From Arthrobacter oryzae (GTDB lineage: Bacteria; Actinomycetota; Actinomycetes; Actinomycetales; Micrococcaceae), in contig NZ_JAUSSM010000010.1 of the NCBI RefSeq assembly GCF_030812315.1, positions 1 through 64,000 on the forward strand: 64,000 nucleotides of DNA, in the 5' to 3' direction. Both the position numbers and the translations under genes were made by a program. The stretch's first letter is position 1; every line of letters starts with the position of its first letter. The notes under the pieces were generated by a model. That model ran no database searches, was not told the origin of the DNA, and worked only from the letters and a program-made list of their open reading frames with translations. Below, piece by piece: positions 1 to 64,000 of the stretch.

Positions 1-71
1 AAACGCTACGTCTGCCGCTCCATCTTCCGGCAACTCCAAACCATCATGACTTGACAGAACCCATAGAAGAG

Positions 72-362
72 TCATTTTGGGTTGATGTCCCTGGCCAGAT
101 AGGCCGCGGCTCGGCGCAGAATCTCGTTCTCCTGTTCCAACAGGCGGTTCCGCTCCTTCAGCTCCCGCATCTCGGCCGACTCCGTCGCTGCCGGGCCGGC
201 CCCGGATTCTTTACGGTCGGCGATGGCAATCCAGCGCTTGAGCGTCGTGACCGAAAGCCCGAAATCCTTCGCAATCTGCGCCAGGGTCGCCTCGCCCTTG
301 CGGGCCACATCAATAACATCCTGGCGGAACTCCGCCCCATAAGCCGTGGGCATGGTCAACAT
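72..362 (-). CDS. IS3-family transposase OrfA (HTH subunit)
   Basis: This 96-residue protein has the layout of IS3-family OrfA. An N-terminal helix-turn-helix (around residues 10-50, with AQIAKDFGLSVTTLKRW) should bind the IS ends. A C-terminal leucine-zipper-like helix (MRELKERNRLLEQENEIL) should mediate multimerisation. The length is normal for OrfA. The catalytic partner OrfB would follow on the same strand, but only 71 bases remain before the window edge. The frame that overlaps the stop there does not read like a usual OrfB start, so the element may already be broken. Translation could start at residue 4 instead. The family call is firm; the state of the element is unknown. Confidence 0.85.
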   Translation of the reverse strand: MLTMPTAYGAEFRQDVIDVARKGEATLAQIAKDFGLSVTTLKRWIAIADRKESGAGPAATESAEMRELKERNRLLEQENEILRRAAAYLARDINPK

Positions 363-627
363 CCTTCCACGAGCACGAGCTCGCTAGGTCAAGGAGTCAA
401 CAAAACCGGGGGCAGTCCCTTGGCCTTCCCCAGTGCATCAGCGGCCTCTGGAAAGCTGGCCTGTTCCTGGGCGACCCAACGCCAGACCGATGGGTTGGTA
501 CGACCGTCGAAACTAATTCGAACAAACTCGAAGGAGTGATCGGACTCAGAGTTGCCATCATTCCGGCTCATTCCGATAAGTCGGACCTGATTTACAAGGA
601 TGACGCCCGAAACCTCATTGTCTGCCC

Positions 628-882
628 ATGCCCTACGACCAAAGCTTTATGCAGACGTTCTACGAGGGGCGACGGGTCGTCCGGGCACTTCTTGCGTCCG
701 TCTTCAAGGAACCGAAGCCGGGCATACTGACGACGAACGCAGAGCGCGAAGTCGCTCGCGTGTGGATCGAACGCAAGATGTTGATAGTGGCGGATGCGTT
801 AGAAGCCATAGCTACACTTCAGCAGCAGGGGGTTGCTCCAGAGAAGCGCTCAATCGATAACAACGACCACGGTGTCCGATGA
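628..882 (+). CDS. small hypothetical protein
   Basis: This is an 84-residue open frame. It has a charged, helix-favouring middle (TTNAEREVARVWIERKMLIVADALEAIATLQQQG) and no recognised domain. No convincing ribosome-binding site precedes the ATG, and two other frames overlap it. Its composition is more protein-like than the competing frames, which are rich in Arg, Ser and Pro. It may be a fragment of a larger lost gene. No function is proposed. Confidence 0.25.
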   Translation: MPYDQSFMQTFYEGRRVVRALLASVFKEPKPGILTTNAEREVARVWIERKMLIVADALEAIATLQQQGVAPEKRSIDNNDHGVR

Positions 883-1546
883 ATCTCTGCAGAAGGAAGT
901 AACCGCGACTCTTATTGCTCCCTTCGCAAAGATTGGGAAGACGAAATCCCAGTCAAGGCGATATCGGACTCGGTAGAGCCATGATGTTAGGGGAGAAGCC
1001 AAATGGCCTTTCCCCCAACATCACAACTGTTCGTTTCTTCGTCTCCATCTGTGCGACCCAGAACAGCCGCCGGGGTCCTTTTCGAGCGCCAGGAGTTTCA
1101 GGGTCAAGGTGTTCTTACGTCGAGTTGTAGAACCCTCCCTGTGAATCCAATAGAGAAAGGCGGTGCGCGAAGTGGGGGACGACAGATGAGACCGACAAAC
1201 TTGTCCGCATCGTCGAGTTCTATACGTTTACAGGCCGCCACCTCTGTGTCACGAGCTTTGCTGCACCGCCATAAAGTGCGAACACTCATGGGCGGGTCTT
1301 GGGGCGGCGCACGCCTGGGCCTCGAATTGCTGGGCACTACACACCCGGATGACTAAGTGTGGCCCGTGTGACTGCCGAAGGATCGTTCTGCGCACGTCTG
1401 CCGGAGCACCGAAAGCCAACAGATCAATATGAAGGTGGGCATCAAAGCTGTAACGCCAACGTAACGGATTGTAAGTTAAGTTGGCGACATGCTGGGCAGG
1501 AGGAGTCTTTTTGATGGCCCTCCGTTACTCGGGAGGAGGCCATGGG
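883..1546. other. no confident gene
   Basis: About 660 bases hold only short overlapping frames of low-complexity composition on both strands. A short plus-strand stretch near 1180-1290 reads somewhat protein-like and then stops, so decayed coding DNA is possible. No RNA gene, clear promoter or repeat was recognised. Confidence 0.5.
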
Positions 1547-2020
1547 ATGGAAGACCACGTGGATCGAAATGACACAGCGGCACGGGCCGTGTGGGACGAC
1601 TATCGCAAGCGTCAAGAATTTGAGCACCTCCTAATCGACCACAAGATCTCGTGGTTTTTAACGACCCAAACCATTATGTTCGCCGCTTACGGACTTACCG
1701 TAGCCCAGGCTGAGGACGCCGAGGGCGTAAGTACATTCCGTATTGTTGTGCCCTGCGTAGGTCTGATTCTAGGGATATTGACGTGCATCGGCGTGATCGC
1801 AGTCGTCAACTCGAAAAGACTTTCATTCCTCGGATTTAAGGCTTACTGCGAGGCGAAGAAATTCCAACCACCCGAGCCGCATGTGGCCATGAAAGTTGAA
1901 AACGCGGCCCCGAATGTTGAATGGGGAGTCAAAACCGGCAACACGTGGCTGACTCTTATACCTGACATTTTCACCCCGTTTCTCTTCGCCGGTGCCTGGT
2001 TTGTCTTCCTAATCCGGTAG
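1547..2020 (+). CDS. three-TM membrane protein, unknown function
   Basis: The start is placed at the ATG at 1547, because GGGAGGAGG lies about 7 bases upstream; an upstream in-frame ATG at 1481 lacks a comparable site. The 157-residue product has a charged cytosolic-looking N-terminus (residues 1-33). Three hydrophobic segments follow, at about 35-52, 67-88 and 134-156, with a soluble loop between the second and third. The arrangement resembles small actinobacterial membrane proteins of the RipA-like or SLATT-like type, but no signature residue confirms this. It stands alone, with no operon partner. Membrane location is well supported; the role is unknown. Confidence 0.6.
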   Translation: MEDHVDRNDTAARAVWDDYRKRQEFEHLLIDHKISWFLTTQTIMFAAYGLTVAQAEDAEGVSTFRIVVPCVGLILGILTCIGVIAVVNSKRLSFLGFKAYCEAKKFQPPEPHVAMKVENAAPNVEWGVKTGNTWLTLIPDIFTPFLFAGAWFVFLIR

Positions 2021-2218
2021 GGGCGCTGACCTCCGGACGAGTAGGCGCGCGTATGAAAGTCCTCCTTGACTCATAAGGCCTGTTCTGCAACTGCGACATG
2101 AAAGAACACCACGACCCCGAACACCTCGAACCAAAAAAGGCGCGGGCTGGTTGATTCCCAGACGTGGGGACTATTTCCGCATGAAAAGTTCGCGTCAGGA
2201 TGCTGTGTCCCGCAGATA

Positions 2219-2261
2219 AAAATCAGGGCCGGAATCAGCAAAGACTTCCAGCCCCGATTTT
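2219..2261 (-). terminator. hairpin terminator after lsr2
   Basis: AAAATCAGGGCCGGAA (2219-2234) pairs with TTCCAGCCCCGATTTT (2246-2261) across an 11-base loop. Read leftward, the two non-Watson-Crick positions become G-U pairs, and the stem is followed by T-rich sequence. It begins 14 bases past the lsr2 stop. It may also act weakly on the other strand. Confidence 0.7.
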
Positions 2262-2274
2262 GTTTTCTCTGGGT

Positions 2275-2593
2275 CTAGTGAGCCGCTTCGTACTTCTCTA
2301 CAACATTCGACTGGATTCGACCACGTGTATTTACCTGGATGCCATTCTCGGCCGCCCACAACCTTACCGCTTTAGCGTCCGGGGTCACGCGCGAGGAGGA
2401 CTTGGATTGAGCCGCCGCACGGCCACCAGCCACTCTGCGGCCAGCGTTGGTACAGCGCGTCACGCAGTTCCTTAGCGTGTCCCTCATTGAGATCAATCTC
2501 GTATTCATTACCGTCGAGAGCGAAAGATATTGTTTCGTTAGCTTCCGAGCCGTCAATATCATCTTCCAACAGCACGACTGTCCTTTTTGCCAT
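2275..2593 (-). pseudogene. lsr2: Lsr2-like nucleoid protein, frameshifted
   Basis: The first part (MAKRTVVLLEDDIDG through KELRDALY) matches the N-terminal dimerisation domain of Lsr2, the actinobacterial H-NS analogue that silences AT-rich foreign DNA. The frame then continues into nonsense. A second frame supplies the linker (NAGRRVAGGRAAA) and the C-terminal DNA-binding domain with its RGR motif (NTRGRIQSNVVEKY), ending at 2275. The switch falls near 2450, just after Ala-Leu-Tyr, where a few bases appear to be lost. Two half-genes in perfect order show that an intact lsr2 was present. As read, no full Lsr2 can be made; a sequencing error is the alternative. Accessory Lsr2 copies are common on actinobacterial plasmids. 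Confidence 0.85.
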
Positions 2594-3223
2594 GAAATAT
2601 GGCTAGCAGCCTAGTGAGGAAACAGATGCGCTGCCCAACAGGACCCGGCCCGGGAGTTTCAGAACCCTAAGATGAGGCCTTTAGCACTCGGTTTGAATGG
2701 GTATAGGAACCCGGGCACACGTCTAAACGGCACGCAGAGAACTGAGCAGTCCACAGTTGGGACTAATCCGGGTTATCCACGGCTGGAATCGGGAGCCAGC
2801 AGGATAGCTCCCTCAGCAGCAGTAGCGGTGGACAACTCATCAGGATTGTCCCCGGCTGTGGGCAGCGGAACTGTGCTGCGCTGCTTTTCCGGCGCCCAGG
2901 CACTCCTTTCACCGTGGCAGAGTCAGCTGGCGCCCACTGCATGGCAGAGATTCGCCGCGGTCAGATCAAGCCCCGGTGCATTTGCGCTCATTTAGCAGCA
3001 AACAGCCCCAGTTCCCTACGGGGACGCTTATTTCAGGACGTTGGCATCCCGTGGTGTTGCCTTGTACTGGTGGTGCGAGGTTCTGTGCTTCGTGGAGGTC
3101 GAAGCGGAACGAAACAGGAAAGCCTCGAGGATTCTTGCCGGCTGCCGCTGTGTGCGATAACGCAACAGTAACGCTTGGGATGTTCTGATTTCTCTGTCGG
3201 AGGATTTACGCCATGGCATCTGA
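2594..3223. other. intergenic region, no confident gene
   Basis: About 630 bases separate lsr2 and the next rightward module, which diverge. This is where both promoters should lie. Short frames are present on both strands but none is convincing. A good ribosome-binding site (GGAGG at 3200) precedes an ATG at 3213 whose frame closes after 14 codons (see the next gene). Confidence 0.5.
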
Positions 3224-3709
3224 GTGGATGTTGGCCGTAGGAGCAACCCCTGCGTAGAAAGATGCGCGATGCACCTTGTAAGAGAGATCGACTTGGAACA
3301 TGTACTCGTGTGGGTGCGTCGCGGGGGATTCCCTGGCGAGGCAACGGGTGAGGACATGGAGTCTGCTCAGTTACTTTTGAAACAAAACCCACAAGCTAAA
3401 GCTGTGCTCGTGGTGCTAGGCGCTGAATCTTTCCTTTGGATAGACGCCACGGGAGGAGAAGCTGCGGAACTCGTTGCCAGTGGTGATAACCTCCAACAAA
3501 ATCAGACCGCGTCTGCGCCGCGGGGCGGCTTTGGTTTAGGAACTGGTGACGGCGCCACCTTGGCAGGCGTACCCAGAAGCTGGCACCTTCTGCGCTTCAA
3601 TTGCCCGCACGGCGACACCACAATTTTCCTATCCCAATACCCTAAGTCCACTCCAGTTTGTCCTTGGCATCATCTTCCGCTGGAATTCCAGAGGCCTGAC
3701 AGTGAGTGA
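3224..3709 (+). CDS. putative zinc-binding protein, first gene of HEXXH module
   Basis: This frame of 161 residues (GTG start; ATG at 3269 is an alternative) has a compact alpha/beta-like N-terminal half. Near the C-terminus is a Cys/His cluster (NCPHGD, then VCPWHH) that could bind zinc. No known family is recognised. The start is uncertain: the best ribosome-binding site serves an ATG at 3213 that reads 14 codons in another frame, so one base may be missing near 3255. The gene overlaps the next one by 8 bases, and that gene overlaps the third by one base. The three are therefore almost certainly co-translated and functionally linked. Confidence 0.6.
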   Translation: MDVGRRSNPCVERCAMHLVREIDLEHVLVWVRRGGFPGEATGEDMESAQLLLKQNPQAKAVLVVLGAESFLWIDATGGEAAELVASGDNLQQNQTASAPRGGFGLGTGDGATLAGVPRSWHLLRFNCPHGDTTIFLSQYPKSTPVCPWHHLPLEFQRPDSE

Positions 3710-4646
3710 CTTGTCTTCGCTAATGACTCCGGGGTCCGCAGGATTGCGGTTCATATTCGTCAGTTTTATACCAACCTTCACGGCCGGCATTGCATTATTG
3801 CTGCTGGTGACCGCTGATGCACCACTAGGTCCAATAGACGTCTCGAATGCCTTAGCCAGACTTGCCGATTTAACAACTTCCCACGCAGCCGCTCTGGCTG
3901 CCGCTGCAATTTTCATCAGTGCCCTCCTTCATCCCTTGCAGCTCCCTCTCGTTAGGGTTTTAGAGGGATACTGGCCCCGTTACATGGAGCCACTCTCCCG
4001 TTGGGCCGTGGCACGGCAAACCCGTGCCCAGCGTCGCTTGGCCATGCGTGCGAAAGTTCCATCAGATCCAGGTCCCGAGGATGCTGAAAGCGCACTGGAA
4101 GCCGGATGGACCTTGACCCATCGTTTTCCTCCTGTTGGAACCGCCTTGTTGCCGACGGCGCTAGGGAACGTTCTACGAGCGGTTGAAACCGCGGCTGGGT
4201 CACATTACGGCGCGGATACGGTCACTTGGTGGCCACGACTGTACCCAGTCCTGCCTAAATCAGTGAAGGAAATAATAGACGATCGGCGCATGCAGCTTGA
4301 CGCGACCTGCAGGTTAAGTGCGACAGCGCTGATCGTCGGCATCATTACTCTCGTCCTGTTGGTTGACGATGGGGGGTGGCTTGTGCTGGCCGCGGTACCC
4401 TTTTTCTTGTCTTGGGTCGGGTACAAGGCCGCTATTTCTGCAGCTGTGGCCTATGGAGAAATGTTGTCCGTCGCCTTCGACCTCCACAGATTCGATGTGT
4501 TAAAGGCCCTGCATTTGTCCTTGCCGACAGATGCAGTTACAGAGGCTGACATAAACAAACAGCTCTCTCTGTTTTGGATGCAGGACGTTCCGCTTATGGA
4601 TGTCCAGTATGTGCACGACCGGAGCGAAAGCGAGAGTGACGATTAG
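3702..4646 (+). CDS. polytopic membrane protein of HEXXH module
   Basis: This is a 314-residue protein from a GTG at 3702; ATG at 3723 is also possible. Hydrophobic segments lie at about residues 15-37 and 60-82, and as a pair near 220-265. They leave a central soluble domain of about 130 residues, rich in Arg and Trp, and a short acidic tail (HDRSESESDD). It overlaps its upstream neighbour by 8 bases, and its stop shares a base with the GTG of the next gene. No family is recognised. By position it could anchor or gate the downstream metallopeptidase-like protein at the membrane; that is inference only. Confidence 0.7.
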   Translation: MSDLSSLMTPGSAGLRFIFVSFIPTFTAGIALLLLVTADAPLGPIDVSNALARLADLTTSHAAALAAAAIFISALLHPLQLPLVRVLEGYWPRYMEPLSRWAVARQTRAQRRLAMRAKVPSDPGPEDAESALEAGWTLTHRFPPVGTALLPTALGNVLRAVETAAGSHYGADTVTWWPRLYPVLPKSVKEIIDDRRMQLDATCRLSATALIVGIITLVLLVDDGGWLVLAAVPFFLSWVGYKAAISAAVAYGEMLSVAFDLHRFDVLKALHLSLPTDAVTEADINKQLSLFWMQDVPLMDVQYVHDRSESESDD

Positions 4647-6271
4647 TGCTTGGACCACTCCAAGCGTGTGTCACCGTCCAGGAAGGATATTTCGTGATGT
4701 CTCGGGACATTGATGACCCAGTCCGCAAACTGGCTCGCGACTGGGCAGGACTTACACACCAGGGCAGGATCGTTATCAGCATTAGTGAGGTCGTGCGTGG
4801 CCGCCCCCTCCAGCACATCCTCTCTCACGAGACAGCTCATGATGTACTCATGAAGGGGTCAGAACTCGGATGGGCTCAATTAGCGCTATCAAGCGAAGGG
4901 CTTGCCCCAGCTCCCCCAAGCGAAATTCGAGAACGATGCGCCAACTTGCTGGAGCTGTTTATTCAAGCATCTCGCTATACCCAGGAAGGCGTAGCCACGT
5001 TCGTCGTCAGCTTGGATGTTCCTGAGGAAGATTTAGCGACCTATCGAGGTTATCACCCGCAAGACTATCTGGATGCGGCAGGAGCGCTAGAGTGGCTGCG
5101 TAAGCGCGGCGTCGACAATGAAACGAAGTTCGCTGTGGCGTTCGCGATCGGTCAGTTAGCACTAGCCATCCCCCTCCTTGATGAGTGGAGGCGGGAGCGC
5201 CTATTTGATATTGGGGCTACTCGACACTGGTTACAGGTAGGCTCTAACCGCCCTGATCGCCGCTTTCCGGCGCTTTGTCGATTCTTGTCCGCACAGCCGG
5301 ACGCGGTGCTGGAACAAATCGGGTCTGGGGGAGTGGTTGCGGCAGTCCGTACGTGTCGGGGCGTTGCCGTGGACGGCCAACAGCTTTCCTTCTCTGGACA
5401 CGTAGAACCGCCTCTAAGCAGCGAGTTCATGCTGCACCTGGCTAAGACCATTTTCGGAGACCTGGTACTGGATTTCTCGATTGAGGCTGAGGCTCGGCTC
5501 GAGCTACTCAAACGGTGGCGGATCCCCGCACTGAGTCTCCCCGGCCTGGCACCTACGCTGATGTCAGTCGTACTTACGCCAACGACATCCGTAAAGGGCC
5601 CCTTCCACCTTTATCCGCGTATAGATGAGTTACACGGTTATCCACTCGTTCACGTACTTTATAACAACACATCGGAGCCTTTACCCGGAGTTGAGCTTTT
5701 GGAAGGAGGTGAACAATGGCTGCGGCCAAGGGAGGCGGCGCTGTGGTTTGTTTCTCCGGATGGCCGAGGCCGTGCATGCCACCTCCGGCCCGACGCCTTG
5801 CGCGAATGGGTAGAGCATCTCGACCAGGATACTACCGTGAGTCTCCGCGATGGATTCTCCAATTTTGGTCTACCCACGGGCGAACCTAGGCTTTCAAAGC
5901 GTCGGCATATCCTGCTCGTTCAAAACCAAACGCCCGGCCAGATACTCACGGTACTTTCCCATGTCGGTCTTGAACCAGGAGTTGAAGAGGTTCTGGTAGC
6001 GGTGTTTCAGTCGGACTGGCCAGACGTTGCGTACGTGCTTCTTCGATCGCCGTCGGGATCACCAGTAGTCGTGGTGCCTACCGCCCTGATTACAGCCCGG
6101 AGAATGATCGAAGAGCTGCACGGGGCGACCGGCAAGGTTCGATTCCACTTCGTTGGGTCGGCTGAAATGATGAGGTCCTGGCCAACGACTGTGGATATTA
6201 TGCGAGTCCTAAGCGATTTTGAGGGTCGAGACTGGCAGCAATGGATCTTACCTACCGATCTACTCATTTGA
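4646..6271 (+). CDS. HEXXH metallopeptidase-like protein, unknown family
   Basis: This 541-residue protein starts at a GTG inside the stop codon of the previous gene (TAGTG), a sign of translational coupling. Residues 61-65 read HETAH within LSHETAHDVLM. That is the HEXXH signature of zinc peptidases, in a helix-like setting preceded by a beta-strand-like run (RIVISISEVV), as in many such enzymes. The third zinc ligand is not obvious. There is no signal peptide or membrane segment, so it is probably cytosolic or held by the membrane partner. The remaining 450 residues match no family I know. A chance HEXXH is possible, but its context supports a catalytic role. Confidence 0.7.
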   Translation: MLGPLQACVTVQEGYFVMSRDIDDPVRKLARDWAGLTHQGRIVISISEVVRGRPLQHILSHETAHDVLMKGSELGWAQLALSSEGLAPAPPSEIRERCANLLELFIQASRYTQEGVATFVVSLDVPEEDLATYRGYHPQDYLDAAGALEWLRKRGVDNETKFAVAFAIGQLALAIPLLDEWRRERLFDIGATRHWLQVGSNRPDRRFPALCRFLSAQPDAVLEQIGSGGVVAAVRTCRGVAVDGQQLSFSGHVEPPLSSEFMLHLAKTIFGDLVLDFSIEAEARLELLKRWRIPALSLPGLAPTLMSVVLTPTTSVKGPFHLYPRIDELHGYPLVHVLYNNTSEPLPGVELLEGGEQWLRPREAALWFVSPDGRGRACHLRPDALREWVEHLDQDTTVSLRDGFSNFGLPTGEPRLSKRRHILLVQNQTPGQILTVLSHVGLEPGVEEVLVAVFQSDWPDVAYVLLRSPSGSPVVVVPTALITARRMIEELHGATGKVRFHFVGSAEMMRSWPTTVDIMRVLSDFEGRDWQQWILPTDLLI

Positions 6272-7222
6272 GCGTCGCCTCATTTGGCTCAAGTCCCTCT
6301 CCAGCAAGGACATCGGCGAGGGCAACAACTTCCGCCAGGTCAAGCAAGATGCAACCGCGGGAGTTTGAGTCGGCCACAGTGCTAGATGCTCACGACGATG
6401 TGCTCACGACATGGAAATTGAAGCAGACGACGTGCTCGTTAGAGTGATCACTTTAAATGAAGCAGTCAGGGCAACGGTCGCGAGTGTAAATACGCTTCCC
6501 GTTCCAGTTCCTGCGTCGGTGTTTGAGGCCGACGACAGCTTCTGCCTGGGAGTTGAACTGTCCGCCCACATTGGTCACCATCTGGTACCCTCGGCGATTG
6601 ACCACATCTGGTACCTAACCAATTCGATCACTTAAACAAGAATGTTCCCTGTTTTCGGTGCCTATACCCTGGCACGTTCGACTATCGAAACTGCAAGCAC
6701 AATGTTGTGGGTATTAGCACCTCACAACCGCCCTACCCGCTTAAAACGGCACTTGCGTTTGGAGGCACCCTGTCGCTCCTGATGCTCCGGACGAGTTCAT
6801 TGCTGGGAGGCGAGCAGCCGTGGTGGCTGCAGCCGGAAGGGCCGAACTGTCCCGCACTGAGATAGACGTGCCTCCCACCATCACTTCAATCATTAGGGAA
6901 GCCGCAGAAGAGGCCGGCGAGTCTCCCAGGTAATTCTTGACTGGCAGATTGCATCGAGTGCGGCTCATGGAAAGTCTTGGTCAGGACTGCTGACTCTCAT
7001 GCCGAAAGACGGTTGGGGTGCGAAGGCGCGAAGGAAAGCAGATACAGATCGTACTGCTGGCATTTCAATGATGATTGATCTTGCCGAACGTGCCCTTGTG
7101 ATACTTGGTTGGGGCTTGGACCGCCTTGAGGAACTTAGGGCAACAAAGGAGCCCGTCGCCTACGCAGAGAGGATGTCGGCGACGGCCGAAAAATGAGCCA
7201 CCTGTTCCGCGCGCTTGGTGGA
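6272..7222. other. decayed region with small open frames
   Basis: There is no confident gene in 950 bases. Two short plus-strand frames look mildly protein-like: 6411-6635 (74 aa, starting MEIEADDVLVRV) and 6999-7196 (65 aa, starting MPKDGWGAKARR). Between them, around 6745-6933, an open frame ending TSIIREAAEEAGESPR has no usable start codon. Together they suggest a run of degraded small genes. Confidence 0.4.
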
Positions 7223-7848
7223 TTATCGGTGAATAAAGGTCTGCTCGAAAATGGAGCGTTTTGCCAGAGATGTGCCTGAGCAAGGGTCCCCGGCTGCTGC
7301 AGCTAGAGGCTCAGCCGACAGGGGGATGTTGAATGTCCTTCCATATCCAGTTGTCCGCCCGGAAGGGCCGATTAGAGGGAACATTTCACCGGCTCTTTCA
7401 CAGCCCGACACTTGACACTTCTTCGGGACGATAGCCTCACGGGCACCCTGTTCCGTACTGCGACCGTAGGCGGCAAGTTTTTCGGCCAGAAAGCCGGCCG
7501 TAGACCCGATGTGAGATAGAGCGTTACTGATTTCGTACTCGTATTTCGCCTGAACATTGCCGTTACGGAGACGCCAATAGTGATAGGCGCGCTGGCTTAA
7601 CCACCATTGCCACAGCCTCATTACATACAAAAATGGGGGGTCAGGGTAAAGAAGCTGCATGTGCAGTTGTGCAGTCGCCAGTTCAACCGCATCCATCGTC
7701 CGATCACGTCGGCCTTGCCGGTGATCCGCGAAGTTGCCTGCTCAATAGCTCCTTCCAACGCACCAAAGGCTGCCATTAGACGAACCAGAGCGTCACGCTC
7801 ACGTTGCTTGGCATTTTCTTGTTCTTGGTGAGCAAGCTGTCGCCTAAG

Positions 7849-9491
7849 CCTCGATCCACCGGCCGGGTTTGATGGGGCGGGGTCGTTCTGATCGTGGTTC
7901 GGGTTCGGTCGTTGGGCATGACAGGGTTCCCGGCCTTGCTGCCGGTGATGTTCCATGGCCTGCTTGCGCCGAATCGGCTGGATCGTCAGATAGCGGCGAT
8001 CCGTGGTGGCCCGCAGGCCGCTTCGAAGAGTTGTGACCAGCTGGTTTCCCAGGGCCATTGAGCGGGCAAGTGCAGAGTGATCTTCCGTCCCGAGGTCGCG
8101 ATCCTGGCAGGGACAGTGATGAGTTTCCGGCGGATGCTGCCGCCGCGTGCTTTGCCCAGATCGGCGCCGGCGAGGGTGCCGATGGCGCGCGAGAGGTTGA
8201 AAGCGATGGTCGCCAGGACCAGCCAGGCCGCGTTGGCGGTGAACTTTCCCGAGGGCAGGTGCGCCAGGGCACTGTCTTTGAGGTCCGCGTTGACCTGCTC
8301 AATGATGGCGTGTTGGCGGTGGGTTTTGTCTGCGGTGACGGTGTCCAGGTCGCTGGTGGTGAAGGAGGGATGGAAGCGGTGGGTGTCGAACAGGGTCTGT
8401 TGCCCTTCGCCTGCTTTGGCGTTCAGTTCCGGGATCCTGCGCACGACCAGGCGTCCGTGGATGTGGTCGGCTCTCTTTCGGCCCACGAAGGCGGTGAAGG
8501 CGGTTTCGGCGACTTCCGCGGAGGAAATCCAGGCTCCGGTGGTTTCATCGCGGACCGCGTCGGTGTATTGGATTGTGGTCCAGTCCTTCTCGTAGATGGT
8601 GGCGATGGCTCGTTTGACGGCCGGGTCCATCCTGGCGGTAATGGACACTTTCGCGCCTGCGCGGTGGGCAGCGGCGACGACCGAGTGCCCGTAGAACGCA
8701 CTGTCGGCACGCAGCAGCACCGGCCCGGTGGCATCCTTGCCGCGCAGCCGTTTCACGGTGGCGAGGATGTCACCGATGAACTTCCCGGCCCCGCGCGGGG
8801 AGCCGGAGCTTCCCTTGCGCAGCCTCGCGCCGATGATGACCGGCGCCGCGGTCGCGGTCGAGAGAATCCCGATCAGCGCGTTCAATCCCCGGACTCCGGA
8901 GTAACCGTATCCGGAACCCTGTTTTCGGTAGCCGTGGACTTCTTTGATGGTGTCGTCGATATCGACCAAAGCGTAATCATCGATGCCGGAGGCGATCGGG
9001 GCCACGGCGGCTACGTTCACCAGCCACCGGGCGTCGAGCTGGCGGACATGGCCAAAGGTGAACGCCCGCAGGAACGATCCCAAAGTCGACGGGGCATATG
9101 CACCGGCGAAGAGTTTCTTCATCCCGCCGTGCCGCAACAACGCCATGTCATCGATGGAATCAGCGCCCGCGATCATGCCCGCGACCAGTGCGCTGACCAT
9201 CAACCCTGCGTTCGCGCCCAAGTAGCCGGGCAGCGTCAGCCACTGATCAGCGAGTTCTCCAAGGCAGGTTTTCGCCGCCAGCGCCATCGCCGGGACCAGA
9301 CCTGCTGCCGACACGAGATTGGAATCATCGAACGCGGCTGACACGCGCGTGGATCTACGGAAAAGTTGCACCTACGAGATGCCTGTCGGATTGGTTAAAC
9401 GGAGTTCTAGACAAACCCCATATTTCCCGACCCGACAGGCATTCTCCGTTTAAACCGCCGATACGACCTCAACCCGACCGGTGGATCGAGG
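7849..9491 (-). mobile_element. IS1380-family insertion sequence, complete
   Basis: The element is 1643 bp. Its ends are inverted repeats beginning CCTCGATCCACCGG, with one mismatch in the first 21 bases. It is flanked by perfect 5-bp direct repeats, CTAAG, at 7844-7848 and 9492-9496. It carries one intact transposase. The clean target duplication and the restored host frame show that it arrived by simple transposition, and the intact ends suggest it could still move. Confidence 0.93.
7986..9371 (-). CDS. IS1380-family transposase (DDE)
   Basis: This 461-residue DDE transposase performs cut-and-paste movement of the enclosing IS1380 element. Family features are the aspartates in the ALVDIDDTIKEVHGYRKQG block and in VLLRADSAFYGH, and the late acidic residue in HRQHAIIEQVNADLKDSALAHLPSGKF. 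The length is normal and the frame is uninterrupted. It occupies nearly the whole element. A long open frame on the opposite strand (8058-9341) is a GC-rich shadow of it. Confidence 0.95.
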   Translation of the reverse strand: MQLFRRSTRVSAAFDDSNLVSAAGLVPAMALAAKTCLGELADQWLTLPGYLGANAGLMVSALVAGMIAGADSIDDMALLRHGGMKKLFAGAYAPSTLGSFLRAFTFGHVRQLDARWLVNVAAVAPIASGIDDYALVDIDDTIKEVHGYRKQGSGYGYSGVRGLNALIGILSTATAAPVIIGARLRKGSSGSPRGAGKFIGDILATVKRLRGKDATGPVLLRADSAFYGHSVVAAAHRAGAKVSITARMDPAVKRAIATIYEKDWTTIQYTDAVRDETTGAWISSAEVAETAFTAFVGRKRADHIHGRLVVRRIPELNAKAGEGQQTLFDTHRFHPSFTTSDLDTVTADKTHRQHAIIEQVNADLKDSALAHLPSGKFTANAAWLVLATIAFNLSRAIGTLAGADLGKARGGSIRRKLITVPARIATSGRKITLHLPAQWPWETSWSQLFEAACGPPRIAAI

Positions 9492-9758
9492 CTAAGAGAG
9501 CGTAGAGAGGCACTAACGGCAACTAGCGCAGCGGCACCTCCCAATGCTGCACCCAGAAAGCCGCTGAAAAGATTGGGCATGCCACCACCGACGGTGATCA
9601 GTAAGCCAAAACCGCAGATCACCGATAGGCACAAAACTGTCCAGACGAGCGCAACATTAGACGTTATCGGCAGAGATAGCGTTTCCCCAGTTCCTTTACC
9701 TCACGGATCACGTCGAGGGTGTACATGGCGGTGCAGGAATACCAGGGTTAGCTGCGTC

Positions 9759-9881
9759 GTGCAGGTGATTCCCCAGAGCGGGGACGAGTTCACCTGCTAT
9801 TCCTGTTTCCTTGTCCGGCACCGGTCCCAGATGGCGCGGCAGAGCAACGGCCATTCATACTGCGTCGAGTGCGAAGGTTAA
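9759..9881 (+). pseudogene. DUF4193 protein, C-terminal fragment
   Basis: About 40 residues (VQVIPQSGDEFTCYSCFLV and RHRSQMARQSN, then YCVECEG) match the C-terminal zinc ribbon of DUF4193 proteins: small actinobacterial proteins of unknown function with CxxC...CxxC spacing. The acidic N-terminal half typical of the family is missing; the upstream sequence in this frame is unrelated. It is a truncated remnant. Confidence 0.75.
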
Positions 9882-9936
9882 GTCCCGCAGATAGGTTTCC
9901 GCGCGCTCTGGTGGCCCCTTCTCAACCTTAGCTTCA

Positions 9937-10452
9937 TCACATAGGGGGTGCCTGAACATGTAACGGCGGGGGATGCCGGCAGACGTGTGGACCGCTGTTG
10001 ATTATCGAATGCCTTGCCCTAGTAGGAAGCACTTTTGGGAGACCACGAGGCCGGAGCCACGTGTTCGCCATTTCTGGGTATGAATTACGGCGTCGGCCGC
10101 CGGTGCGGCGCCTGCCTTCGCGACACCCGGGCAGATGCTCGTTTAGCAGTGCTTCCTTCTCCGGCGCCATCTTCCCCTGGTTGTAGGCGATCCGCTGACC
10201 ATGCAGCCACACACCCAGGGCGTGTTCGGCCGCATCCGGCGTCTTCTGATGACGCGGCCAGTCACCGCCAGCATCCCGGAGGTCCTTCACCTGCTCAGAA
10301 CGCTTCTGCCACCGGGCCTCATCCTCAGCCTTCTTAGGGGAGGCTTGATCCCAGCCGGGAATCACATCAAGCCCGTCCCGGACAGCGGGGGAGAGGTTTC
10401 CCTGGTGTGCTTCCTTGCGCCGGAGGTAAAGCCACCGGCATTGGCCAGGCCG
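9937..10452 (-). pseudogene. helicase-associated (HA) domain fragment
   Basis: Two helicase-associated repeats can be read. One is the tail RWLYLRRKEAHQGNLSPAVR. The other is complete: RWQKRSEQVKDLRDAGGDWP, then LGVWLHGQRIAYNQGKM. These short helical repeats occur in tandem at the C-terminus of large plasmid-borne helicases of Micrococcaceae. The helicase core is absent, and the 5' side ends against the Doc fragment on the other strand, so this is a rearrangement remnant. Confidence 0.7.
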
Positions 10453-10462
10453 GCTACAACTG

Positions 10463-10720
10463 TCATGGGCACGGGAAGCCTATCCGGAACTGGCGGTGAA
10501 GGCGGCCGCCTTGTTGGAATCGGTCGCCCGGTTCCATCCACTCATTGATGGAAACAAACGGACCGCCTGGACGCTCATGGTGCTGTTGCTCTGGATCAAT
10601 GGTTACCGGCATGCCTTCACGACAGATGAGGGCTTCGACCTCGTCGTCGGACTCGCCGCGGGCACCATCGACTTGCTGGACTCTGCCGCCAAAATTTCCC
10701 GGCATTTGGTGCCCCGATAG
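10463..10720 (+). pseudogene. doc: Doc/Fic-type toxin, N-terminally truncated
   Basis: This is the C-terminal two thirds of a Doc-family kinase toxin (AREAYPELAVKAAALLESV, then HPLIDGNKRTAWTLM). The Fic-like active-site motif HPLIDGNKR is intact. Doc toxins phosphorylate EF-Tu and are neutralised by an antitoxin encoded just upstream. Here the first 40 or so residues and any antitoxin are missing; the reading frame merges into unrelated DNA at about 10460, next to the helicase fragment. A GTG at 10496 could start a shorter product, but a functional toxin is unlikely. Confidence 0.75.
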
Positions 10721-10744
10721 TCGTTCAACACCATCCGATACGGG

Positions 10745-10763
10745 GTGTGGACAATGTCCACAC
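10745..10763. promoter_or_regulatory. 19-bp palindrome, copy A left
   Basis: GTGTGGACAATGTCCACAC is a perfect dyad around a single central base, repeated at equivalent places in copies B and C. Such symmetry suggests a dimeric protein-binding site, for example for a recombination-directionality factor or repressor. The binder is unknown. Confidence 0.7.
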
Positions 10764-10855
10764 TTTTCGTCTTGGACTTCCTCGTACAGCCCTCGGACTG
10801 CTTCGGATTCCGCACGTTTTCACGGATTCCCAGTGTGTGCAGGACTAGGAATACA

Positions 10856-10876
10856 GTTCGAGTCCCACCTCGGGCA
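10856..10876 (+). other. tRNA-Leu-like 3' end, copy A (att core)
   Basis: GTTCGAGTCCCACCTCGGGCA matches the 3' T-arm and acceptor strand of a bacterial tRNA-Leu. The 5' T-stem partner is lost (ACAG in place of GTGGG), so no tRNA can fold. Integrases of actinobacterial elements commonly use such tRNA 3' ends as the att core. Confidence 0.6.
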
Positions 10877-10883
10877 CGCATGA

Positions 10884-10904
10884 CCCCTCGTCAGAGGGGT
10901 TTTT
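10884..10904 (+). terminator. tRNA-type terminator, copy A
   Basis: CCCCTCGTCAGAGGGG followed by TTTTT is a short perfect rho-independent terminator. It sits directly after the tRNA-like end, as it would after a real tRNA gene, and is present in all three copies. Confidence 0.8.
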
Positions 10905-11225
10905 GCTCTAATGTGTGGACATTCTGTTCGGTCAGGTCCCTCTTACACGGGCCGCGATTGTGCCTGGCGCCGCGGTCGCCTGTGAAGTTATGTGGGTGAC
11001 GGGTACAGGGTCATGGCTGGTGGGCCCTCCGCCTGCTGGAGTGTAGGGTATTTGCCGTCCTATCTGGCTGTTCGGGTGGCCAGTTGTTGGCCGTCACTCA
11101 TTCATGGCCAGGAGTTGTGGTGACGACATGACGAAGCCGAATTTTCTTTCAGGATCTTCCTCGGGTGGTTGCTTTCTGCGAGCCAGGCCGAGTGCCCTGA
11201 TCGCGTGTTTGTCCGGCCAAAGGGG

Positions 11226-11244
11226 GTGTGGACAGTGTCCACAC
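11226..11244. promoter_or_regulatory. 19-bp palindrome, copy A right
   Basis: GTGTGGACAGTGTCCACAC has the same arms as the left site with a different central base, 481 bp away. An extra half-site, TTGTCCACAG, follows it. Confidence 0.7.
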
Positions 11245-11942
11245 CTTGTCCACAGCCGGCTTTTCGAATCGCATTTGATACCTTCCTCATGATTCTGCCT
11301 TCACTACTTCATGGAGGTCTCTGTTGCAGGTGACATGACCTTGCGGCCCAGACCCTCGGTTTCCTAGGACGTTGGGGGTTCAGCGGGAACGTCTTCGGAG
11401 CTATCTATTGCTGGCGTACGATCCGGCGACAGAGTCCAGGTGTGTGGGATCCGGACTCTTCTTCCTGGTTTGGTTGATCAGTGCGACCTGTCCCTAGTTG
11501 GACGCGCGGTTATCGTCTCTTCCTCCCATGCGTAGGGTCAGCGCCGTTCCCGTTAAGAAAGGCGTACCGAGCAGACTTGCGGCAGACGAGGCGGCTGCAG
11601 CGCCTCTCAGATGCGGGCCCGTCACCGACGGTCATTCCGCTGAACACAGCGACGATCACGTTGGCGGCACCGGCGTCGTGGACGACGTAGCCGGTCGCTG
11701 CGGACACCGGATGTGTCTGTCAGATTTTCGGCGTCGTTCTGATACATGGAGTCACCGCTGGGTTTGAGGGTCCGGAGTGCAACCTGGGGAACCGGGAGCG
11801 ATCCAAGGTTTCGCGAGGAAATAAGCGACGGAGGAGCGCCGAACGAAACTTTGGACCGTGAGCGGCGCATGGCGCCCTGGTTGCGCGAAGGACCCGCCGA
11901 GCGATGATGGGGAGCAGAATGACAAACAGCGATGTTGCTTCT

Positions 11943-13304
11943 GGTGGTTCATGGGGGTGGGGGAGTGGGGCGGCATGACGTCTTGGAAGCCGCTACTCAA
12001 CGGGCTCTGCTGACATGAACGTAGGTGCCCCGAGCGGGAGCTGAACCCGAACTGCTCCGATCCCGCGGGCGCTCCTCGCACAGCATGAGCTCGGTAGGGA
12101 GACCCAGGGGAAGCACGCGTGGGGTGGCTTCGCGATTGCGGTGGTGGAGTGAGGCCATATGGGGCTGTCCGCCTCAGGCTCGCTCAGGTGCTAACAGCGG
12201 GGTCGAGCTGACAAGGCGCGAGCACATGCGCCTGCACAACTGGGGAAGGTGCGTCATGGCTGAAATCAATGCGGTGCTGGCCGGACTGACGGCTGAAGAA
12301 CTCGAGGAGATGTCGAAACTGGGCGGAAGGGGCACCTGGGGCGGCAACTGATCGATGCGCTTGACCGCCCCGCAGGCGGTCCTGATGCCCGCAAAGACCT
12401 CAGCGACCGTTTCCAAACCCAGAGCCAAAGGCTAAAGCAGGCTCCCAAAGGATGGGCCGCCGAAACGGCTGGCATGGACGCTTCTCCCACGGGTTTCCGG
12501 GGAATTTTGGAACGCCGATATTGTGCCACATGTCGCGCCGCCGTCTGGGGCGCGTCAGGTTGCGATCCAAGAGTTTCCTCGACCCATCGTCAGAAAAGAA
12601 GAATCTAACCCTATTCTGACGGCCCTTGGCCACCTGCCTGACGTCAGGTTGCGGTGTGCCTTAGCCACACGCACATGATCGGTGCACCGGGTCTGCCGAC
12701 CTCCACGAGGTTACGCAAGAGGCCGCGTTCGATCTCACCCCACTGAAGGTCCTGAGTTGCGTCACGCCCTCTACGGAAAGATTCTCTGTTGGTGGGTGTA
12801 GCGTGATGGTGGCAGCTCATTGACGAGGGACCAACGGGTGCGTGCACCGGCATCTGCGGGAACTTTGAACCCAAGGTGTTGGATTTGGGGCTTCTGGAAG
12901 TCCAGTTCAGGTTCCGGCCATCGGCTCGTGATGCCACCATCCCTCCCAGGGCGATGATGAAATGGTGCCTGCGGGGAACCTTTCATCGCGGCGATAAATC
13001 ACGCGCTCTTGATCGCAGTTGTTGTAGCTGGCAGGGACGTCGACGAAGGTACTCAGGATGCTCAAAAAAACTTTCATGACTACTGTCTCCCGGTGTGGGC
13101 TCGACGGTCTCCGGTGATCGCCGATGGTTTTACCTTGTTTGCTAGGGATCCGGTTGACTTCCGGACCCAATACAACAAGGCCTGTCTATATGGGCTGGTC
13201 AAGCTGAGCAAAGTACTTACAAACAGAAGGGGCAGGGGGCGGATCCTGACGTGACCGACGTCTCCCTTCGTTAGTTAGATATCAATGAATACCTCAGGTA
13301 AACT
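11943..13304. other. decayed region, no confident gene
   Basis: Fragments of reading frames are visible but none is intact. On the plus strand, 12229-12450 reads MRLHNWGRCVMAEINAVLAG and then needs a frame change to continue as RQLIDALDRPAGGPDARKDL. On the minus strand, 13077-12650 reads MKVFLSILSTFVDVPASYNN and continues only by switching frames. I do not recognise either family. Both are probably relics of genes cut off from the catabolic island. Confidence 0.45.
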
Positions 13305-13328
13305 AACTATCTTGATTCTAAGTTACTT
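13305..13328. promoter_or_regulatory. MarR-type operator, site 1
   Basis: AACTATCTTGATTCTAAGTTACTT contains TATCTTG-ATTC-TAAGTTA (13308-13325), matching the two better sites at 17870 and 33243 with two deviations from symmetry. No intact gene follows on either side, so it is probably an orphaned promoter-operator. Confidence 0.5.
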
Positions 13329-13817
13329 AGCACAAAGCTGCAATGGTTGATTTGCGCCGCTCCGCCTACGCAATTTCAGGAGCTTCGCCGCCCATCTTGT
13401 TTGTGCTGTTCGGAAAGCTGCACCCGTAGTTGCTGCATTGCAGCAGGCTGTGCCACCTGCTCGGTAGCCCGGACCGTTTCGATCCTTGGCAAGCAGTTGC
13501 GGTTGATAGATGAGGAGCCAGGACGTGGTTACCTGTCTCCAGAAACATGTTTTCCTCCATCTGATGCTCACGCGCCACGGGGGCGGCAAGGGTGGCCTTC
13601 ACCCTCGGAACAAACCTCGTTGGGTAACGCTCCGACAATTCGTTCGGCAGCGTAGTGGTTCGCTCGGTAGATCCCGCCTTAGCGGGAAGATGTCGAAGTT
13701 GAACTGACGACTAGTTGGTGGACGACCTTCCCGAAGGCTGAAGGATTGCCGGGACCATCAGGAACATGACGCGCTGAGGCCCCGGCAAGTTGCTCCCCGG
13801 AGTCCGTCTGGTCTACC
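13329..13817. other. no confident gene
   Basis: An ATG at 13342 after the operator opens a 28-codon plus-strand frame (MVDLRRSAYAISGASPPILF) that ends at a TAG. Other short frames continue without agreement. It appears to be the remnant of a gene once controlled from the 13305 operator. Confidence 0.4.
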
Positions 13818-15294
13818 TCAGGTAGGGATCTGCGCGATGCCGATGTATTGAGTAGTGGTGTATTCGGCGATGCCTTCGTTGCCGCCTTCGCGGCCCCGAC
13901 CTGACTACTTGACGCCGCCGAAAGGTGCCGCGGCGTTGGAGATGATGCCGGCATTGAATCCAACCATGCCGAATTCGATCTGTTCGGCCACACGCAGCAG
14001 CTTGTTGAAGTCGCGGCTGTAGAGGTAGGACGCGAGGCCGTATTCGGATGCGTTCGCGAGCCGGATGGCGTCGTCTTCGGTGGTGAATATAGTGACAGGG
14101 GCGACGGGTCCGAAGATTTCCTGGCCCAGAATCGCGGCGTCGTTGGGCACGTTGGCCAGGACAGTGGGCTGGTAGAAGTAACCGGGCCCGGCCACGGGGG
14201 TGCCGCCGGTGACGGCGGTGGCCCCGGCACCGACAGCGGCGGCCACGAGGGCGTGCACGTCATCGCGCGCGCCGGCGTCGATGAGCGGTCCTACCTGGGT
14301 GGCGGGGTCGGTGCCGCGCCCGGTAGCCAGGGATCCCATCGCGGCGGCGAACTTCCGCGTGAACTCCTCGGCGACGGATTCCTGGATGAGGAACCGGTTG
14401 GCGGCGGTGCAGGCTTCGCCCATATTGCGCATCTTCGCGGCCATGGCACCTTCGACTGCCTTGTCTATGTCCGCGTCCTCGAACACGATGAACGGCGCGT
14501 CCCCGCGCAGTTCCATCGAGGTGCGCAGCACGTTTTGCGCCGCATCTGCCATGAGCCGTTTGCCCCGGGGGTGGAGCCGGTGAACGAGACCTTCCGCAGC
14601 CGGGAATCCTTCAGCAGCGGCCCCGAGATCCCGGACGCGGACGAGGAGGAGACTACGTTCAAGACATCGGCGGGCAGGCCGGCGTCGAGCATGGTCTGGG
14701 CGAAGTACTGGGCGGTCAGCGGGGTGAGCTTTGCGGGCTTGAGGACCATGGTGCAGCCAGCGGCGACCGCGTGGGCGACCTTGCGGGTGGCCATCGCCAG
14801 CGGGAAGTTCCACGGCGTGATGAGCAGGCAGGGCCCGACGGGTTTGTGCTGGACCAGGATCTTGTTCTGCCCTCCGGCGTGGTGAGGTAGCGGCCGTAGT
14901 CGCGGACGGTTTCCTCGGAGAACCAGCGCAGGAACTCGGCCCCGTAGGTCACTTCGCCGCGGGACTCGGCCAGGGGTTTGCCCATCTCCAGGGTCATCAG
15001 CAGCGCGAAGTCCTCGGCACGTTCGGTGACCAGGTCAAAGGCCCGGCGCAGGATCTCCGCCCGCACCCTTGGCGCGGTCCGCGCCCAGGACGCCTGCGCG
15101 GCATCTGCTGCGTCGAGGGCGGCGACTGCGTCGTCGCTGGTTGCGGAGGCGAGGGTGACGATGACCTCCCCGGTTGCGGGGTCGTGCACTTCGAACGTGC
15201 CGCCGTCGGACGCCTCTCGCCACTGGCCTCCAATCAGCAGGCCCGTAGGGACCCTATTGAGCAGTGCAGGTTCGGTAAGTGTGGGGACAGTCAA
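13818..15294 (-). pseudogene. gabD: succinate-semialdehyde dehydrogenase-type ALDH, inactivated
   Basis: Joined across three lesions, this is a full-length NAD(P)-dependent aldehyde dehydrogenase of the succinate-semialdehyde type. It begins TVPTLTEPALLNRVPTGLLI, with the catalytic-region motif GEACTAANRF and the C-terminus EGIAEYTTTQYIGIAQIPT. A base is missing near 14875 (after TTPEGR), and another near 14568 (the FTGSTP loop). The Gln codon in GGVKQSG is TAG (about 13903). The suggested start is TTG at 15294, though the frame is open to 15363. It is the last gene after the TPP enzyme, 77 bases away, and would have oxidised an aldehyde product to the acid. Three independent hits make a real pseudogene much likelier than a read error. 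Confidence 0.88.
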
Positions 15295-15370
15295 TTTTTT
15301 CCGTTCGTTGAGCAGCACCGGCGAGGTGGCGAGGATTAATGCCTGCGGCAGGGCAGAGCCCACCAGCGAC

Positions 15371-17047
15371 CTAGTAGGCCTTGCCTCTTTGTTCCACCAC
15401 TAGATGGATCAGTGCAAAGATACGATCTTCGTCGATAGCTTTCAGTGCTGCTTCAATTGCGGCTGGGATGTCAGCATCACGGTCGACTTTGATGCCGAAC
15501 CCGCCGAAGGCTTGCGCCATGAGCGCGAATTCAGGGTTCTTTAGTTGTGTTCCTGAAACCCGGGCAGGGTAGTGGCGTTCCTGGTGGGTGCGAATGGTGC
15601 CGTATTCCTGGTTGTCCATCACGATCACCAAGGGAGTGGCGCCGTACTGCGTTGCGGTGGCCAGCTCTTGGCCGTTCATGAGGAATTCGCCGTCCCCTGC
15701 GATGGTCACGATGCGTCGGCCGGGGTATTCCAGAGACGCCGCGATGGCCGAGGGGACGGAGTATCCCATGGAGCCGTTGCGGGCACTGATCATGGAAGCG
15801 TAGCGCTGGGTGGGGAAGTAGCGGTGTGCCCAGTTGGTGTGCTCACCGGCGCCGAGGGTGACCATGGCGTCGTGGGGGAGGGTTGGGACGAGGTTGGCCA
15901 TTAAGGTGTCCATTCGTGCATGGCCGAGGGTAGGCCTCGCATGGGGGAGCGCGGCGAAGGATTCCTGCTCAGTGCGCATCCGTGTCGTCCAGGCCTTCCA
16001 TTCGTCCTTGACCGGGAGTTCGATCTTGGCCAGGTCGCGGATGAACACGTCGGGCTTGGCAACGATCTGGTAAGAGACTGGACCTGACCTGCCTCGGAGC
16101 GATGGGTCGATCGTGACAAGAAAGTTCTTTTTGGTCCAGTCCTGACGGCACAGGAAGCCGTCCGTGATGACGTCACCCGGGACAGTGCCGACAAAGATCA
16201 GCAGGTCTGTCTCTTCGAGCAGGTCATAAGTGGGACGCGGGCGACCGTAACCGATAGGACCGACGTAGGACGAGGAACCGAACGGAACAGTCCCTTGGGT
16301 CCGCCATTCAGCCGCGGCTGGAATATGGTGCTTTTCCAGCCAGGCGGTGAGCTGGTCAGCACCCTCCTGGGTCCAGTCATTTCCACCGGTGACGAACAGT
16401 GGCTTCGTCGATGCTGACAGGGCCGAGGCTAGTGCGTCGGAGTCCACCGTGGTCATGCCTCCGGTGGCCACAGGGATTGGCGGGTGAAGTTCGGCAGGGA
16501 TCTGTTGCCTGATGACGTCCTCGGGCAGCCCGATAACGACGGGGCCGGGCCGGCCATTCATCGCTGAGAACAGGGCCTCGGCGACGATCTCGGAAGCGCG
16601 ATCTGCGTGATCCAGAACCATGACGCGCTTAGCTCCGGTGTCGAACCAGGCTTTGATGTCGAATTCCTGGAAAGCTTCACGGTCCCGGTGCGCGAAAGGA
16701 ATCAGGCCCACGAACAGCACCATCGGTGTTGAATCCTGCCACGCCGTGTGCAGTCCGACGTGGGCGTTGGCCGCACCCGGGCCGCGGGTAACCATCGCGA
16801 TGCCAGGCATCTGGTGAATTTTGCCGTCAGCTTCGGCCATGTAGGTGGCCCCGCCCTCGTGGCGGCAGACGATGGTCTCGATCGTCGAGTCGTGAAGCCC
16901 GTCCAGTACATCCAGGAAGCTCTCGCCGGGGACAACGTGTGCCCGCTTGATGCCGTGTGCGACAAGCGAATCAACAATGACGTGTCCTGCTGATTTGTGG
17001 GTTTGCCCGTCCTGGCTGACTGGGAGGGTTTCCACTGCCGCGCTCAC
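15371..17047 (-). CDS. TPP-dependent acetolactate-synthase-like enzyme
   Basis: This 558-residue enzyme has the three-domain fold of the acetolactate synthase/benzoylformate decarboxylase superfamily. Glu64 (in CRHEGGATYMAE) is the residue that activates thiamine diphosphate. The central domain carries a degenerate nucleotide-binding region. The cofactor motif runs from about residue 451 (GDGEFLMNGQELATATQYG) to MDN. It probably decarboxylates or ligates a 2-oxo acid made in the pathway. No regulatory small subunit follows, so branched-chain biosynthesis is unlikely. It lies downstream of the cupin gene and upstream of the dead ALDH. It is one of two such enzymes in this island; the substrate is unknown. 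Confidence 0.88.
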   Translation of the reverse strand: MSAAVETLPVSQDGQTHKSAGHVIVDSLVAHGIKRAHVVPGESFLDVLDGLHDSTIETIVCRHEGGATYMAEADGKIHQMPGIAMVTRGPGAANAHVGLHTAWQDSTPMVLFVGLIPFAHRDREAFQEFDIKAWFDTGAKRVMVLDHADRASEIVAEALFSAMNGRPGPVVIGLPEDVIRQQIPAELHPPIPVATGGMTTVDSDALASALSASTKPLFVTGGNDWTQEGADQLTAWLEKHHIPAAAEWRTQGTVPFGSSSYVGPIGYGRPRPTYDLLEETDLLIFVGTVPGDVITDGFLCRQDWTKKNFLVTIDPSLRGRSGPVSYQIVAKPDVFIRDLAKIELPVKDEWKAWTTRMRTEQESFAALPHARPTLGHARMDTLMANLVPTLPHDAMVTLGAGEHTNWAHRYFPTQRYASMISARNGSMGYSVPSAIAASLEYPGRRIVTIAGDGEFLMNGQELATATQYGATPLVIVMDNQEYGTIRTHQERHYPARVSGTQLKNPEFALMAQAFGGFGIKVDRDADIPAAIEAALKAIDEDRIFALIHLVVEQRGKAY

Positions 17048-17221
17048 TTACTCACCGCCTCGTTCGGGAGGACGGCGGTTGCCCGCCCTGGGTGAGGTGC
17101 TGGTTGGCATGGGGGAAGTGGATTGGCCAATGTTGTCGACTCCATCGTCATGCAGCTGATGCTGCTCAATTTCACAAGCGAAAATATTGTCTTCTGCTGA
17201 TACCTGACAGATGCACCAAGA

Positions 17222-17255
17222 AGCGCGGGTACCAGCTCCAGCTGGTACCCGCGCT
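17222..17255 (-). terminator. perfect 16-bp hairpin between cupin and TPP genes
   Basis: AGCGCGGGTACCAGCT and AGCTGGTACCCGCGCT form a perfect stem with a 2-base loop, 15 bases after the cupin stop. There is no strong T-run, so it may be a transcript stabiliser or attenuator that lets the cupin be expressed more than the TPP gene. Confidence 0.6.
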
Positions 17256-17270
17256 CTCGGAGGAACATGT

Positions 17271-17792
17271 CTAGCGTGTAACTCCGTGCATTTCGGAGGT
17301 CGGCGGGTAGAAGGGAATTTCCGGCTTCTTGGCGCCAATGATTACGCAGATCAGCGCGTCCTCTTCGCTGACAGTACGAAGGCTGCGCGGAACGCCTGCA
17401 GGAACACGAATCAGGTCGCGGTAGCCCAAAACGCGGCTGGCCTTCTTGGTGCCGTCCTCGACATCGTGGACGCTGAACTCCACCTGTCCCTCGAGGACGA
17501 AGAATACCTCTTCGACGTCAGGGTGAGTGTGCTCGGGTCCTACGCAGCCGGCGGGCAGAACCATGTTGGAGAACGTGAAGTGTTCGGCCTGAAGGATGTT
17601 GTTGTCGTCCGAGTGGTCCCCGGTAGCTCCGGAGCCGATGTAGCGGACCTGGCCGCGCCGGAATTTGTCTCCCATTTTCGTCTGGAACTTCAGAGTGTCA
17701 AAGTCAACGACGCGGCTCTCACGGGACGCGATAGATGAATCGATGAGCTCTTCAAGATCTGTTGTAGTCGGTGCACTTACGGTTTCGCTCAT
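17271..17792 (-). CDS. cupin-domain protein
   Basis: This is a 173-residue single-domain cupin. The start is ATG 17792, since GAGAGGT lies about 8 bases upstream; an in-frame extension to 17840 lacks this. The metal-binding motif is PEHTHPDVEEVFFVLEGQ, supplying two His and a Glu, with the second cupin motif near GYRDLIRVPAGVPRSL. Cupins in catabolic clusters act as small dioxygenases, isomerases or sensors; which applies here cannot be told. It is the first gene of a leftward operon with the TPP enzyme and dead ALDH. Its promoter is overlapped by the MarR-type operator at 17870-17887. Confidence 0.85.
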   Translation of the reverse strand: MSETVSAPTTTDLEELIDSSIASRESRVVDFDTLKFQTKMGDKFRRGQVRYIGSGATGDHSDDNNILQAEHFTFSNMVLPAGCVGPEHTHPDVEEVFFVLEGQVEFSVHDVEDGTKKASRVLGYRDLIRVPAGVPRSLRTVSEEDALICVIIGAKKPEIPFYPPTSEMHGVTR

Positions 17793-17869
17793 TGTTAAAC
17801 CTCTCGGACTGGGGCGATGTAAACCAAGAACTGGCAGCAAAGCGAAGGAGCAACTCCCTCAACTCTAAC

Positions 17870-17898
17870 TATCTTAACACTAAGGTAGATTGGGTCAA
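17870..17898 (-). promoter_or_regulatory. cupin promoter with MarR-type operator (site 2)
   Basis: Read leftward, TTGACC (17893-17898) and AAGATA (17870-17875) are spaced by 17 bases, a good sigma-70-type promoter. The operator TATCTTA-ACAC-TAAGGTA (17870-17887) covers the -10 box and most of the spacer, ideal for repression by the adjacent MarR protein. Confidence 0.65.
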
Positions 17899-17933
17899 GT
17901 AACAAGACCTTAAGTGAATCAACCAAGAGTTAA

Positions 17934-17962
17934 TTGATTGCATGAAGGCTCAGTGTTAAGAT
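17934..17962 (+). promoter_or_regulatory. marR promoter
   Basis: TTGATT (17934-17939) and TAAGAT (17957-17962) with a 17-base spacer lie just upstream of the MarR start. AAAGGACAGGGCC supplies the ribosome-binding site. The divergent arrangement with the cupin promoter implies shared control. Confidence 0.5.
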
Positions 17963-17990
17963 TCACTATCTACTTCTAAAGGACAGGGCC

Positions 17991-18536
17991 ATGGCTGACG
18001 AAACAACCGAAGCTGATGCTGTTGACCGCATTCTCGCGGATTGGCTGCGTGAACGGCCGGACTTGGATGCGAGCTCGATTGGCGTCCTCGGGCGGCTTTT
18101 GCGGCTGGCCAATCAGATCCGCGCCGTCGAAAGTTCCTACTTTGATGAGTATGGGTTGACACTTGCGTCCTTTGACGTCCTAGCTAACCTGCGCCGCTCT
18201 GGCCCACCTCACCGGAAGACCGCCGGGGAGCTCGCGACCTCGTCCATGCTCACGACCGGTGGTATTACTTTCCGGTTGGACAGGATGGAGGAGCAAAACC
18301 TCATCGAGAGAGTTCGCACCCGCGAAGACCGCCGGGTTGTTTACGCCCAGCTCACCGATCATGGCAAGGCTGTTATCGATGAGGCATTCGGTAAGCATTT
18401 GGACAAACAACGTCAGATGTTGAGCGGTCTGACGCCCTCAGAACTCGATCAACTCGCAGCGTTGCTTAAGAAGGCAGAAGCCTCGGTGGTCGCATTTGAT
18501 GTCAATGCGCTGGAAGCGGTTGGCCCAAACTCCTGA
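17991..18536 (+). CDS. MarR-family transcriptional regulator
   Basis: This is a 181-residue winged-helix regulator. The HTH runs at about residues 75-105 (TAGELATSSMLTTGGITFRL) and the wing contains REDRRVVYAQLTDHG, the diagnostic MarR beta-hairpin. Long N- and C-terminal helices form the dimer and ligand pocket. MarR proteins in catabolic islands usually repress until an aromatic acid or CoA ester binds. It is divergent from the cupin gene, with the operator in between. The same operator recurs before the flavin reductase, so it is the likely master repressor of the island. A strong hairpin terminator follows. Confidence 0.9.
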   Translation: MADETTEADAVDRILADWLRERPDLDASSIGVLGRLLRLANQIRAVESSYFDEYGLTLASFDVLANLRRSGPPHRKTAGELATSSMLTTGGITFRLDRMEEQNLIERVRTREDRRVVYAQLTDHGKAVIDEAFGKHLDKQRQMLSGLTPSELDQLAALLKKAEASVVAFDVNALEAVGPNS

Positions 18537-18578
18537 AGCTCCGTCTTCTCCGTTGCGTCAGGGTTTGGCGGGCGCATC

Positions 18579-18641
18579 CTTGGCCTTCGCGGGTGCCGCG
18601 TCTGTCTAGAGAGGGCCCAAACAACGCGAAGGCCAAGTTTT
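18579..18641 (+). terminator. terminator after marR
   Basis: CTTGGCCTTCGCG (18579-18591) pairs perfectly with CGCGAAGGCCAAG (18625-18637), followed by TTTTC. The loop is long (33 bases). It sits between the convergent marR and AspDH-like genes and may serve both. Confidence 0.7.
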
Positions 18642-18745
18642 CACTTGGCATGAGGTTCAGCAGAGGCTCACCTGCCGGCACTTCTGGAACGCTCACTGAC
18701 CGGAAGGATCCCCGCGGAGGCTGCAGTTCGAACCCGCTGCTGCGC

Positions 18746-19546
18746 TCATATCAGTCCGCCCCGGCCGCCGATAATGGATTCCAGGGATCGTAGTACGGCG
18801 AACGGCACGACGCCGCTTGTCCTCGGATTGTCCTCAGAGGGCTTGTTGCGGATCTCGAACCGGTATTCCCCGATGTTTCCAGAAGCTTCAATGACGTGGC
18901 TGGTGAGTTCCGCTGCGGGGTCTGCCCTTACTCTGACCGTCACAGCGTCCCAGTTGTTAACGGCGATAGCAACGGCGGCGCCGGCGTTTAGGGATTTAGG
19001 GAACAACAGCGCGGCTTCAGCGGCCGATCCTTCATAGACGTCCAGTGGCCCTGGAGTATTGCGTATCTCCTCCAACAAAGCCTCGTTCATCCAGGGCTGG
19101 AGAAGGGAGCCCGGCAACTTCGTCGTCGTAATCGTGACTTTGTCATAGCCTTCGGCACGGGCGCCTGAGGACAAAAGGTCAAGGCCGCCAACTGCGCCGG
19201 ATGTCAGGAAGAGCCGGCCTGGCCCGGCGGCGCGAAGCTGTTTTGAGAATTCTCTATCTGCCAGGGCGCCAATAGAAGTCACGAGCAGGTCAACACCTGC
19301 CCGGAGCACATCCTCAGCGTGCTCGACGAGTGCTTCCTGACCTGCACATTCGACCAGTAGGTCGCAGCGTTCCAGGGCCTCCGCCAAGTCCATACGTTTC
19401 ACCGGAGTATTACTGAGCGGGCTTCGGGAGATAATTCCTTCCAGGACAGCCCCTGCGACCCGTCCCTTAGTAATCCCAGCGACGACGGGCACTCCAATGG
19501 CGCCGTAACCGATAACTCCGACACGGCAGGTGCGTGCTGACTTCAT
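18746..19546 (-). CDS. L-aspartate dehydrogenase-like NAD(P) oxidoreductase
   Basis: This is a 266-residue protein of the NadX/aspartate dehydrogenase fold. The N-terminal Rossmann motif is VGVIGYGAIGVPVVAGI. The C-terminal domain includes FPKSLNAGAAVAIAVNNWD, the conserved AspDH block. Aspartate dehydrogenases interconvert amino and imino acids with NAD(P). ATG 19546 is chosen because GAAGGACATC precedes it; the frame upstream is non-coding. Lying at the end of an operon with two RidA (imine deaminase) genes, it probably handles an amino or imino intermediate. A role in NAD synthesis is unlikely without nadA or nadC beside it. Confidence 0.85.
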   Translation of the reverse strand: MKSARTCRVGVIGYGAIGVPVVAGITKGRVAGAVLEGIISRSPLSNTPVKRMDLAEALERCDLLVECAGQEALVEHAEDVLRAGVDLLVTSIGALADREFSKQLRAAGPGRLFLTSGAVGGLDLLSSGARAEGYDKVTITTTKLPGSLLQPWMNEALLEEIRNTPGPLDVYEGSAAEAALLFPKSLNAGAAVAIAVNNWDAVTVRVRADPAAELTSHVIEASGNIGEYRFEIRNKPSEDNPRTSGVVPFAVLRSLESIIGGRGGLI

Positions 19547-19720
19547 GATGTCCTTCGAGTCTTGATTGGGTAGTTGGATCCGCTCGAGCGTGTGGTTGAC
19601 GAGGCGTAGTGAGGAGAATGTCCTCGTCACGCTCGAAGGCACTTGTGTTCGCTCGAACACCACTGAACTACTGGGTGATTTCACGCGCTGTTCAGCGTGT
19701 GGTGGGAGTGAGGTTGTTTC

Positions 19721-19763
19721 CCTCCGAAAGCCGGATTGCCGACGACAATCCGGCTTTCGGAGG
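19721..19763. terminator. perfect 18-bp hairpin between RidA and AspDH genes
   Basis: CCTCCGAAAGCCGGATTG and its exact complement flank a 7-base loop. There is no T-run on either strand, so it may act as an RNA stabiliser or processing site. Nearby are further dyads, including TGTTCGCTCGAACA and GACGAGG/CCTCGTC, making this 260-bp gap unusually structured. Confidence 0.6.
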
Positions 19764-19808
19764 GGCAGAAGCCGGGAGGACGTGTCCACCCACCCCTGGC
19801 CTCTGGCC

Positions 19809-20207
19809 CTAATCCTGGTGGGCAGCCCCGATAATGCCTTGTGCTTCGATTTCCACCGTTAGCCCGTCTACAACGAGACGGCTCACCTCCACTAGGGTGG
19901 AGCACGGAAAGTCGCCCGAGAACACTTCGGATCGTGCCTTGCCGACCAGCGCTTTATCAGAGATGTCGGTGAGGTAGATGCGCAGTGTGATGATGTCATC
20001 TACTGTGCCCCCGCATGCTTCGGTAAGTTCTTTGATCCGGCGGAAGGTCTCCCGCGACTGAAGATAGGTATCGCTTCCACCGACAATGCCGCCGCTGCCG
20101 CCGGCATGCATGCCGGACAGGAAAAAGTGCTGCCCCTGCAACCGTGCGTTACTGAACATCTTTTCGCGCGGAGGCTCGGGAACTGTCGCCGCTTTCACCC
20201 TGCTCAA
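19809..20207 (-). CDS. RidA-family (YjgF/UK114) protein 1
   Basis: This 132-residue member of the RidA superfamily forms trimers that hydrolyse reactive imines or enamines to ketones plus ammonia. The family pattern is seen in FFLSGMHAGG and the C-terminal LVEVSRLVVDGLTVEIEAQG. The usual C-terminal substrate-binding Arg is not in its canonical context, so the substrate range may differ. It overlaps the upstream small gene by 4 bases. Related proteins include 2-aminomuconate deaminases of aminophenol pathways, consistent with a nitrogen-containing intermediate, but that assignment is not proven. Confidence 0.85.
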   Translation of the reverse strand: MSRVKAATVPEPPREKMFSNARLQGQHFFLSGMHAGGSGGIVGGSDTYLQSRETFRRIKELTEACGGTVDDIITLRIYLTDISDKALVGKARSEVFSGDFPCSTLVEVSRLVVDGLTVEIEAQGIIGAAHQD

Positions 20208-20524
20208 CGACTTACCCTTTCGTTGGACTCCCGGCGCAGGCGTTCGCGCACTGGCAAGAAGTCATACGTCGGATAGAACTGGGTGGAAAAGACACCCCAG
20301 GCCCGCCGTTCCAGCTCGACGTTCACGGTATTCAGCAGACGAGCCGGAAGCCGCAGAGTGACTATTTGACCTACACCCATGGCGACTACCCAAGAGACGA
20401 TCTCACAACCTTCAGGCGGGAAGCCGTTCCACCAGTCCCGTTCATCCAGTCCGGCTTGAATCTGTTCCAGGTGCTGGGACTGATCATGCTGCAGAAAGAC
20501 TGTCAGCAGCATGGAGTCATCCAT
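20204..20524 (-). CDS. small hypothetical protein coupled to the Rieske gene
   Basis: This is a 106-residue soluble protein with alternating strands and helices (MLLTVFLQHDQSQHLEQIQ, then VVAMGVGQIVTLRLPA). It recalls ferredoxin-like dimeric alpha-beta barrels such as muconolactone isomerase, but without diagnostic residues. Its start overlaps the stop of the Rieske oxygenase and its end overlaps the RidA start. It is therefore tightly co-translated with both, and is probably a dedicated pathway protein. Confidence 0.65.
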   Translation of the reverse strand: MDDSMLLTVFLQHDQSQHLEQIQAGLDERDWWNGFPPEGCEIVSWVVAMGVGQIVTLRLPARLLNTVNVELERRAWGVFSTQFYPTYDFLPVRERLRRESNERVSR

Positions 20525-21612
20525 TACAGTCCTTCACCCCTGAGGATTGCCGCCTGCTTTTCTGCGTCGGCTTCGTAGACGCGCCTGATCCGCGCCACGC
20601 CGAGGTCGTGCTGGTAGAGGTGTTCGTCTTTGTCAGCGTCGGCGGCAAGTGCTTCGAGGACTTCCCGGTCCTGTTCTAGGACTGCCCAATGCTTTTCTTC
20701 AAGAGTCGTCTTGTACATGAACCGCCAGACGTCGCGCTCCCAGTCCGAGACGGTGCGGGTGCGCCAGTGGAAGATGGCCGAGTTGTTTGCGTCAATGGGA
20801 GTGGCCATGCCGACGATGCCAAAAGTCCCGCCGGGTCCTGCGGACTCGGCATACGGGATTTCCAGATCGACGTAGTCCATTGCCTCGCGGCAGTATTCGA
20901 CCCAGTCGAAGTTCACGCCGCGCTGGTCCGTCTTCTCAAAGAAGAAGCCTCGGTCAGTTTCGCGGATTCGGAAGCGGGCGCTGGTGTCTCCACCGAACAT
21001 GGAATGTGAGTCGCGGTGGAGGAACGCGCCGTGCATCGGGTCCAGGACGTTGTCCATGTAGAAGCGCCAGGGCCCCTTCCACTCCGCGAAGTTCGAGAAC
21101 CAGGAAACCTCCGGATTCGCCAAGCGGTCCGGCAGCTTGAACTCCGTTACCTCAGAGTCGGCTGTCAGTGGCATGAACGCGAAGATGGTATCGGCTGCTT
21201 CTGCAACTGCCAGCGACGTGGTGACCGTTCGGCCCTCGAGGGCACATCCAGGCATGCCGGGAACGGAGACTACCGTACCGTCTCCATCGACCTGCACACC
21301 GTGATATTTGCAGGCAACACGATCTCCGAGGTGCTGACCAACTGAGAGGGGGGCACTGCGGTGGGGGCAGCGGTCCTCGAGCATCCGGATACGTCCGGTG
21401 GCGTCGCGGAACAGCAGCCAGTCCACGCCCAGGCGCTTAACCTTGACCATGTCCCCAACGCCGACGAAACGGGAGGGGTAGATGGGGTACCAGCGGTCCC
21501 GCAGCCCCATGGCTGCCAGTTCTTTGGCATCGACTTCGTGGCGGACGCCGACCACGTTTTTTGTCTTGCTCTTCCCGGTGGTCGGACGAGCGGTTTGCGT
21601 TGTAGTTGTCAT
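20524..21612 (-). CDS. Rieske non-heme iron oxygenase, alpha subunit
   Basis: This 362-residue aromatic-ring oxygenase is probably an alpha3-type enzyme. The Rieske [2Fe-2S] ligands are Cys82, His84, Cys101 and His104 (RCPHRSAPL, then CKYHG). The mononuclear iron site is in DNVLDPMHGAFLH, with His194 and His199. It should use O2 and electrons to hydroxylate or demethylate an aromatic substrate. No beta subunit or separate ferredoxin is nearby. The VanB-type reductase at 27638-28672, with its own plant-type ferredoxin domain, is the likely partner, as in vanillate demethylase. It is near the end of the long leftward operon; the substrate is unknown. Confidence 0.92.
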   Translation of the reverse strand: MTTTTQTARPTTGKSKTKNVVGVRHEVDAKELAAMGLRDRWYPIYPSRFVGVGDMVKVKRLGVDWLLFRDATGRIRMLEDRCPHRSAPLSVGQHLGDRVACKYHGVQVDGDGTVVSVPGMPGCALEGRTVTTSLAVAEAADTIFAFMPLTADSEVTEFKLPDRLANPEVSWFSNFAEWKGPWRFYMDNVLDPMHGAFLHRDSHSMFGGDTSARFRIRETDRGFFFEKTDQRGVNFDWVEYCREAMDYVDLEIPYAESAGPGGTFGIVGMATPIDANNSAIFHWRTRTVSDWERDVWRFMYKTTLEEKHWAVLEQDREVLEALAADADKDEHLYQHDLGVARIRRVYEADAEKQAAILRGEGL

Positions 21613-21615
21613 TTC

Positions 21616-21834
21616 TTATTCTCCCAGTCGTCGCATTTCGGCGCGGAAACGGGCTTCGTCCCACGGTTTGCCATCCGGAGCATTGAGACCAAGGCCGTTC
21701 AGACCTGCAACCACCCCTGGCAAATCTTTTGTGCCGCCGCCGAAGACCTCGCTAAGTGCCCCTGCAAGTTTCTTCTCGTAGGGAGTTGCGGGCCTGGTCA
21801 AGGCCTGATTCGGTTCTAGGTACTGTTCAGGCAC
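21616..21834 (-). CDS. recombinase-like HTH (HTH_62) small protein
   Basis: This is a 72-residue protein (YLEPNQALTRPATPYEKKLA, then GKPWDEARFRAEMRRLGE). It resembles the small HTH_62 proteins often encoded beside Rieske oxygenases in actinobacterial and proteobacterial catabolic operons. It ends 3 bases before the oxygenase start and overlaps the upstream gene by 8 bases, so co-translation is likely. Despite the HTH-like fold, a role as an oxygenase accessory protein is as plausible as DNA binding. Confidence 0.7.
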   Translation of the reverse strand: MPEQYLEPNQALTRPATPYEKKLAGALSEVFGGGTKDLPGVVAGLNGLGLNAPDGKPWDEARFRAEMRRLGE

Positions 21835-22450
21835 GGAAGTCCTCCTCTGGTTCGGCGAAGGTGTGCAGGCCTTCGGCGATGTTCATGAATGATGTGGCCC
21901 ACTCGTTGAAAGAGTCGGCCCGTGTTCGGTGCGCGGGGACGGCGGTGTTTTCGATGATGACGAAGACGCCGTTGTCGATTCCTCCGGCGATGCTTTGCGG
22001 TTCGGCAATGTCGGTGTCTGCCTGCGGCACCGCGGCGATAACCAGCGATGGTGCCTGAACGAGCTGGAGCGAATGTGCATATCCCTCGATGGAGGTGTCA
22101 ACCTCCGGGTCTCCGAGAATCAGGCTCTTGACCAGCTCGGGATAACGGCCAGCGAGCACGATCGTGGCGTAGGCGGCCCGTCCGGAGGCCACCAGGTGCA
22201 CGGGGGTGACCCCGCCGTCCTGGAGTGCTGCCGCAGCACCTGAGACCCACTCTTCAAGCTGGTCTTCCGTGACGGTGGCACCGAGAAAGGCGCCATCGAA
22301 GTTTTCCCAGGTTTGTGCATCGTAGGCAGCAACCTGCCGGCTATACCACTCCACGGCTCCGGTGCCGTTGTGAAGGCAGACGACACGGTGCCGGATTTGC
22401 CCTATGTCCGGTGGTGGACTGTCCAAAGTAAGTGGTTCTGTCAGTGCCAT
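21827..22450 (-). CDS. alpha/beta-hydrolase-like protein lacking nucleophile
   Basis: This is a 207-residue alpha/beta hydrolase fold, shorter than the usual 260-300. The expected nucleophile elbow reads HLVASGRAAYATIVLAG: where HLVGHSMGG is normal, Gly replaces the Ser. An oxyanion-type loop (RVVCLHNGTG) remains. It is therefore probably not a hydrolase; it may be a non-catalytic or cofactor-independent oxygenase-type relative. It lies between the TPP enzyme and the HTH_62 gene, overlapping the latter. Confidence 0.75.
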   Translation of the reverse strand: MALTEPLTLDSPPPDIGQIRHRVVCLHNGTGAVEWYSRQVAAYDAQTWENFDGAFLGATVTEDQLEEWVSGAAAALQDGGVTPVHLVASGRAAYATIVLAGRYPELVKSLILGDPEVDTSIEGYAHSLQLVQAPSLVIAAVPQADTDIAEPQSIAGGIDNGVFVIIENTAVPAHRTRADSFNEWATSFMNIAEGLHTFAEPEEDFRA

Positions 22451-22465
22451 TTTTTCCTCGTCCCT

Positions 22466-24136
22466 CTAGTGGTTCCGGCTGGGGATATGCACCGGCGGCA
22501 CGAACGGTCCCGGCGCCGGGTCCAGGGCTGTGACGTCGATTTCGATGACGGCCGGTCCCCGGACCGCCAACGCTTCTGCCAGTGCCTGATCGAATTGTCC
22601 GGAGCCGCGAACCCGCCAGAACGGCAGGCGCAGTGATTGGGCCAACAGGTCAAAGTCCGGAGTGTAAAGATCCACGCCAGCTTGGGCGAAGCCGTTGGCT
22701 TTTTGCATGTTCCGGAGGACTCCGTAGCCGCTGTCGTTGAAGACCAGCACTACGCACCAGGCGCCCGAGCCTCCGAGTGAGGCGAGCTCACCGAGGTGGA
22801 CCGCCAGTCCGCCGTCACCGACGATCACCGCGGTGGGGATCCCGGGCCGGGCGCAGGCGGCGCCGATGCCCATCGCAAGTCCCTGTCCGATGCCGCCGCC
22901 GAGCGGGAAAATATTGGTTTCCCGTGAGTAGATCTCCAGCAGGCGGTTGCCCCATTGGCTGGAGGGGATTGTTACGTCGCGGGCGATCACCGATCCGCGG
23001 TCAAGCCGCCGACGAACGCTTTCGCAGATCTCGGCGTACCCGCCGATGTATTCGGTCAGGGCGGCCCTGACGTTGCGTCGGGTCGCGCGTACCCGCTCGG
23101 TCCAGCCGGCCTCGACGCCGGGGGCGGGGAGTTTCGCGATGATCTGCTTGAGCAGGACTTGGGAATCACCTTCCAGCCCGACATCGGCCGGGTAGACCCG
23201 GCCGATGGCTGCAGGATCGATGTCTAGCTGGATATGCGTGCTGGGCAGTGCCATGGAGTAGTGCTTTGTTTCATTGGAGCGGAAGTGTGTTCCAATGCTC
23301 AGCAGCACGTCCGCGTCCGCCAGGAGTGCCGCGGCCTCGGGGGTGGTAGCGAAGTTGCCGATCACCTGGTCATCATCTTCGGGTACGACGCCTCTGCCGG
23401 AATTGCTGGTCAGTAGCCCGGCGCCGAGGCGGTGCAGCAGCTCAGCCAGGGCTGTACCGGCACCCGCGGCTCCACCGCCTGCCCAGATGAGGGGCCTTTT
23501 GGCCTGGGAGAGCATTCCAACGGCTTTGGCCAGAGCTTCCTCGTCGATGGAGGTTTCAGGCTGGCTGGGGGAATCCGCCGGGCGCTGTTCCTCGGGCAGG
23601 GCCAGGTACTGCAGGTCGATGGGCCATTCCAGGCTGGCCGGTGTATGGGGGGCGGTCAGCAGGTGCGCGATAGCTTCTTCCAAATCTGCTTCGGCATCTT
23701 TGGCGTTGAAGATGGTCCGCGCATAGCCCGATACTGCGTGAAGCATCTGCAGCTGTCGTGGGACCTCATGGATCACTCCGCGGTTGCTTCCGAGGAATTC
23801 ACTGTCAATTTGGCCGGTGATATGCAGCACGCGGCTGCCTGCGGTCAGCGCTTCCACCATGGACCCGGCAGCGTTGCCGGCGCCTGTTCCGGTGCTGGTG
23901 AGGGCGACGCCGAACTTGCCCGAAGCGCGCGCGTAGGCGTCCGCCGCGTTTACCGCCGCGGCTTCGTGGCGGACGGCGACGAAGTTCAGTTCCCGGTCTA
24001 CGGCCTCGATGAGGGGAAGGTTGTGAATACTGATCACCCCGAAGGCGGTGTCAATGCCGTGCCTGCGCATTACCCGGACGAGGATGTCACCGCCGGTTGG
24101 ATTTTGGGGCATTTTCGTTCCTTGTTCCATGGACAT
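22466..24136 (-). CDS. TPP-dependent decarboxylase/lyase, acetolactate synthase-like
   Basis: This is a 556-residue ThDP enzyme of the benzoylformate decarboxylase/acetolactate synthase superfamily, and only distantly similar to the one at 15371. The catalytic Glu58 lies in AVRHEAAAVNAADAYARASG. The ThDP motif is IVGDGGLAVHLGELASLGG, ending at NDSGYGVL. No small subunit accompanies it. In an aromatic operon it most likely cleaves a 2-oxo acid or carboligates an aldehyde after ring cleavage. Translation may begin at 24136 or at Met9. Confidence 0.88.
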   Translation of the reverse strand: MSMEQGTKMPQNPTGGDILVRVMRRHGIDTAFGVISIHNLPLIEAVDRELNFVAVRHEAAAVNAADAYARASGKFGVALTSTGTGAGNAAGSMVEALTAGSRVLHITGQIDSEFLGSNRGVIHEVPRQLQMLHAVSGYARTIFNAKDAEADLEEAIAHLLTAPHTPASLEWPIDLQYLALPEEQRPADSPSQPETSIDEEALAKAVGMLSQAKRPLIWAGGGAAGAGTALAELLHRLGAGLLTSNSGRGVVPEDDDQVIGNFATTPEAAALLADADVLLSIGTHFRSNETKHYSMALPSTHIQLDIDPAAIGRVYPADVGLEGDSQVLLKQIIAKLPAPGVEAGWTERVRATRRNVRAALTEYIGGYAEICESVRRRLDRGSVIARDVTIPSSQWGNRLLEIYSRETNIFPLGGGIGQGLAMGIGAACARPGIPTAVIVGDGGLAVHLGELASLGGSGAWCVVLVFNDSGYGVLRNMQKANGFAQAGVDLYTPDFDLLAQSLRLPFWRVRGSGQFDQALAEALAVRGPAVIEIDVTALDPAPGPFVPPVHIPSRNH

Positions 24137-24201
24137 GTCTTATCTCTTTCGTAGATCAGGGCCGGGCAATGCCGTTGAGCGTTAGCCCGATGGCAGGTGC
24201 C

Positions 24202-24990
24202 TTACACATAGCGGCCAACACCGCCGCCGACGTCGATCGTGGCTCCTGTGGTGTAGCCGCTTAGCGGGGACAGAAGGGTAAGAATGTGGAAGGCGACTTC
24301 TTCGGCTGTGCCGAAGCGGCCCAGCTTTACCCCTCGGTCCTTGGTGATTTCGGCGCTCCACTCGGTGAAGTCCAGGCCGCTGCCTGACTGCTCGAACCGC
24401 CGGCGCCACTGGCCGGTGTCGACCAGGCCGAGCAGCACGGAGTTGACCCGGGTACCGTCCGCGGCGAGATCTTCAGATAATGAGTGGCTCAGGTTCAACA
24501 ACCCGGCGCGCGCGGCTGAAGTAGCGGCCAGGCGCAGTTCAGGTTGGCGGGATAGGATCGCATTGACGTTGACCACTGAGCCGTGCGGCGACGCGGCGAG
24601 GGCAGCCCGGGCCGAGCGTACGATGTTCAACACCCCGAAAATCTTGAGGTCAAATTCTTCGCGGAACTGCTCGTCGGACGTCTCATCCAAGGTAGCCATG
24701 AGGGAGCGGCCGGCGTTGCACACCAGCCCGTCAACAGCCCCGAAGCTTTCCAAGGTCCCGGCGACGAACGCGTCGGTGGCTTTGCGGTCGGTCACGTCGC
24801 AGGTGGCCAGATAGACGGAGTTTTTATCAGCCCACGCAAACTGATCGAAAGCGGCCGCGAGGCGCCCGGCATCACGGGCGCAGGCAGCTACCTTCGCGCC
24901 TTCTGCAAGCAGGTAACGGGCGGTAGCCAGGCCGACGCCGGAACTCGCTCCCGTCACAACGACAGTGCGGTCCTTTAATTGCAGATCCAT
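24202..24990 (-). CDS. SDR-fold protein lacking canonical catalytic residues
   Basis: This is a 262-residue short-chain dehydrogenase/reductase. The start is ATG 24990, with AAGGAG 8 bases upstream. The nucleotide motif TGASSGVG and the NAG motif (CNAG) are intact. The active site is not: in AATSAARAG, Thr157 and Arg161 replace the catalytic Tyr and Lys, and Asn143 sits near the usual Ser. Either it uses other residues or it is a pseudo-enzyme partner of the canonical SDR encoded just upstream. Confidence 0.85.
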   Translation of the reverse strand: MDLQLKDRTVVVTGASSGVGLATARYLLAEGAKVAACARDAGRLAAAFDQFAWADKNSVYLATCDVTDRKATDAFVAGTLESFGAVDGLVCNAGRSLMATLDETSDEQFREEFDLKIFGVLNIVRSARAALAASPHGSVVNVNAILSRQPELRLAATSAARAGLLNLSHSLSEDLAADGTRVNSVLLGLVDTGQWRRRFEQSGSGLDFTEWSAEITKDRGVKLGRFGTAEEVAFHILTLLSPLSGYTTGATIDVGGGVGRYV

Positions 24991-25075
24991 CTGGTGGTCT
25001 CCTTGATCATCAGCCGGAGCCCGGCGTCCTGGGATATTTTCGGGAATGGGGATGTTGTGGGTGGTGTTAGCTGAC

Positions 25076-25819
25076 TCAATGCCCCATGACAAAGCCGCCG
25101 TCAACGATGATGTTCTGACCGGTGATGAACGCTGCCGCGTCCGAGAGCAGGAACTGGACGACGCCCGAGACATCCTCGGGCACCTGGTCCCTTTCCAATA
25201 CCCTTGTCTCTTCGTAGAGCCGGTAGCGGGAGGCCGGCACGGACTCGGTTGCCTCGACTCTGGTAAGGCCCGGGGAAACGGCATTTACACGGACCCCGGC
25301 TACTCCCGCATCCCGGGCCATGGTCCGGGTCATTGCCAGGACCGCGCCTTTGGAGCTGACATAGTGGACCAAGCGCGGCGAACCGTACAGCGCGGCGTCG
25401 GAAGCGACATTAACGATGGCGCCTGTCTGCTTTTGTGCCAGCTGCGGATAGAGGTGCTTGCTCACCAACCAGGTGCCGAAGGTGTTCACCGTCATGACCC
25501 GCTGGAAGAAGTCCTCTTCAAGGTCCCAGAAGGTGTCCCCGCCAACGCCGTCGGCAAGAGCTGCGTTGTTGACCAGGCCATCTGCCCCGCCTAGTTCCTG
25601 AACGGCATCGGCCAAAGCCGCAACGGAGTCCTTATCCGCGATGTCGGTGATGATTGCCGTGGCATCAAAGCCGCGTTCGCGCAGCGTATCTGCTGCACAT
25701 TCTGCGAGGTCTGCGTTTTTCTCAGCGATGACAATACGGTCACCTCCGGCTGCCAGCCGTTCGGCGATACTGAATCCCAGACCACGTCCAGAGCCTGTTA
25801 CTACGATCAGCCGTGTCAT
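25076..25819 (-). CDS. SDR-family dehydrogenase, canonical
   Basis: This is a 247-residue NAD(P)-dependent short-chain dehydrogenase from ATG 25819. The cofactor loop TGSGRGLG, NNAA, Ser140 and the YVSSK motif (Tyr153, Lys157) are all present, with a typical C-terminus (ITGQNIIVDGGFVMG). It should oxidise a dihydrodiol or alcohol, or reduce a ketone, in the pathway. Its start overlaps the stop of the hydrolase gene by 4 bases. Confidence 0.9.
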   Translation of the reverse strand: MTRLIVVTGSGRGLGFSIAERLAAGGDRIVIAEKNADLAECAADTLRERGFDATAIITDIADKDSVAALADAVQELGGADGLVNNAALADGVGGDTFWDLEEDFFQRVMTVNTFGTWLVSKHLYPQLAQKQTGAIVNVASDAALYGSPRLVHYVSSKGAVLAMTRTMARDAGVAGVRVNAVSPGLTRVEATESVPASRYRLYEETRVLERDQVPEDVSGVVQFLLSDAAAFITGQNIIVDGGFVMGH

Positions 25820-26631
25820 GAAAGCCTCTTCCAAAACTCTAGAATCGACGACGCCATCTCTGCCGGCTTCTCCTGCACTGCGGCATGGCCTGCACGGGGA
25901 ATGATCTTGAAAGAAGCGTCTGTTATGGATTTGGCGAGAATCCGGGATTCAGCCACACCGGTGACTACATCGTCTTCGCCGACCAAAACCAGTGATGGTA
26001 CCTGCAGGGACGACAGCACATTCGATGTGTCGGTAGCTGCCATCATGGCCGCTGCCGCTGTGTAGCCGGGCAACCGGACCGCCGCCATCTCGGACCTGAC
26101 CGCCGCGGCTGTCGCAGCATCCGTTGCCGGCGAGACCAGCCTGGACGCGCGCCGGTCGGCAAACGCTTCTGGCCCCAGTTCAGCCAGTTCCGGGACGCGA
26201 GCCAGCATCCTGTCCACCGACTCACCGGTAACGGCCGAGCCTCGGGTGCTGTCCGCCAGCACCAGGGAGCGGACAGCACCCGGTTCCTGCGCTGCCACTT
26301 TGGTGGCGATGACTCCTCCCCACGAGGTCCCAATCAGGTGTGCGGGACCAAGGGCAAGGGAAGCCAAAATCTGCAGGACGAGCCCGGGATGGTCGACCGG
26401 ACCCAGCGGATCCGCGGACTCCCCGTACCCTGGTGCATCCCAGCAGAACGTGCGGTAGCCGGCCTCACTGAGCAGCTGTGCCAGCGCCCCGCAGGATGAG
26501 GCGTTACCCCCGATGCCGTGCATCAGGAAAACAGGCGCTCCTTCACCACGGACGACCAGGGAGACGCCGTGGAGGGAAATACGGCTGCCCAAGCTTCGGG
26601 TGGCGGGAGCTGCCTCAGTGGGCAGCTGCAT
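25816..26631 (-). CDS. alpha/beta hydrolase, meta-cleavage-product type
   Basis: This is a 271-residue hydrolase with a full catalytic triad: Ser103 in IGTSWGGVIA, Asp in VGEDDVV, and His in RAGHAAVQE. An oxyanion loop MHGIGG is also present. Its closest functional match in context is the C-C bond hydrolase that follows extradiol ring cleavage, and it directly follows the extradiol dioxygenase gene, overlapping it by 17 bases. An esterase or lactonase role is also possible. Confidence 0.88.
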   Translation of the reverse strand: MQLPTEAAPATRSLGSRISLHGVSLVVRGEGAPVFLMHGIGGNASSCGALAQLLSEAGYRTFCWDAPGYGESADPLGPVDHPGLVLQILASLALGPAHLIGTSWGGVIATKVAAQEPGAVRSLVLADSTRGSAVTGESVDRMLARVPELAELGPEAFADRRASRLVSPATDAATAAAVRSEMAAVRLPGYTAAAAMMAATDTSNVLSSLQVPSLVLVGEDDVVTGVAESRILAKSITDASFKIIPRAGHAAVQEKPAEMASSILEFWKRLS

Positions 26632-27610
26632 GACTTACCGAATCTGCCGACGGAACAGTGAAGTAATCCGCGCTGCCCGGGACGACGAGGGAGCGGTAGC
26701 CGTCATCGGGGATTCCGGCCATCGCAGTGCGAACGTTGACCGTGGGGGGCCCGGCGGTTCCCCACTGGTCCGACAGTTCCGGGGTCCGCTTCCAGGTGCG
26801 GCACAGCCAGCTGTCCTCATCAACCTGCGCAACTTCCGAGGTGTACTCACAAACCAAGCCAGCAGGGTCGGTGAAGTAGGAGAAGGTGTTATCCCCGGGA
26901 CCGTGGCGTCCCGGTCCCCACTGGGGGGCGATACCGTGGGTTTTGAGGGACCCGATACCACGCATGAAGTGGTCGATGCTCTGCATTTCGTAGGCCACAT
27001 GGTTAACTGCTGTCCACGGGGCCTGGTTGAAGGCGATGACATGGTGCTCGGAATTGCACCGGAGGAAGGACATCTGGTGCTCGGACCAGTCCGAGACCCG
27101 CATGCCCAGGACCTGGGTGTAGAAGGCGGTTGCCCGGTCAATGTCGATCGTGTTCAGCACGACGTGGGCAATTTTGCGCGGGATTGCCCGGCGTCCGGAT
27201 GGCTCCTGGCTGACGACCGCATGAACGTCAGCGGACAGCTCTACGAGCCTTCCCTCGGGGTCAACCAACTGCAGGCCGTATCCGCCGGCAGCGTCGTCCA
27301 GGGGTCCGGGTTCACGGAAGAGGGGAATACCCAGAGCAGCGAGCTTAAGGGCTGCCTGGTCCACCTCCTGGGGCGTGGCGAGGGCGAAGGCGACGCCGCC
27401 AAGCGCGTTCTGCTGGCCCTTTTCCAGCTTTAGAATGTGGTGCTCGGAGCCGGTCCCGCGGAGCCAGAAGCGGTCGCTGTCCTCCTCGACGGTGGAAAGG
27501 CCCCAGACCTCGTGGTAGAAATCCTTGGCACGTGCCGTTTCCGGTACCTTCAAGGACACCGAGCGAAGGGATCGCAACTTACAGACAGGCTCTGCTGCGA
27601 AGAAATTCAT
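26615..27610 (-). CDS. type I extradiol dioxygenase (VOC superfamily)
   Basis: This 331-residue two-domain VOC protein has the length of type I extradiol dioxygenases. The metal ligands are visible in the C-terminal domain: His149 (KIAHVVLNT), His204 (AVNHVAYE) and Glu255 (LVCEYTSE). It should open a catechol-type ring next to the hydroxyls using Fe(II) or Mn(II) and O2. It is flanked by the hydrolase expected to act next and by the Rieske reductase. Whether the substrate is a catechol, gentisate-like or heterocyclic diol cannot be told from sequence alone. Confidence 0.88.
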   Translation of the reverse strand: MNFFAAEPVCKLRSLRSVSLKVPETARAKDFYHEVWGLSTVEEDSDRFWLRGTGSEHHILKLEKGQQNALGGVAFALATPQEVDQAALKLAALGIPLFREPGPLDDAAGGYGLQLVDPEGRLVELSADVHAVVSQEPSGRRAIPRKIAHVVLNTIDIDRATAFYTQVLGMRVSDWSEHQMSFLRCNSEHHVIAFNQAPWTAVNHVAYEMQSIDHFMRGIGSLKTHGIAPQWGPGRHGPGDNTFSYFTDPAGLVCEYTSEVAQVDEDSWLCRTWKRTPELSDQWGTAGPPTVNVRTAMAGIPDDGYRSLVVPGSADYFTVPSADSVSHAAAH

Positions 27611-27637
27611 GGGGCTACCTTCTTACTTTTCGAGGGT

Positions 27638-28672
27638 TTAGAGATCAAGAATCAGTTCGGCCGAACGGCAACGCGAGACGCATACGAACATGGATTTGTT
27701 TGCGGCCTGCTCGGCCTGGGTGAGGAGAAAATCACGGTGCTCCACGTCGCCGCTGATGACGCGTGTTTCGCAGGTGCCGCAGATTCCTTCAGCGCAGGAG
27801 CTGGGAACGTCGATGCCTGCGTTGTTGAGGGCATCAAGCACAGATACGTCAGGCCCGACGGGGATGCGTTGGCCGGTGCTGTTGCACACCACGTCAAATG
27901 CTGATTCGCTCTCCACCGGGACAGCAACTTTTTCTGGTGCCTTGAACCGCTCGATTCGAAGCTGCGCTTCGTCCTGCATGGCCCCGGCAACGGCTTTCAG
28001 CAGCGGTTCCGGACCACAGGCGTAAACCAGTGCATCCGGGCTCAGGGTTCCGACAGCGGCGGCCAGGTCAGGGTAGCTGCCGTTGGCTTCGTCGTCGGCG
28101 TGGATGGTGATCCGGTCCTGGGGCAGGGTGTCGATCTCGGGAAGAAAGGCCATACTGGCGCGGGACCGGCCGGTGTAGAGCAGTGACCAGTCCGCGCCTG
28201 CTGCGTGCAGTTGCCGCGCCATGGAGATGATCGGGGTGATGCCGATCCCGCCGGCGACCAGCACGTAGCGTCCGGCGTCTTCGAGCGCGAAGTTATTACG
28301 CGGGCCTTCTACCTTAAGGAGTGCTCCCACCGGTAGACCCTCATGGACATGTTGGCTGCCGCCGCGTGAGTCGGGAGTCCGGAGCACAGCTACCGTCCAG
28401 CTGGTCGAATCCAGCGGATCGGAGCATAGCGAGTACTCGCGTATGAGCCCGTTGGGCAGGTGAAGGCTCAGGTGGGAACCGGGCTGCCATTGGGGCAGCT
28501 GTGCTCCGGACGGGTCAGCGAAGGTAACGCTGGTTACCCCGTCCGATTCCCATGTTTTTTGCTGGACCCTCAGGGTCCGTGCGGTGGGCTCACCGGTCAT
28601 TGCCCGGTCAGTGGTCGGATTCTGCCGGGTTGATTCTTCCGGTCCCCGTGCGTTCAAAATGGCGGTAGTCAT
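27638..28672 (-). CDS. VanB-type ferredoxin reductase (FMN/NAD/2Fe-2S)
   Basis: This is a 344-residue one-chain reductase. The N-terminal flavin domain has REYSLCSDP. The NAD-binding domain has LVAGGIGITPIISMARQL. The C-terminal plant-type ferredoxin domain has its cluster ligands at Cys293, Cys298, Cys301 and Cys331. Such phthalate dioxygenase/vanillate demethylase reductases pass electrons from NAD(P)H to a Rieske oxygenase, here surely the one at 20524-21612. It lies 3 bases from the next gene upstream, inside the operon. Confidence 0.93.
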   Translation of the reverse strand: MTTAILNARGPEESTRQNPTTDRAMTGEPTARTLRVQQKTWESDGVTSVTFADPSGAQLPQWQPGSHLSLHLPNGLIREYSLCSDPLDSTSWTVAVLRTPDSRGGSQHVHEGLPVGALLKVEGPRNNFALEDAGRYVLVAGGIGITPIISMARQLHAAGADWSLLYTGRSRASMAFLPEIDTLPQDRITIHADDEANGSYPDLAAAVGTLSPDALVYACGPEPLLKAVAGAMQDEAQLRIERFKAPEKVAVPVESESAFDVVCNSTGQRIPVGPDVSVLDALNNAGIDVPSSCAEGICGTCETRVISGDVEHRDFLLTQAEQAANKSMFVCVSRCRSAELILDL

Positions 28673-28675
28673 GAT

Positions 28676-29023
28676 TCACTCCTGGCCCCGGTGGGCAATG
28701 GCTTCAATTTCCACCGTGGCGCCGTATGGCAGCGCGGAAACTTCAACGAACGTCCTGGCCGGTCGAGGAGCGGTGAAGAGCTGTTCGTAGTGGCTGTTGG
28801 CTTCTTCGCGCAGGGTCAGGTCCGTGACGAAGTAGGTGGTTTTGACGATGTCCTGCATGGACATGCCAATGGTCGCCAACCGCTCCGAGAGCCTGGTTGT
28901 AGCGGCCTCAATGGCCTCGGTTCGGCCGCTGACCGGCGTGTAGTTTTCGTCAACGGACAACGCCCCGGACACGAAGCCGAAACCGCCGGCCTGGTATGCC
29001 GGACTGTAGGGGTGAGCACTCAC
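28676..29023 (-). CDS. RidA-family protein 2
   Basis: This is a 115-residue RidA superfamily protein. The start is set at GTG 29023, because AAAGG lies 7 bases upstream; longer in-frame starts would overlap the ALDH gene. Family blocks are GGFGFVSGALS and ARTFVEVSALPYGATVEIEA. It probably hydrolyses an imine/enamine intermediate or binds a pathway ligand. The second RidA at 19809 is clearly divergent, so the two are not a recent duplication. Confidence 0.85.
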   Translation of the reverse strand: MSAHPYSPAYQAGGFGFVSGALSVDENYTPVSGRTEAIEAATTRLSERLATIGMSMQDIVKTTYFVTDLTLREEANSHYEQLFTAPRPARTFVEVSALPYGATVEIEAIAHRGQE

Positions 29024-29067
29024 TGACTTGCCTTTCGTGGGGGATGGATTGGAATATGCTGCGGATT

Positions 29068-30630
29068 TCATGCGCCGGCCCAAGGCAATGGGGCGCCGGA
29101 AAGGTCGACATATATGCTCTTTTGGTGCATGTAGGAGCGGATACCGTCCCTGCCTTTTTCGGTGCCCAGCCCGCTTTCTTTGATGCCGCTGAAGGGTGTG
29201 GCGATGCTGAATTGCTTGTACGTGTTGATCCAGACGGTGCCCGCGGCAACGGCGCGCGCGATGCGCCAGGCCCGCCGGTAGTCGGCCGTCCAGATGCCGC
29301 AGGCCAGACCAAACACACTGTCGTTTGCCTGGGCCAGCAGGTCAGTTTCATCATCAAAGGGAAGAACTACAGCCACGGGACCGAAGATCTCCTCCTGGCA
29401 GATCAGGTCGGAGTTGGCCACGCCGGCAATGATGGTGGGCAGGTAGTATGCGCCCTGCTGCAGTTCCGGCTCCGCTGGCCGTGCGCCGCCGCACAGGATT
29501 TGTGCTCCGGCCGCCCGCGCATCCTCAACCATTTTTTCAACGGAGTCCCTGTGGGCGTGGGCAACAAGAGGTGCCACTTGTGTGCCCGGGTCGGTTCCTG
29601 GCCCCACCCGCAGGGCTTTGGCTCCTTCCACTACGCGTGCCAGCACGGTGTCATAGATGGCCCTCTGGATGAACACCCGCGAACCGGCGATGCAGCTTTG
29701 GCCGCTGGAGGAAAAGATTCCGTAAAGCACCCCGGCAACGGCTTGATCCAGATCCGCGTCCGAAAAGATGATGGTTGGCGATTTTCCGCCCAGTTCCAGC
29801 GTGATCGGCATGATTTTCTCAGCTGCGATGCGGCCCAGCTGTCGCCCGGTCGAGGTGCCGCCGGTGAAGGAAACCTTGCCGACTTCCCTGTGCCGTGCCA
29901 GAGCGTCCCCGACGGTCCTTCCCGGACCGGGAAGCACCGAAAGCAGGCCCGAGGGCAGTCCAGCCTCGTCACAGATCCTTGCCAGCAGCAGCGACACCCA
30001 GGGTGCCCACACCGGCGGTTTGATAATGACGGCGTTGCCCGCGGCAAGGGCCGGAGCAACCTTTTGCGCGTCGCTGGCAATGGGGGAGTTCCACGGTGTA
30101 ATGGCAGCCACCACACCGATGTGCTCATAGGTGGAGATACTCAGGTAGTCACCCCGCGGCGGGGTTAACGCATCCTCCATGGTTTCAAGGGCCGATGCGG
30201 TGAAACGGAATGTGGCCGCAGCGCTCATGGCCAACGCCCGCGTTTCCTTGAGCGTTTTACCCGTGTCCTGGGTTTGAAGAACAGCGATCCGGTCAGCGTT
30301 GGCTTCAAGAGCCGAACCGATCCTGTGCAAGACAGCTGCGCGTTCGTGCGGTAGCTTACGGGCCCAGCCGGACTCCGCAATGGCCGCCAGGCCTGCCGCG
30401 ACCGCCACATCGACATCGTCAACAGTGGCACCATGGAGCGTTGCGAAGACCTCAGAAGTTGCGGGATTGACGGACTCGATCAGTGCCCCTGCGCCCCGGC
30501 CCCAGACGCCGCCAACGTAAATCTCGTCCAGCGTATCGATGCCCGGTTCAAAGCCGCGGAAGGGGATATATCCTTCGGAGTCTGTACCGGCCGGCCGTTC
30601 CACGATGCCCGCGCTGCTCTGCGTTGTCAT
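29068..30630 (-). CDS. NAD-dependent aldehyde dehydrogenase
   Basis: This is a full-length 520-residue ALDH with catalytic Cys313 (SSSGQSCIAGS), Glu279 (LELGGKSP) and Asn181 (TPWNSP). It should oxidise a semialdehyde from ring cleavage to the acid; 2-hydroxy- or 2-aminomuconic semialdehyde dehydrogenases are relatives. It is the first gene of the long leftward operon and so closest to the regulated promoter at 30738-30767. The 45-residue N-terminal extension is longer than usual. Confidence 0.92.
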   Translation of the reverse strand: MTTQSSAGIVERPAGTDSEGYIPFRGFEPGIDTLDEIYVGGVWGRGAGALIESVNPATSEVFATLHGATVDDVDVAVAAGLAAIAESGWARKLPHERAAVLHRIGSALEANADRIAVLQTQDTGKTLKETRALAMSAAATFRFTASALETMEDALTPPRGDYLSISTYEHIGVVAAITPWNSPIASDAQKVAPALAAGNAVIIKPPVWAPWVSLLLARICDEAGLPSGLLSVLPGPGRTVGDALARHREVGKVSFTGGTSTGRQLGRIAAEKIMPITLELGGKSPTIIFSDADLDQAVAGVLYGIFSSSGQSCIAGSRVFIQRAIYDTVLARVVEGAKALRVGPGTDPGTQVAPLVAHAHRDSVEKMVEDARAAGAQILCGGARPAEPELQQGAYYLPTIIAGVANSDLICQEEIFGPVAVVLPFDDETDLLAQANDSVFGLACGIWTADYRRAWRIARAVAAGTVWINTYKQFSIATPFSGIKESGLGTEKGRDGIRSYMHQKSIYVDLSGAPLPWAGA

Positions 30631-30737
30631 CCTCAGGGTCCACCAATCTTTATAGTCACTCAGGCTGCCGCCGAAGTTGTTCGCGGCTATCCCCGCAGTC
30701 GCGGAAGCGACCGGAATGTGAACTAGGTCATGTCAAA

Positions 30738-30767
30738 GAATAACAGCACTAAGATACTTTGTGTCAA
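30738..30767 (-). promoter_or_regulatory. promoter of long catabolic operon with operator half-site
   Basis: Leftward, TTGACA (30762-30767) and TTATTC (30738-30743) are 18 bases apart. The half-operator TAAGATA (30750-30756) sits between them; its partner half is degenerate. The 415-base gap (30631-31045) is the shared divergent control region for the ALDH operon and the MFS importer. Confidence 0.5.
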
Positions 30768-30779
30768 GGCAGTGGGGTC

Positions 30780-30808
30780 TTGACCTTTAAGGGCTAAGGA
30801 GATAGAAC
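30780..30808 (+). promoter_or_regulatory. candidate promoter for MFS importer
   Basis: TTGACC (30780-30785) and TAGAAC (30803-30808) with a 17-base spacer point right. The leader to the ATG at 31046 is about 230 bases and contains GC-rich dyads around 30853-30875 and 30970. Confidence 0.35.
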
Positions 30809-31045
30809 TAACACATTGCCATGATCTTCACCACACTTGAGCACCTCGCTAGCGCCCGCCTACGTGGGCGGGCTGACGGTGAGAAAGCACGTGTCGTGCG
30901 TGAACGGAGAAACCGTCATGATGTAGCAGCGGGCGACGACGCCTGGGCCTCGTCCACGACCTTGACTCCCGAGCCGCCTACGGGCGGGTGGCATGCCCCC
31001 GCTTCGAGACTGTATTCGAAGCCCTCACAACCTTAAGGATGTCCA

Positions 31046-32326
31046 ATGGACACGATGAGCGAACCCAAGAAGCAGGAAGAGACCAAACCGAATTGGTGGG
31101 TACTTTGTCTCGCATGTGCGGCCATAGTGCTCGATGGATACGACACGGTCGCGCTGGGCGTGTCCATACCGGCGATTGCCAGGGACTGGGGTGTTGCACC
31201 CTCGCTCTTCACTCCTGCGCTTGCGCTGACCAGCGCTGGAGTGGCCCTGGGGTATCTGGCGGTAGGGCGCCTCGTGGCCAAGATGGGCACCAGAAACGTC
31301 ATTTTTTCGGCGGTCGTGGTGTTCACCCTGGGTTCGTTGCTGACAGCGTGGTCGGATTCGATTCTGCAGCTGACGATTTTGCGATTCGTGACCGGCCTGG
31401 GACTGGGTGCCGTGCTGCCAGCCGCTGTCGCCCATGCGACCGCAGTCAATCCCGCTCGGTTGCGTCAATCGATTGCGGTGGTCGTGATGACGGGCATCTC
31501 CCTCGGGGCGCTCATCGCGGGGTTGGCCGGGAGCGGTATCGTGGGCGCACTGGGGTGGGAATGGGTGTTCATTACCGGAGCTATCGCTTCTGCTGTGCTT
31601 CTGCCGTTCCTGTGGTTTGGACTCTCCGCCAGCCACGTATCGAGCACGCCCATCGATGCGGCCGAGGCCAAGCACCATGCGTCGGTGGCGCGCCTGTTCG
31701 ATGCTTCCGTACGAAGCAGAACCCTCCTCCTGTGGGCTTTTTCGTTCCTCATCTTTGCCTCGTTCTACGTGTTCTCTTCGTGGTTGCCAACACTGCTCAC
31801 CAGCTACGGCTTCAGTGCCGGCCTAGCACCACTGGGATCGGCGGCCCTGGGCATAGGAAGCATCATCGGTGCCGGCGTACTAATCCTCGCATCGCGTCGA
31901 TTCCGGATGACGTCCGTCCTGGCTGGAACCTCGGCAGCAGCGATCGTGTTCCTTGTCATCTCTGCATTCCTCGGCCCGGACAAAGCGCTGCTGCTGATGG
32001 TCTTTGGTGGCGTCGGCCTCGGACTTCAGGCCGGCATGATCGGCCAGGCCGCGGTGGCAGTGACGCTGTATCCCCAAGCAACGGTGACCGCCGGTATCGG
32101 CTGGGCGGCTTCAATGGGCCGACTCGGATCGGTTGTCGGCCCGATTTTCGGCGGCGTCCTCATCGGGCTCGGCGTGGATACCAGCATCATCGTTCTCTCA
32201 GTATGCGTGCCCGTGATCATCGCTTTGGTATTGGTGCTGATTCTAGGACGGATCACAGCAGCCAAAGCGACGGTTCCGACGTCATTACAGCCGGCGAAAT
32301 CGCCCCTCACCGCGCCTCGGACCTAG
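31046..32326 (+). CDS. MFS aromatic acid:H+ symporter (AAHS/PcaK-like)
   Basis: This 426-residue, 12-TM transporter belongs to the aromatic acid:H+ symporter branch of the major facilitator family. The hallmark DG-Y-D motif in TM1 (LDGYDTVALGVSIPAI) is seen. The TM2-3 loop has the MFS signature GRLVAKMGTRN. Such proteins import benzoate-type acids. AAGGATG lies 6 bases before the ATG. It diverges from the catabolic operon and shares its control region, so the pathway substrate is probably an aromatic carboxylate taken up from outside. Confidence 0.92.
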   Translation: MDTMSEPKKQEETKPNWWVLCLACAAIVLDGYDTVALGVSIPAIARDWGVAPSLFTPALALTSAGVALGYLAVGRLVAKMGTRNVIFSAVVVFTLGSLLTAWSDSILQLTILRFVTGLGLGAVLPAAVAHATAVNPARLRQSIAVVVMTGISLGALIAGLAGSGIVGALGWEWVFITGAIASAVLLPFLWFGLSASHVSSTPIDAAEAKHHASVARLFDASVRSRTLLLWAFSFLIFASFYVFSSWLPTLLTSYGFSAGLAPLGSAALGIGSIIGAGVLILASRRFRMTSVLAGTSAAAIVFLVISAFLGPDKALLLMVFGGVGLGLQAGMIGQAAVAVTLYPQATVTAGIGWAASMGRLGSVVGPIFGGVLIGLGVDTSIIVLSVCVPVIIALVLVLILGRITAAKATVPTSLQPAKSPLTAPRT

Positions 32327-33242
32327 CGTAGACCCTGCCCTGCACTGCCCTTTCGACACCCAACCGTAGGGGCAGTGCAGGAGGTTGAATCCTAATACCC
32401 CTGCCGTCAGTGGAAAGCCTCCCAGGACGCACCTAGGGAAAGAAGAAGAAAGTCATGGCGCGCGGCCCACAGAACCACGGCCATGGTCAACACCGTCGCG
32501 CGGGAGACCGAGAAGTAGCACTACCCGCACCACTCGACGTTGGATTGGCAGGCACCCCGCTAGCGTGCGCATCGAGGATCTGGCGTAAGTAGAGCTGGCG
32601 TGCCATGGGCCAGCAACGAGTTCGGCTTGCTGCCGCTCTGGGCGTGCTGGGCGCTGGCACCCCTCTGAGTAAGTGCTGCTAGGCAGTGTGGCCAGCGAAA
32701 GCGAGGGAGGGCCGAGTGATTCCGGGACGGAAGTTACTCTTCTTGAGGGATCCTCATTCTGCATCTCTGCGGCGAGCGACGACATGACAAGGGCCGGACG
32801 CATGGAGCTTCTTCAAGGACACCCGCTTCATCGCGGAACGGAACCTGACCATCAATGGCGGCTCTATCGAAGCGCTGTCCGTTGCGACACCACAGCCTAC
32901 CGCGCGAAGTTTGTCGGGAGGGCCGCCAGCAACGGAGGGATGGACAGTCCGTTGCTGATCGAACGCGAACGAATCCTCGGAACCGGTCTGACTGAGACTG
33001 TAAACGTCCGCAACTACTCCTGGGACATCGTTTTCGTTGCGCCTCGCTGCATGTGACAATTAGCCATACTAATTAGCTCCGCTAACCATTATTGCGCGGA
33101 TCATCGACTCTCATCCTCGGAGTAGTCCGAGGGTGCTGCTAGTCAGCTCCTCGGACTCGTGCACCAACGCCGACCCAGCCCCGGTCCCGGCCCGGCCGGT
33201 TCGTTTTCCTTGGCCATCCGATACTTGCCACCTTCTTCATAT
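32327..33242. other. no confident gene
   Basis: About 900 bases. A plus-strand stretch at roughly 32808-32950 reads FFKDTRFIAERNLTINGGSI and on, protein-like but without a start, so it is probably a relic. The rest holds only short competing frames. The right end contains the promoter region of the flavin reductase. Confidence 0.45.
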
Positions 33243-33260
33243 TATCTTAGACTTAAGATA
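33243..33260. promoter_or_regulatory. MarR-type operator, site 3 (perfect palindrome)
   Basis: TATCTTA-GACT-TAAGATA is a perfect 7+7 dyad, extended on the right by GTT to give AACTATCTTA in reverse. It lies 68 bases before the flavin reductase start and is the best copy of the motif shared with sites 1 and 2. Confidence 0.7.
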
Positions 33261-33327
33261 GTTCAATCTAAGGGACATCTGATTGACCAAGCATCGCTTT
33301 CCGGGTCTTGGGCTCGAAGGAGACAAC

Positions 33328-33837
33328 ATGACTATCGTCACCGAACACCCCCGCACCATCGATCCCCAGCAGGTCCGGGAGGTCATGTCCAAAGTGCCCA
33401 CGGGCGTGACCGTCATTGCGGGTGGGCCCGGACTTACCGGTGAACGCGCCGCCATGATCGTTGGATCATTCGTTTTCATTTCCGTCGAGCCCTGCTTGGT
33501 TGGTTTCTTCGTTGGCCACGGCTCGTCAAGTTGGCCAAAGCTCAAGGAGGCCACAGTGCTTGGCATCAGCACCCTGTCCGCAAGCCAGACGCAGTTCTGC
33601 CGCAAGCTCGGAAAAAAGGAAGCGGACCGCTTCGCCGAGCATTTCTGGAACGAGGGCCTATACGGCGCACCACTAGTCGCCAGTTCACTCACGGCCATGG
33701 AATGCCAGATCGAAAACGTCACGTCCGTCGGTGACCATGACTTCGTTCTGGCCCGTGTCCTCGATCTCAGCGCCGGAAGCGCCGCCGACCCTCTTATCTT
33801 CCAAAATCATGAGTTCTCCGGGCTCCTTCGCCACTGA
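33328..33837 (+). CDS. flavin reductase-like FMN-binding protein
   Basis: This is a 169-residue protein of the HpaC/flavin reductase family. The start is ATG 33328, with GAAGGAG 6 bases upstream; the open frame back to 33283 lacks such a site. Typical blocks are MSKVPTGVTVIAGG and FVFISVEPCLVGFFVG, where most reductases have S-L-x-P. It would supply reduced flavin to a two-component monooxygenase, but none is in the window. It could also work as a flavoprotein in its own right. The perfect MarR-type operator upstream ties it to the island. Confidence 0.85.
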   Translation: MTIVTEHPRTIDPQQVREVMSKVPTGVTVIAGGPGLTGERAAMIVGSFVFISVEPCLVGFFVGHGSSSWPKLKEATVLGISTLSASQTQFCRKLGKKEADRFAEHFWNEGLYGAPLVASSLTAMECQIENVTSVGDHDFVLARVLDLSAGSAADPLIFQNHEFSGLLRH

Positions 33838-33867
33838 CTCGACAGGACTTTGAGCCACTGGATCCTG

Positions 33868-33896
33868 CCCACGCTTTGCTGATGCCGAAGCGTGGG
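33868..33896 (+). terminator. hairpin after flavin reductase
   Basis: CCCACGCTT and AAGCGTGGG form a perfect 9-bp stem with an 11-base loop, 30 bases after the stop. There is no T-run, so termination may be imperfect. Confidence 0.55.
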
Positions 33897-34080
33897 GCCT
33901 GACGCCGGCGCCCTGCCTGCGTCGGGTATTCCGGACGGCCAGGCGGTTTTGCCGCGGTGTTGGGCTTGAGTGGAACCCTCTCAGTCGGGTCTCCTAAACG
34001 CCGATAACGGACGTTTCGTCACAACGGGGGAAGCCCCTCCTGACGCGCGCTTTCTGGAGCTGGAATATGGCAAAAAGAGA

Positions 34081-34577
34081 GTGTGGACAATGTCCACATT
34101 TATAGCTTCGGACTGGGCTGTACATCGGTCGGATCGGGCCGGATTCCGCATGATTCCCGGAGATCCCAATGATTGCAGGGGCGGGAATGCAGTTCGAGTC
34201 CCACCTCGGGCACAGCATATCCCCTCGTCAGAGGGGTTTTTGCTTTAACGTGTTGACATGGCTTGTGGTGGCGTCCCTCTGACGCTAGGTGCGCGGGCTG
34301 TGGCCTGGCCGCCGCGGAGCCTATTCAGGTGTGTGGGTGGCGGGTTCAAGTCCCTAGCTGGTGTGCCTTCCGCCTGCTGTGGTGGGTTAGATGCTTGCTC
34401 GTTCCGGTTTGTCTGGTTGGTCGTGGGTGGCCAACACCTATTCATGGTCGGGAGCGGCGGGTACGACATGACGTCGCAGACTCCTGTACGAAAATTTTCT
34501 TGGCGGGCTCCTCTAAGACCTCACGGAGCCCTAAGTGCTCGTTTTTCTGCCAAAGTGGGTGTGGACACTGTCAACAC
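34081..34577 (+). repeat. non-coding module, copy B (att-like, short)
   Basis: This copy holds the palindrome GTGTGGACAATGTCCACAT (34081-34099, one arm mismatch), the tRNA-Leu-like 3' end (34192-34212), the terminator (34221-34240), the half-site GTGTTGACA (34250) and the second palindrome GTGTGGACACTGTCAACAC (34559-34577). The 478-bp spacing matches copies A and C. The 700-bp tail found in A and C is absent. It also has GGGTTCAAGTCCC (34342-34354), which looks like another tRNA T-arm. Confidence 0.85.
34192..34212 (+). other. tRNA-Leu-like 3' end, copy B (att core)
   Basis: GTTCGAGTCCCACCTCGGGCA is identical to the cores in copies A and C, although the flanking bases have diverged. The T-stem 5' half is missing, so no functional tRNA is encoded. 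Confidence 0.6.
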
Positions 34578-35426
34578 TTATGTCTGCTTTAGGGGAATCC
34601 TTCCTGGGACGTAAGGCATGGAAGGGAATCTCGGATCACGAGGCATATGGAGGTCTGAAGCCGCGGGGGAGGGAGTCAGCGACCATGAGAATCAGAGCGG
34701 CAAACATCGAAGCTGACGTGGCTTCGAATCGTACAAAGCAGTCTGGGGAGTGGGGCGCCATGACTAACTGGATTGGACCTGACCTCGGACACCTTAAATG
34801 GTTGGCCGGAGGGCAGATGCTCGCGGTGTAGCCGCTCGGTAACCAGCCTCACTTCGCTTTGCAAGTTTCGCTAGCTTTTGGCCCGTCAGCTTTGGGTGTA
34901 CTTGAAATGTGAGACGCACCGAGCCTGGCGACGCTGATCTTAAGACAGCGTCCCGCGGTTCCGGGTACGTACTCCAAGGCGTGAAGCGTCGTGCGTGCTA
35001 GCTCAGGCCAACCGAAATTGATTCCAGAAGCGGCCCGCTTTATAGCCGGCCCACCAATGGCCGGTGAGCTGGAGGGCTTGTGCAGGAAACTGGTCAGCGT
35101 CCCGGCCGGGATCGCTTCTATTGCCCGTAAGATGCGTCTTCACAGTCCCGAGCTAGACGATATGAGGGGAGTGATGGGGCTGCCGTGGGCAGGGGTCCGG
35201 TCCTTCTGGAGTCCATTATCGCCCGGCGGATCCGGGCCGCGAGCGTGGGGGCGGCGGGTTTTGTTCATGGGGCCGATGCGTTCCGGATCCTGTCGCCGGG
35301 CGGTGTTGGCCTCTGTCAGAAGGACCTGGCGAGTTGGGCTGGAACCTTCTCTTCAAGATGACGTGGGTTGTCCCCAGACTTAATCCATTGGGGCAGAGCC
35401 ACATTTGAAGTTTGGAGGTTCCAGCT
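34578..35426. other. intergenic, with probable IS110 left end
   Basis: No gene is recognised. A GACGCTG/CAGCGTC hairpin lies at 34930-34952. The last 200 or so bases, ahead of the IS110 transposase, are its left non-coding region. In IS110 elements this region encodes the bridge RNA that guides insertion, but its boundaries were not defined here. Confidence 0.4.
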
Positions 35427-36478
35427 ATGCAGGAGCGTACTCACGTGGGCTTGGATGTCCACGCCCTCACGGTCGTCGCCTGCGCGATCGACGGCGAAAC
35501 AGGTGAGATGGTCCGGGCCCAACTGTCACCGGACCACGGTGAAATTCTCGCCTGGATCCAAGCACTCCCGGGCCCGTCCCGTGTGGTTTACGAGGCAGGG
35601 CCTACCGGCTTTGTCCTGGCCAGGGTCCTGCGGGAGGCCGGCGTCGACTGCCTGGTCGCGGCCCCGTCCAAGCTCCAGCGACCCTCCGGTGACCGGGTGA
35701 AACGGACAGGAACGATGCTCTGCATCTGGCCCGGCTGCTGAAACTGGACCAGATCACCGAGGTCGCCGTCCCGGATCCCGGGCAGGAAGCGGCCCGGGAC
35801 CTGGTCCGGGCCAGGGAAGACACCCGCGGGGACTTGATGCGCGCCCGGCACCGCGTCTCCAAACTGCTGCTGCGCCAAGGCATCCGTTACAACGGCGGAG
35901 ACACCTGGACCCGGGCCCACATGAGCTGGCTCTACCGCCAACGCTTCGATTCCCCGGCCCTGCAACTGGCCTACGACCTCGCCGTCGAAACCCTGGACCG
36001 GCGCGATCGCCTTGACAAGGCCATCACCAAGATCGCCTACGAGAGCGAATACACCCCTGTCGTCAGGGCACTGGAATGCCTGCGCGGGATCTCCACGATC
36101 ACGGCGTTCGGCCTGGCCGTGGAGATCGGAGACTGGAACCGGTTCACCGGCCGCACGATCGGTGCCTACCTCGGCCTTGTCCCCAGCGAGAATTCCTCCG
36201 GCCAGCACCGCTCCCAAGGCGGCATCACCAAGACCAGGAACACCCACGCCCGACGGCTTTTGATCGAGGCCGCCTGGCACCACCGACGAGCCTACACACG
36301 GCCTTCCGCGCTGATGCGCTCCCGGTGGGAGGCAGCAACCTCCGCATCCCGGACCCGCGGACAGGCCGGCAACCGACGCCTGCACGAACGGTGGCTCGTT
36401 TATTTGGAACACCGGAAACGGCCCGTGATTGCCAACGTGTTAACGCCAACCGAAAATAGGGCCAGGAACGCCAACTGA
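35427..36478 (+). pseudogene. IS110-family transposase, frameshifted and 3'-truncated
   Basis: The first 92 residues (MQERTHVGLDVHALTVVACA, Asp10; Glu56 in VVYEAGP) are the RuvC-like DEDD domain. After GDRVK the frame must shift one base, at about 35700, to give the next catalytic block DRNDALHLARLL; one A in an A-run seems lost. The rest includes the Tnp20 domain (ALECLRGISTITAFGLAVEI, then GYLGLVPSENSSG-like AYLGLVPSE). The C-terminus is replaced after about 36435 by an IS21 element. Both lesions should inactivate it. GGAGG precedes the ATG by 8 bases. Confidence 0.88.
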
Positions 36479-38510
36479 AAATAGGGCCACCGACCACTAT
36501 GGAAGGTGATCAATTTGGATGATTGGGCGGAGATACGCCACCTGTTTTCGACGGGCAAGCACTCGAAGCGGGAGATCGGCAGGATCGTGGGGGTTTCCCG
36601 CGGAACGGTGGACCGGGCACTGAAGTCGGACCGGGCGCCGAAGTACCAGCGGGCATCCGGGGTATCGAGTTTTGATGACTTTGCTCCCAGGGTGCGGGAG
36701 TTGTTGGTGAAGACGCCGACGATGCCGGCCGCGACGCTGGCGGAGCGGGTGGGCTGGTCCGGTTCCGCGTCGTTGTTCCGGGCGAAGGTCGCCGTGATCC
36801 GGCCCGAATACGCACCGCCTGATCCGGCCGACCGTTTGGTCCACGAGCCGGGGTTCCAGGTCCAGTGCGATCTCTGGTTCCCGCACGAGCCGCTGCCCGT
36901 CGGTGAGGGCCAGTCCGACACGCCGCCGGTGCTGGTGATGACCTCGGCGTTCTCGGGATTCATCCAGGCGCGGATGCTGCCGTCGCGGACGACGCCGGAC
37001 CTTCTGGGCGGAATGTGGACTCTGTTGCAGGACGCGCAGGCGGTTCCGTCCAGGCTGCTGTGGGACAACGAGTCCGGCATCGGTAGGCGCCGGCCCACGG
37101 AGCCGGTGGCCGCGTTCGCCGGGTCCCTGGGATTGGAGATCAAGCTGCTTCCGCCGCGGGATCCGGAGTCCAAGGGCATGGTCGAGCGGATGAACAGGTT
37201 CTTCCGGCAAGCTTCATGCCGGGCCGGGACTTCCGGTCACCAGCGGACTTCAACGGCCAGTTGGAAGACTGGCTGCCCAAAGCGAATCACCGGTATTCAC
37301 GGTCCCGCCACGGCCGCCCGGACGAGCTGATCGTCCTGGACCGGGAAAGGATGCGGGAACTGCCGCCGGTGAGCCCGGAAGCGGTGTTCCGCAACGCGGT
37401 GCGGCTCCCGCGGGATTACTACGTGCGGGTGTTCTCCAACGACTATTCCGTGGACCCATCATTCATCGGGCGGATCGTGGATGTCATCGCTGACCTGGAT
37501 ACCGTCTGGGTCACCCACGACGGGGTCATCATCGCCACACACGTCCGGGCATGGGCCCGGCACCTGGTCCTGACCGACCCCGCCCACGTGGCCCGCGCAG
37601 CGGTGATGCGCCGGGACTTCCGAACCCAAAGAGTCCACCGCCCCGAACCCGATGAAGCAGTGGAGGTACGGGATCTGGCCGCCTACGACGAGATCTTCGG
37701 CATCGACCTCGGCCAGCAGCCTGCGCTTCTCGAGGTGGCCTCATGACCGGGACACCGTCACAGATTGAGTACTACGCCAGGGCACTGCGAGCACCGCGGA
37801 TCAGCGACGGGTTCCGCCGGCTCGGGGACCAGGCCCGGGACGCCGGCTGGTCCCATGAGGAGTACCTGGCCGCCGTCCTCTCCCGTGAAGTCTCCGAACG
37901 CGAAGCCTCCGGAGCGGCGACACGGATCAAGGCCGCGAGGTTCCCGGCCCACAAGGATCTGGAAGAGTTCAACTTCGACCACCAGCCCTCCGCGGACCGG
38001 AACCTCATCGCGCACCTGGGCACCGGGGTGTTCCTCTCCGAAGCCAAAAACGTGGTCCTCCTCGGGCCGCCCGGCACCGGCAAAACCCATCTCGCGGTCG
38101 GCCTCGGCATAAAGGCAGCCAAGGCAGGGCACCGAGTACTCTTCGACTCCGCGACCGGCTGGGTCGCCCGGCTCCAGGAAGCCCACTCCCGCGGGAAACT
38201 CGCCCAGGAACTAGTCAAACTCCGCCGCTACAGCCTCCTGGTGGTCGACGAAGTAGGCTACATCCCGTTCGATCAGGACGCCGCGAACCTGTTCTTCCAG
38301 CTCGTCTCCAGCCGCTACGAACACGCCTCCATGATCCTGACGTCGAACCTCCCGTTCGCCCGCTGGGGCGACGTCTTCGGAGACCTGACCATCGCCTCGG
38401 CCATGATCGACCGGATCGTCCACCACGCCGAGGTCATCAGCCTCAAAGGCAACAGCTACCGGCTCAAGAAACACCAGCCCGCCGCTGCAAATCACGGGCT
38501 AGCTGATTTT
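36438..38510 (+). mobile_element. IS21-family element inserted into IS110, right end lost
   Basis: The left end begins TGTTAACGCC at 36438, inside the IS110 transposase. It carries two 21-bp direct repeats (36444-36464 and 36469-36489, one mismatch, core GAAAATAGGGCCA), the multiple transposase-binding repeats typical of IS21. istA and istB follow. No matching inverted right end is seen; the IS sequence stops near 38490-38515, against the 3' end of an unrelated leftward gene. A deletion has probably removed the right terminus. Confidence 0.85.
36506..37746 (+). pseudogene. istA: IS21-family transposase IstA, frameshifted
   Basis: The N-terminal HTH (STGKHSKREIGRIVGVSRGT) and DDE core (Asp in VQCDLWFPHEP, Asp in LLWDNESGIG, Glu in DPESKGMVERMNRFFR) lie in the first frame. 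Near 37207 the frame must change to continue as SFMPGRDFRSPADFNGQLE and finish at 37746. A deletion of one base (or four) in the FFRQ/SFMPG joint explains it. istA normally assembles with IstB to insert the element; this copy cannot unless the read is wrong. Confidence 0.87.
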
Positions 38511-38663
38511 GGGCCACGTCACCGCTTCGTAGGAAGCACTCGCTGGTTCCATGCCTTGAGAAAGGCGACGGCAAAGTCCATCAATCCCGGCACTGGCACC
38601 CCGACCGTCCTCATCAGGTACCTACCGGGGGTGATCTCGATGCCGCGCGCAGCGCCCTCGTAA
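37743..38663 (+). CDS. istB: IS21-family ATPase IstB, with read-through C-terminus
   Basis: This is an AAA+ ATPase that helps IstA select targets. Walker A is LLGPPGTGKTHLAVGLG, Walker B is SLLVVDEVGY, and the sensor region is SMILTSNLPF. It overlaps istA by 4 bases, as usual. Normal IstB ends at about residue 255; here, after NSYRLKKHQPAA, the frame runs past the lost IS end into the antisense strand of the next gene. That adds some 50 unrelated residues. The protein may be stable, but the element cannot transpose. Confidence 0.88.
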   Translation: MTGTPSQIEYYARALRAPRISDGFRRLGDQARDAGWSHEEYLAAVLSREVSEREASGAATRIKAARFPAHKDLEEFNFDHQPSADRNLIAHLGTGVFLSEAKNVVLLGPPGTGKTHLAVGLGIKAAKAGHRVLFDSATGWVARLQEAHSRGKLAQELVKLRRYSLLVVDEVGYIPFDQDAANLFFQLVSSRYEHASMILTSNLPFARWGDVFGDLTIASAMIDRIVHHAEVISLKGNSYRLKKHQPAAANHGLADFGPRHRFVGSTRWFHALRKATAKSINPGTGTPTVLIRYLPGVISMPRAAPS

Positions 38664-39613
38664 TAGGCGGTCAACAGTGGCACCTCAGCGCCTGACAAAC
38701 CGCTGTGAACGGGCAGGTGAACCTTTTCAGGCGGAACGAAAAGCCCGCCTAAGACCACCCCTCGCTGTTTGATCCGCGCCAAGACCCTGTCCTGCTGTTC
38801 GGGCGCATCATGTCTTCCCCGTAGTCCAGACTTTGCCTCGTCAATGTTGGTTAGTAGCACATGTCCGGCGGCATTCCAGCAACCCACCACCCCGTCGGAG
38901 AGCGGTTTGTTGTCCCCGTCCAGCACCTCGTCGTAATACACCGGCGGGCCAAACTCCTCCGGTGTCACGCTCCGCCCGGCCGCTTCGCCGGGTGAAGATG
39001 GCGTGATAAGGTGCCGTCGCAACGCCTCGTTGAATGCGCGGCGTTTCCTGTCCCCATCGCTCAGGGCTGCCCTGAACTCAGGCGTCAATTTACGGGCCTC
39101 TTGGAACAGGAGTCCCGCAAGATTGTTCGCTTGGCCGCCTTCCCTTCCCTCCGCAGGGAATGCCCACATGGCTGGCCGCTGGAGAAGTGCGGCGATTTCC
39201 GTCGGAGAGGGCGATCCCAGAAGTTGGTAAAGCTTCTCGAACTCGGGTCGCTGCTTGCGTATCTCAGCCACGACATCATGGATTGCGGCAATCATCTCGG
39301 GTTGAGATGCGTAGGCAGGTCGTCGAGCTTGCTGTTTGACGCTATCGCTGGCATGGCGCCCCAGCACGGTCGCAGGTGGCGGATGCAGCGCGGAACCCAG
39401 GTTCCGCTCTTCGAGGGCTGCAATAGTGCTGGCCCGCTTGTTCCCTACCGCTTCCCTAAGCGCTTGTATCGCATTGCTCTGCTCGGCAGCCGACCTTTTC
39501 GCAACGTACTCGAGGGCGTCGTCTAGGGTCAGGAACGACTTTTGTGTGTAGCGGGTAAGGGCTATTAACTTCTGTTGTCGGCGCTTCGCCCTATCCCGGC
39601 TCCTACTGCCCAT
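38519..39613 (-). CDS. unknown protein, fourth gene of the 38.5-45 kb operon
   Basis: This 364-residue soluble protein starts at ATG 39613, inside the stop of the previous gene (TGATG). The N-terminal 50 residues are basic (SRSRDRAKRRQQKLIALTRY). A helical middle follows, then a more structured C-terminal half with strand-like runs (RGVVLGGLFVPPEKVHLPVH, then GYLMRTVGVPVPGLMDFAV-like RYLMRTVGVPVPG). No family is recognised. Its 3' end abuts the broken IS21 element but appears complete. Confidence 0.7.
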   Translation of the reverse strand: MGSRSRDRAKRRQQKLIALTRYTQKSFLTLDDALEYVAKRSAAEQSNAIQALREAVGNKRASTIAALEERNLGSALHPPPATVLGRHASDSVKQQARRPAYASQPEMIAAIHDVVAEIRKQRPEFEKLYQLLGSPSPTEIAALLQRPAMWAFPAEGREGGQANNLAGLLFQEARKLTPEFRAALSDGDRKRRAFNEALRRHLITPSSPGEAAGRSVTPEEFGPPVYYDEVLDGDNKPLSDGVVGCWNAAGHVLLTNIDEAKSGLRGRHDAPEQQDRVLARIKQRGVVLGGLFVPPEKVHLPVHSGLSGAEVPLLTAYYEGAARGIEITPGRYLMRTVGVPVPGLMDFAVAFLKAWNQRVLPTKR

Positions 39614-41355
39614 CAGAGGAAGCTCTCGAGCATCATCACGTTGTCGAGCCACTGAAGGTCTACCCGATCGATACGCAAAACGAACACACCAATATCCGTC
39701 ACCGGTATACCAACATCAAGAAGTAGCTCCAACAGCCCCGTATCCTTTGGACGTTCGGCGATCACGGCACCCACCGCAACCAGCCAGTCCAACCCCTCCT
39801 CTTCAATAACAGACCCCGTGAGCAGGGCCTTGAACTCTGCGTCGCGGGCAAGAAGGCCCCTGACGCCTTGGATAGCGCCGTGCGCGTAGAGGGCTCCCTC
39901 CAGCAGGATAGGAATTTTCACCGGGAACAGGATCAGGGCCATGTTAAACACCCAGTTCAGCGCTCCGACGCCCATCTCGATGATTTTCTTTTGCCTGGCG
40001 CTATCCCTCAATGCCCGCCGGTAGTACAGGGCAACCGTGGAAGCGAATCGACCCGAAGTTCCTTCCAGATCTTGCACGGCGGCTGCCACCAGAGATTCGG
40101 ACGCGAGTGGCTCCACTGCCTCGCTTTCGGCAGGGAGCCGATCAAGAAGCGTTTGCTCAGGTCCGTCGCGCAATACCTGGGGCCACACTGCTTCGGCGCG
40201 TAGGCCAGCCACCAATGAGTTCTTGTCAGCAGAGAACTTCTCAGTGACATCGATAATGTCGTGCAACATTTTGTAGAGACAGCCGGCAAGTTGATCATCT
40301 GTAACCTTGGTGATGCTCAATGCGATAGGCACGGCCCACGGGTGGTTGGAGCGGCCGGCCTGTGCCAGCTCCTTCGCCAGCATGTCGCAATGGATCCGGT
40401 GCTCTGTCCCGAGTTTTTCGAGCTCTGCCCCCACTTCCTCGAACGGTCGGTCGCTGCCACCTATACGCAACGACCAGAGCATTCGCTCAACGATTCGGAT
40501 CCGTTCGACTCGCGCATACAGCGGCTCAACCATCGCTCTCAGCTCAGCGACACTCGTGGAGCCCATACCGGCGCCGGCAGCGACTGCATCCTCCTGGGCA
40601 TCGACGAAGTAGTACCCCCAAATGAGTTGGGGCGTGGTCGCAAAGTCTTGAACACCCTTTGTGTATCGGTCCGGTTTGTACTTCGACAGGGCGCCGATAG
40701 CCATGAGGTGAGATCTGTCTGCCCGGAGAACTGCCTGATTGTCAACGTGCTTCTCCAGCGCCTCCAGCCCGCTTACGATCAACCCGGCCAGCACACTGGT
40801 GGCTGCTTCGACGGCTTCACGCGCGCGCCTCCATCGGCTTACGTATTCTTTTGCCGTGGCGATGTCCTCTTCGGTTGGTGGATAACCGCTGCGATCTTGG
40901 GTCCCCACAGCCTGGACATCGGGCGGTCTTCCCGCCTCGTCGAGCACAGCCCTTGCCCGGGCAGATTCGACGTCTGTGATCGCGACCAACTGGTCCACCG
41001 CCGTCCTGACGTCGCTCCAGCCACCGATCGCGTACAGCCCTACCAGATCCTCTAGAAGACCATCCGGATCTACGGCTATGTCGAACTTCTGGTCGCGGAC
41101 GTGAATCGTGGCGTCGTCATCCGCCGGCTCAGTGCCTTGAACCTCCAGCGCAGCTTCGCGGCCCTTGCCGACGGCTATATCAGCGGCGGCCAGCGCGTCT
41201 TGCAGCGCGGCTTCAACAAAACGATAACGTGCCAGACCAGCATCCGCCGGGTTCCCGAACACCGGTGGATGGGCCTCATAGGAGTTGATCAGCAGCAAGT
41301 CACTCGGCGCGAGCCCGTCGGCGACCGCCTGATACTCCTCGTCCGGGACGGCCAT
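39613..41355 (-). CDS. large mainly helical unknown protein, third operon gene
   Basis: This is a 580-residue protein, strongly helical throughout. A hydrophobic helix lies near residues 470-500 (LNWVFNMALILFPVKIPILL), possibly membrane-associated. Two tail blocks (LLELLLDVGIPVTDIGVFVL, then RIDRVDLQWLDNVMMLESFL) look like a compact C-terminal domain. It starts 4 bases after the stop of the 922-residue gene and overlaps the next gene by one base. No homologous family is recognised. The strict coupling suggests the four products form one complex or pathway. Confidence 0.72.
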   Translation of the reverse strand: MAVPDEEYQAVADGLAPSDLLLINSYEAHPPVFGNPADAGLARYRFVEAALQDALAAADIAVGKGREAALEVQGTEPADDDATIHVRDQKFDIAVDPDGLLEDLVGLYAIGGWSDVRTAVDQLVAITDVESARARAVLDEAGRPPDVQAVGTQDRSGYPPTEEDIATAKEYVSRWRRAREAVEAATSVLAGLIVSGLEALEKHVDNQAVLRADRSHLMAIGALSKYKPDRYTKGVQDFATTPQLIWGYYFVDAQEDAVAAGAGMGSTSVAELRAMVEPLYARVERIRIVERMLWSLRIGGSDRPFEEVGAELEKLGTEHRIHCDMLAKELAQAGRSNHPWAVPIALSITKVTDDQLAGCLYKMLHDIIDVTEKFSADKNSLVAGLRAEAVWPQVLRDGPEQTLLDRLPAESEAVEPLASESLVAAAVQDLEGTSGRFASTVALYYRRALRDSARQKKIIEMGVGALNWVFNMALILFPVKIPILLEGALYAHGAIQGVRGLLARDAEFKALLTGSVIEEEGLDWLVAVGAVIAERPKDTGLLELLLDVGIPVTDIGVFVLRIDRVDLQWLDNVMMLESFL

Positions 41356-41359
41356 CGCG

Positions 41360-44128
41360 TCACGCCTGCGTCGGCCTCTGGATGTCTACCGACAGCCGAG
41401 GAACGGGCTCGTGCGGATCTTCCAGCCGTGGTGGCTGCGCCGCCAAACGAGCCTCCAAGCGCTTCGCCTCGGCCGTTGCCTGCCGTACTTGCGCTGTGCG
41501 AAGCTCGATGTCCAGTCGCCGCGATTCTTCAATGAAATCCTCGCAGGCGCTGCAACGACCGAGCCTGGCCTCGATCGTTAGTCCGGGGGACGGCAACTGC
41601 ATCGTGTCTTCCCCCGCGGTGACGTCTATTGCCGTTTTGAAATCGTCCAAGAACTCTTGGCCGCTCTGTATGACCTCGTGATTCAGAGGCACTAGCAGCT
41701 TCGATCCGATCTGACTCACAACACGAGGCTGGAAAAAGCCGGGCTCGAAGCTCGTCAGCAAGCCTGCCATGGACTGTTCAATGTGATCGAGCTGTTCCTG
41801 CGGTGGAAGCGCTAGAAAAAGTGCGAACGAGTAGTGCTCGGCGTGTTCCTGCAAGTGCAGTTCGAGCACCTCGGCCCGTTCCTTAGCTAGGGCGTAGTCG
41901 CGGATCGGGAAGTCGTTCTCAATGCGGTCTTCGTCGTTCTGTTGGTTTTGATTCTTCTGTTGCTCCTGAATCAACTTCTTTGTATCAGCGCTGATCCCCC
42001 CGCTTTTTACTCCGTCCAGAAAAGCCCGATAAACCTTTGTGAACTGCTCAATTTGCGTGCCGAGGCCGGCGTCCTCCGCCTCCAGCAGGCCCACCCTCAG
42101 AATCTCCGTCCACCACCATCCCCAGTCTGCGGCTTGCTTGACGTGGTAAGGCCCATGCGGTCCCCACATTGCCGGACGCAGAAGGCCCTGCTTGACTTCC
42201 TGGGGCTCGAGGTTCAGCTGTGACGGTTTCGGCATAGCCGTCGCCTCCGGCATGACCGCGGCAAGCCGCGGGCCCCACTCCCGGATCTGGGGAGGCGTTT
42301 TCTCGGCCGCGAGCTCGGTCAGTGTAAGCGTGAGCTGTGAGAAGGAACGTAGGAGCAGTTGCTGTGCCAGCCACCGTTTGCCAGCGTCGAGATCATGAGG
42401 CAATACCTGGCCCTTCTTCGTCCCCAGGGTGGGAACGTCTTCCCCCAGGCAGGTTAGGGCAGTGTCTAACTTCGTGGCATTCCCTTCGTCAAGCAACTTG
42501 CGTGCGGTGGCTTGGAGATTGGCCAAGTAACCGTTGGCTGCTCTTTCTTCGTCCGAGATCCCTGTTTGCGGAGTGGGGGAGTCGTTAGGTGCGGCCGGAA
42601 GCGGATCTTTCCGGTCCTGGCGGCGAACTGCGATCTCTGCTTGCTCAATCTCACGAGCACGCAGGAACCGGATGGCTTCAAAGCCAGGGCTTAGTCCACG
42701 GTCCAGGAGTGCGTCGCGTAACGCGGCTTCGTGCTGGCGAATGAACTGCTCGGAGAAGGCATGCTCGGCGACCGGGTTCGGAATCATCGCACAGAAACGC
42801 ATTGCGTCTTCGTTGAACTCGGTCCGGATCTTATAGTGGGTGAGGATCTCGAAGTAGTCCAAGTTCAAGGTGTGGCACATGTTCGGGTTGCGGACCTTGC
42901 GGGTGATCCGTTGCTCGCTGCCACTCTCGGTGGTCTCGGTGACTTTGGTCGATCGCTGTACTTTCACCCGAGCAGATGACTTTCTCACTCCCTCCCGGAT
43001 CGCCTTGGTGGTCGTGCGTGCAACGCTGTCCGCGTTTGTCTTGTCGCGCGCGTCCACGTTAGCGCCGATTTTGATCTTGACCGGGCCAGGGTTGTACTGA
43101 ATATCAACGGAACCACCGCCCTTTAGCTCGAACTCTTCCTTCTTGGTCAGCTCGCGAAGCACCTCGGTACTGTCTTGTGTTTTTTCTTCCTCCTCGGCCG
43201 ACATCTCGCTATCCGTGGAGGAGGATTGCTCAAGCGTCTTCTTACGCCGGTCCCAAGTGAAGAGCTCGATGGTTACCTCCTCCTGAGGTGCGAGAGCCAG
43301 CGACTGCAGGAGACGACCGCGTGAGAAGCCTTCGAGCGTCCACGACTGCTTCCACTCGAAGTACAGGGCGAGGATTACGCCGCTCAGGTCGGGCGGACTG
43401 AGGAGTCGCGTGGGGCTGTAGCTGTTGTTGGTGACCGTACCCTTGGACGGCTCAATCGTCATCGTCGGCCCGGCGGCCACCCTGCCGGGGGCGCCTTCGA
43501 CCGTGGCAACGCTGGCATTTAGTGCCCCTCCTGCCGACGGCTGGGTCTTCTTGAGGTGGACGGTTATCTCGTAGTCTTCGTAGACGACACCTACCTCCCC
43601 ATCCTGGGCGAGAGCTGTTGCCTGAGCAGGCGTCATGGCAAACATGATCCTCGTGGCACCCGACAACGCCCACGGGCCAACCAGATATGACGCCAAATCA
43701 GCCTCGTCGACCCAGTGAGAGACCTTGATCAAAACTTCCCTGCCACCGCCGTTGCCGCCATCCATGCGCCCGCGAGTATTCATGAGACTGGCAAGGCCTG
43801 TGTCCACGGCGGGCGATGACCGGGAGTCGGATGTGAACGAGCTGGCTTCCGCTGCCTTGAGCCCCAGAAGCTCACCGAGGGAGATCCGCTCCTGACCGGC
43901 GAGGCTCAGGGTGCCATCGGCGCGGGCGCCGCCGCCGGTGGCTCCTGCGCCCTTCTTTCCGCCCCCACTGTCGAGTTTTTTGCCGACTTCAACAGGGAGC
44001 TCACGGTCGCCGATGACGAGCTTTACCGGGCAGAACTGGCCAAAGCGAAACTCCTGGAGCAACTCCCCAGCGGGCAGCGACCGTCCGCAAGCGCCATCGA
44101 TGAATAATTCAGGCTCGGCCCCTGCCAT
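41360..44128 (-). CDS. very large unknown protein, second operon gene
   Basis: This is a 922-residue protein. The N-terminal 250 residues are Gly/Ser-rich with beta-like runs. Next comes a block with SLALAPQEEVTIELFTWDRR followed by a highly charged linker rich in Glu, Ser and Thr (EEEEKTQDSTEVLRELTKKE). A conserved-looking joint, RKVRNPNMCHTLNLDYFEIL, follows. The C-terminal 400 residues are helical and contain an RCSAC pair and a long coiled coil at the end. It faintly recalls large structural or surface proteins of contractile injection or spore-coat type loci, but I cannot assign it. Its ATG overlaps the stop of the previous gene. Confidence 0.72.
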   Translation of the reverse strand: MAGAEPELFIDGACGRSLPAGELLQEFRFGQFCPVKLVIGDRELPVEVGKKLDSGGGKKGAGATGGGARADGTLSLAGQERISLGELLGLKAAEASSFTSDSRSSPAVDTGLASLMNTRGRMDGGNGGGREVLIKVSHWVDEADLASYLVGPWALSGATRIMFAMTPAQATALAQDGEVGVVYEDYEITVHLKKTQPSAGGALNASVATVEGAPGRVAAGPTMTIEPSKGTVTNNSYSPTRLLSPPDLSGVILALYFEWKQSWTLEGFSRGRLLQSLALAPQEEVTIELFTWDRRKKTLEQSSSTDSEMSAEEEEKTQDSTEVLRELTKKEEFELKGGGSVDIQYNPGPVKIKIGANVDARDKTNADSVARTTTKAIREGVRKSSARVKVQRSTKVTETTESGSEQRITRKVRNPNMCHTLNLDYFEILTHYKIRTEFNEDAMRFCAMIPNPVAEHAFSEQFIRQHEAALRDALLDRGLSPGFEAIRFLRAREIEQAEIAVRRQDRKDPLPAAPNDSPTPQTGISDEERAANGYLANLQATARKLLDEGNATKLDTALTCLGEDVPTLGTKKGQVLPHDLDAGKRWLAQQLLLRSFSQLTLTLTELAAEKTPPQIREWGPRLAAVMPEATAMPKPSQLNLEPQEVKQGLLRPAMWGPHGPYHVKQAADWGWWWTEILRVGLLEAEDAGLGTQIEQFTKVYRAFLDGVKSGGISADTKKLIQEQQKNQNQQNDEDRIENDFPIRDYALAKERAEVLELHLQEHAEHYSFALFLALPPQEQLDHIEQSMAGLLTSFEPGFFQPRVVSQIGSKLLVPLNHEVIQSGQEFLDDFKTAIDVTAGEDTMQLPSPGLTIEARLGRCSACEDFIEESRRLDIELRTAQVRQATAEAKRLEARLAAQPPRLEDPHEPVPRLSVDIQRPTQA

Positions 44129-45192
44129 CAGCTGTTTCCACCCCGTCTACCGGTCAGACTGCCGGGCTCATGCCAGGCCTTCAGCGCTGCGTTCCAGGTG
44201 TAGCACCGCGTGATTAGCTGAGCGAGCTCGTCATCGCCTTGGCTCTCGTCGAACAACATAACCGCGGTGATAGCCTCACCACCGCGGTGGGCGACGCGCT
44301 GAAGGGCGCTAAACCCCTCCCTGGTCAGCCGCCGCTCCGGTGCCAGCTCGAGCGCCTTGGATATCTCCTCAACCAGCTTGTCGCCATTTGAGTCGGTCCG
44401 GTACGGCCACTGCTCCTCGGGCCTGCCTGTAAGACCGAAGACGGCAATCACGTCTTTGTCGCGGAGAATAGGGTAGGAATGATCGTCAGCTATGCTCTGC
44501 AATGATGACGAACGGCTCCACGTCACGGAAGCACCCGAAACTCCAGCGAGGTAATCACGGAAGGGCCGATGCTCCGTCCGGACCCGTTCGCGAAGCATCG
44601 GGATACCTGTCGCCTGACTCCACTCCGCAAACGTAGATGCGGCCGCAAGTAGCCCGTCCCGAAGTCGTACAAAATCGCTCGTCGCCCCGGGCGAGTCCGA
44701 CGGACCAAACACCGGTTCATACATCGCTTTGCGCTGAACATACGACGGAAAATTCTCATCGTAACCGACGCGTGCCCGCAGACGGGCGAGCCCTAGAGTC
44801 GTGGGGGCTTGTAAGTCCACGTACAGGTGCGGACGAAACAAGAAGTCGCCCGCAACTTGGCAGGCCAATTCGATGAGCGGGTCGAGTCTGGCATAAGTGT
44901 AGAGCCCAGCCACCTCAAATCCACCGCCTGTTACCGTGTCGAAGGAGGCTCGGTCCGAGATGTCCAGGGTTTTTTTGTCTTTCAGGGACAATTCGGCTGC
45001 GGGAGCCGCTGGCACAGGGGGCCTATTAACCATTTCAGTGACCCTACTCTCAACTGGGCAACCAGTTTGGGTTGCCGCCCCGAATTTTGCACTGACCCCA
45101 TTTCCCAAGGCGGTCCGCACCGGGGGGTCACCACTCTGGGTCGTTCGCCACCAAAAGGCCATCGCATCTCCCAATGCGCTGTCGTTGACCAC
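44128..45192 (-). CDS. unknown protein, first gene of the four-gene operon
   Basis: This is a 354-residue frame (GTG start at 45192). An internal ATG at 45033 (MVNRPPVPAAPAAELS) is an alternative start giving 301 residues. The body is a mixed alpha/beta protein with LYTYARLDPLIELACQVAGD and DKDVIAVFGLTGRPEEQWPY. No signal peptide, membrane helix or known motif is visible. The stop overlaps the start of the 922-residue gene (TGATG). As the operon's first gene it should carry the promoter upstream, which I could not identify. Confidence 0.68.
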   Translation of the reverse strand: MVNDSALGDAMAFWWRTTQSGDPPVRTALGNGVSAKFGAATQTGCPVESRVTEMVNRPPVPAAPAAELSLKDKKTLDISDRASFDTVTGGGFEVAGLYTYARLDPLIELACQVAGDFLFRPHLYVDLQAPTTLGLARLRARVGYDENFPSYVQRKAMYEPVFGPSDSPGATSDFVRLRDGLLAAASTFAEWSQATGIPMLRERVRTEHRPFRDYLAGVSGASVTWSRSSSLQSIADDHSYPILRDKDVIAVFGLTGRPEEQWPYRTDSNGDKLVEEISKALELAPERRLTREGFSALQRVAHRGGEAITAVMLFDESQGDDELAQLITRCYTWNAALKAWHEPGSLTGRRGGNS

Positions 45193-46004
45193 AGTAGCCA
45201 GAGTTCGTTCGCTGAAACGGACGCTACGCAGGCTGCCATTACCGTAGCGTTATTGCCATCGACCAGGCCCCGGGCACGGAGTGCAAAAGCGGACGACTTC
45301 GGCCTGGGGTGGTCGTGAGCCCGTGTGGGTGGTCGGGAGCGATCCCTCCGGCTGCGGCATCGAGGACTCGGCTCCGACCAGTGCGGCTGCGATGGTGGGA
45401 CGCGTCAGGAGATTCCGCTCTATTCGCATGTCACAGCAAAGCTGCTGACGGTGAAATCGCGATGCCTTTGGCATCGAGCATGTGGTTCTCGATGTGGGCG
45501 GTCTTGGCCAGAAGGCCCTGATGCGTGTCTTTTCCGGGCCTGGTGCGCCCGGCCCGCAGCCCTTTTCGCGCATGATGCCCCCACGGTCAGTGCAGGGACC
45601 CTCACCGCGCGTCCAGCGGCAGGGTCAGCTGATCGCGGCCGGCTCAGCCGAGGCTCGGGAGAGCTTCAACGCCCGGAAAAGCCACACCACAAGAAGTGGT
45701 TGGGGCGATCTATTTACCCACAGGTCTGAGGGTGCCTGAGATGGGGGCCACGGCCAACGGACAGCCGGCTGACCACTCCGGCAGAGCTTTAGAACGATTG
45801 TCAGACTCCGGAGTGGACTATCTCTTTAGAACCAGCGTGTGACGGTTGGTACTCCTGAGCCTCAAGGGTGCTACTGACCACGCATATTCCTCCTCGGGAA
45901 ACTGCCAGATGACGCAGGCCATTGACAGCCCGCGCCTGACTGCGGAAAGTCATTCCTACATCTGTTCCAGCTCTTCAGACCCACGCTGGATTTTGGGGGT
46001 ACCC
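45193..46004. other. no confident gene
   Basis: About 800 bases between the unknown operon and the SARP gene. Overlapping frames at 45300-45740 on both strands are GC-driven and match nothing I know. A dyad-rich stretch near 45780-45840 may include the SARP promoter, but no clear boxes were found. Confidence 0.4.
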
Positions 46005-46736
46005 ATGGGCAACGACGGCTATGGTTTTCAGTTAAGCCTGCTTCAATCGTGGCAACTTCTCCGCGGCACCGACATCGTACACGTTGCAGCACGGCAACAA
46101 CGACTCATCACTGCGCTGGCCATCAACGGGCCCCGTCCCCGAGGTTTTCTCGTCGGTTTATTGTGGCCTGAGTGTCGCGAGCCCAGGGCACTCGAAAGCT
46201 TGCGCGTTAGCATCCATCTCATCTCGCGGCAGGTCCCAGGCCTGCTCATCAATGGTGGGGCGGTGCTGTCGCTAAGCGAACTGGTCGACGTCGACCTCCA
46301 CCGAGTCCGCGCCCAGATCCGGGAACTGAGCCGAGCTGGACTTAATGGAAACGTGGCCTCATGCCTGCACCAGCTACGGGACGCCGACTTGCTCCCGGGC
46401 TGGTACGACGACTGGGTGCTCTTCGAACAGAGCAGATTGCGGCAGGACCGGCTTCACGCATTTCAGATCATCGCTCGCGAGTCGCTCAAGCGATGTGACT
46501 GTGACTCCGCCGTGGCTGCGTCGGAGGCAGCACTGGAAATCGAACCGCTCTATGAAAGTGCCCTTGGACTTCTCATTCAGGCTCAAAGGCAGCAGGGCAA
46601 CTATGCTGCGGCGGTCCAGGCCTTCGAGAAATACCAAGCGAAGCTGGATGAAGACATGGGGCTTGTGCCTTCGGACGCCATTCGGCGCTTCATAGCGGAC
46701 ATTTCGTCACAACCAGGCGCCAAGAGAACGACCTAG
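46005..46736 (+). CDS. SARP-type transcriptional activator (wHTH + BTAD)
   Basis: This is a 243-residue regulator. The start is ATG 46005, preceded by GGGGG; the frame is open back to 45846. An OmpR-like winged-helix domain (VAARQQRLITALAINGPRPR, then GLLWPE) occupies about residues 1-110. The bacterial transcriptional activator domain (LLPGWYDDWVLFEQSRLRQ, then AVQAFEKYQAKLDEDMGL) fills the rest. SARP proteins activate secondary-metabolite or surface-structure operons in actinobacteria. It is divergent from the unknown four-gene operon, which is its most likely target. Confidence 0.88.
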   Translation: MGNDGYGFQLSLLQSWQLLRGTDIVHVAARQQRLITALAINGPRPRGFLVGLLWPECREPRALESLRVSIHLISRQVPGLLINGGAVLSLSELVDVDLHRVRAQIRELSRAGLNGNVASCLHQLRDADLLPGWYDDWVLFEQSRLRQDRLHAFQIIARESLKRCDCDSAVAASEAALEIEPLYESALGLLIQAQRQQGNYAAAVQAFEKYQAKLDEDMGLVPSDAIRRFIADISSQPGAKRTT

Positions 46737-46984
46737 ACCTTGTCTGGGGGGTTGGTTTGGCCAGACAGCCACTGGTGCACCACGCTTAGCACCTTGTCCG
46801 GATCCGCGGTGGAGACAGTTCTGGGTTCACCGCTTGGGTCTTCGCCGTACGTAATCCTGGCACGAAGACTTGGCGTCTGGTCTGGTTCGTGCCATGTGCG
46901 GATGACTAGCGTGCTCATGGACGGCATCGCCGTGTCTGATTCGTCTTCATGGGAGATTCCTGGCGGACGATCATCGTTGGTCAT
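46733..46984 (-). CDS. small hypothetical protein
   Basis: This is an 83-residue acidic protein (MPSMSTLVIRTWHEPDQTPS, then VSTADPDKVLSVVHQWLSG) with a beta-rich core. It converges on the SARP gene with a 4-base overlap of stops. Similar short proteins are often found beside SARP or LuxR regulators in actinobacteria, but no function is known. Confidence 0.6.
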   Translation of the reverse strand: MTNDDRPPGISHEDESDTAMPSMSTLVIRTWHEPDQTPSLRARITYGEDPSGEPRTVSTADPDKVLSVVHQWLSGQTNPPDKV

Positions 46985-47392
46985 GCTATTTCACCTTACT
47001 TTGAGCGCATCCGCCGTGGTTTTTTAGCCGAGAGCCGCTGTGGACGTCCCGCCAACAATTGGACTCGGCAACCGGACGTCCCCGGCTGCTTTGATCCTTC
47101 TGCACATGAATCAGGAATCAGATTACGTTTACTAAAGGTTTGCTCAAGATCGTCGGCGCTGGCTGACTCAATGTGAGCGTACGTTGCGGCCCTGCGTATG
47201 GACGCACTGATGGTAGCGCGTCCGTAACGCCTCAAGTGCTCAAATGGTTGAGGTCTCAGACGCTGTTCCGATGGTGCTCAACAGGGTGATGCCACACGCT
47301 TTCGACATGTCGGTGCCACTCGCGAGTATTTAGCGATCACCCTTCTCCAAGCGGGTGGTTTGCATCATCGACACCGGGTCGGGGAGGAAGTC
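46985..47392. other. intergenic region, nothing recognised
   Basis: About 400 bases. It should hold divergent promoters for the flanking small genes. Only short frames are present (the 79-residue minus-strand frame at 46996-47235 lacks a start context). No repeat or RNA was seen. Confidence 0.5.
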
Positions 47393-47871
47393 GTGAAGGA
47401 TCAAGAGGCTCGTCAGAGACTGACCGAGAATATTGAGCTGCGACAGTCAGCGATCAAGCTTCTTCTGCGACAGGACGGCCCTCGTCGGAACAGGCTGGCC
47501 ACGACAAGCGTGGTTGGTAGCGCGTTGGCTGCGGGCTTTACAGCGGGCCCCGCATTTGGCGGGCCCAAGTTCGCTGCGGGGGTCCAAGGAGCACTGACGT
47601 TGGAACAAAGTTCCATAGTTTGGCAGGTGCTCTGTTTGGCAGCGATGCTGATGTCCGTCGTCGCTGCTGTGTCGACCAACTTGGCTAACTCGCACTCAGT
47701 GGCCGCAAAGGTCAGTGCAGCAGAGGCCTGCAATGCCCAGTTCGAGGGTTGCAAACGGCGTTGAACTTCGGACGCCTCCCTTTGGAAGATGCCATTCAGC
47801 TCTTTCAGCAATACACGACCCAAGTAGCGTTCGTAGACGATGCGGAAGACAAGACTACTTCACCGCGGTGA
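47393..47871 (+). pseudogene. two-TM membrane protein, frameshifted
   Basis: From GTG 47393 (GGGGAGG 5 bases upstream) a helical N-terminus is followed by two hydrophobic segments (TTSVVGSALAAGFTAGPAFG and IVWQVLCLAAMLMSVVAAVS). The frame ends early at 47764. One base more in the GGG run near 47748 would continue it as EGLQTALNFGRLPLEDAIQL and VAFVDDAEDKTTSPR to 47871, clearly the true C-terminus. It recalls SLATT/DUF4231-like small membrane proteins, which can be part of conflict systems, but the assignment is weak. Confidence 0.65.
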
Positions 47872-48028
47872 CGAACGTTAGGTCGGAACCGGCAGTAGAG
47901 ACAAGGGTTTTCCGCAACCGGTCTGCCCTACTTCGGTGGATACTTTGCAGCAGGGTATCTGCCAGGGCTGCCAAGAGCCGCGCACATTCGAAGTCGAGTG
48001 CCGGCGGTCGGGAACGGAGGAAATTGAT

Positions 48029-49234
48029 GTGTGGACAATGTCCACACTTTGGGCTTCGGACTGGGCCGTACTGGTGGCGGACTGGGCCGGATTCGGGATG
48101 TTTCCGGAGGACCCCAGTCGTTGCAGGGGCGGGAATGCAGTTCGAGTCCCACCTCGGGCACGCATAACCCCTCGTCAGAGGGGTTTTTGCTTTAATGTGT
48201 GGACATTCATTCTCGACGCGTCCCCTGACGCTGTTCGCGGTCTGGGCCTGGCGCCGCGGTCGCCTATTCGGTTGTGTGGGTGGCGGGGTCAGGCCCCTGG
48301 CTGATGGGCCCTCCGCTTGCTGGAATCTGGGGTATGTGCCGTCCTATCTGGCAGTTCCGATGGCCGGTTGTTGGCCCTCACTAGTTCATGGCCACGAGTT
48401 GTGCTGACGACATGACCAAGCCGAATTGTCTTCGAGGATCTTCCTCGGATAGCTGCTTGCTGCGAGCCAGACAGAGGACGCTCATGGCGTGTCTGTCCGG
48501 CCAAAGGGGGTGTGCAAATTGTGCACGCGTTTGTGCACGGGGTGGCTTTCGACCCGCATTTTGATCCCTTTCTCATGGTTCTGCCCTCACCACTTCATGC
48601 AGGTCTCTGTTGCAGGCGACATGACTTTGCGGCCCCGGATCGTAGGTTTCGTTGGACGTTCCGGGTTCAGCGGGAACGTCTTTGGGGTCATCTGTGGCTG
48701 GCGTACGATCCGTCACAGAGTCCAGGTGTGTGGGACCGGGGCTGTTGTTTCCGGGGCCGTTGCTGGTTTGGTTGATCAGTGCGACCTGTCCATAGTTGGA
48801 CGCCGCGGCTATCGTCTTCCTCCCATGCATAGGGTCAGGGCCGTTCCCGCTAAGAAAGGCGTCCCGAGCAAACTTGCGGTAGACGAGGCGGCTGCCGCGC
48901 CTCTCAGAGACGGGCACGTCACCGACGGTCATTCCGCTGAACACAGCGACGATCACGTTGGCGGCACTGGCGTCGTGGACGAGGTAGTCGGCCGCTGGGG
49001 CACCGGATGTGTCTGTCAGATTTGTGCGTCGTTCTGATAGCGGAGTCACCGCTGGGTTTGAGGGTCCGGAGGGCACTTGGGGAACCGGGAGCGGTCCAAA
49101 GTTTCGCGAGGAAATAAGAGACGGAGGAGCGCCGAACGAAACTTTGGATCGTGAGCGGCGCGTAGCGCCCTGGTTGCGTGGAGGAGCTGCCCAGCGATGA
49201 TGGGGATCAGAATGACAAACAGCGCAGTTGCTTA
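48029..49234 (+). repeat. non-coding module, copy C (att-like)
   Basis: The 1.2-kb partner of copy A, colinear from end to end. Palindrome GTGTGGACAATGTCCACAC is at 48029-48047, the tRNA-like end at 48140-48160, the terminator at 48168-48188, the half-site at 48197, and the second dyad GTGTGCAAATTGTGCACGC at 48510-48528. The tail (48530-49234) aligns with 11245-11942. Substitutions are spread evenly and change any frame, so it is conserved as DNA. It directly precedes the P450 island. Confidence 0.85.
48140..48160 (+). other. tRNA-Leu-like 3' end, copy C (att core)
   Basis: GTTCGAGTCCCACCTCGGGCA, identical in all three copies, is followed 7 bases later by the CCCCTCGTCAGAGGGG terminator. The upstream T-stem half (ATGCAG) does not pair. 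Confidence 0.6.
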
Positions 49235-49564
49235 CTGATCGGAGGGGCAGGCGGCAGAACGGAAAACTGTCCCCCTACGTGCGGCGTTCATGGATATATC
49301 CCGGCATGTACGGCGGTCAGCCGGCTCGGCCGCTCCCAACTCTTGCGCCGTTGGAAGGGGCAAGAAACGCGGTGGGATTTCGGACAACAAATCCAATATT
49401 CTCAGTCCGGTCCCGCTGTAACGCCGCCCATCCGAGCTCGGGAGAACAGGTTCGGATCGGGACTGCTGATCATCACTTAGGACTGCTGTTGGCGAAGCTC
49501 TCAAGCGTTCCCGGTGCTGCGGAGATGATCCTGTCCCCGAGGATGTTGGGTAGCGCCGGGGCTC
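49235..49564. other. no confident gene
   Basis: About 330 bases between repeat copy C and the SDR pseudogene. Short frames on both strands match nothing recognised. Confidence 0.5.
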
Positions 49565-50549
49565 TTAGGCGCCGAGGTCCGCGGGGTTCATGTCCTTGAA
49601 CGCTTCCGCGACGGAAGGATTTGCCGCAATCATCTCGTCGGCGAACTGTTGGCCGGTGACGCGGTACTGGGTGAGGTCGTTGGAATCGGCGCTTAATTGG
49701 TCCGCGACCGCGGCCCATCCCTCGGGGGTGTTCTCGGCGGACTGGACCCGGGGCAGGCCAGTGAGGACCATCCGACTGGCCCGGCCGCCGCTGACCTGGA
49801 ACATGTCCCCGTGCACCGTGGTGTCCTGGTGTGAGAGGTACGTGACGAAATTTGCAATGTGCTCGGGCCCGAGCCCGTCGCGGAGGGTACGGATGATGTT
49901 CGTGTCGCTGTAGGCGCCCTCCGTCATAGGTGTCCATGCCGTGGGCATCAGGGTTGAAACCTGTATTCCAACGCGGTCTCCCTCCTGGGCAAGGGTGTTG
50001 CCCAACGCCCAGATCGCGCCCTTGGCGGCCCCATAGGCAGCGGCGCCGGGATTGGCGAGAATTCCGCTGGAGGAGACAAGGATCAGGCGGCCGGAGCCGG
50101 ATTTCACCAACTGCGGCCAGGCGGCCTGGGACAGCTCAACGGTGCCCTTGAAAGAGACGTCGAACACCTTCCAGAATTCCTCCATGGGCTGCTCCCCGAA
50201 GAGGCCAACGCGGATGATCCCGGCGTTGTTGACTACGATGTCGAGGTGGCCATAGGTATCCAGGGCGGTTTGGACGATCCGGGAGGCCTCGCTGGCAACG
50301 TCATGGACATCGACGACGGCGGTTCCACCAGCGGCTTCGATCTCCTTCGCTACCTGCTCAGCATGCTCGCGCGAAACATCGTTGACCACTACCCGGGCAC
50401 CACGGGATGCGAGGGTGGTGGCGTGGGCCTTACCCATTCCTTACCCGGGCACCACGGGATGCGAGGGTGGTGGCGTGGGCCTTACCCATTCCTTGGCCGG
50501 CGCCAGTGACGATGGCAACGCGCCCTTCGAACTTAAACAATTTCGTCAT
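49565..50549 (-). pseudogene. SDR dehydrogenase broken by a 52-bp tandem duplication
   Basis: The ancestral gene began near 50549 (MTKLFKFEGRVAIVTGAGQG) and encoded a roughly 310-residue SDR. NNAG, the catalytic Ser (ILVSSSG) and YGAAK are present, and the C-terminus is longer than usual. A 52-bp segment inside the Rossmann motif is repeated (50391-50442 and 50443-50494). Because 52 is not a multiple of three, the first frame ends after GARVRNG. A product from the internal ATG at 50437 would lack the cofactor loop. If the duplication were reversed the gene would be intact. It is last in line after the P450 operon, past a strong hairpin. Confidence 0.88.
50391..50494. repeat. 52-bp perfect tandem duplication
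   Basis: Two head-to-tail copies of 52 bp, starting ACCCGGGCACCACGGG and containing GGGTGGTGGCGTGGG, with no differences between copies. Perfect identity suggests a very recent slip or an assembly artefact. Confidence 0.9.
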
Positions 50550-50625
50550 CTCCTTGTGATCAGGCTTCGACAGCCCTATTAGAATCATCGGCGCCCGGAC
50601 AGGGGCCGACAAGGCTATTACGGGT

Positions 50626-50666
50626 CTGGGCCGGGGCCACGCCCAAGGGGCGCTGCCCCGGCCCAG
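50626..50666 (-). terminator. strong GC-rich hairpin after EthD gene
   Basis: CTGGGCCGGGGC (50626-50637) and GCCCCGGCCCAG (50655-50666) form a perfect 12-bp stem. The loop may pair further through CGCCC/GGGCG. There is no T-run. It separates the P450 operon from the SDR pseudogene. Confidence 0.7.
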
Positions 50667-50707
50667 TTCCGTCTATCTCAAGCCCACACCCCGGCGTGCG
50701 CTTCCGG

Positions 50708-51100
50708 TCAGGCGGACGCTACTGCCTGGGTATGGAAGGGTTCGCGCAAAGTGGATTCGGGGATCCAGGTGAATCGGTCCACCTCGAAGATTTCAAAGTG
50801 GCTGCAGAATCCGATGTCGTCCGCCGCAGCTTCCGTCCACGCCTCCGACTCGGCGATCTTGGCCTTCGACTCCTCGGAATCGAACATCATCACGACAATT
50901 GCGTCCGGCTTCGCAGCGCCTCCGATCACCGGCCAGCCTTCCTGCGAATTCTTGTTCATGAACGATTCGTACCAAACCAGACCGGGGATGCGCATTCCGA
51001 TTTTCGCGTGTACGTCCTTGTAGTGCGTGCGGAAGTCTTCGGCGCTTGTGCCGGCCCACCGGTATACCTCGAAGGCGAGGACAGGTCCCTTGGTTGACAT
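50708..51100 (-). CDS. EthD-domain protein
   Basis: This is a 130-residue protein of the EthD/dimeric alpha-beta barrel type (AFEVYRWAGTSAEDFRTHYK, then IVVMMFDSEESKAKIAES). The start is ATG 51100, with AAAGGAAA about 9 bases upstream. EthD is needed, by an unknown mechanism, for the P450-dependent ethyl tert-butyl ether pathway of Rhodococcus and recurs in P450 operons. It is the last intact gene of this operon, directly after a P450. It probably binds or isomerises a small hydrophobic intermediate. Confidence 0.8.
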   Translation of the reverse strand: MSTKGPVLAFEVYRWAGTSAEDFRTHYKDVHAKIGMRIPGLVWYESFMNKNSQEGWPVIGGAAKPDAIVVMMFDSEESKAKIAESEAWTEAAADDIGFCSHFEIFEVDRFTWIPESTLREPFHTQAVASA

Positions 51101-51178
51101 GGTGTTGTTTCCTTTCGTTGGGTTCCTCGTGTTGCGGGGCTTGCTTGGTGTGGTGCCCCGCATCCTGGCCGGGTTCGG

Positions 51179-52474
51179 CTAGGCAGGTGTGATCCGAACC
51201 GGCAGGCTCTTGGGGCCGGACAGGAAGTTCGCGGCCACGAACTGCGGTTCGCCAAGAAGCTCGACTTTCGCTAGGCGGGGGAGAAGCTCCTCGAGCAGGA
51301 CGCGCATCTCGAGCTTGGCCACGTGCTGGCCGACGCACTGATGCGGGCCGAAACCGAAGGCGAGGTGCTTGTTCGGCTTACGTGTAATGTCGAACTCGTT
51401 CGGGCGCTCAAAGACCTCCTCGTCGCGGTTCGCGGAGGGGTACATCAGCATCACGCCATCGCCGGCCGACAACTTGCGGCCGGCGAACTCGGTGTCTTCT
51501 GCCACTATCCGGAAGAAGTGCTTGACCGGCGATGCCCAGCGAAGGGCCTCGTCGACGACGCCGGGTATAAGGCTGGGATCGGCGCGCACCGCTTCGAGCT
51601 GCTCCGGATGCCGGGCGAACTGCTCGATAGCGCCCGAGATCGTCGATGACGTTGTGTCGTGTCCTGCCGTGGCGATTGCGACGTAATAACCGTTGACGAA
51701 GGACTCCGGAAGATAGTCACCGTCGACCTTGGCGTTGGCGATGAGTGAGGCGAGGTCATCCGTCGGGTTCTTCCGGCGGTCAGCGGACAGTTCGTTGAAG
51801 TAGCGGAAGAAGTCCTGGAGTGTGGCCTTCCACGCCTTCATGCTCGCGCCCTCGCCGTCCTCGGCGTCGTCCCGCTTGGAGTCGTCATCGGTGGTGCCAA
51901 AGAGGTTCTGCGTCAGGTTAAGCATCATCGGTTCGTCCTCCGGGGGGACGCCGAAAAGAGTCATGATGACCCGCAGCGGGTAATACAGCGAGAAGTCCTT
52001 AACAATGTCGACCTCCCGTTCGCCGGCCAGCAGCTTGTCGACGGAGTCACGGGCGAGCGCGCGGATCGCTTCCTCGCGTTTGCGGACATTGGCCGGCATG
52101 AACCAGGCGCTCGTCACGTTCTTGATCTTGGTGTGTTCCGGAGCGTCCATGTATGCGAGGGTGTCCTGCGTCCGCGCACCGTTGTTCGCTGCCTTGAGGT
52201 ATTCGCGCCCGGCACGGTCGACGAGGAACGGATCGGCCTTGCCGCTCGAGAAAATCTTGGGATTGCGCTCGATCTCCATGATGTCGGCGTGCTTTGTTGC
52301 TAGCCAGACGGGATCGTAGCCGTCGATCTCGGCCAGGCCCAAGGGATTGTTGGCCCTCAGCCACTCGAGCGCTGGGTAGGTGCGCGTCTGCTCCTCGGCG
52401 TAGGAGGCGGGCAGCATCACCGCCTCCGCTATGTCGTTCGGGATTCTTGCTGTGTCGGTCAAGATCTCGGTCAT
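51179..52474 (-). CDS. cytochrome P450, CYP108 (P450terp)-like, copy 1
   Basis: This is a 431-residue soluble bacterial P450. The I-helix motif is AIATAGHDTTSS, the K-helix ExxR is EALRW, and the heme thiolate is Cys380 in FGFGPHQCVGQ. The N-terminus (IPNDIAEAVMLPASY, then YPALEWLR) and tail (LEMRVLLEELLPRLAKVEL) closely follow P450terp (CYP108A1), the alpha-terpineol methyl hydroxylase. Related CYP108 enzymes oxidise p-cymene and limonene at C7. The start is ATG 52474. It takes electrons from the ferredoxin and reductase of this island. Family is well supported; substrate is inferred. Confidence 0.93.
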   Translation of the reverse strand: MTEILTDTARIPNDIAEAVMLPASYAEEQTRTYPALEWLRANNPLGLAEIDGYDPVWLATKHADIMEIERNPKIFSSGKADPFLVDRAGREYLKAANNGARTQDTLAYMDAPEHTKIKNVTSAWFMPANVRKREEAIRALARDSVDKLLAGEREVDIVKDFSLYYPLRVIMTLFGVPPEDEPMMLNLTQNLFGTTDDDSKRDDAEDGEGASMKAWKATLQDFFRYFNELSADRRKNPTDDLASLIANAKVDGDYLPESFVNGYYVAIATAGHDTTSSTISGAIEQFARHPEQLEAVRADPSLIPGVVDEALRWASPVKHFFRIVAEDTEFAGRKLSAGDGVMLMYPSANRDEEVFERPNEFDITRKPNKHLAFGFGPHQCVGQHVAKLEMRVLLEELLPRLAKVELLGEPQFVAANFLSGPKSLPVRITPA

Positions 52475-52553
52475 GGACTGTCCTTCAGATGGTCGGAATA
52501 TGGTTCTCGCAGGTCCGGGTGCGGACGGGAGCACGCCCGCACCGCGGAGACGG

Positions 52554-54197
52554 TCAGGCGTTGGCGCCCGCGGCGGCCGCCAGGTACGGGCAGGCCAAGG
52601 CTGCTGCCTGGTCGCGCGCACTGTTGATGCCGCGCAGCAGGTCCGCGGCTTTTTCGCCGATCATGATCGAGGGCGCATTGGTGTTGCCGCTCGTAATCTG
52701 CGGCATGACTGATGCGTCGGCGATGCGGAGCCCGGCAATGCCATGGACGCGCAGTTCCGCATCAACGACGCCCGTCTCCGGTGTGCCAATACGGCAGGAA
52801 CCGGCGGCATGGTACATATGCTGTGTGTCGGCGCGAACCCACTGTTCCCGTAGGGTGCCGGTGACCGTGGCGCCGGGGTTCACCTGCTCTTTCAAAACAG
52901 AACGAAGCGGCGTCTGCTGGGTCAGCTCCGAAACGAAGTCGAGGGCACGCAGGACGGCATCGACCTCGTGTTGTTGGCTCAGCAGGTTGCTGACAATACG
53001 GGGCTGAGCCGTGGGGTCCGCTGAACGAAGCGTGACGGCGCCGCGCGAGCTGGGACCGTTGTAGGACAGTCCAATGGACATACCGAGGGTGTTGGGGGAG
53101 CGGAATCCGTGATCCCAGAACCAGCCCGGCACGAAGATCATTTGAAAGTCCGGGCTGGCAAGGGCAGGATCCGAACGCCAGAAGATCGCGGCTTCGCCGG
53201 CATTGGACGTAAGAACACCGGTCCCGGAGGTGCGCCATTCTTCTGCTGCCGCGGGATCGCCGGCTACGGCAAGTGTGTTGTCGGCATCCGTGGCGTAGTG
53301 GGTCAACGTGAACGGGTGGTCCTGAAGATTTCGGCCAACCTGAGGGGAATCCAGGACGACGTCGATTCCAAGGGCGCGGAGCTCGTCTGCAGGCCCGATA
53401 CCCGAAAGCATCAGGAGCTTCGGTGTGTTGTAAGCCCCGGCGGAAAGCACGATCTCACGCCCTGCACGGGCAGTGACGACGTCGCCGCCGTGTTCGAACT
53501 CGACGCCGACCGCGCGTCCGGACTCGATGACGACCCGCCGCACGTAGGCGTTGGTCACCAGTTCGAAGTTCTGCCGGGCAAGCGCCGGCCGCAAGAAGGC
53601 GTCAGCTGAAGAGCAGCGCTGCCCATCGCGGCCAGTGACCTGGAGCAGACCCACACCCGCCTGCTGCGCACCGTTAATGTCGTCGTTGCGCTCGATGCCG
53701 AGCTGGGCCGCGGCCTCAATGTAGTTCTGCTCGTACCCGGAGAACCAGCGCTTCGTCGTAACGCCCATCGGCCCGTCGGTACCGTGGTACTCGTCCGTGA
53801 TATCGGTGTTCGCCTCGGAGCGCTTGAAGTAGGGCAGTACCTCGTCATAGGACCAACCGGTCGCCCCGTGCTCGCTCTCCCAGGAGTCGAAATCCTCGCG
53901 CGCGCCGCGCACGTAGAACATGGCGTTCAGTGAGGAACTGCCACCGAGAACCTTGCCACGCGGCAGGAACAACCTGCGGCCGGCCAAGCCGGGCTCGGGA
54001 TCGGAGTTGTAGTTCCAGTCTTTTTCTCCCTGGAAGAGGCCGGCGAACAGCAGCGGGGTGCGGATCAGGTCGTCGTCGTCGCTTCCGCCTGCTTCGAGGA
54101 GCAGGACGGTGTAGCCGTCCTCACTCAAGCGGCCGGCGACGGCACAGCCGGCCGATCCGGCGCCGACGATGATGTAGTCGTAGTCATGATCTTTCAT
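52554..54197 (-). CDS. GMC-family FAD alcohol oxidoreductase
   Basis: This is a 547-residue glucose-methanol-choline oxidoreductase. The N-terminal FAD motif is IIVGAGSAGCAVAGRL. GMC signatures are seen in GGSSSLNAMFYVRG and in the C-terminal block ITSGNTNAPSIMIGEKAADL. The catalytic His is in HMYHAAGSCRIG. It should oxidise the primary alcohol made by the P450 to an aldehyde, ahead of the ALDH encoded next to it. Confidence 0.92.
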   Translation of the reverse strand: MKDHDYDYIIVGAGSAGCAVAGRLSEDGYTVLLLEAGGSDDDDLIRTPLLFAGLFQGEKDWNYNSDPEPGLAGRRLFLPRGKVLGGSSSLNAMFYVRGAREDFDSWESEHGATGWSYDEVLPYFKRSEANTDITDEYHGTDGPMGVTTKRWFSGYEQNYIEAAAQLGIERNDDINGAQQAGVGLLQVTGRDGQRCSSADAFLRPALARQNFELVTNAYVRRVVIESGRAVGVEFEHGGDVVTARAGREIVLSAGAYNTPKLLMLSGIGPADELRALGIDVVLDSPQVGRNLQDHPFTLTHYATDADNTLAVAGDPAAAEEWRTSGTGVLTSNAGEAAIFWRSDPALASPDFQMIFVPGWFWDHGFRSPNTLGMSIGLSYNGPSSRGAVTLRSADPTAQPRIVSNLLSQQHEVDAVLRALDFVSELTQQTPLRSVLKEQVNPGATVTGTLREQWVRADTQHMYHAAGSCRIGTPETGVVDAELRVHGIAGLRIADASVMPQITSGNTNAPSIMIGEKAADLLRGINSARDQAAALACPYLAAAAGANA

Positions 54198-54248
54198 GAT
54201 GGTTTCCTCAGTTCCTGCGTTGTGGACGATCGGCGGATATAGGCTGGC

Positions 54249-55709
54249 TCACGGCGCGTTGTAGATGGTTTTGAGGCTCTGGTAGGCGGCCAGTCCCTCC
54301 GGACCTTGTTCGCGGCCCAGTCCGCTGGCCTTGACACCGCCGAAGGGGGAGCCGATGTCGTGGCTGTAGAAGTTGATGCCGACGCCGCCGGTCTGGATCC
54401 GACGGGCGACGTCGAGGGCGCGTTCGGTGTCCTGTCCCCAGACCGAACCGCCGAGCCCGAACTCGCTGTCGTTGGCCATCGCGATGGCATCGTCGATGGT
54501 GTCGTACGGGATGACGGCCAGGACCGGACCGAAGATTTCCTCCCGGGCGATCGTTGAGTCATTGGTGACATCGGCGAAGACCGTGGGTTCTACGAAAAAG
54601 CCTCGGTCGAGGTGCTCGGGGCGCCTGCCGCCGGTGGTGATGCGGCCACCCTCAGCCAGGCCAATCTCGATGTACTTCTCGACGCGGGCGCGTTGCCGTT
54701 CCGAGACGAGCGGTCCGACCTGTGTGGCCGGATCGAGTGCGTCCCCGACCCTGAGTGAGCTCACGATCTTAGTGATCTGATCGACGAATTCGGCGTACTT
54801 GGCGCGCGGCGCGAAAATGCGGGTGCAGACATAGCAGGTCTGGCCGTTGTTCTGCAGCGTCGCGTCGACGAACTCGGCAGCCAGGGAAGGAAGATCGGCG
54901 TCGTCGAGGAGTATCGCCGCGGACTTGCCGCCGAGTTCGAGCGTCACAGGCCGTAGCAGCTGGCCGCACGTGGCGCCGATGCTGCGGCCGGCCTCGGTCG
55001 AGCCCGTGAAGCCTACTTTGTCGACGCCCGGATGGCCCACGAGGTACGCGCCGACTTCACGACCAGCGGGAACAATGTTGAGGACACCTGCAGGCACGCC
55101 GGCCGCGTGGGCGGCTTCGATCATGGTGTAGGAGTCGATGACGGTCTCGGGCGAGGGCTTGATGACTATCGTGCAACCTGCGGCGAGCGCGGGGGCGATC
55201 TTGACGAATGCGAGGGCCTGGGGAAAGTTCCACGGCACGATTGCTGCGACAACGCCCACAGGTTCGTGGCGCACGCGTGTCGGACGACCGAAGATGCCGG
55301 CACGCTGCTCTTCGATGCCCTGCTCGCGGATAAGACCCGCGTAGTAGCGCAGCGCAACAGCAGGGAATCCGCCCTCAACTGGTCCGGACATCGAGATTGG
55401 CATGCCGTTCTGGCTGCTGACCAGGTGCGCGATCTGCGCACCGCGCTTCTCTAGCTCATCCGCGAAGCGCTCCATGATCTCGGCGCGGCGGCTGACCTCC
55501 CACGAAGCCCAGCCCTGTGGATCGTCGAATGCTGCGCGGGCTGCCGCAACAGCCCGGTCGATGTCCTTTTCTTTCGCTTCGGGGACTTGGCCGAGGGGCT
55601 GCTCCGTCGAAGGATTGATGGGCCGGAGTACGTTGCTGGTTGAGGGGTCGACCCATTCCCCGCCGATGTATAGCTGGGTTTGGGTAGTGCTTTCGACAGT
55701 GACAGTCAT
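54249..55709 (-). CDS. aldehyde dehydrogenase of the P450 island
   Basis: This is a 486-residue NAD-dependent ALDH from ATG 55709 (GGAGAACAACC upstream). Catalytic Cys292 (NNGQTCYVCTR), Glu258 (LELGGKSAAI) and Asn161 (VPWNFP) are present. Between the GMC enzyme and the ferredoxin reductase, it fits the aldehyde-to-acid step of a methyl-group oxidation (perillyl aldehyde-type chemistry). It is unrelated in detail to the ALDH at 29068. Confidence 0.93.
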   Translation of the reverse strand: MTVTVESTTQTQLYIGGEWVDPSTSNVLRPINPSTEQPLGQVPEAKEKDIDRAVAAARAAFDDPQGWASWEVSRRAEIMERFADELEKRGAQIAHLVSSQNGMPISMSGPVEGGFPAVALRYYAGLIREQGIEEQRAGIFGRPTRVRHEPVGVVAAIVPWNFPQALAFVKIAPALAAGCTIVIKPSPETVIDSYTMIEAAHAAGVPAGVLNIVPAGREVGAYLVGHPGVDKVGFTGSTEAGRSIGATCGQLLRPVTLELGGKSAAILLDDADLPSLAAEFVDATLQNNGQTCYVCTRIFAPRAKYAEFVDQITKIVSSLRVGDALDPATQVGPLVSERQRARVEKYIEIGLAEGGRITTGGRRPEHLDRGFFVEPTVFADVTNDSTIAREEIFGPVLAVIPYDTIDDAIAMANDSEFGLGGSVWGQDTERALDVARRIQTGGVGINFYSHDIGSPFGGVKASGLGREQGPEGLAAYQSLKTIYNAP

Positions 55710-55798
55710 GGTTGTTCTCCACATCGTTGTGCTGAGTAGGGGACGGCGGGAAGCCGGGTGTTTGCGGTATAGCCTTGCGAGGACGGGTCCTCGGTGCG

Positions 55799-57055
55799 TC
55801 AGGCGGGAACGAGGTCCCGCAGGGGAACTGATAGATCGGGAAGGAGATCGATGGACGGTGACGCACCGGAAGTGATCCATTTTTTTCCGGCCATAAAGTC
55901 CCTAGGTGCGTTGACGGCCTCTACGGCGAGTAGCCGGTCGGCGTCGTCGAGGTGATAAATGGCGAACGAGCCGGATGACGGGTTGCCGCGGACTATCGTG
56001 CGTGACGACCCGGCGAGCAGGCCGGCGATCTTGAGATTGGCGTCGTACTGGTCGGACCAGAACCAGGGGACCTCGCTCCGCGGTACCGTCCGGCCGGTGA
56101 TGGCCGCTGCTGCCTGCTTGGCCTGCTCCGTGGCGTTAGGGATGCTCTCGAGCCTGATCCGCCCGGGGTAGCCCGGTACTTCCCGGCGTGTTACGTCCCC
56201 CACGGCGTAGACTCCCGGGAGGCTGGAGCGGGCAGATGAGTCGACGATGACACCGCCGTCACACTCGGCCCCTACCTGCCGCAGCAATTCGTCTCGGGGT
56301 TCGGCGCCGACGCCGATTACCACAGCGCCGCAGGGCAGCCGCCTGCCGTCCTCGAGGATGACCGCCTCGACACCGCCGTCGCGGCTGGCGACGATCTCGT
56401 GCAGTGCCGCGTTGACGAGGACGTCCACGCCTTTGTCACGGTGGAGCGCAGTCAACGCTTCCGAGAGGTGCGGGCTGGCAACGCGCTGCAGCAGCCGCTG
56501 CTCACGTTCGATGACAGTCACCTCGCATCCGCGGCTCCGTGCTGCGGCTGCGACCTCGAGTCCGACGAATCCGCCGCCGATGATGACGATGCGTGAGCGT
56601 GATTCAAGCACGGAACGGAATCCTATGGCGTCGCGGAAGGTCCTCAACGACCAGCATCCGCGTTCGGGAAGCTGATGCGTCAACGTGCGGGCCCGTGCAC
56701 CCGTTGCCAGGACGAGCTCGTCGAAACCGTGCTCGCTGCTGTCATCGAGCGTCGCCGTCCGGTTGGTCAAATCCAGTGACTCAACGCGACGGCCGAGCTT
56801 GAGCTCGATGTTCTGGTCGATGTAGTAGGACGGGTCGCGGAGCAGATCGGCCTCGGCGTCCCCGTGCAGGTACGCCTTGGAGATCGGTGGGCGGTGGTAG
56901 GGGTGCTCGTCCTCGTCGCCGACGATTGTGATGGTTCCTGTGTGTCCGTACTGGCGTAGGCTTGCGGCCGTTGCGGCCCCGGCGTGGCCGGCACCGATGA
57001 TGAGAACGCGTGAGGGTGGGGAATCAGAGTTTGACGCCAGGCTCTCGGTGCTCAT
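55799..57055 (-). CDS. NAD(P)H:ferredoxin reductase (rubredoxin-reductase type)
   Basis: This is a 418-residue flavoprotein of the putidaredoxin/terpredoxin reductase type. The FAD motif is VLIIGAGHAGAATAASL, the NAD motif is IVIIGGGFVGLEVAAAA, and the third motif is GVYAVGDVTRREVPG. The start is ATG 57055, 3 bases past the P450 stop, so the two are co-translated. It should pass electrons from NAD(P)H to the [2Fe-2S] ferredoxin at 59397 and on to both P450s. Confidence 0.92.
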   Translation of the reverse strand: MSTESLASNSDSPPSRVLIIGAGHAGAATAASLRQYGHTGTITIVGDEDEHPYHRPPISKAYLHGDAEADLLRDPSYYIDQNIELKLGRRVESLDLTNRTATLDDSSEHGFDELVLATGARARTLTHQLPERGCWSLRTFRDAIGFRSVLESRSRIVIIGGGFVGLEVAAAARSRGCEVTVIEREQRLLQRVASPHLSEALTALHRDKGVDVLVNAALHEIVASRDGGVEAVILEDGRRLPCGAVVIGVGAEPRDELLRQVGAECDGGVIVDSSARSSLPGVYAVGDVTRREVPGYPGRIRLESIPNATEQAKQAAAAITGRTVPRSEVPWFWSDQYDANLKIAGLLAGSSRTIVRGNPSSGSFAIYHLDDADRLLAVEAVNAPRDFMAGKKWITSGASPSIDLLPDLSVPLRDLVPA

Positions 57056-57057
57056 CG

Positions 57058-58356
57058 TCAGGCCGCCTCGAACCGGATCGGCAGGGTCTTGGGGCCGGAC
57101 AGGAAGTTCGCTTCGACGTAGCTGACGGGGCCGGCCAGCTCGATCGATTTCAGGCGCGGCAGCAGCTCTTCGAAGAGGATGCGCATCTCGAGTTTCGCGA
57201 CGTGCTGTCCAATGCATTGGTGAGGACCGTATCCGAAGGCGATGTGCCTGTTCGGCTTGCGCGTGATGTCGAAAGAGAAAGGATCGGTGAAGACTTCCTC
57301 GTCCCGGTTGGCCGACGGGTACATCAGCATAAGGCTGTCGCCGGCGCGCAGCTGGCGGCCACGGAACTCCGTGTCTTCCGCCACAATGCGGTGGAAATGC
57401 TTGACGGGTGAAGCCCAGCGCAGGGCCTCGTCCACGAGCCCCGGAATGAGGGAGGCATCAGCGTGTACGGCCTTGAGTTGCTCCGGATGGGCCGCCAGCT
57501 GCTGGATTGCCGTTGCCGTCGTCGCCGATGTCGTGTCGTGGCCAGCGGTTGCGATGGCAATGTAATATCCGTTGACAAACGAGTCGGGCAACGGCGCCCC
57601 GTGGACTTCCGCGTTCGCGATGATTGAGGCGAGATCCTGGGACGGGTTCGAACGCCGATCGGCAGACAGCTTGTCGAAGTACTCGTGGAATTCGAGAACC
57701 GCTGCCCGCCATGCGCGTGCCGCGGCCTCCGGCGTGGCCGGGACGTCAGTGCGCTGCTGCTCCGGATCGGAGTTGCCGAACATGTCCTGGGTCAGCTTGA
57801 GCATCGTCGGTTCGTCCTCCGGCGGGACACCGAACAGACTCATGATCACGCGCAGCGGGTAGTGGAGGGCGATGTCCTTGACGAAGTCGACTTCTCCGTC
57901 GTAGGAGAGCAATTTTTCCACTGACTGCCGGGCAATCGTCCGGATAGCCTCTTCCCTCTTACGGACATTCGCGGGCATGAACCAGGACGCTGTTACGTTC
58001 TTGATCATCGTGTGTTCTGGGGCATCCATGTTGGCCAGCGTGTCGAGGCCCCGTCTGCCTTCGTTCATCGTCTTGAGGAAGTCGGTGTCGACCACTGAAT
58101 TGATGTAGGGCTCGCCGAGACCGCTACGGAAGACCGCGGGCGTTCGTTCGATCTCCATGATGTCCGCGTGCTTCGTGGCCAGCCAGATGGGAGCGTAGCC
58201 TTCGACCTCGGCGCGGGCGAACGGCATGTTTTCGCGTAGCCACGTCAGGGCCGGGTGCACGATCCCGGCTTCGTCCCTGTAGGAGGCCGGTAGAATGACC
58301 GACTTGGCGATGTCATCCGGGATGATGATCTGGTCTTGGGTGACGGCAATGGACAT
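57058..58356 (-). CDS. cytochrome P450, CYP108 (P450terp)-like, copy 2
   Basis: This is a 432-residue paralogue of the P450 at 51179. AIATAGHDTTSA is the I-helix, EALRW the ExxR, and Cys381 in FGYGPHQCIGQ the heme ligand. The long matching stretches (such as MPANVRKREEAIR and SFVNGYY) show an old duplication; divergence is large enough that substrates may differ. The start is ATG 58356 (AGGAG 7 bases upstream). It lies just after the SnoaL-like gene at the head of the operon and is coupled to the reductase. Confidence 0.93.
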   Translation of the reverse strand: MSIAVTQDQIIIPDDIAKSVILPASYRDEAGIVHPALTWLRENMPFARAEVEGYAPIWLATKHADIMEIERTPAVFRSGLGEPYINSVVDTDFLKTMNEGRRGLDTLANMDAPEHTMIKNVTASWFMPANVRKREEAIRTIARQSVEKLLSYDGEVDFVKDIALHYPLRVIMSLFGVPPEDEPTMLKLTQDMFGNSDPEQQRTDVPATPEAAARAWRAAVLEFHEYFDKLSADRRSNPSQDLASIIANAEVHGAPLPDSFVNGYYIAIATAGHDTTSATTATAIQQLAAHPEQLKAVHADASLIPGLVDEALRWASPVKHFHRIVAEDTEFRGRQLRAGDSLMLMYPSANRDEEVFTDPFSFDITRKPNRHIAFGYGPHQCIGQHVAKLEMRILFEELLPRLKSIELAGPVSYVEANFLSGPKTLPIRFEAA

Positions 58357-58438
58357 GAGGGATCTCCTGATGACGGGTCCCCACGGGAGTGGGGGAAAAG
58401 GGGGTGTGTGGTGGGAGCTGCGGGCGGCGCTGGCGGGG

Positions 58439-58948
58439 TCAGCCGAAGACGCTCTGGTCCTCGTCGCCTTGCGTCCAGACGACTCGCAGGTGCATGCGGG
58501 ACAAAAGCCAGCCTTCGGGAGTGCGGCGGAAAGTCCACTCATAGGGACCGCCGATGTCATAGTGCTTCGACGGATTCTGCGGATCTTCCACTCCAGCGAA
58601 CCAAAGGTAGGCAGTGCCGGTGGCAGTATCGCCGTCGATCTCGAACTGCATGTTCGTCATCGAATGCTGCATGGCGCGGTAGGGCTCTTCAGCGGCCTCG
58701 CAGACCTCGCGGATCTTCTGCCGGCCATGGTGTGTGCCGAAGGGCCCGAACTCGAATTCCGCATCTTCGACGAAGCACTGGCCCCACGCGTCCCAATCTT
58801 TCGCGTCAGACGTGCGGCAGTAGCGATTCATGAGGGCCGCGAGGGCTTCCTTATCCTCAAGCATCCGGACACGGGCTTCGAGTTTCTTGACGTAGTTAGT
58901 CAGTTCGGAGTGAGTTCCTGCGGTCTGGTTCATTTCCTGGATGGTCAT
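58439..58948 (-). CDS. SnoaL/NTF2-like protein
   Basis: This is a 169-residue protein with an NTF2-like fold (LAALMNRYCRTSDAKDWDAW, then FRRTPEGWLLSRMHLRVVWT), as in SnoaL-type cyclases, isomerases and dioxygenase beta-like subunits. An N-terminal coiled helix precedes the domain. The start is ATG 58948. As first gene of the P450 operon it probably isomerises or hydrates a pathway intermediate; a structural role is possible. Confidence 0.82.
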   Translation of the reverse strand: MTIQEMNQTAGTHSELTNYVKKLEARVRMLEDKEALAALMNRYCRTSDAKDWDAWGQCFVEDAEFEFGPFGTHHGRQKIREVCEAAEEPYRAMQHSMTNMQFEIDGDTATGTAYLWFAGVEDPQNPSKHYDIGGPYEWTFRRTPEGWLLSRMHLRVVWTQGDEDQSVFG

Positions 58949-59080
58949 GGCGTGCCTTTCGTAGTTCCCGTTGTGCAAACTTCGCTGTTCGCTGCGGGGG
59001 GTTCTTCCCGTTTGCCTATGTGGTTGTTGCGTCTGTGTATGTGACCGGGGAGCCTCGCCGGATGAGAAAAAGGCTACGGC

Positions 59081-59096
59081 TGTGACTCCGGTCACG
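59081..59096 (-). promoter_or_regulatory. Crp/GlxR-like site before P450 operon
   Basis: TGTGA-CTCCGG-TCACG fits the TGTGA-N6-TCACA consensus of Crp/Fnr-type regulators (GlxR in actinobacteria), 133 bases upstream of the SnoaL-like start. A related block, GGTCACGGTAGG, recurs at the ferredoxin promoter. Confidence 0.5.
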
Positions 59097-59185
59097 GTAG
59101 GGATGAATCGGCTATCGGGTGATGCTTCCCCGGCATTACCGCTCCAGCGGGTATCTGTCCGCGCCGCCCAACGTCTTGATGGTTC

Positions 59186-59338
59186 TTAAGCCACTTCGCT
59201 TGTGTAATGCAGTCCCAGCCAAGGAAGGGCAGCAAAGGTTCGGTCGCACTCTCCCGGGTGGTCATCGTCCTCGGACGGTACAGCCTCAGCCGCAGCCTTC
59301 CAGGATCCGGAAAAGAGGCAACGCGATTGATCGGTCAT
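59186..59338 (-). CDS. 50-residue small protein after ferredoxin
   Basis: This is a short frame (MTDQSRCLFSGSWKAAAEAV and on to LGLHYTSEVA) with a good ribosome-binding site (AAGGAG 6 bases before the ATG). It is 58 bases after the ferredoxin stop on the same strand. It has two Cys and an acidic centre (SEDDDHPGEC). No family is known. It may be a dedicated partner of the ferredoxin or P450. Confidence 0.5.
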   Translation of the reverse strand: MTDQSRCLFSGSWKAAAEAVPSEDDDHPGECDRTFAALPWLGLHYTSEVA

Positions 59339-59396
59339 TTTGTGCTCCTTCAGATCTGGGCTTGCCCCTGGAGGGCCTGGGGCGGTTTTGTGTGGT

Positions 59397-59717
59397 TCAG
59401 CCTTGCGTGGGTGGGGTCCGGACGCAGAGTCCGTCATGCTCGGCGCCGAGCAGGAGCTGGCAGGATAAGCGTGAGGTGGGCCGGGCGTCATCCAGGAATT
59501 CGATGAGGGCGTCCTCCTCGGGCGCTGGATCTTCGAAGGTCTTATGCCATGGTTCGTCGACGTAGACGTGGCAGGTGGCGCAGGAGCAGCCGCCGCCGCA
59601 TTCGGCGACGATGCCGTCAATGCCGCGCAAGGTGGCGACTTCCATGAGGCTCATGCCGGGTTCGACTTCAACAGGCTGTTCTTTTCCGTCAGCCGTGATG
59701 TAGGTGATCTTGATCAT
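59397..59717 (-). CDS. [2Fe-2S] ferredoxin, terpredoxin/adrenodoxin type
   Basis: This is a 106-residue vertebrate-type ferredoxin. The cluster ligands are Cys40, Cys46, Cys49 and Cys86 (ECGGGCSCATC, then LSCQLLL), with the Asp/Glu-rich interaction helix between. It is of the kind that serves P450cam and P450terp, and completes a full class I electron chain with the reductase at 55799. It is transcribed separately from the P450 operon, from its own Crp-like promoter region. Confidence 0.93.
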   Translation of the reverse strand: MIKITYITADGKEQPVEVEPGMSLMEVATLRGIDGIVAECGGGCSCATCHVYVDEPWHKTFEDPAPEEDALIEFLDDARPTSRLSCQLLLGAEHDGLCVRTPPTQG

Positions 59718-60124
59718 GGAATTCCTTATTGCGTCTGGCGGAACAAGGTCCCGCAGGGGATGTGAAATGCCGCGAAGGGATTAGGGTCGGGCGAAGCGCC
59801 GGAAGCCCCGATGCAAACAAGGACGCCGGCCGTAAGCGCCCGTGGGGATGATTTCTGAGGCGGTTTCCGGTCTGTTTCTCGATGAAATGCCTCGTCTGGT
59901 ACCGACTTTATAGGGGTGATTCAGGTCACGGTAGGCGCCGATTTTGCATCGGGTAATGCCCCTGGAAGCATCACTCCGGGATGCGCGCGCCAGGTGGCCC
60001 GCGTCGACCTTCATCGTCATGGACGGCGCATCAGCCTCGATTTCTACCTCCTGGTGGCGGTGGAACGTATACTCAAAGAAATATGTGGTTTAGTGCACAC
60101 TGTTGTGCCAGGAAGAGGTCGCCC
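59718..60124. promoter_or_regulatory. divergent control region, ferredoxin / LysR
   Basis: This 400-base gap carries the second Crp/GlxR-like site, GGTGA-TTCAGG-TCACG (59915-59930), about equidistant from the ferredoxin and LysR starts. LysR autoregulation from here is likely, but no clear T-N11-A box was fixed. Confidence 0.5.
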
Positions 60125-61048
60125 ATGGATGTGCGCCAGCTTCAGATGTTTATCGCAGTGGCCGAAGAGGGCAGTATCCACGGGGGCGCGCGCCGGATGA
60201 TGATGGCGCAGCCGGCCATGTCGAAGCGGTTGCGGGCATTCGAGAAGCAACTGCAAACGCAGTTGGTCCTGCGTTCGCCTCGGGGCATCGAACTGACAGT
60301 GGCGGGGGAGGTGTTGCTCGGGGAGGCTTACGAGATTGTCCGCTCGCTGGACCGGACAGTCGACATCGTCCAGCAGGCCGGTCGGAGGCAGAAGACCTTG
60401 ACCGTCGGATTGATCTCCGGGGCTGCTTCGGCGTCGGAGTTGACCGCAGACATCATCCGGGGCTTTCAGCTTCTCTGCCCTAATGTCACGCTCACAGTTC
60501 GTGAGCTGGACTTCGCCGACCAATTTACGGCCGTCGCTGACGGGCATGTCGACGTGGCCCTCGTGCGCGCTCCGTGTGGTGATGATCGGGTCAGTACTAC
60601 ACCGCTTTTTGACGAGCCGCTCGTCCTGGCGCTCAGATCCGATCACAAGCTGGCGGAAGCATCAGGGGTTTCCGCCGATGCGATCATGGACGAAACGATG
60701 CTGGCCATGGGCGACGCTCCGCGCTCGTGGACGAGCTTCTGGCATCTTGACGACCTTCGCAGGTCTGCCCCGAGAACCGGCCAGTCCGTCCGCACACTCG
60801 CTGAACTGCAGTTCGCGTTGCTGAGCAGCAATGAGGTCATCATGCCGATGACCCTCACAGCCTGGCGCATGAGCGCCCAACATTCCGATCTACGCGCCCT
60901 GCGCATCGACGGTACGCCTTCGTCAACCGCTGTTGCTATGAGACGACAAAGCGACGACCGTGAACATGTCTTGGCCTTCACCTCGCACGCCCGTGAGGTT
61001 GCACGGCAACTCCTAACGAAGGTGCCCGAAGCCGTGTTGCCGGCCTAG
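60125..61048 (+). CDS. LysR-family transcriptional regulator
   Basis: This is a 307-residue LTTR. The N-terminal HTH (MDVRQLQMFIAVAEEGSIHG, then AQPAMSKRLRAFEKQL) occupies about residues 1-60. A linker helix follows, then the periplasmic-binding-like effector domain. The start is ATG 60125. It diverges from the ferredoxin gene and should activate the P450 island when a pathway intermediate binds; the effector is unknown. Confidence 0.92.
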   Translation: MDVRQLQMFIAVAEEGSIHGGARRMMMAQPAMSKRLRAFEKQLQTQLVLRSPRGIELTVAGEVLLGEAYEIVRSLDRTVDIVQQAGRRQKTLTVGLISGAASASELTADIIRGFQLLCPNVTLTVRELDFADQFTAVADGHVDVALVRAPCGDDRVSTTPLFDEPLVLALRSDHKLAEASGVSADAIMDETMLAMGDAPRSWTSFWHLDDLRRSAPRTGQSVRTLAELQFALLSSNEVIMPMTLTAWRMSAQHSDLRALRIDGTPSSTAVAMRRQSDDREHVLAFTSHAREVARQLLTKVPEAVLPA

Positions 61049-61216
61049 TACGCGGGTCAGGTGATATCGGTGAGGCATTCCCTGATGGTCGATATCTCCC
61101 TACCGCCGTGCGCTCCTCCGGCATAGCGTGGATGCTCAATCACTTTGCCCTCGCCGTGCGCGGCCAGGCTCAATGGATGTAGGGCCAAGTCCATATCAAG
61201 CATCGAAGGAATATCA

Positions 61217-62245
61217 ATGGATTCAATGCAGGCATACCAAATGCTCGAATGGGGCAGACCGCCCGAGTATCGCGAAGTCCCGGTGCCCGAGCCGAAAGCC
61301 GGGCAGCTGCTGGTCAAGATGGCGGGCGCTGGCCTGTGCCATACGGATCTGACCATCATCCACAGCCCTGCCGGGTTCTGGCCGGATCCGCCTTTTACCC
61401 TCGGCCACGAGAACGCCGGCTGGGTGGCAAAGATGGGGCCCGATGTCTCCGGGTTCCAGGAGGGTGACGGAGTCCTTATTTCCGCAATGTACTTCTGCAA
61501 CTACTGTGACAAGTGCGCGCGGGGTTTGCATGAGCAATGCCGCAACATCGGACTGCCTGGCTACGGCGTAGGGTACGACGGCGGCCTTGCCGAATATATC
61601 CTCGTCGAGGCGAAGCACGCCGTCCAGCTTGGCACACTCAATCCTGTCGAGGCCGCGCCTCTCGCGGATGCGGCGGCCACTTCGTATCATGCGGTCAAAC
61701 TGATGATGCCGCAGCTGGTACCTGGTTCATCTGCCGTAGTCATCGGCGTCGGTGGTCTAGGAGCATATGCCGTTCAGTACCTCAAGCAGCTCACGGCCGC
61801 CAGAATCATCGCAGTGGATACTGTCGATGACCGCCTCAGCAATGCCAAGAGACTAGGCGCAGACGAGGCCTTCATCTCAGACGGGGATACCGCCGAGAAG
61901 ATCCAGGATCTGACGCAAGGGGGTGCCGATGCCGTGTTCGACTTTGTCGGCAATACACCAACACTGACCACAGGCCTTTCGTCTCTAAGCCAAGGGGCCC
62001 GGCTTGTCGTCGCGGGCATCGGCGGCGGCGAGGTTCCCATGGGCTGGGAGAGAATCTCGATGAATGCGGGATTCATTAACACGCGCGGATTCAATCTTCC
62101 CGACCTTAACGAAATTGTGGCCCTCGCCCGCGAGGGCCGTATTGAAATGGCGGCCACCCACTTCGCCTTTGATGCCATCGAGACTGGACTCGACGCCCTG
62201 GAATCAGCATCTGTTGCCGGGCGCGCAGTCGTTACGTTCAGCTAA
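61217..62245 (+). CDS. zinc-dependent alcohol dehydrogenase (MDR)
   Basis: This is a 342-residue medium-chain dehydrogenase from ATG 61217 (GAAGGA upstream). Catalytic zinc ligands are Cys41 and His64/Glu65 (GHENAG); the usual second Cys is Asp (PLADAAATSYH). Structural zinc is bound by Cys94, 97, 100 and 108. The NAD motif is VIGVGGLGAYAVQYL. It probably oxidises a secondary or primary alcohol of the terpenoid pathway, perhaps overlapping with the GMC enzyme. Confidence 0.93.
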   Translation: MDSMQAYQMLEWGRPPEYREVPVPEPKAGQLLVKMAGAGLCHTDLTIIHSPAGFWPDPPFTLGHENAGWVAKMGPDVSGFQEGDGVLISAMYFCNYCDKCARGLHEQCRNIGLPGYGVGYDGGLAEYILVEAKHAVQLGTLNPVEAAPLADAAATSYHAVKLMMPQLVPGSSAVVIGVGGLGAYAVQYLKQLTAARIIAVDTVDDRLSNAKRLGADEAFISDGDTAEKIQDLTQGGADAVFDFVGNTPTLTTGLSSLSQGARLVVAGIGGGEVPMGWERISMNAGFINTRGFNLPDLNEIVALAREGRIEMAATHFAFDAIETGLDALESASVAGRAVVTFS

Positions 62246-62325
62246 CATCCTCTGATCTGGACCGCAGAGGCCAATAGGAGACAGTCTCCGCAGTCGACGG
62301 GCGGCGCGGAGGCTGGGAAACGCCT

Positions 62326-62360
62326 CAATGTCCGCGCGGCCTTCGGCCGCGCGGACATTG
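62326..62360. terminator. perfect 16-bp hairpin between convergent genes
   Basis: CAATGTCCGCGCGGCC and its exact complement flank a TTC loop. Lying between the convergent alcohol dehydrogenase and VOC genes, it probably terminates both, though T-runs are absent. Confidence 0.75.
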
Positions 62361-62418
62361 AGCCCGTTGCCCGATCAGGGAACTTTGACGCTCAGAGGCC
62401 GGCCTATTTGTTGCCCTT

Positions 62419-63387
62419 CTAGAATTGTGGCTGCCGGCGTTCTGCCGCCGGATACGGCAGTTCCGGGATGAAGCGCCATTGTGCCCCGAACCCGTTGACG
62501 GGCTCGATGACTACTGACCCGCCGTCGTGCGTGAAGGGAACGTCAACCTGCGCCAGGTGTGCACCCGCCGCCTCTGGGTCTTTCACCAGGAAGCTGACGC
62601 CGTAGTAAAGGTCGCGGCCGTCCGAGAGTTTGGCCGAATAGGGGCTGTCCGGTTCGGGCACGGCGCATTCGAGCACAGTGTCTGCAAGCCGGATGAACGT
62701 GCTTTCCGCATCCAGTGCGGCATTGTGGCCGTGGCCAATGACTTGCCCTTCCAGTACGTCTACGTAGAGTTTTGACAGGCGTGCGGGGTTCCCGGTGAGG
62801 ATTGTGTGGTGTGAGGTCAGCACGATGGAGAGCGGGTCGTTCGGGTCCGGCGAAGGGCCCTTCCATTCGGGGCGAAGCCTCGGATCTGCCTGCCGCGCGT
62901 AGTGCTCCCAGTGCCGCTCGCCAGTTTCCTGGAACTCGTATCGGATGCCCGTGTCCTCGGGCATGGTGAACCCGGTGAATACGTCGGAAGCGAATGAGGA
63001 GGTGGGAGGCTTGGCATTGGTGATGATCTTTCCCTGCTGGTCGTGCGCCCGGATCCCGGCTCCTGCCAGTTTCTCGAACATCCCGACGGCGTCATCGGTG
63101 TACCAGCCCAACCCGATCATACCGTCAGAGACGCCCTTGTACCGGGTCTGGCCCGCGAGAGCACCTTGGGCATGGAGCGTCGGGCAAAGGAAGACCCAGT
63201 GAATATCGGTGATGAAGGCGAAAAACGAATAGTTCACCGGATAGTCGGGGTTGAGCAGGCTCAGGTCGAGCGTTTCTTCCCAGCGAAGGTCGGGGCGTTC
63301 GAACACCTTTCGGAACCATGTGCGGGCCTCTTCGAGATCGGGAACGGCCAAGGTGGGGTGGTACAGGGCTGGAACATTCGGGGCCAT
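62419..63387 (-). CDS. VOC-family protein, dioxygenase-like
   Basis: This is a 322-residue protein with two VOC (glyoxalase/extradiol) repeats (LYHPTLAVPDLEEARTWFRK, then VLTSHHTILTGNPARLSKLY). The start is ATG 63387 (AAAGG upstream). The metal-ligand pattern of true extradiol enzymes is not complete, so it may be a lyase, isomerase or binding protein. It shares a strand with the FAD oxidoreductase upstream and probably belongs to the same operon. Confidence 0.82.
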   Translation of the reverse strand: MAPNVPALYHPTLAVPDLEEARTWFRKVFERPDLRWEETLDLSLLNPDYPVNYSFFAFITDIHWVFLCPTLHAQGALAGQTRYKGVSDGMIGLGWYTDDAVGMFEKLAGAGIRAHDQQGKIITNAKPPTSSFASDVFTGFTMPEDTGIRYEFQETGERHWEHYARQADPRLRPEWKGPSPDPNDPLSIVLTSHHTILTGNPARLSKLYVDVLEGQVIGHGHNAALDAESTFIRLADTVLECAVPEPDSPYSAKLSDGRDLYYGVSFLVKDPEAAGAHLAQVDVPFTHDGGSVVIEPVNGFGAQWRFIPELPYPAAERRQPQF

Positions 63388-63478
63388 GGTAAACCTTTCG
63401 TTTTTCAAACTTGTGAGCGGATAGCTTCGTCGGGGGCCTCGTGGGCCATGTTGGGGCGTGGGCGTATGCGGTGGAGTG

Positions 63479-64000
63479 TCAGGCCCTAAGGGCGAACTGC
63501 GTGGCGGCCTGCCGTGCGACGATACGGCCGAATACGGCGCCCTTGCCGAGTGACGTGCCGGTCATATACGCGGCGCCGTGGAAACCGCCGGTGACCTCGC
63601 CGACTGCGTACAGACCCTCGATGACTTCGCTATCGACGTCCACCACCTCACCGCTGGTGTTGATGGTGATCCCGCAGTAGGTCGTGGTCATCAGGGACTT
63701 GGCCGGGTAAGCGTAGAAAGGTGCCTGGTCGATTGGCTGCAGCGCACCGACTCCATTGCACAGGCTGGTTCGGCCTAGCTCATCCTCCTGCCGGCCGATG
63801 ACGGCTTCGTTGTACCGGGCCACGGTCTCAGCGAGGGCGGCTGGGTCGATACCGGCCACCTCGGCGAGTTCTTCGAGGGTGTCGGCCTTGTGAACATGGC
63901 CAATGTCCTCCAGCGTGTCGATGTCCTTCAAAGGAATACCCCGGTGGGATTTGGCGCGGACCTTGGCGTCGAAAATCTCGAAGCCGAGCCCCTCGGGCTG
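63479..64000 (-). CDS. FAD-dependent oxidoreductase (fumarate reductase-like), partial
   Basis: This is the C-terminal 173 residues of a flavoprotein of the fumarate reductase/3-ketosteroid dehydrogenase family; the N-terminus lies beyond the window. The closing FAD motif, EGLYAVGEVTGGFHGAAYMT and SLGKGAVFGRI, is diagnostic. Such enzymes introduce or reduce C=C bonds next to carbonyls. In this island it may desaturate the ring acid made from the terpenoid. The substrate cannot be told. Confidence 0.85.
   Translation of the reverse strand, partial: QPEGLGFEIFDAKVRAKSHRGIPLKDIDTLEDIGHVHKADTLEELAEVAGIDPAALAETVARYNEAVIGRQEDELGRTSLCNGVGALQPIDQAPFYAYPAKSLMTTTYCGITINTSGEVVDVDSEVIEGLYAVGEVTGGFHGAAYMTGTSLGKGAVFGRIVARQAATQFALRA

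Follow-up and report, generated by a model that had tools for sequence, protein, structure and literature searches.

Tandem accretion of genomic islands with integrase-less members is already known from the ssrA islands of Dehalococcoides (PMC3146451), which lie in tandem downstream of an RNA gene and have a 20-bp repeat of that gene's 3' end at their boundaries. Sixteen of these islands possess an integration module and 15 lack one, their cargo includes reductive dehalogenases, and the authors suggested that the module-less islands may be cis-mobilizable elements. In Streptococcus salivarius (PMC7563491), CIMEs keep their att sites without an integrase and occur in tandem with ICEs and IMEs, at targets that include tRNA genes. 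In the attP sites of Cluster K mycobacteriophages (PMC3203893), the core belongs to a tmRNA or tRNA gene and a stem-loop terminator separates it from the arm site; variation in the arm site was suggested to track residues 17 and 19 of the integrase. The Islander survey (PMC4383910), which includes tandem islands at tRNA genes, lists four tandems with at least three members in its 3919 islands; it counts a tandem only if every island has its own integrase, and arrays of the Arthrobacter type would be missed.

The locus described here shares with the Dehalococcoides islands the tandem layout at an RNA gene, the integrase-less members and the boundary repeats of that gene's 3' end. In contrast, the Dehalococcoides islands use a serine recombinase (a CcrB homologue), all their repeats lie within 100 kb of ssrA, and no arm-site code appears in the passages of PMC3146451 that were consulted, whereas the Arthrobacter arrays have a tyrosine integrase, a tRNA-Leu target, spans of up to 548 kb and conserved integrase-less arms. 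The CIMEs of S. salivarius are decayed elements always farthest from the target gene; in Arthrobacter, however, an integrase-less arm of the kind that we call type A lies directly at the tRNA gene in four of 11 surveyed genomes (G042, G107, G123 and G141), and up to ten cores occur per genome. Cluster K comprises few phages, each with its own integrase, unlike the 51 integrases in four classes of our data, which share these classes with integrase-less elements. The sequence-only reading knew of no described element with this architecture, but an array of similar layout is that of Dehalococcoides. What is new is the scale, the conserved integrase-less arms and a dinucleotide (NN) code in the arm sites; no title or abstract start returned by the literature searches was about this array.

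The window (the whole 64,000-nucleotide stretch that was analysed) contains three junctions. In each, a 22-bp core is flanked by a left arm, whose dyad lies at -133, and by a right arm (Table 1). The core, GTTCGAGTCCCACCTCGGGCAC, is exact in all three copies and equals the end of tRNA-Leu(CAA) (C8:207327-207409) without any difference. Each of the three modules also has the terminator stem CCCCTCGTCAGAGGGG and, at +36/+37, a TGTNNACA half-site. Dyads at 10745, 11226, 34081, 34559 and 48029 amount to five matches with at most three mismatches, against 0.04 expected in shuffles, while at 48510 the third copy has only a degenerate second dyad (GTGTGCAAATTGTGCACGC). The repeat module, its terminator and half-site and these five dyads had all been claimed beforehand and held, with the corrections that the repeat is larger than described, that the last dyad is degenerate, that the tRNA-Leu-like end measures 22 rather than 21 nt, and that three copies are an incomplete count.

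Table 1. Junctions, arms and blocks mapped in the window
Feature	Position	Strand	Details
P arm, junction 1	10745..10877	+	dyad of two TGTNNACA sites (10746-10753, 10755-10762), class GG, then core
Core, junction 1	10856..10877	+	22 bp, equal to tRNA-Leu(CAA) 3' end; putative exchange region
P' arm, junction 1, type A (integrase-less)	10878..11470	+	end approximate
P' parts, junction 1		+	stem 10884-10899; half-site 10914-10921; dyad 11226-11244 (GG); third site 11247-11254
Block 1	10878..34213	+	23.3 kb, catabolic cargo; class GG at both ends
Block 1 cargo			aldehyde dehydrogenase, TPP enzyme, Rieske oxygenase, flavin reductase and others
P arm, junction 2	34081..34213	+	dyad 34081-34099 (GG); core 34192-34213
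P direct repeats, junction 2	34109-34123 and 34130-34144	+	
P' arm, junction 2, type A	34214..34800	+	end approximate
P' parts, junction 2		+	stem 34221-34236; half-site 34251-34258 (TG); dyad 34559-34577 (mixed GG/TG)
Block 2	34214..48161	+	13.9 kb; IS21-type transposase pair, BTAD-domain protein
P arm, junction 3	48029..48161	+	dyad 48029-48047 (GG); core 48140-48161
P direct repeats, junction 3	48057-48071 and 48078-48092	+	
P' arm, junction 3, type A	48162..48750	+	end approximate
P' parts, junction 3		+	stem 48168-48183; half-site 48198-48205; degenerate class GC dyad 48510-48528
Block 3	48162..64000	+	continues to next junction, contig position 68842; P dyad there class GC

The blocks of the window satisfy one criterion for a CIME, namely att sites at both ends and no integrase; their excision and transfer with a neighbouring ICE are inferred, and their gene content is judged from a scan of 20 selected ORFs of the window. 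No recombinase was found at the modules, and none of the five Phage_integrase matches of the genome falls in the window. The window contig (C10) bears seven cores within one mismatch (10856, 34192, 48140, 68821, 105296, 126169 and 171630) and, as its integrase trace, a C-terminal fragment at 200124; besides the tRNA gene, further such cores lie on C18 (two), C22 (one) and C28 (one), all on the + strand as deposited. An intact tRNA-Leu(CAA) gene on another contig (C8) is followed by integrase and conjugation genes, and we infer that C10 is contiguous with this locus. The C8 block qualifies as an ICE because it encodes an integrase, a relaxase and type IV secretion functions: Phage_integrase, MobF, TrbL/VirB6 and the SCO6880 family score above cut-offs, a VirB4-like ATPase only below them, and the right end is not on C8.

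The module is present in 190 of 198 same-genus genomes. The 43 near-complete ones hold 240 core copies including the tRNA gene (median 6, maximum 10 per genome), on a single strand within each genome; in several genomes the count includes one tRNA-like match that has one mismatch and lies 0.2-0.7 Mb off. Among genomes with listed core positions, the longest array reaches the 548 kb given above, and the cores spread over more than 360 kb in eight of 27 (spans by subtraction); small arrays occur too, such as that of 12 kb in G044. Neighbouring cores lie 2.6-191 kb apart. Tandem arrays with a common integrase are stated to be inherently unstable (PMC3218068), which fits poorly with arrays of such length. 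In an array survey of 11 genomes and 74 junctions, the tRNA-Leu gene was the first core in 11/11 and a P arm stood left of 57/63 later cores. Among 106 junctions, left-only homology pairs end 0-2 nt past the core in 443/588 cases and right-only pairs start at -22/-21 in 353/400; these pairs, like the dyads, are non-independent samples.

Tandem accretion is thus supported by an intact tRNA gene at one end with direct repeats of its 3' end at the boundaries (the far end is unlocated), by arm exchange exactly at the repeat, as judged from these non-independent pairs, and by a cognate integrase in the array, for which 18 of the 43 genomes nevertheless yield no match at E 1e-20. In 18/43 genomes there are integrase matches that span at least 351 residues with at least 72% identity; in the 11 of these with listed core positions they follow the first core, and in the array survey full-length integrases stand only there (6/6). 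Of the suggestion of nested or tandem integrative elements, the tandem reading is therefore supported by the same-strand cores, the breaks at core edges, the tRNA-Leu start and the left arms; likewise supported is an integrase lost or outside, which lies beside the tRNA gene and outside the window.

The dyads are paired inverted TGT-NN-ACA sites, in which NN is self-complementary in 119/133 against 39% expected. They use the same four NN classes (GC, GG, TG and GT) as sites upstream of integrase genes: among 51 distinct integrases beside a core, two TGTNNACA sites precede 47, one precedes three and none precedes one, and the two sites agree in class in 47/47. Integrase residues 5, 6 and 19 track the class in 50/50, though the residue sets were read from the same data. 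On a tree of integrase residues 66-377 the class changes at least 12 times, but well-supported branches give just two (GT/TG) and one (GG/GC) independent switches. Because the identical site stands twice before integrase genes and its NN tracks integrase residues, TGT-NN-ACA is most probably an arm-type site of the integrase, with NN as an address code of four classes, an inference made without binding data, and the symmetric protein-binding sites proposed earlier are best refined in this sense. The P' dyad and the adjoining third site share their class in 28/34 (13.3 expected), and the P' and P dyads within one block in 24/41 (14.5 expected, p = 0.001); P and P' within one junction are only weakly related (14/30, 10.4 expected, p = 0.09). 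Array dyad classes are not predicted by the resident integrase class (12/38, 12.4 expected), and a resident integrase as master of the array is unsupported.

Most array blocks lack an integrase. Type A arms are an arm type of their own and conserved across the 42 copies aligned, their conservation ending near +590, and at the junctions of the array survey an integrase lies within 2 kb of 0/42. For type A arms alone the P'/P block agreement (13/24, p = 0.15) is not significant.

The explanation that we consider likely is that the three modules mark junctions in the interior of a tandem array in the chromosome at tRNA-Leu(CAA), whose blocks were moved by integrases in trans or together with an ICE. 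The array, the core identity, the break points, the ICE genes and the correspondence between NN and residues are shown by sequence; binding, excision and trans-mobilisation are inferred. An excised element would carry an attP made of P arm, 22-bp core and P' arm and would integrate into the tRNA 3' end or a resident core, after which P' would face the tRNA and P would close the opposite end, so that stacked elements would join as P-core-P' in one orientation. The integrase is a tyrosine recombinase whose gene lies next to the tRNA in an ICE that also has conjugation genes and encodes a MobF relaxase. The N-terminal domain of the integrase would bind the arm-type sites, and NN would set specificity; integrase-less blocks, we propose, would therefore be moved by matching integrases in trans or with a neighbouring ICE. 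A structure model of the integrase (mean pLDDT 57.6) is reliable only in the N-terminal part, where the first five ten-residue blocks score 78-87; the best Foldseek matches lack this part or barely test it, and the Tn1549 chains begin at residue 82.

A bolder reading, towards which we lean slightly less than away from it, sees type A blocks as a genus-wide lineage of integrase parasites. Their doubled inverted arm-type sites would address one of four integrase classes of passing ICEs, and the arrays would record visiting integrases. The integrase N-terminal domain and the arm sites may be exchanged as one cassette, whose swapping would force the satellites to keep switching address.

Among the alternatives, a fossil array remains possible: the blocks would be old ICE passengers with decayed integrase genes and arms kept by descent, and only the tRNA-adjacent ICE would be mobile today. 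In its favour are integrase relics adjoining internal cores (G107, G180), fragments in G185, G026, G042 and G064, 17 'nat' right arms without integrase, and the mismatch between array dyads and resident integrase class. Against it, type A arms are distinct and conserved, with integrase sequence at none of the 42 type A junctions, they lie directly at the tRNA gene in some genomes, and dyad self-complementarity survives class changes, which decay would not keep.

An integron-like platform, with a single resident integrase that captures the array and shuffles it in situ, is unlikely. The position of full-length integrases behind the first core favours it, but in the window's genome the integrase stands beside ICE genes in a backbone common to G020, the resident class mismatches the array, and 18/43 genomes have no integrase match. 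Nor are the integron criteria met of an IntI (integron integrase models score 41.8 of 265 and 27.9 of 435 bits, far under cut-offs) and of small gene cassettes, given the core-to-core distances of 2.6-191 kb.

Dyads kept for base pairing as an RNA or single-stranded DNA hairpin, as in integron attC, rather than for a sequence-specific protein, are very improbable. The covarying NN pairs and the weak P/P' relation within junctions would fit, but the same classes recur as paired single sites before integrase genes, tracking their residues, and the third site outside the dyad agrees; the attC-like reading was dropped on these grounds. The view that the modules are dispersed repeats, propagated through homologous recombination or by an insertion sequence and unrelated to site-specific integration, finds support in numerous copies of moderate identity and in the IS genes of block 2, but is practically ruled out by the single strand per genome, the tRNA-Leu start and the breaks at both core edges. 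The earlier reading had named outcomes that would refute it (dispersed repeats, IS or plasmid origin), and these were not observed: in complete genomes the repeats lie on the chromosome, and an IS or plasmid origin was rejected with one weak PLSDB hit, outside the arms, and no recombinase at the modules. A structured RNA family was likewise rejected, no Rfam match being found at the modules up to E 1.

A right array border, sought via shared genes in fetched stretches, was not found, no gene being common to four of five genomes; most genes common to two genomes are no farther than about 60 kb from polA. Neither an empty site nor a circular form was seen. A 6.2-kb piece of the block 1 cargo has 83-96% identity in eight other genomes and 69-75% in more, but within fetched stretches of 12-60 kb a core adjoins it in G133 alone of those eight, and therefore whole-block transfer between genomes is not shown.

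In this group of soil bacteria, large imported gene blocks are stacked serially at a single tRNA gene, and much of the gene content of Arthrobacter that is species-specific may sit in such arrays. The palindromes are apparent docking sites by which integrase-less blocks could borrow the integrase of a neighbouring mobile element, and the code linking integrase residues 5, 6 and 19 to the arm-site dinucleotide is explicit and testable. Pipelines that require an integrase per island would overlook this class of tandem islands.

The half-site near +37 of type A arms is GG in 36/44 irrespective of the dyad, whose class it matches in 17/44 (p = 0.16). At 126169 and 171630 the resemblance to the window module stops at the last core base, and 151118 has only the right half of the module. 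The core of an additional C28 copy is interrupted by an insertion, and C15 and C23 carry degenerate module matches on the minus strand.

The sequence-only reading had placed palindromes, a tRNA-like 3' end, its terminator and a half-site in each copy of a repeated module within the window, and all were located as stated. Five dyads, each composed of two TGT-NN-ACA sites nine bp apart, were found here against 0.04 in shuffles. The genome is a 5.15-Mb draft of 38 contigs, with the window forming the first 64 kb of the 205-kb contig C10. Contig C8 carries a tRNA-Leu(CAA) whose 3' end is the module's 22-nt core, GTTCGAGTCCCACCTCGGGCAC. Cores with at most one mismatch occur on C10 (seven), C18 (two), C22 and C28 (one each), all on the plus strand as deposited; C28 carries an additional copy whose core is interrupted by an insertion, and C15 and C23 show degenerate module matches on the minus strand. 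At two other C10 cores the similarity to the window module ends at the last core base, with different right arms beyond, and one C10 copy starts immediately past the core (see table).

A tyrosine integrase gene starts about 88 bp past the C8 tRNA and is followed by NlpC/P60, TrbL/VirB6, SCO6880-family, ArdC-like and MobF relaxase genes, all above their cut-offs, while a VirB4-like ATPase in the same stretch scores below its cut-offs. Together they constitute an ICE with its right end outside C8, and in another genome of the genus (G020) parts of the backbone recur at 84-90% identity. There are five Phage_integrase matches genome-wide, and C10 has only a C-terminal fragment. We infer that C10 is placed after C8.

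We read the locus as integrative elements stacked in a tandem accretion array, in which an ICE occupies the tRNA end and many members lack an integrase. The module is present in 190/198 same-genus genomes, and 43 near-complete genomes contain 240 cores (up to one mismatch, tRNA gene counted), on a single strand within each genome; several of these lists include one tRNA-like match with one mismatch 0.2-0.7 Mb off. Core positions were obtained for 27 genomes, and spans from first to last array core, by subtraction, reach 548 kb (G066), 492 kb (G050), 437 kb (G128), 414 kb (G141 and G042), 400 kb (G115), 387 kb (G098) and 364 kb (G107), with small cases of 48 kb (G069) and 12 kb (G044); G174 has no core besides that of the tRNA. 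Upstream of the tRNA lie what we take to be gltB/gltD-like, pyruvate kinase and response-regulator genes, their names being inferred from the sequences. Neither excision nor a circular form nor an unoccupied site was observed.

We surveyed 74 junctions, drawn from the window's genome and ten selected others. In 11/11 of these genomes the first core is that of the tRNA, followed by a full-length integrase in six, and 57/63 later cores are preceded by a left (P) arm whose dyad lies near -133. The right (P') arms comprise 42 of a conserved type A, 25 of a type termed 'nat' and seven others. No integrase sequence lies within 2 kb of any of the 42 type A arms, and in four genomes (G042, G107, G123, G141) such an arm adjoins the tRNA directly. 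Integrase relics lie behind two internal cores of G107, with further fragments in G180 (beside a core), G185, G026, G042 and G064. Alignment of 42 copies from another set shows type A conservation over about 380 nt and, more weakly, up to about 590; in 42 P arms, chosen for having a dyad, it is confined to the stretch from dyad to core. Most P arms bear there two direct repeats near CGGAYYGGGYCGKAYT, conserved in that alignment, possibly sites for a directionality factor. The half-site near +37 of type A arms does not track dyad class (17/44 agree). Among 106 junctions, one-sided homology ends at the core edges in 443/588 and 353/400 pairs, 1641 pairs align through the core and 637 outside it. 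The pairs are not independent and the core is identical by selection; even so, recombination of the arms at this point is plain.

Coordinates of features in the window and elsewhere
Feature	Contig or locus	Position	Remark
Direct repeats near CGGAYYGGGYCGKAYT	C10	10790-10830, 34109-34144, 48057-48092	between P dyad and core
Cores with different right arms	C10	126169, 171630	
Copy starting past core	C10	151118	
Phage_integrase fragment	C10	200124	C-terminal
Catabolic cluster	C10	16949-32450	block 1
IstB gene and C-terminal part of IS21-type transposase	C10	37216-38663	block 2
235-bp repeat	C10	49000-49234, 11705-11940, 172034	first two in window
235-bp repeat	C8	254300, 274877, 281809	
235-bp repeat	C15	18087	
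Weak match to Ms_IGR-7	C10	9375-9490	Actinobacteria sRNA
Apparent exchanged cassette	L038	7494-7690	homologues in L082-L153

The two NN of a dyad are reverse-complementary in 119/133 cases (39% expected with halves drawn independently), distributed over the classes GC (61), GG (46), TG (11) and GT (1). The same four recur beside integrases: at 51 distinct core-adjoining integrases, TGTNNACA sites number two in 47, one in three and none in one, the paired sites share their class in 47/47, and the integrases fall into TG (23), GC (13), GT (8) and GG (6). Class tracks the N-terminal residues (M1 A2 S3 x4 x5 x6 R7, and position 19) in 50/50: W5, E/A6 and R19 for GC; R/K5, K/R6 and C19 for GG; R5, K/I6 and L/V/M19 for TG; A/S5, T6 and R19 for GT. 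These sets were derived from the very sequences they describe, and an outside test is needed. A tree built from residues 66-377 requires 12 or more changes of class (23.8 when shuffled); well-supported branches supply only 2 + 1 independent pairs, all agreeing with the residue-class match. GT cannot be told from TG, nor GG from GC, by any position from 66 to 370 (gain over the majority class at best 3/8 and 3/6).

Integrase N-terminal domains of this kind bind arm-type sites, as is given for lambda integrase (PMC3203893), and a comparable proposal, involving integrase residues 17 and 19, exists for cluster K mycobacteriophages (PMC3203893). In a structural model, numbered one higher, the code residues are predicted to fall in strands of an N-terminal domain of a three-stranded sheet and a helix. 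Foldseek matched the whole model to Tn1549 and lambda integrase; the model is mostly of low confidence, and the matched Tn1549 chains lack the N-terminal domain. Separately, this domain and its two arm sites seem to have been swapped as one cassette among otherwise similar integrases. One example is the pair of loci L151 (GT) and L152 (TG), sisters of differing class.

The P' class of a block agrees with the next P class, these being its two ends, in 24/41 (14.5 expected, p = 0.001), 19/60 blocks being left out for missing or mixed classes; by arm, agreement is 13/24 for type A (p = 0.15) and 11/17 for 'nat' (p < 0.0001). Within one junction P and P' share their class in 14/30 (p = 0.09). This pattern fits elements bounded P'...P plus some mixing. 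Counting against the overall reading are the array dyads, which match the resident integrase class in 12/38 (12.4 expected), the type A half-site, the lack of any observed excision, and the description of tandem arrays that share an integrase as inherently unstable (PMC3218068). The catabolic cargo of block 1 is partly present in eight other genomes at 83-96% identity, and in the stretches fetched these hold the cluster at 83-94%; there, a core beside it is absent from seven and appears nearby in G133 alone, and the cargo may therefore also move independently.

At E 1e-60 the integrase family is found in 25/149 genomes drawn from the bacterial family and in 13/32 genera. The closest described case found is that of the Dehalococcoides ssrA islands. 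Within the literature searched, the scale of the array is new, as are a conserved arm type without integrase and the inferred code of four arm-site classes common to integrases and integrase-less blocks.

The match to Ms_IGR-7 reaches 31.4 of 45 bits and is under the gathering score. A separate 235-bp repeat occupies seven places in the genome, confined to C8, C10 and C15, at 84-95% identity to the window copy; it folds as a long hairpin around CCAAAGTTTCG...CGAAACTTTGG and might be a palindromic mobile repeat.
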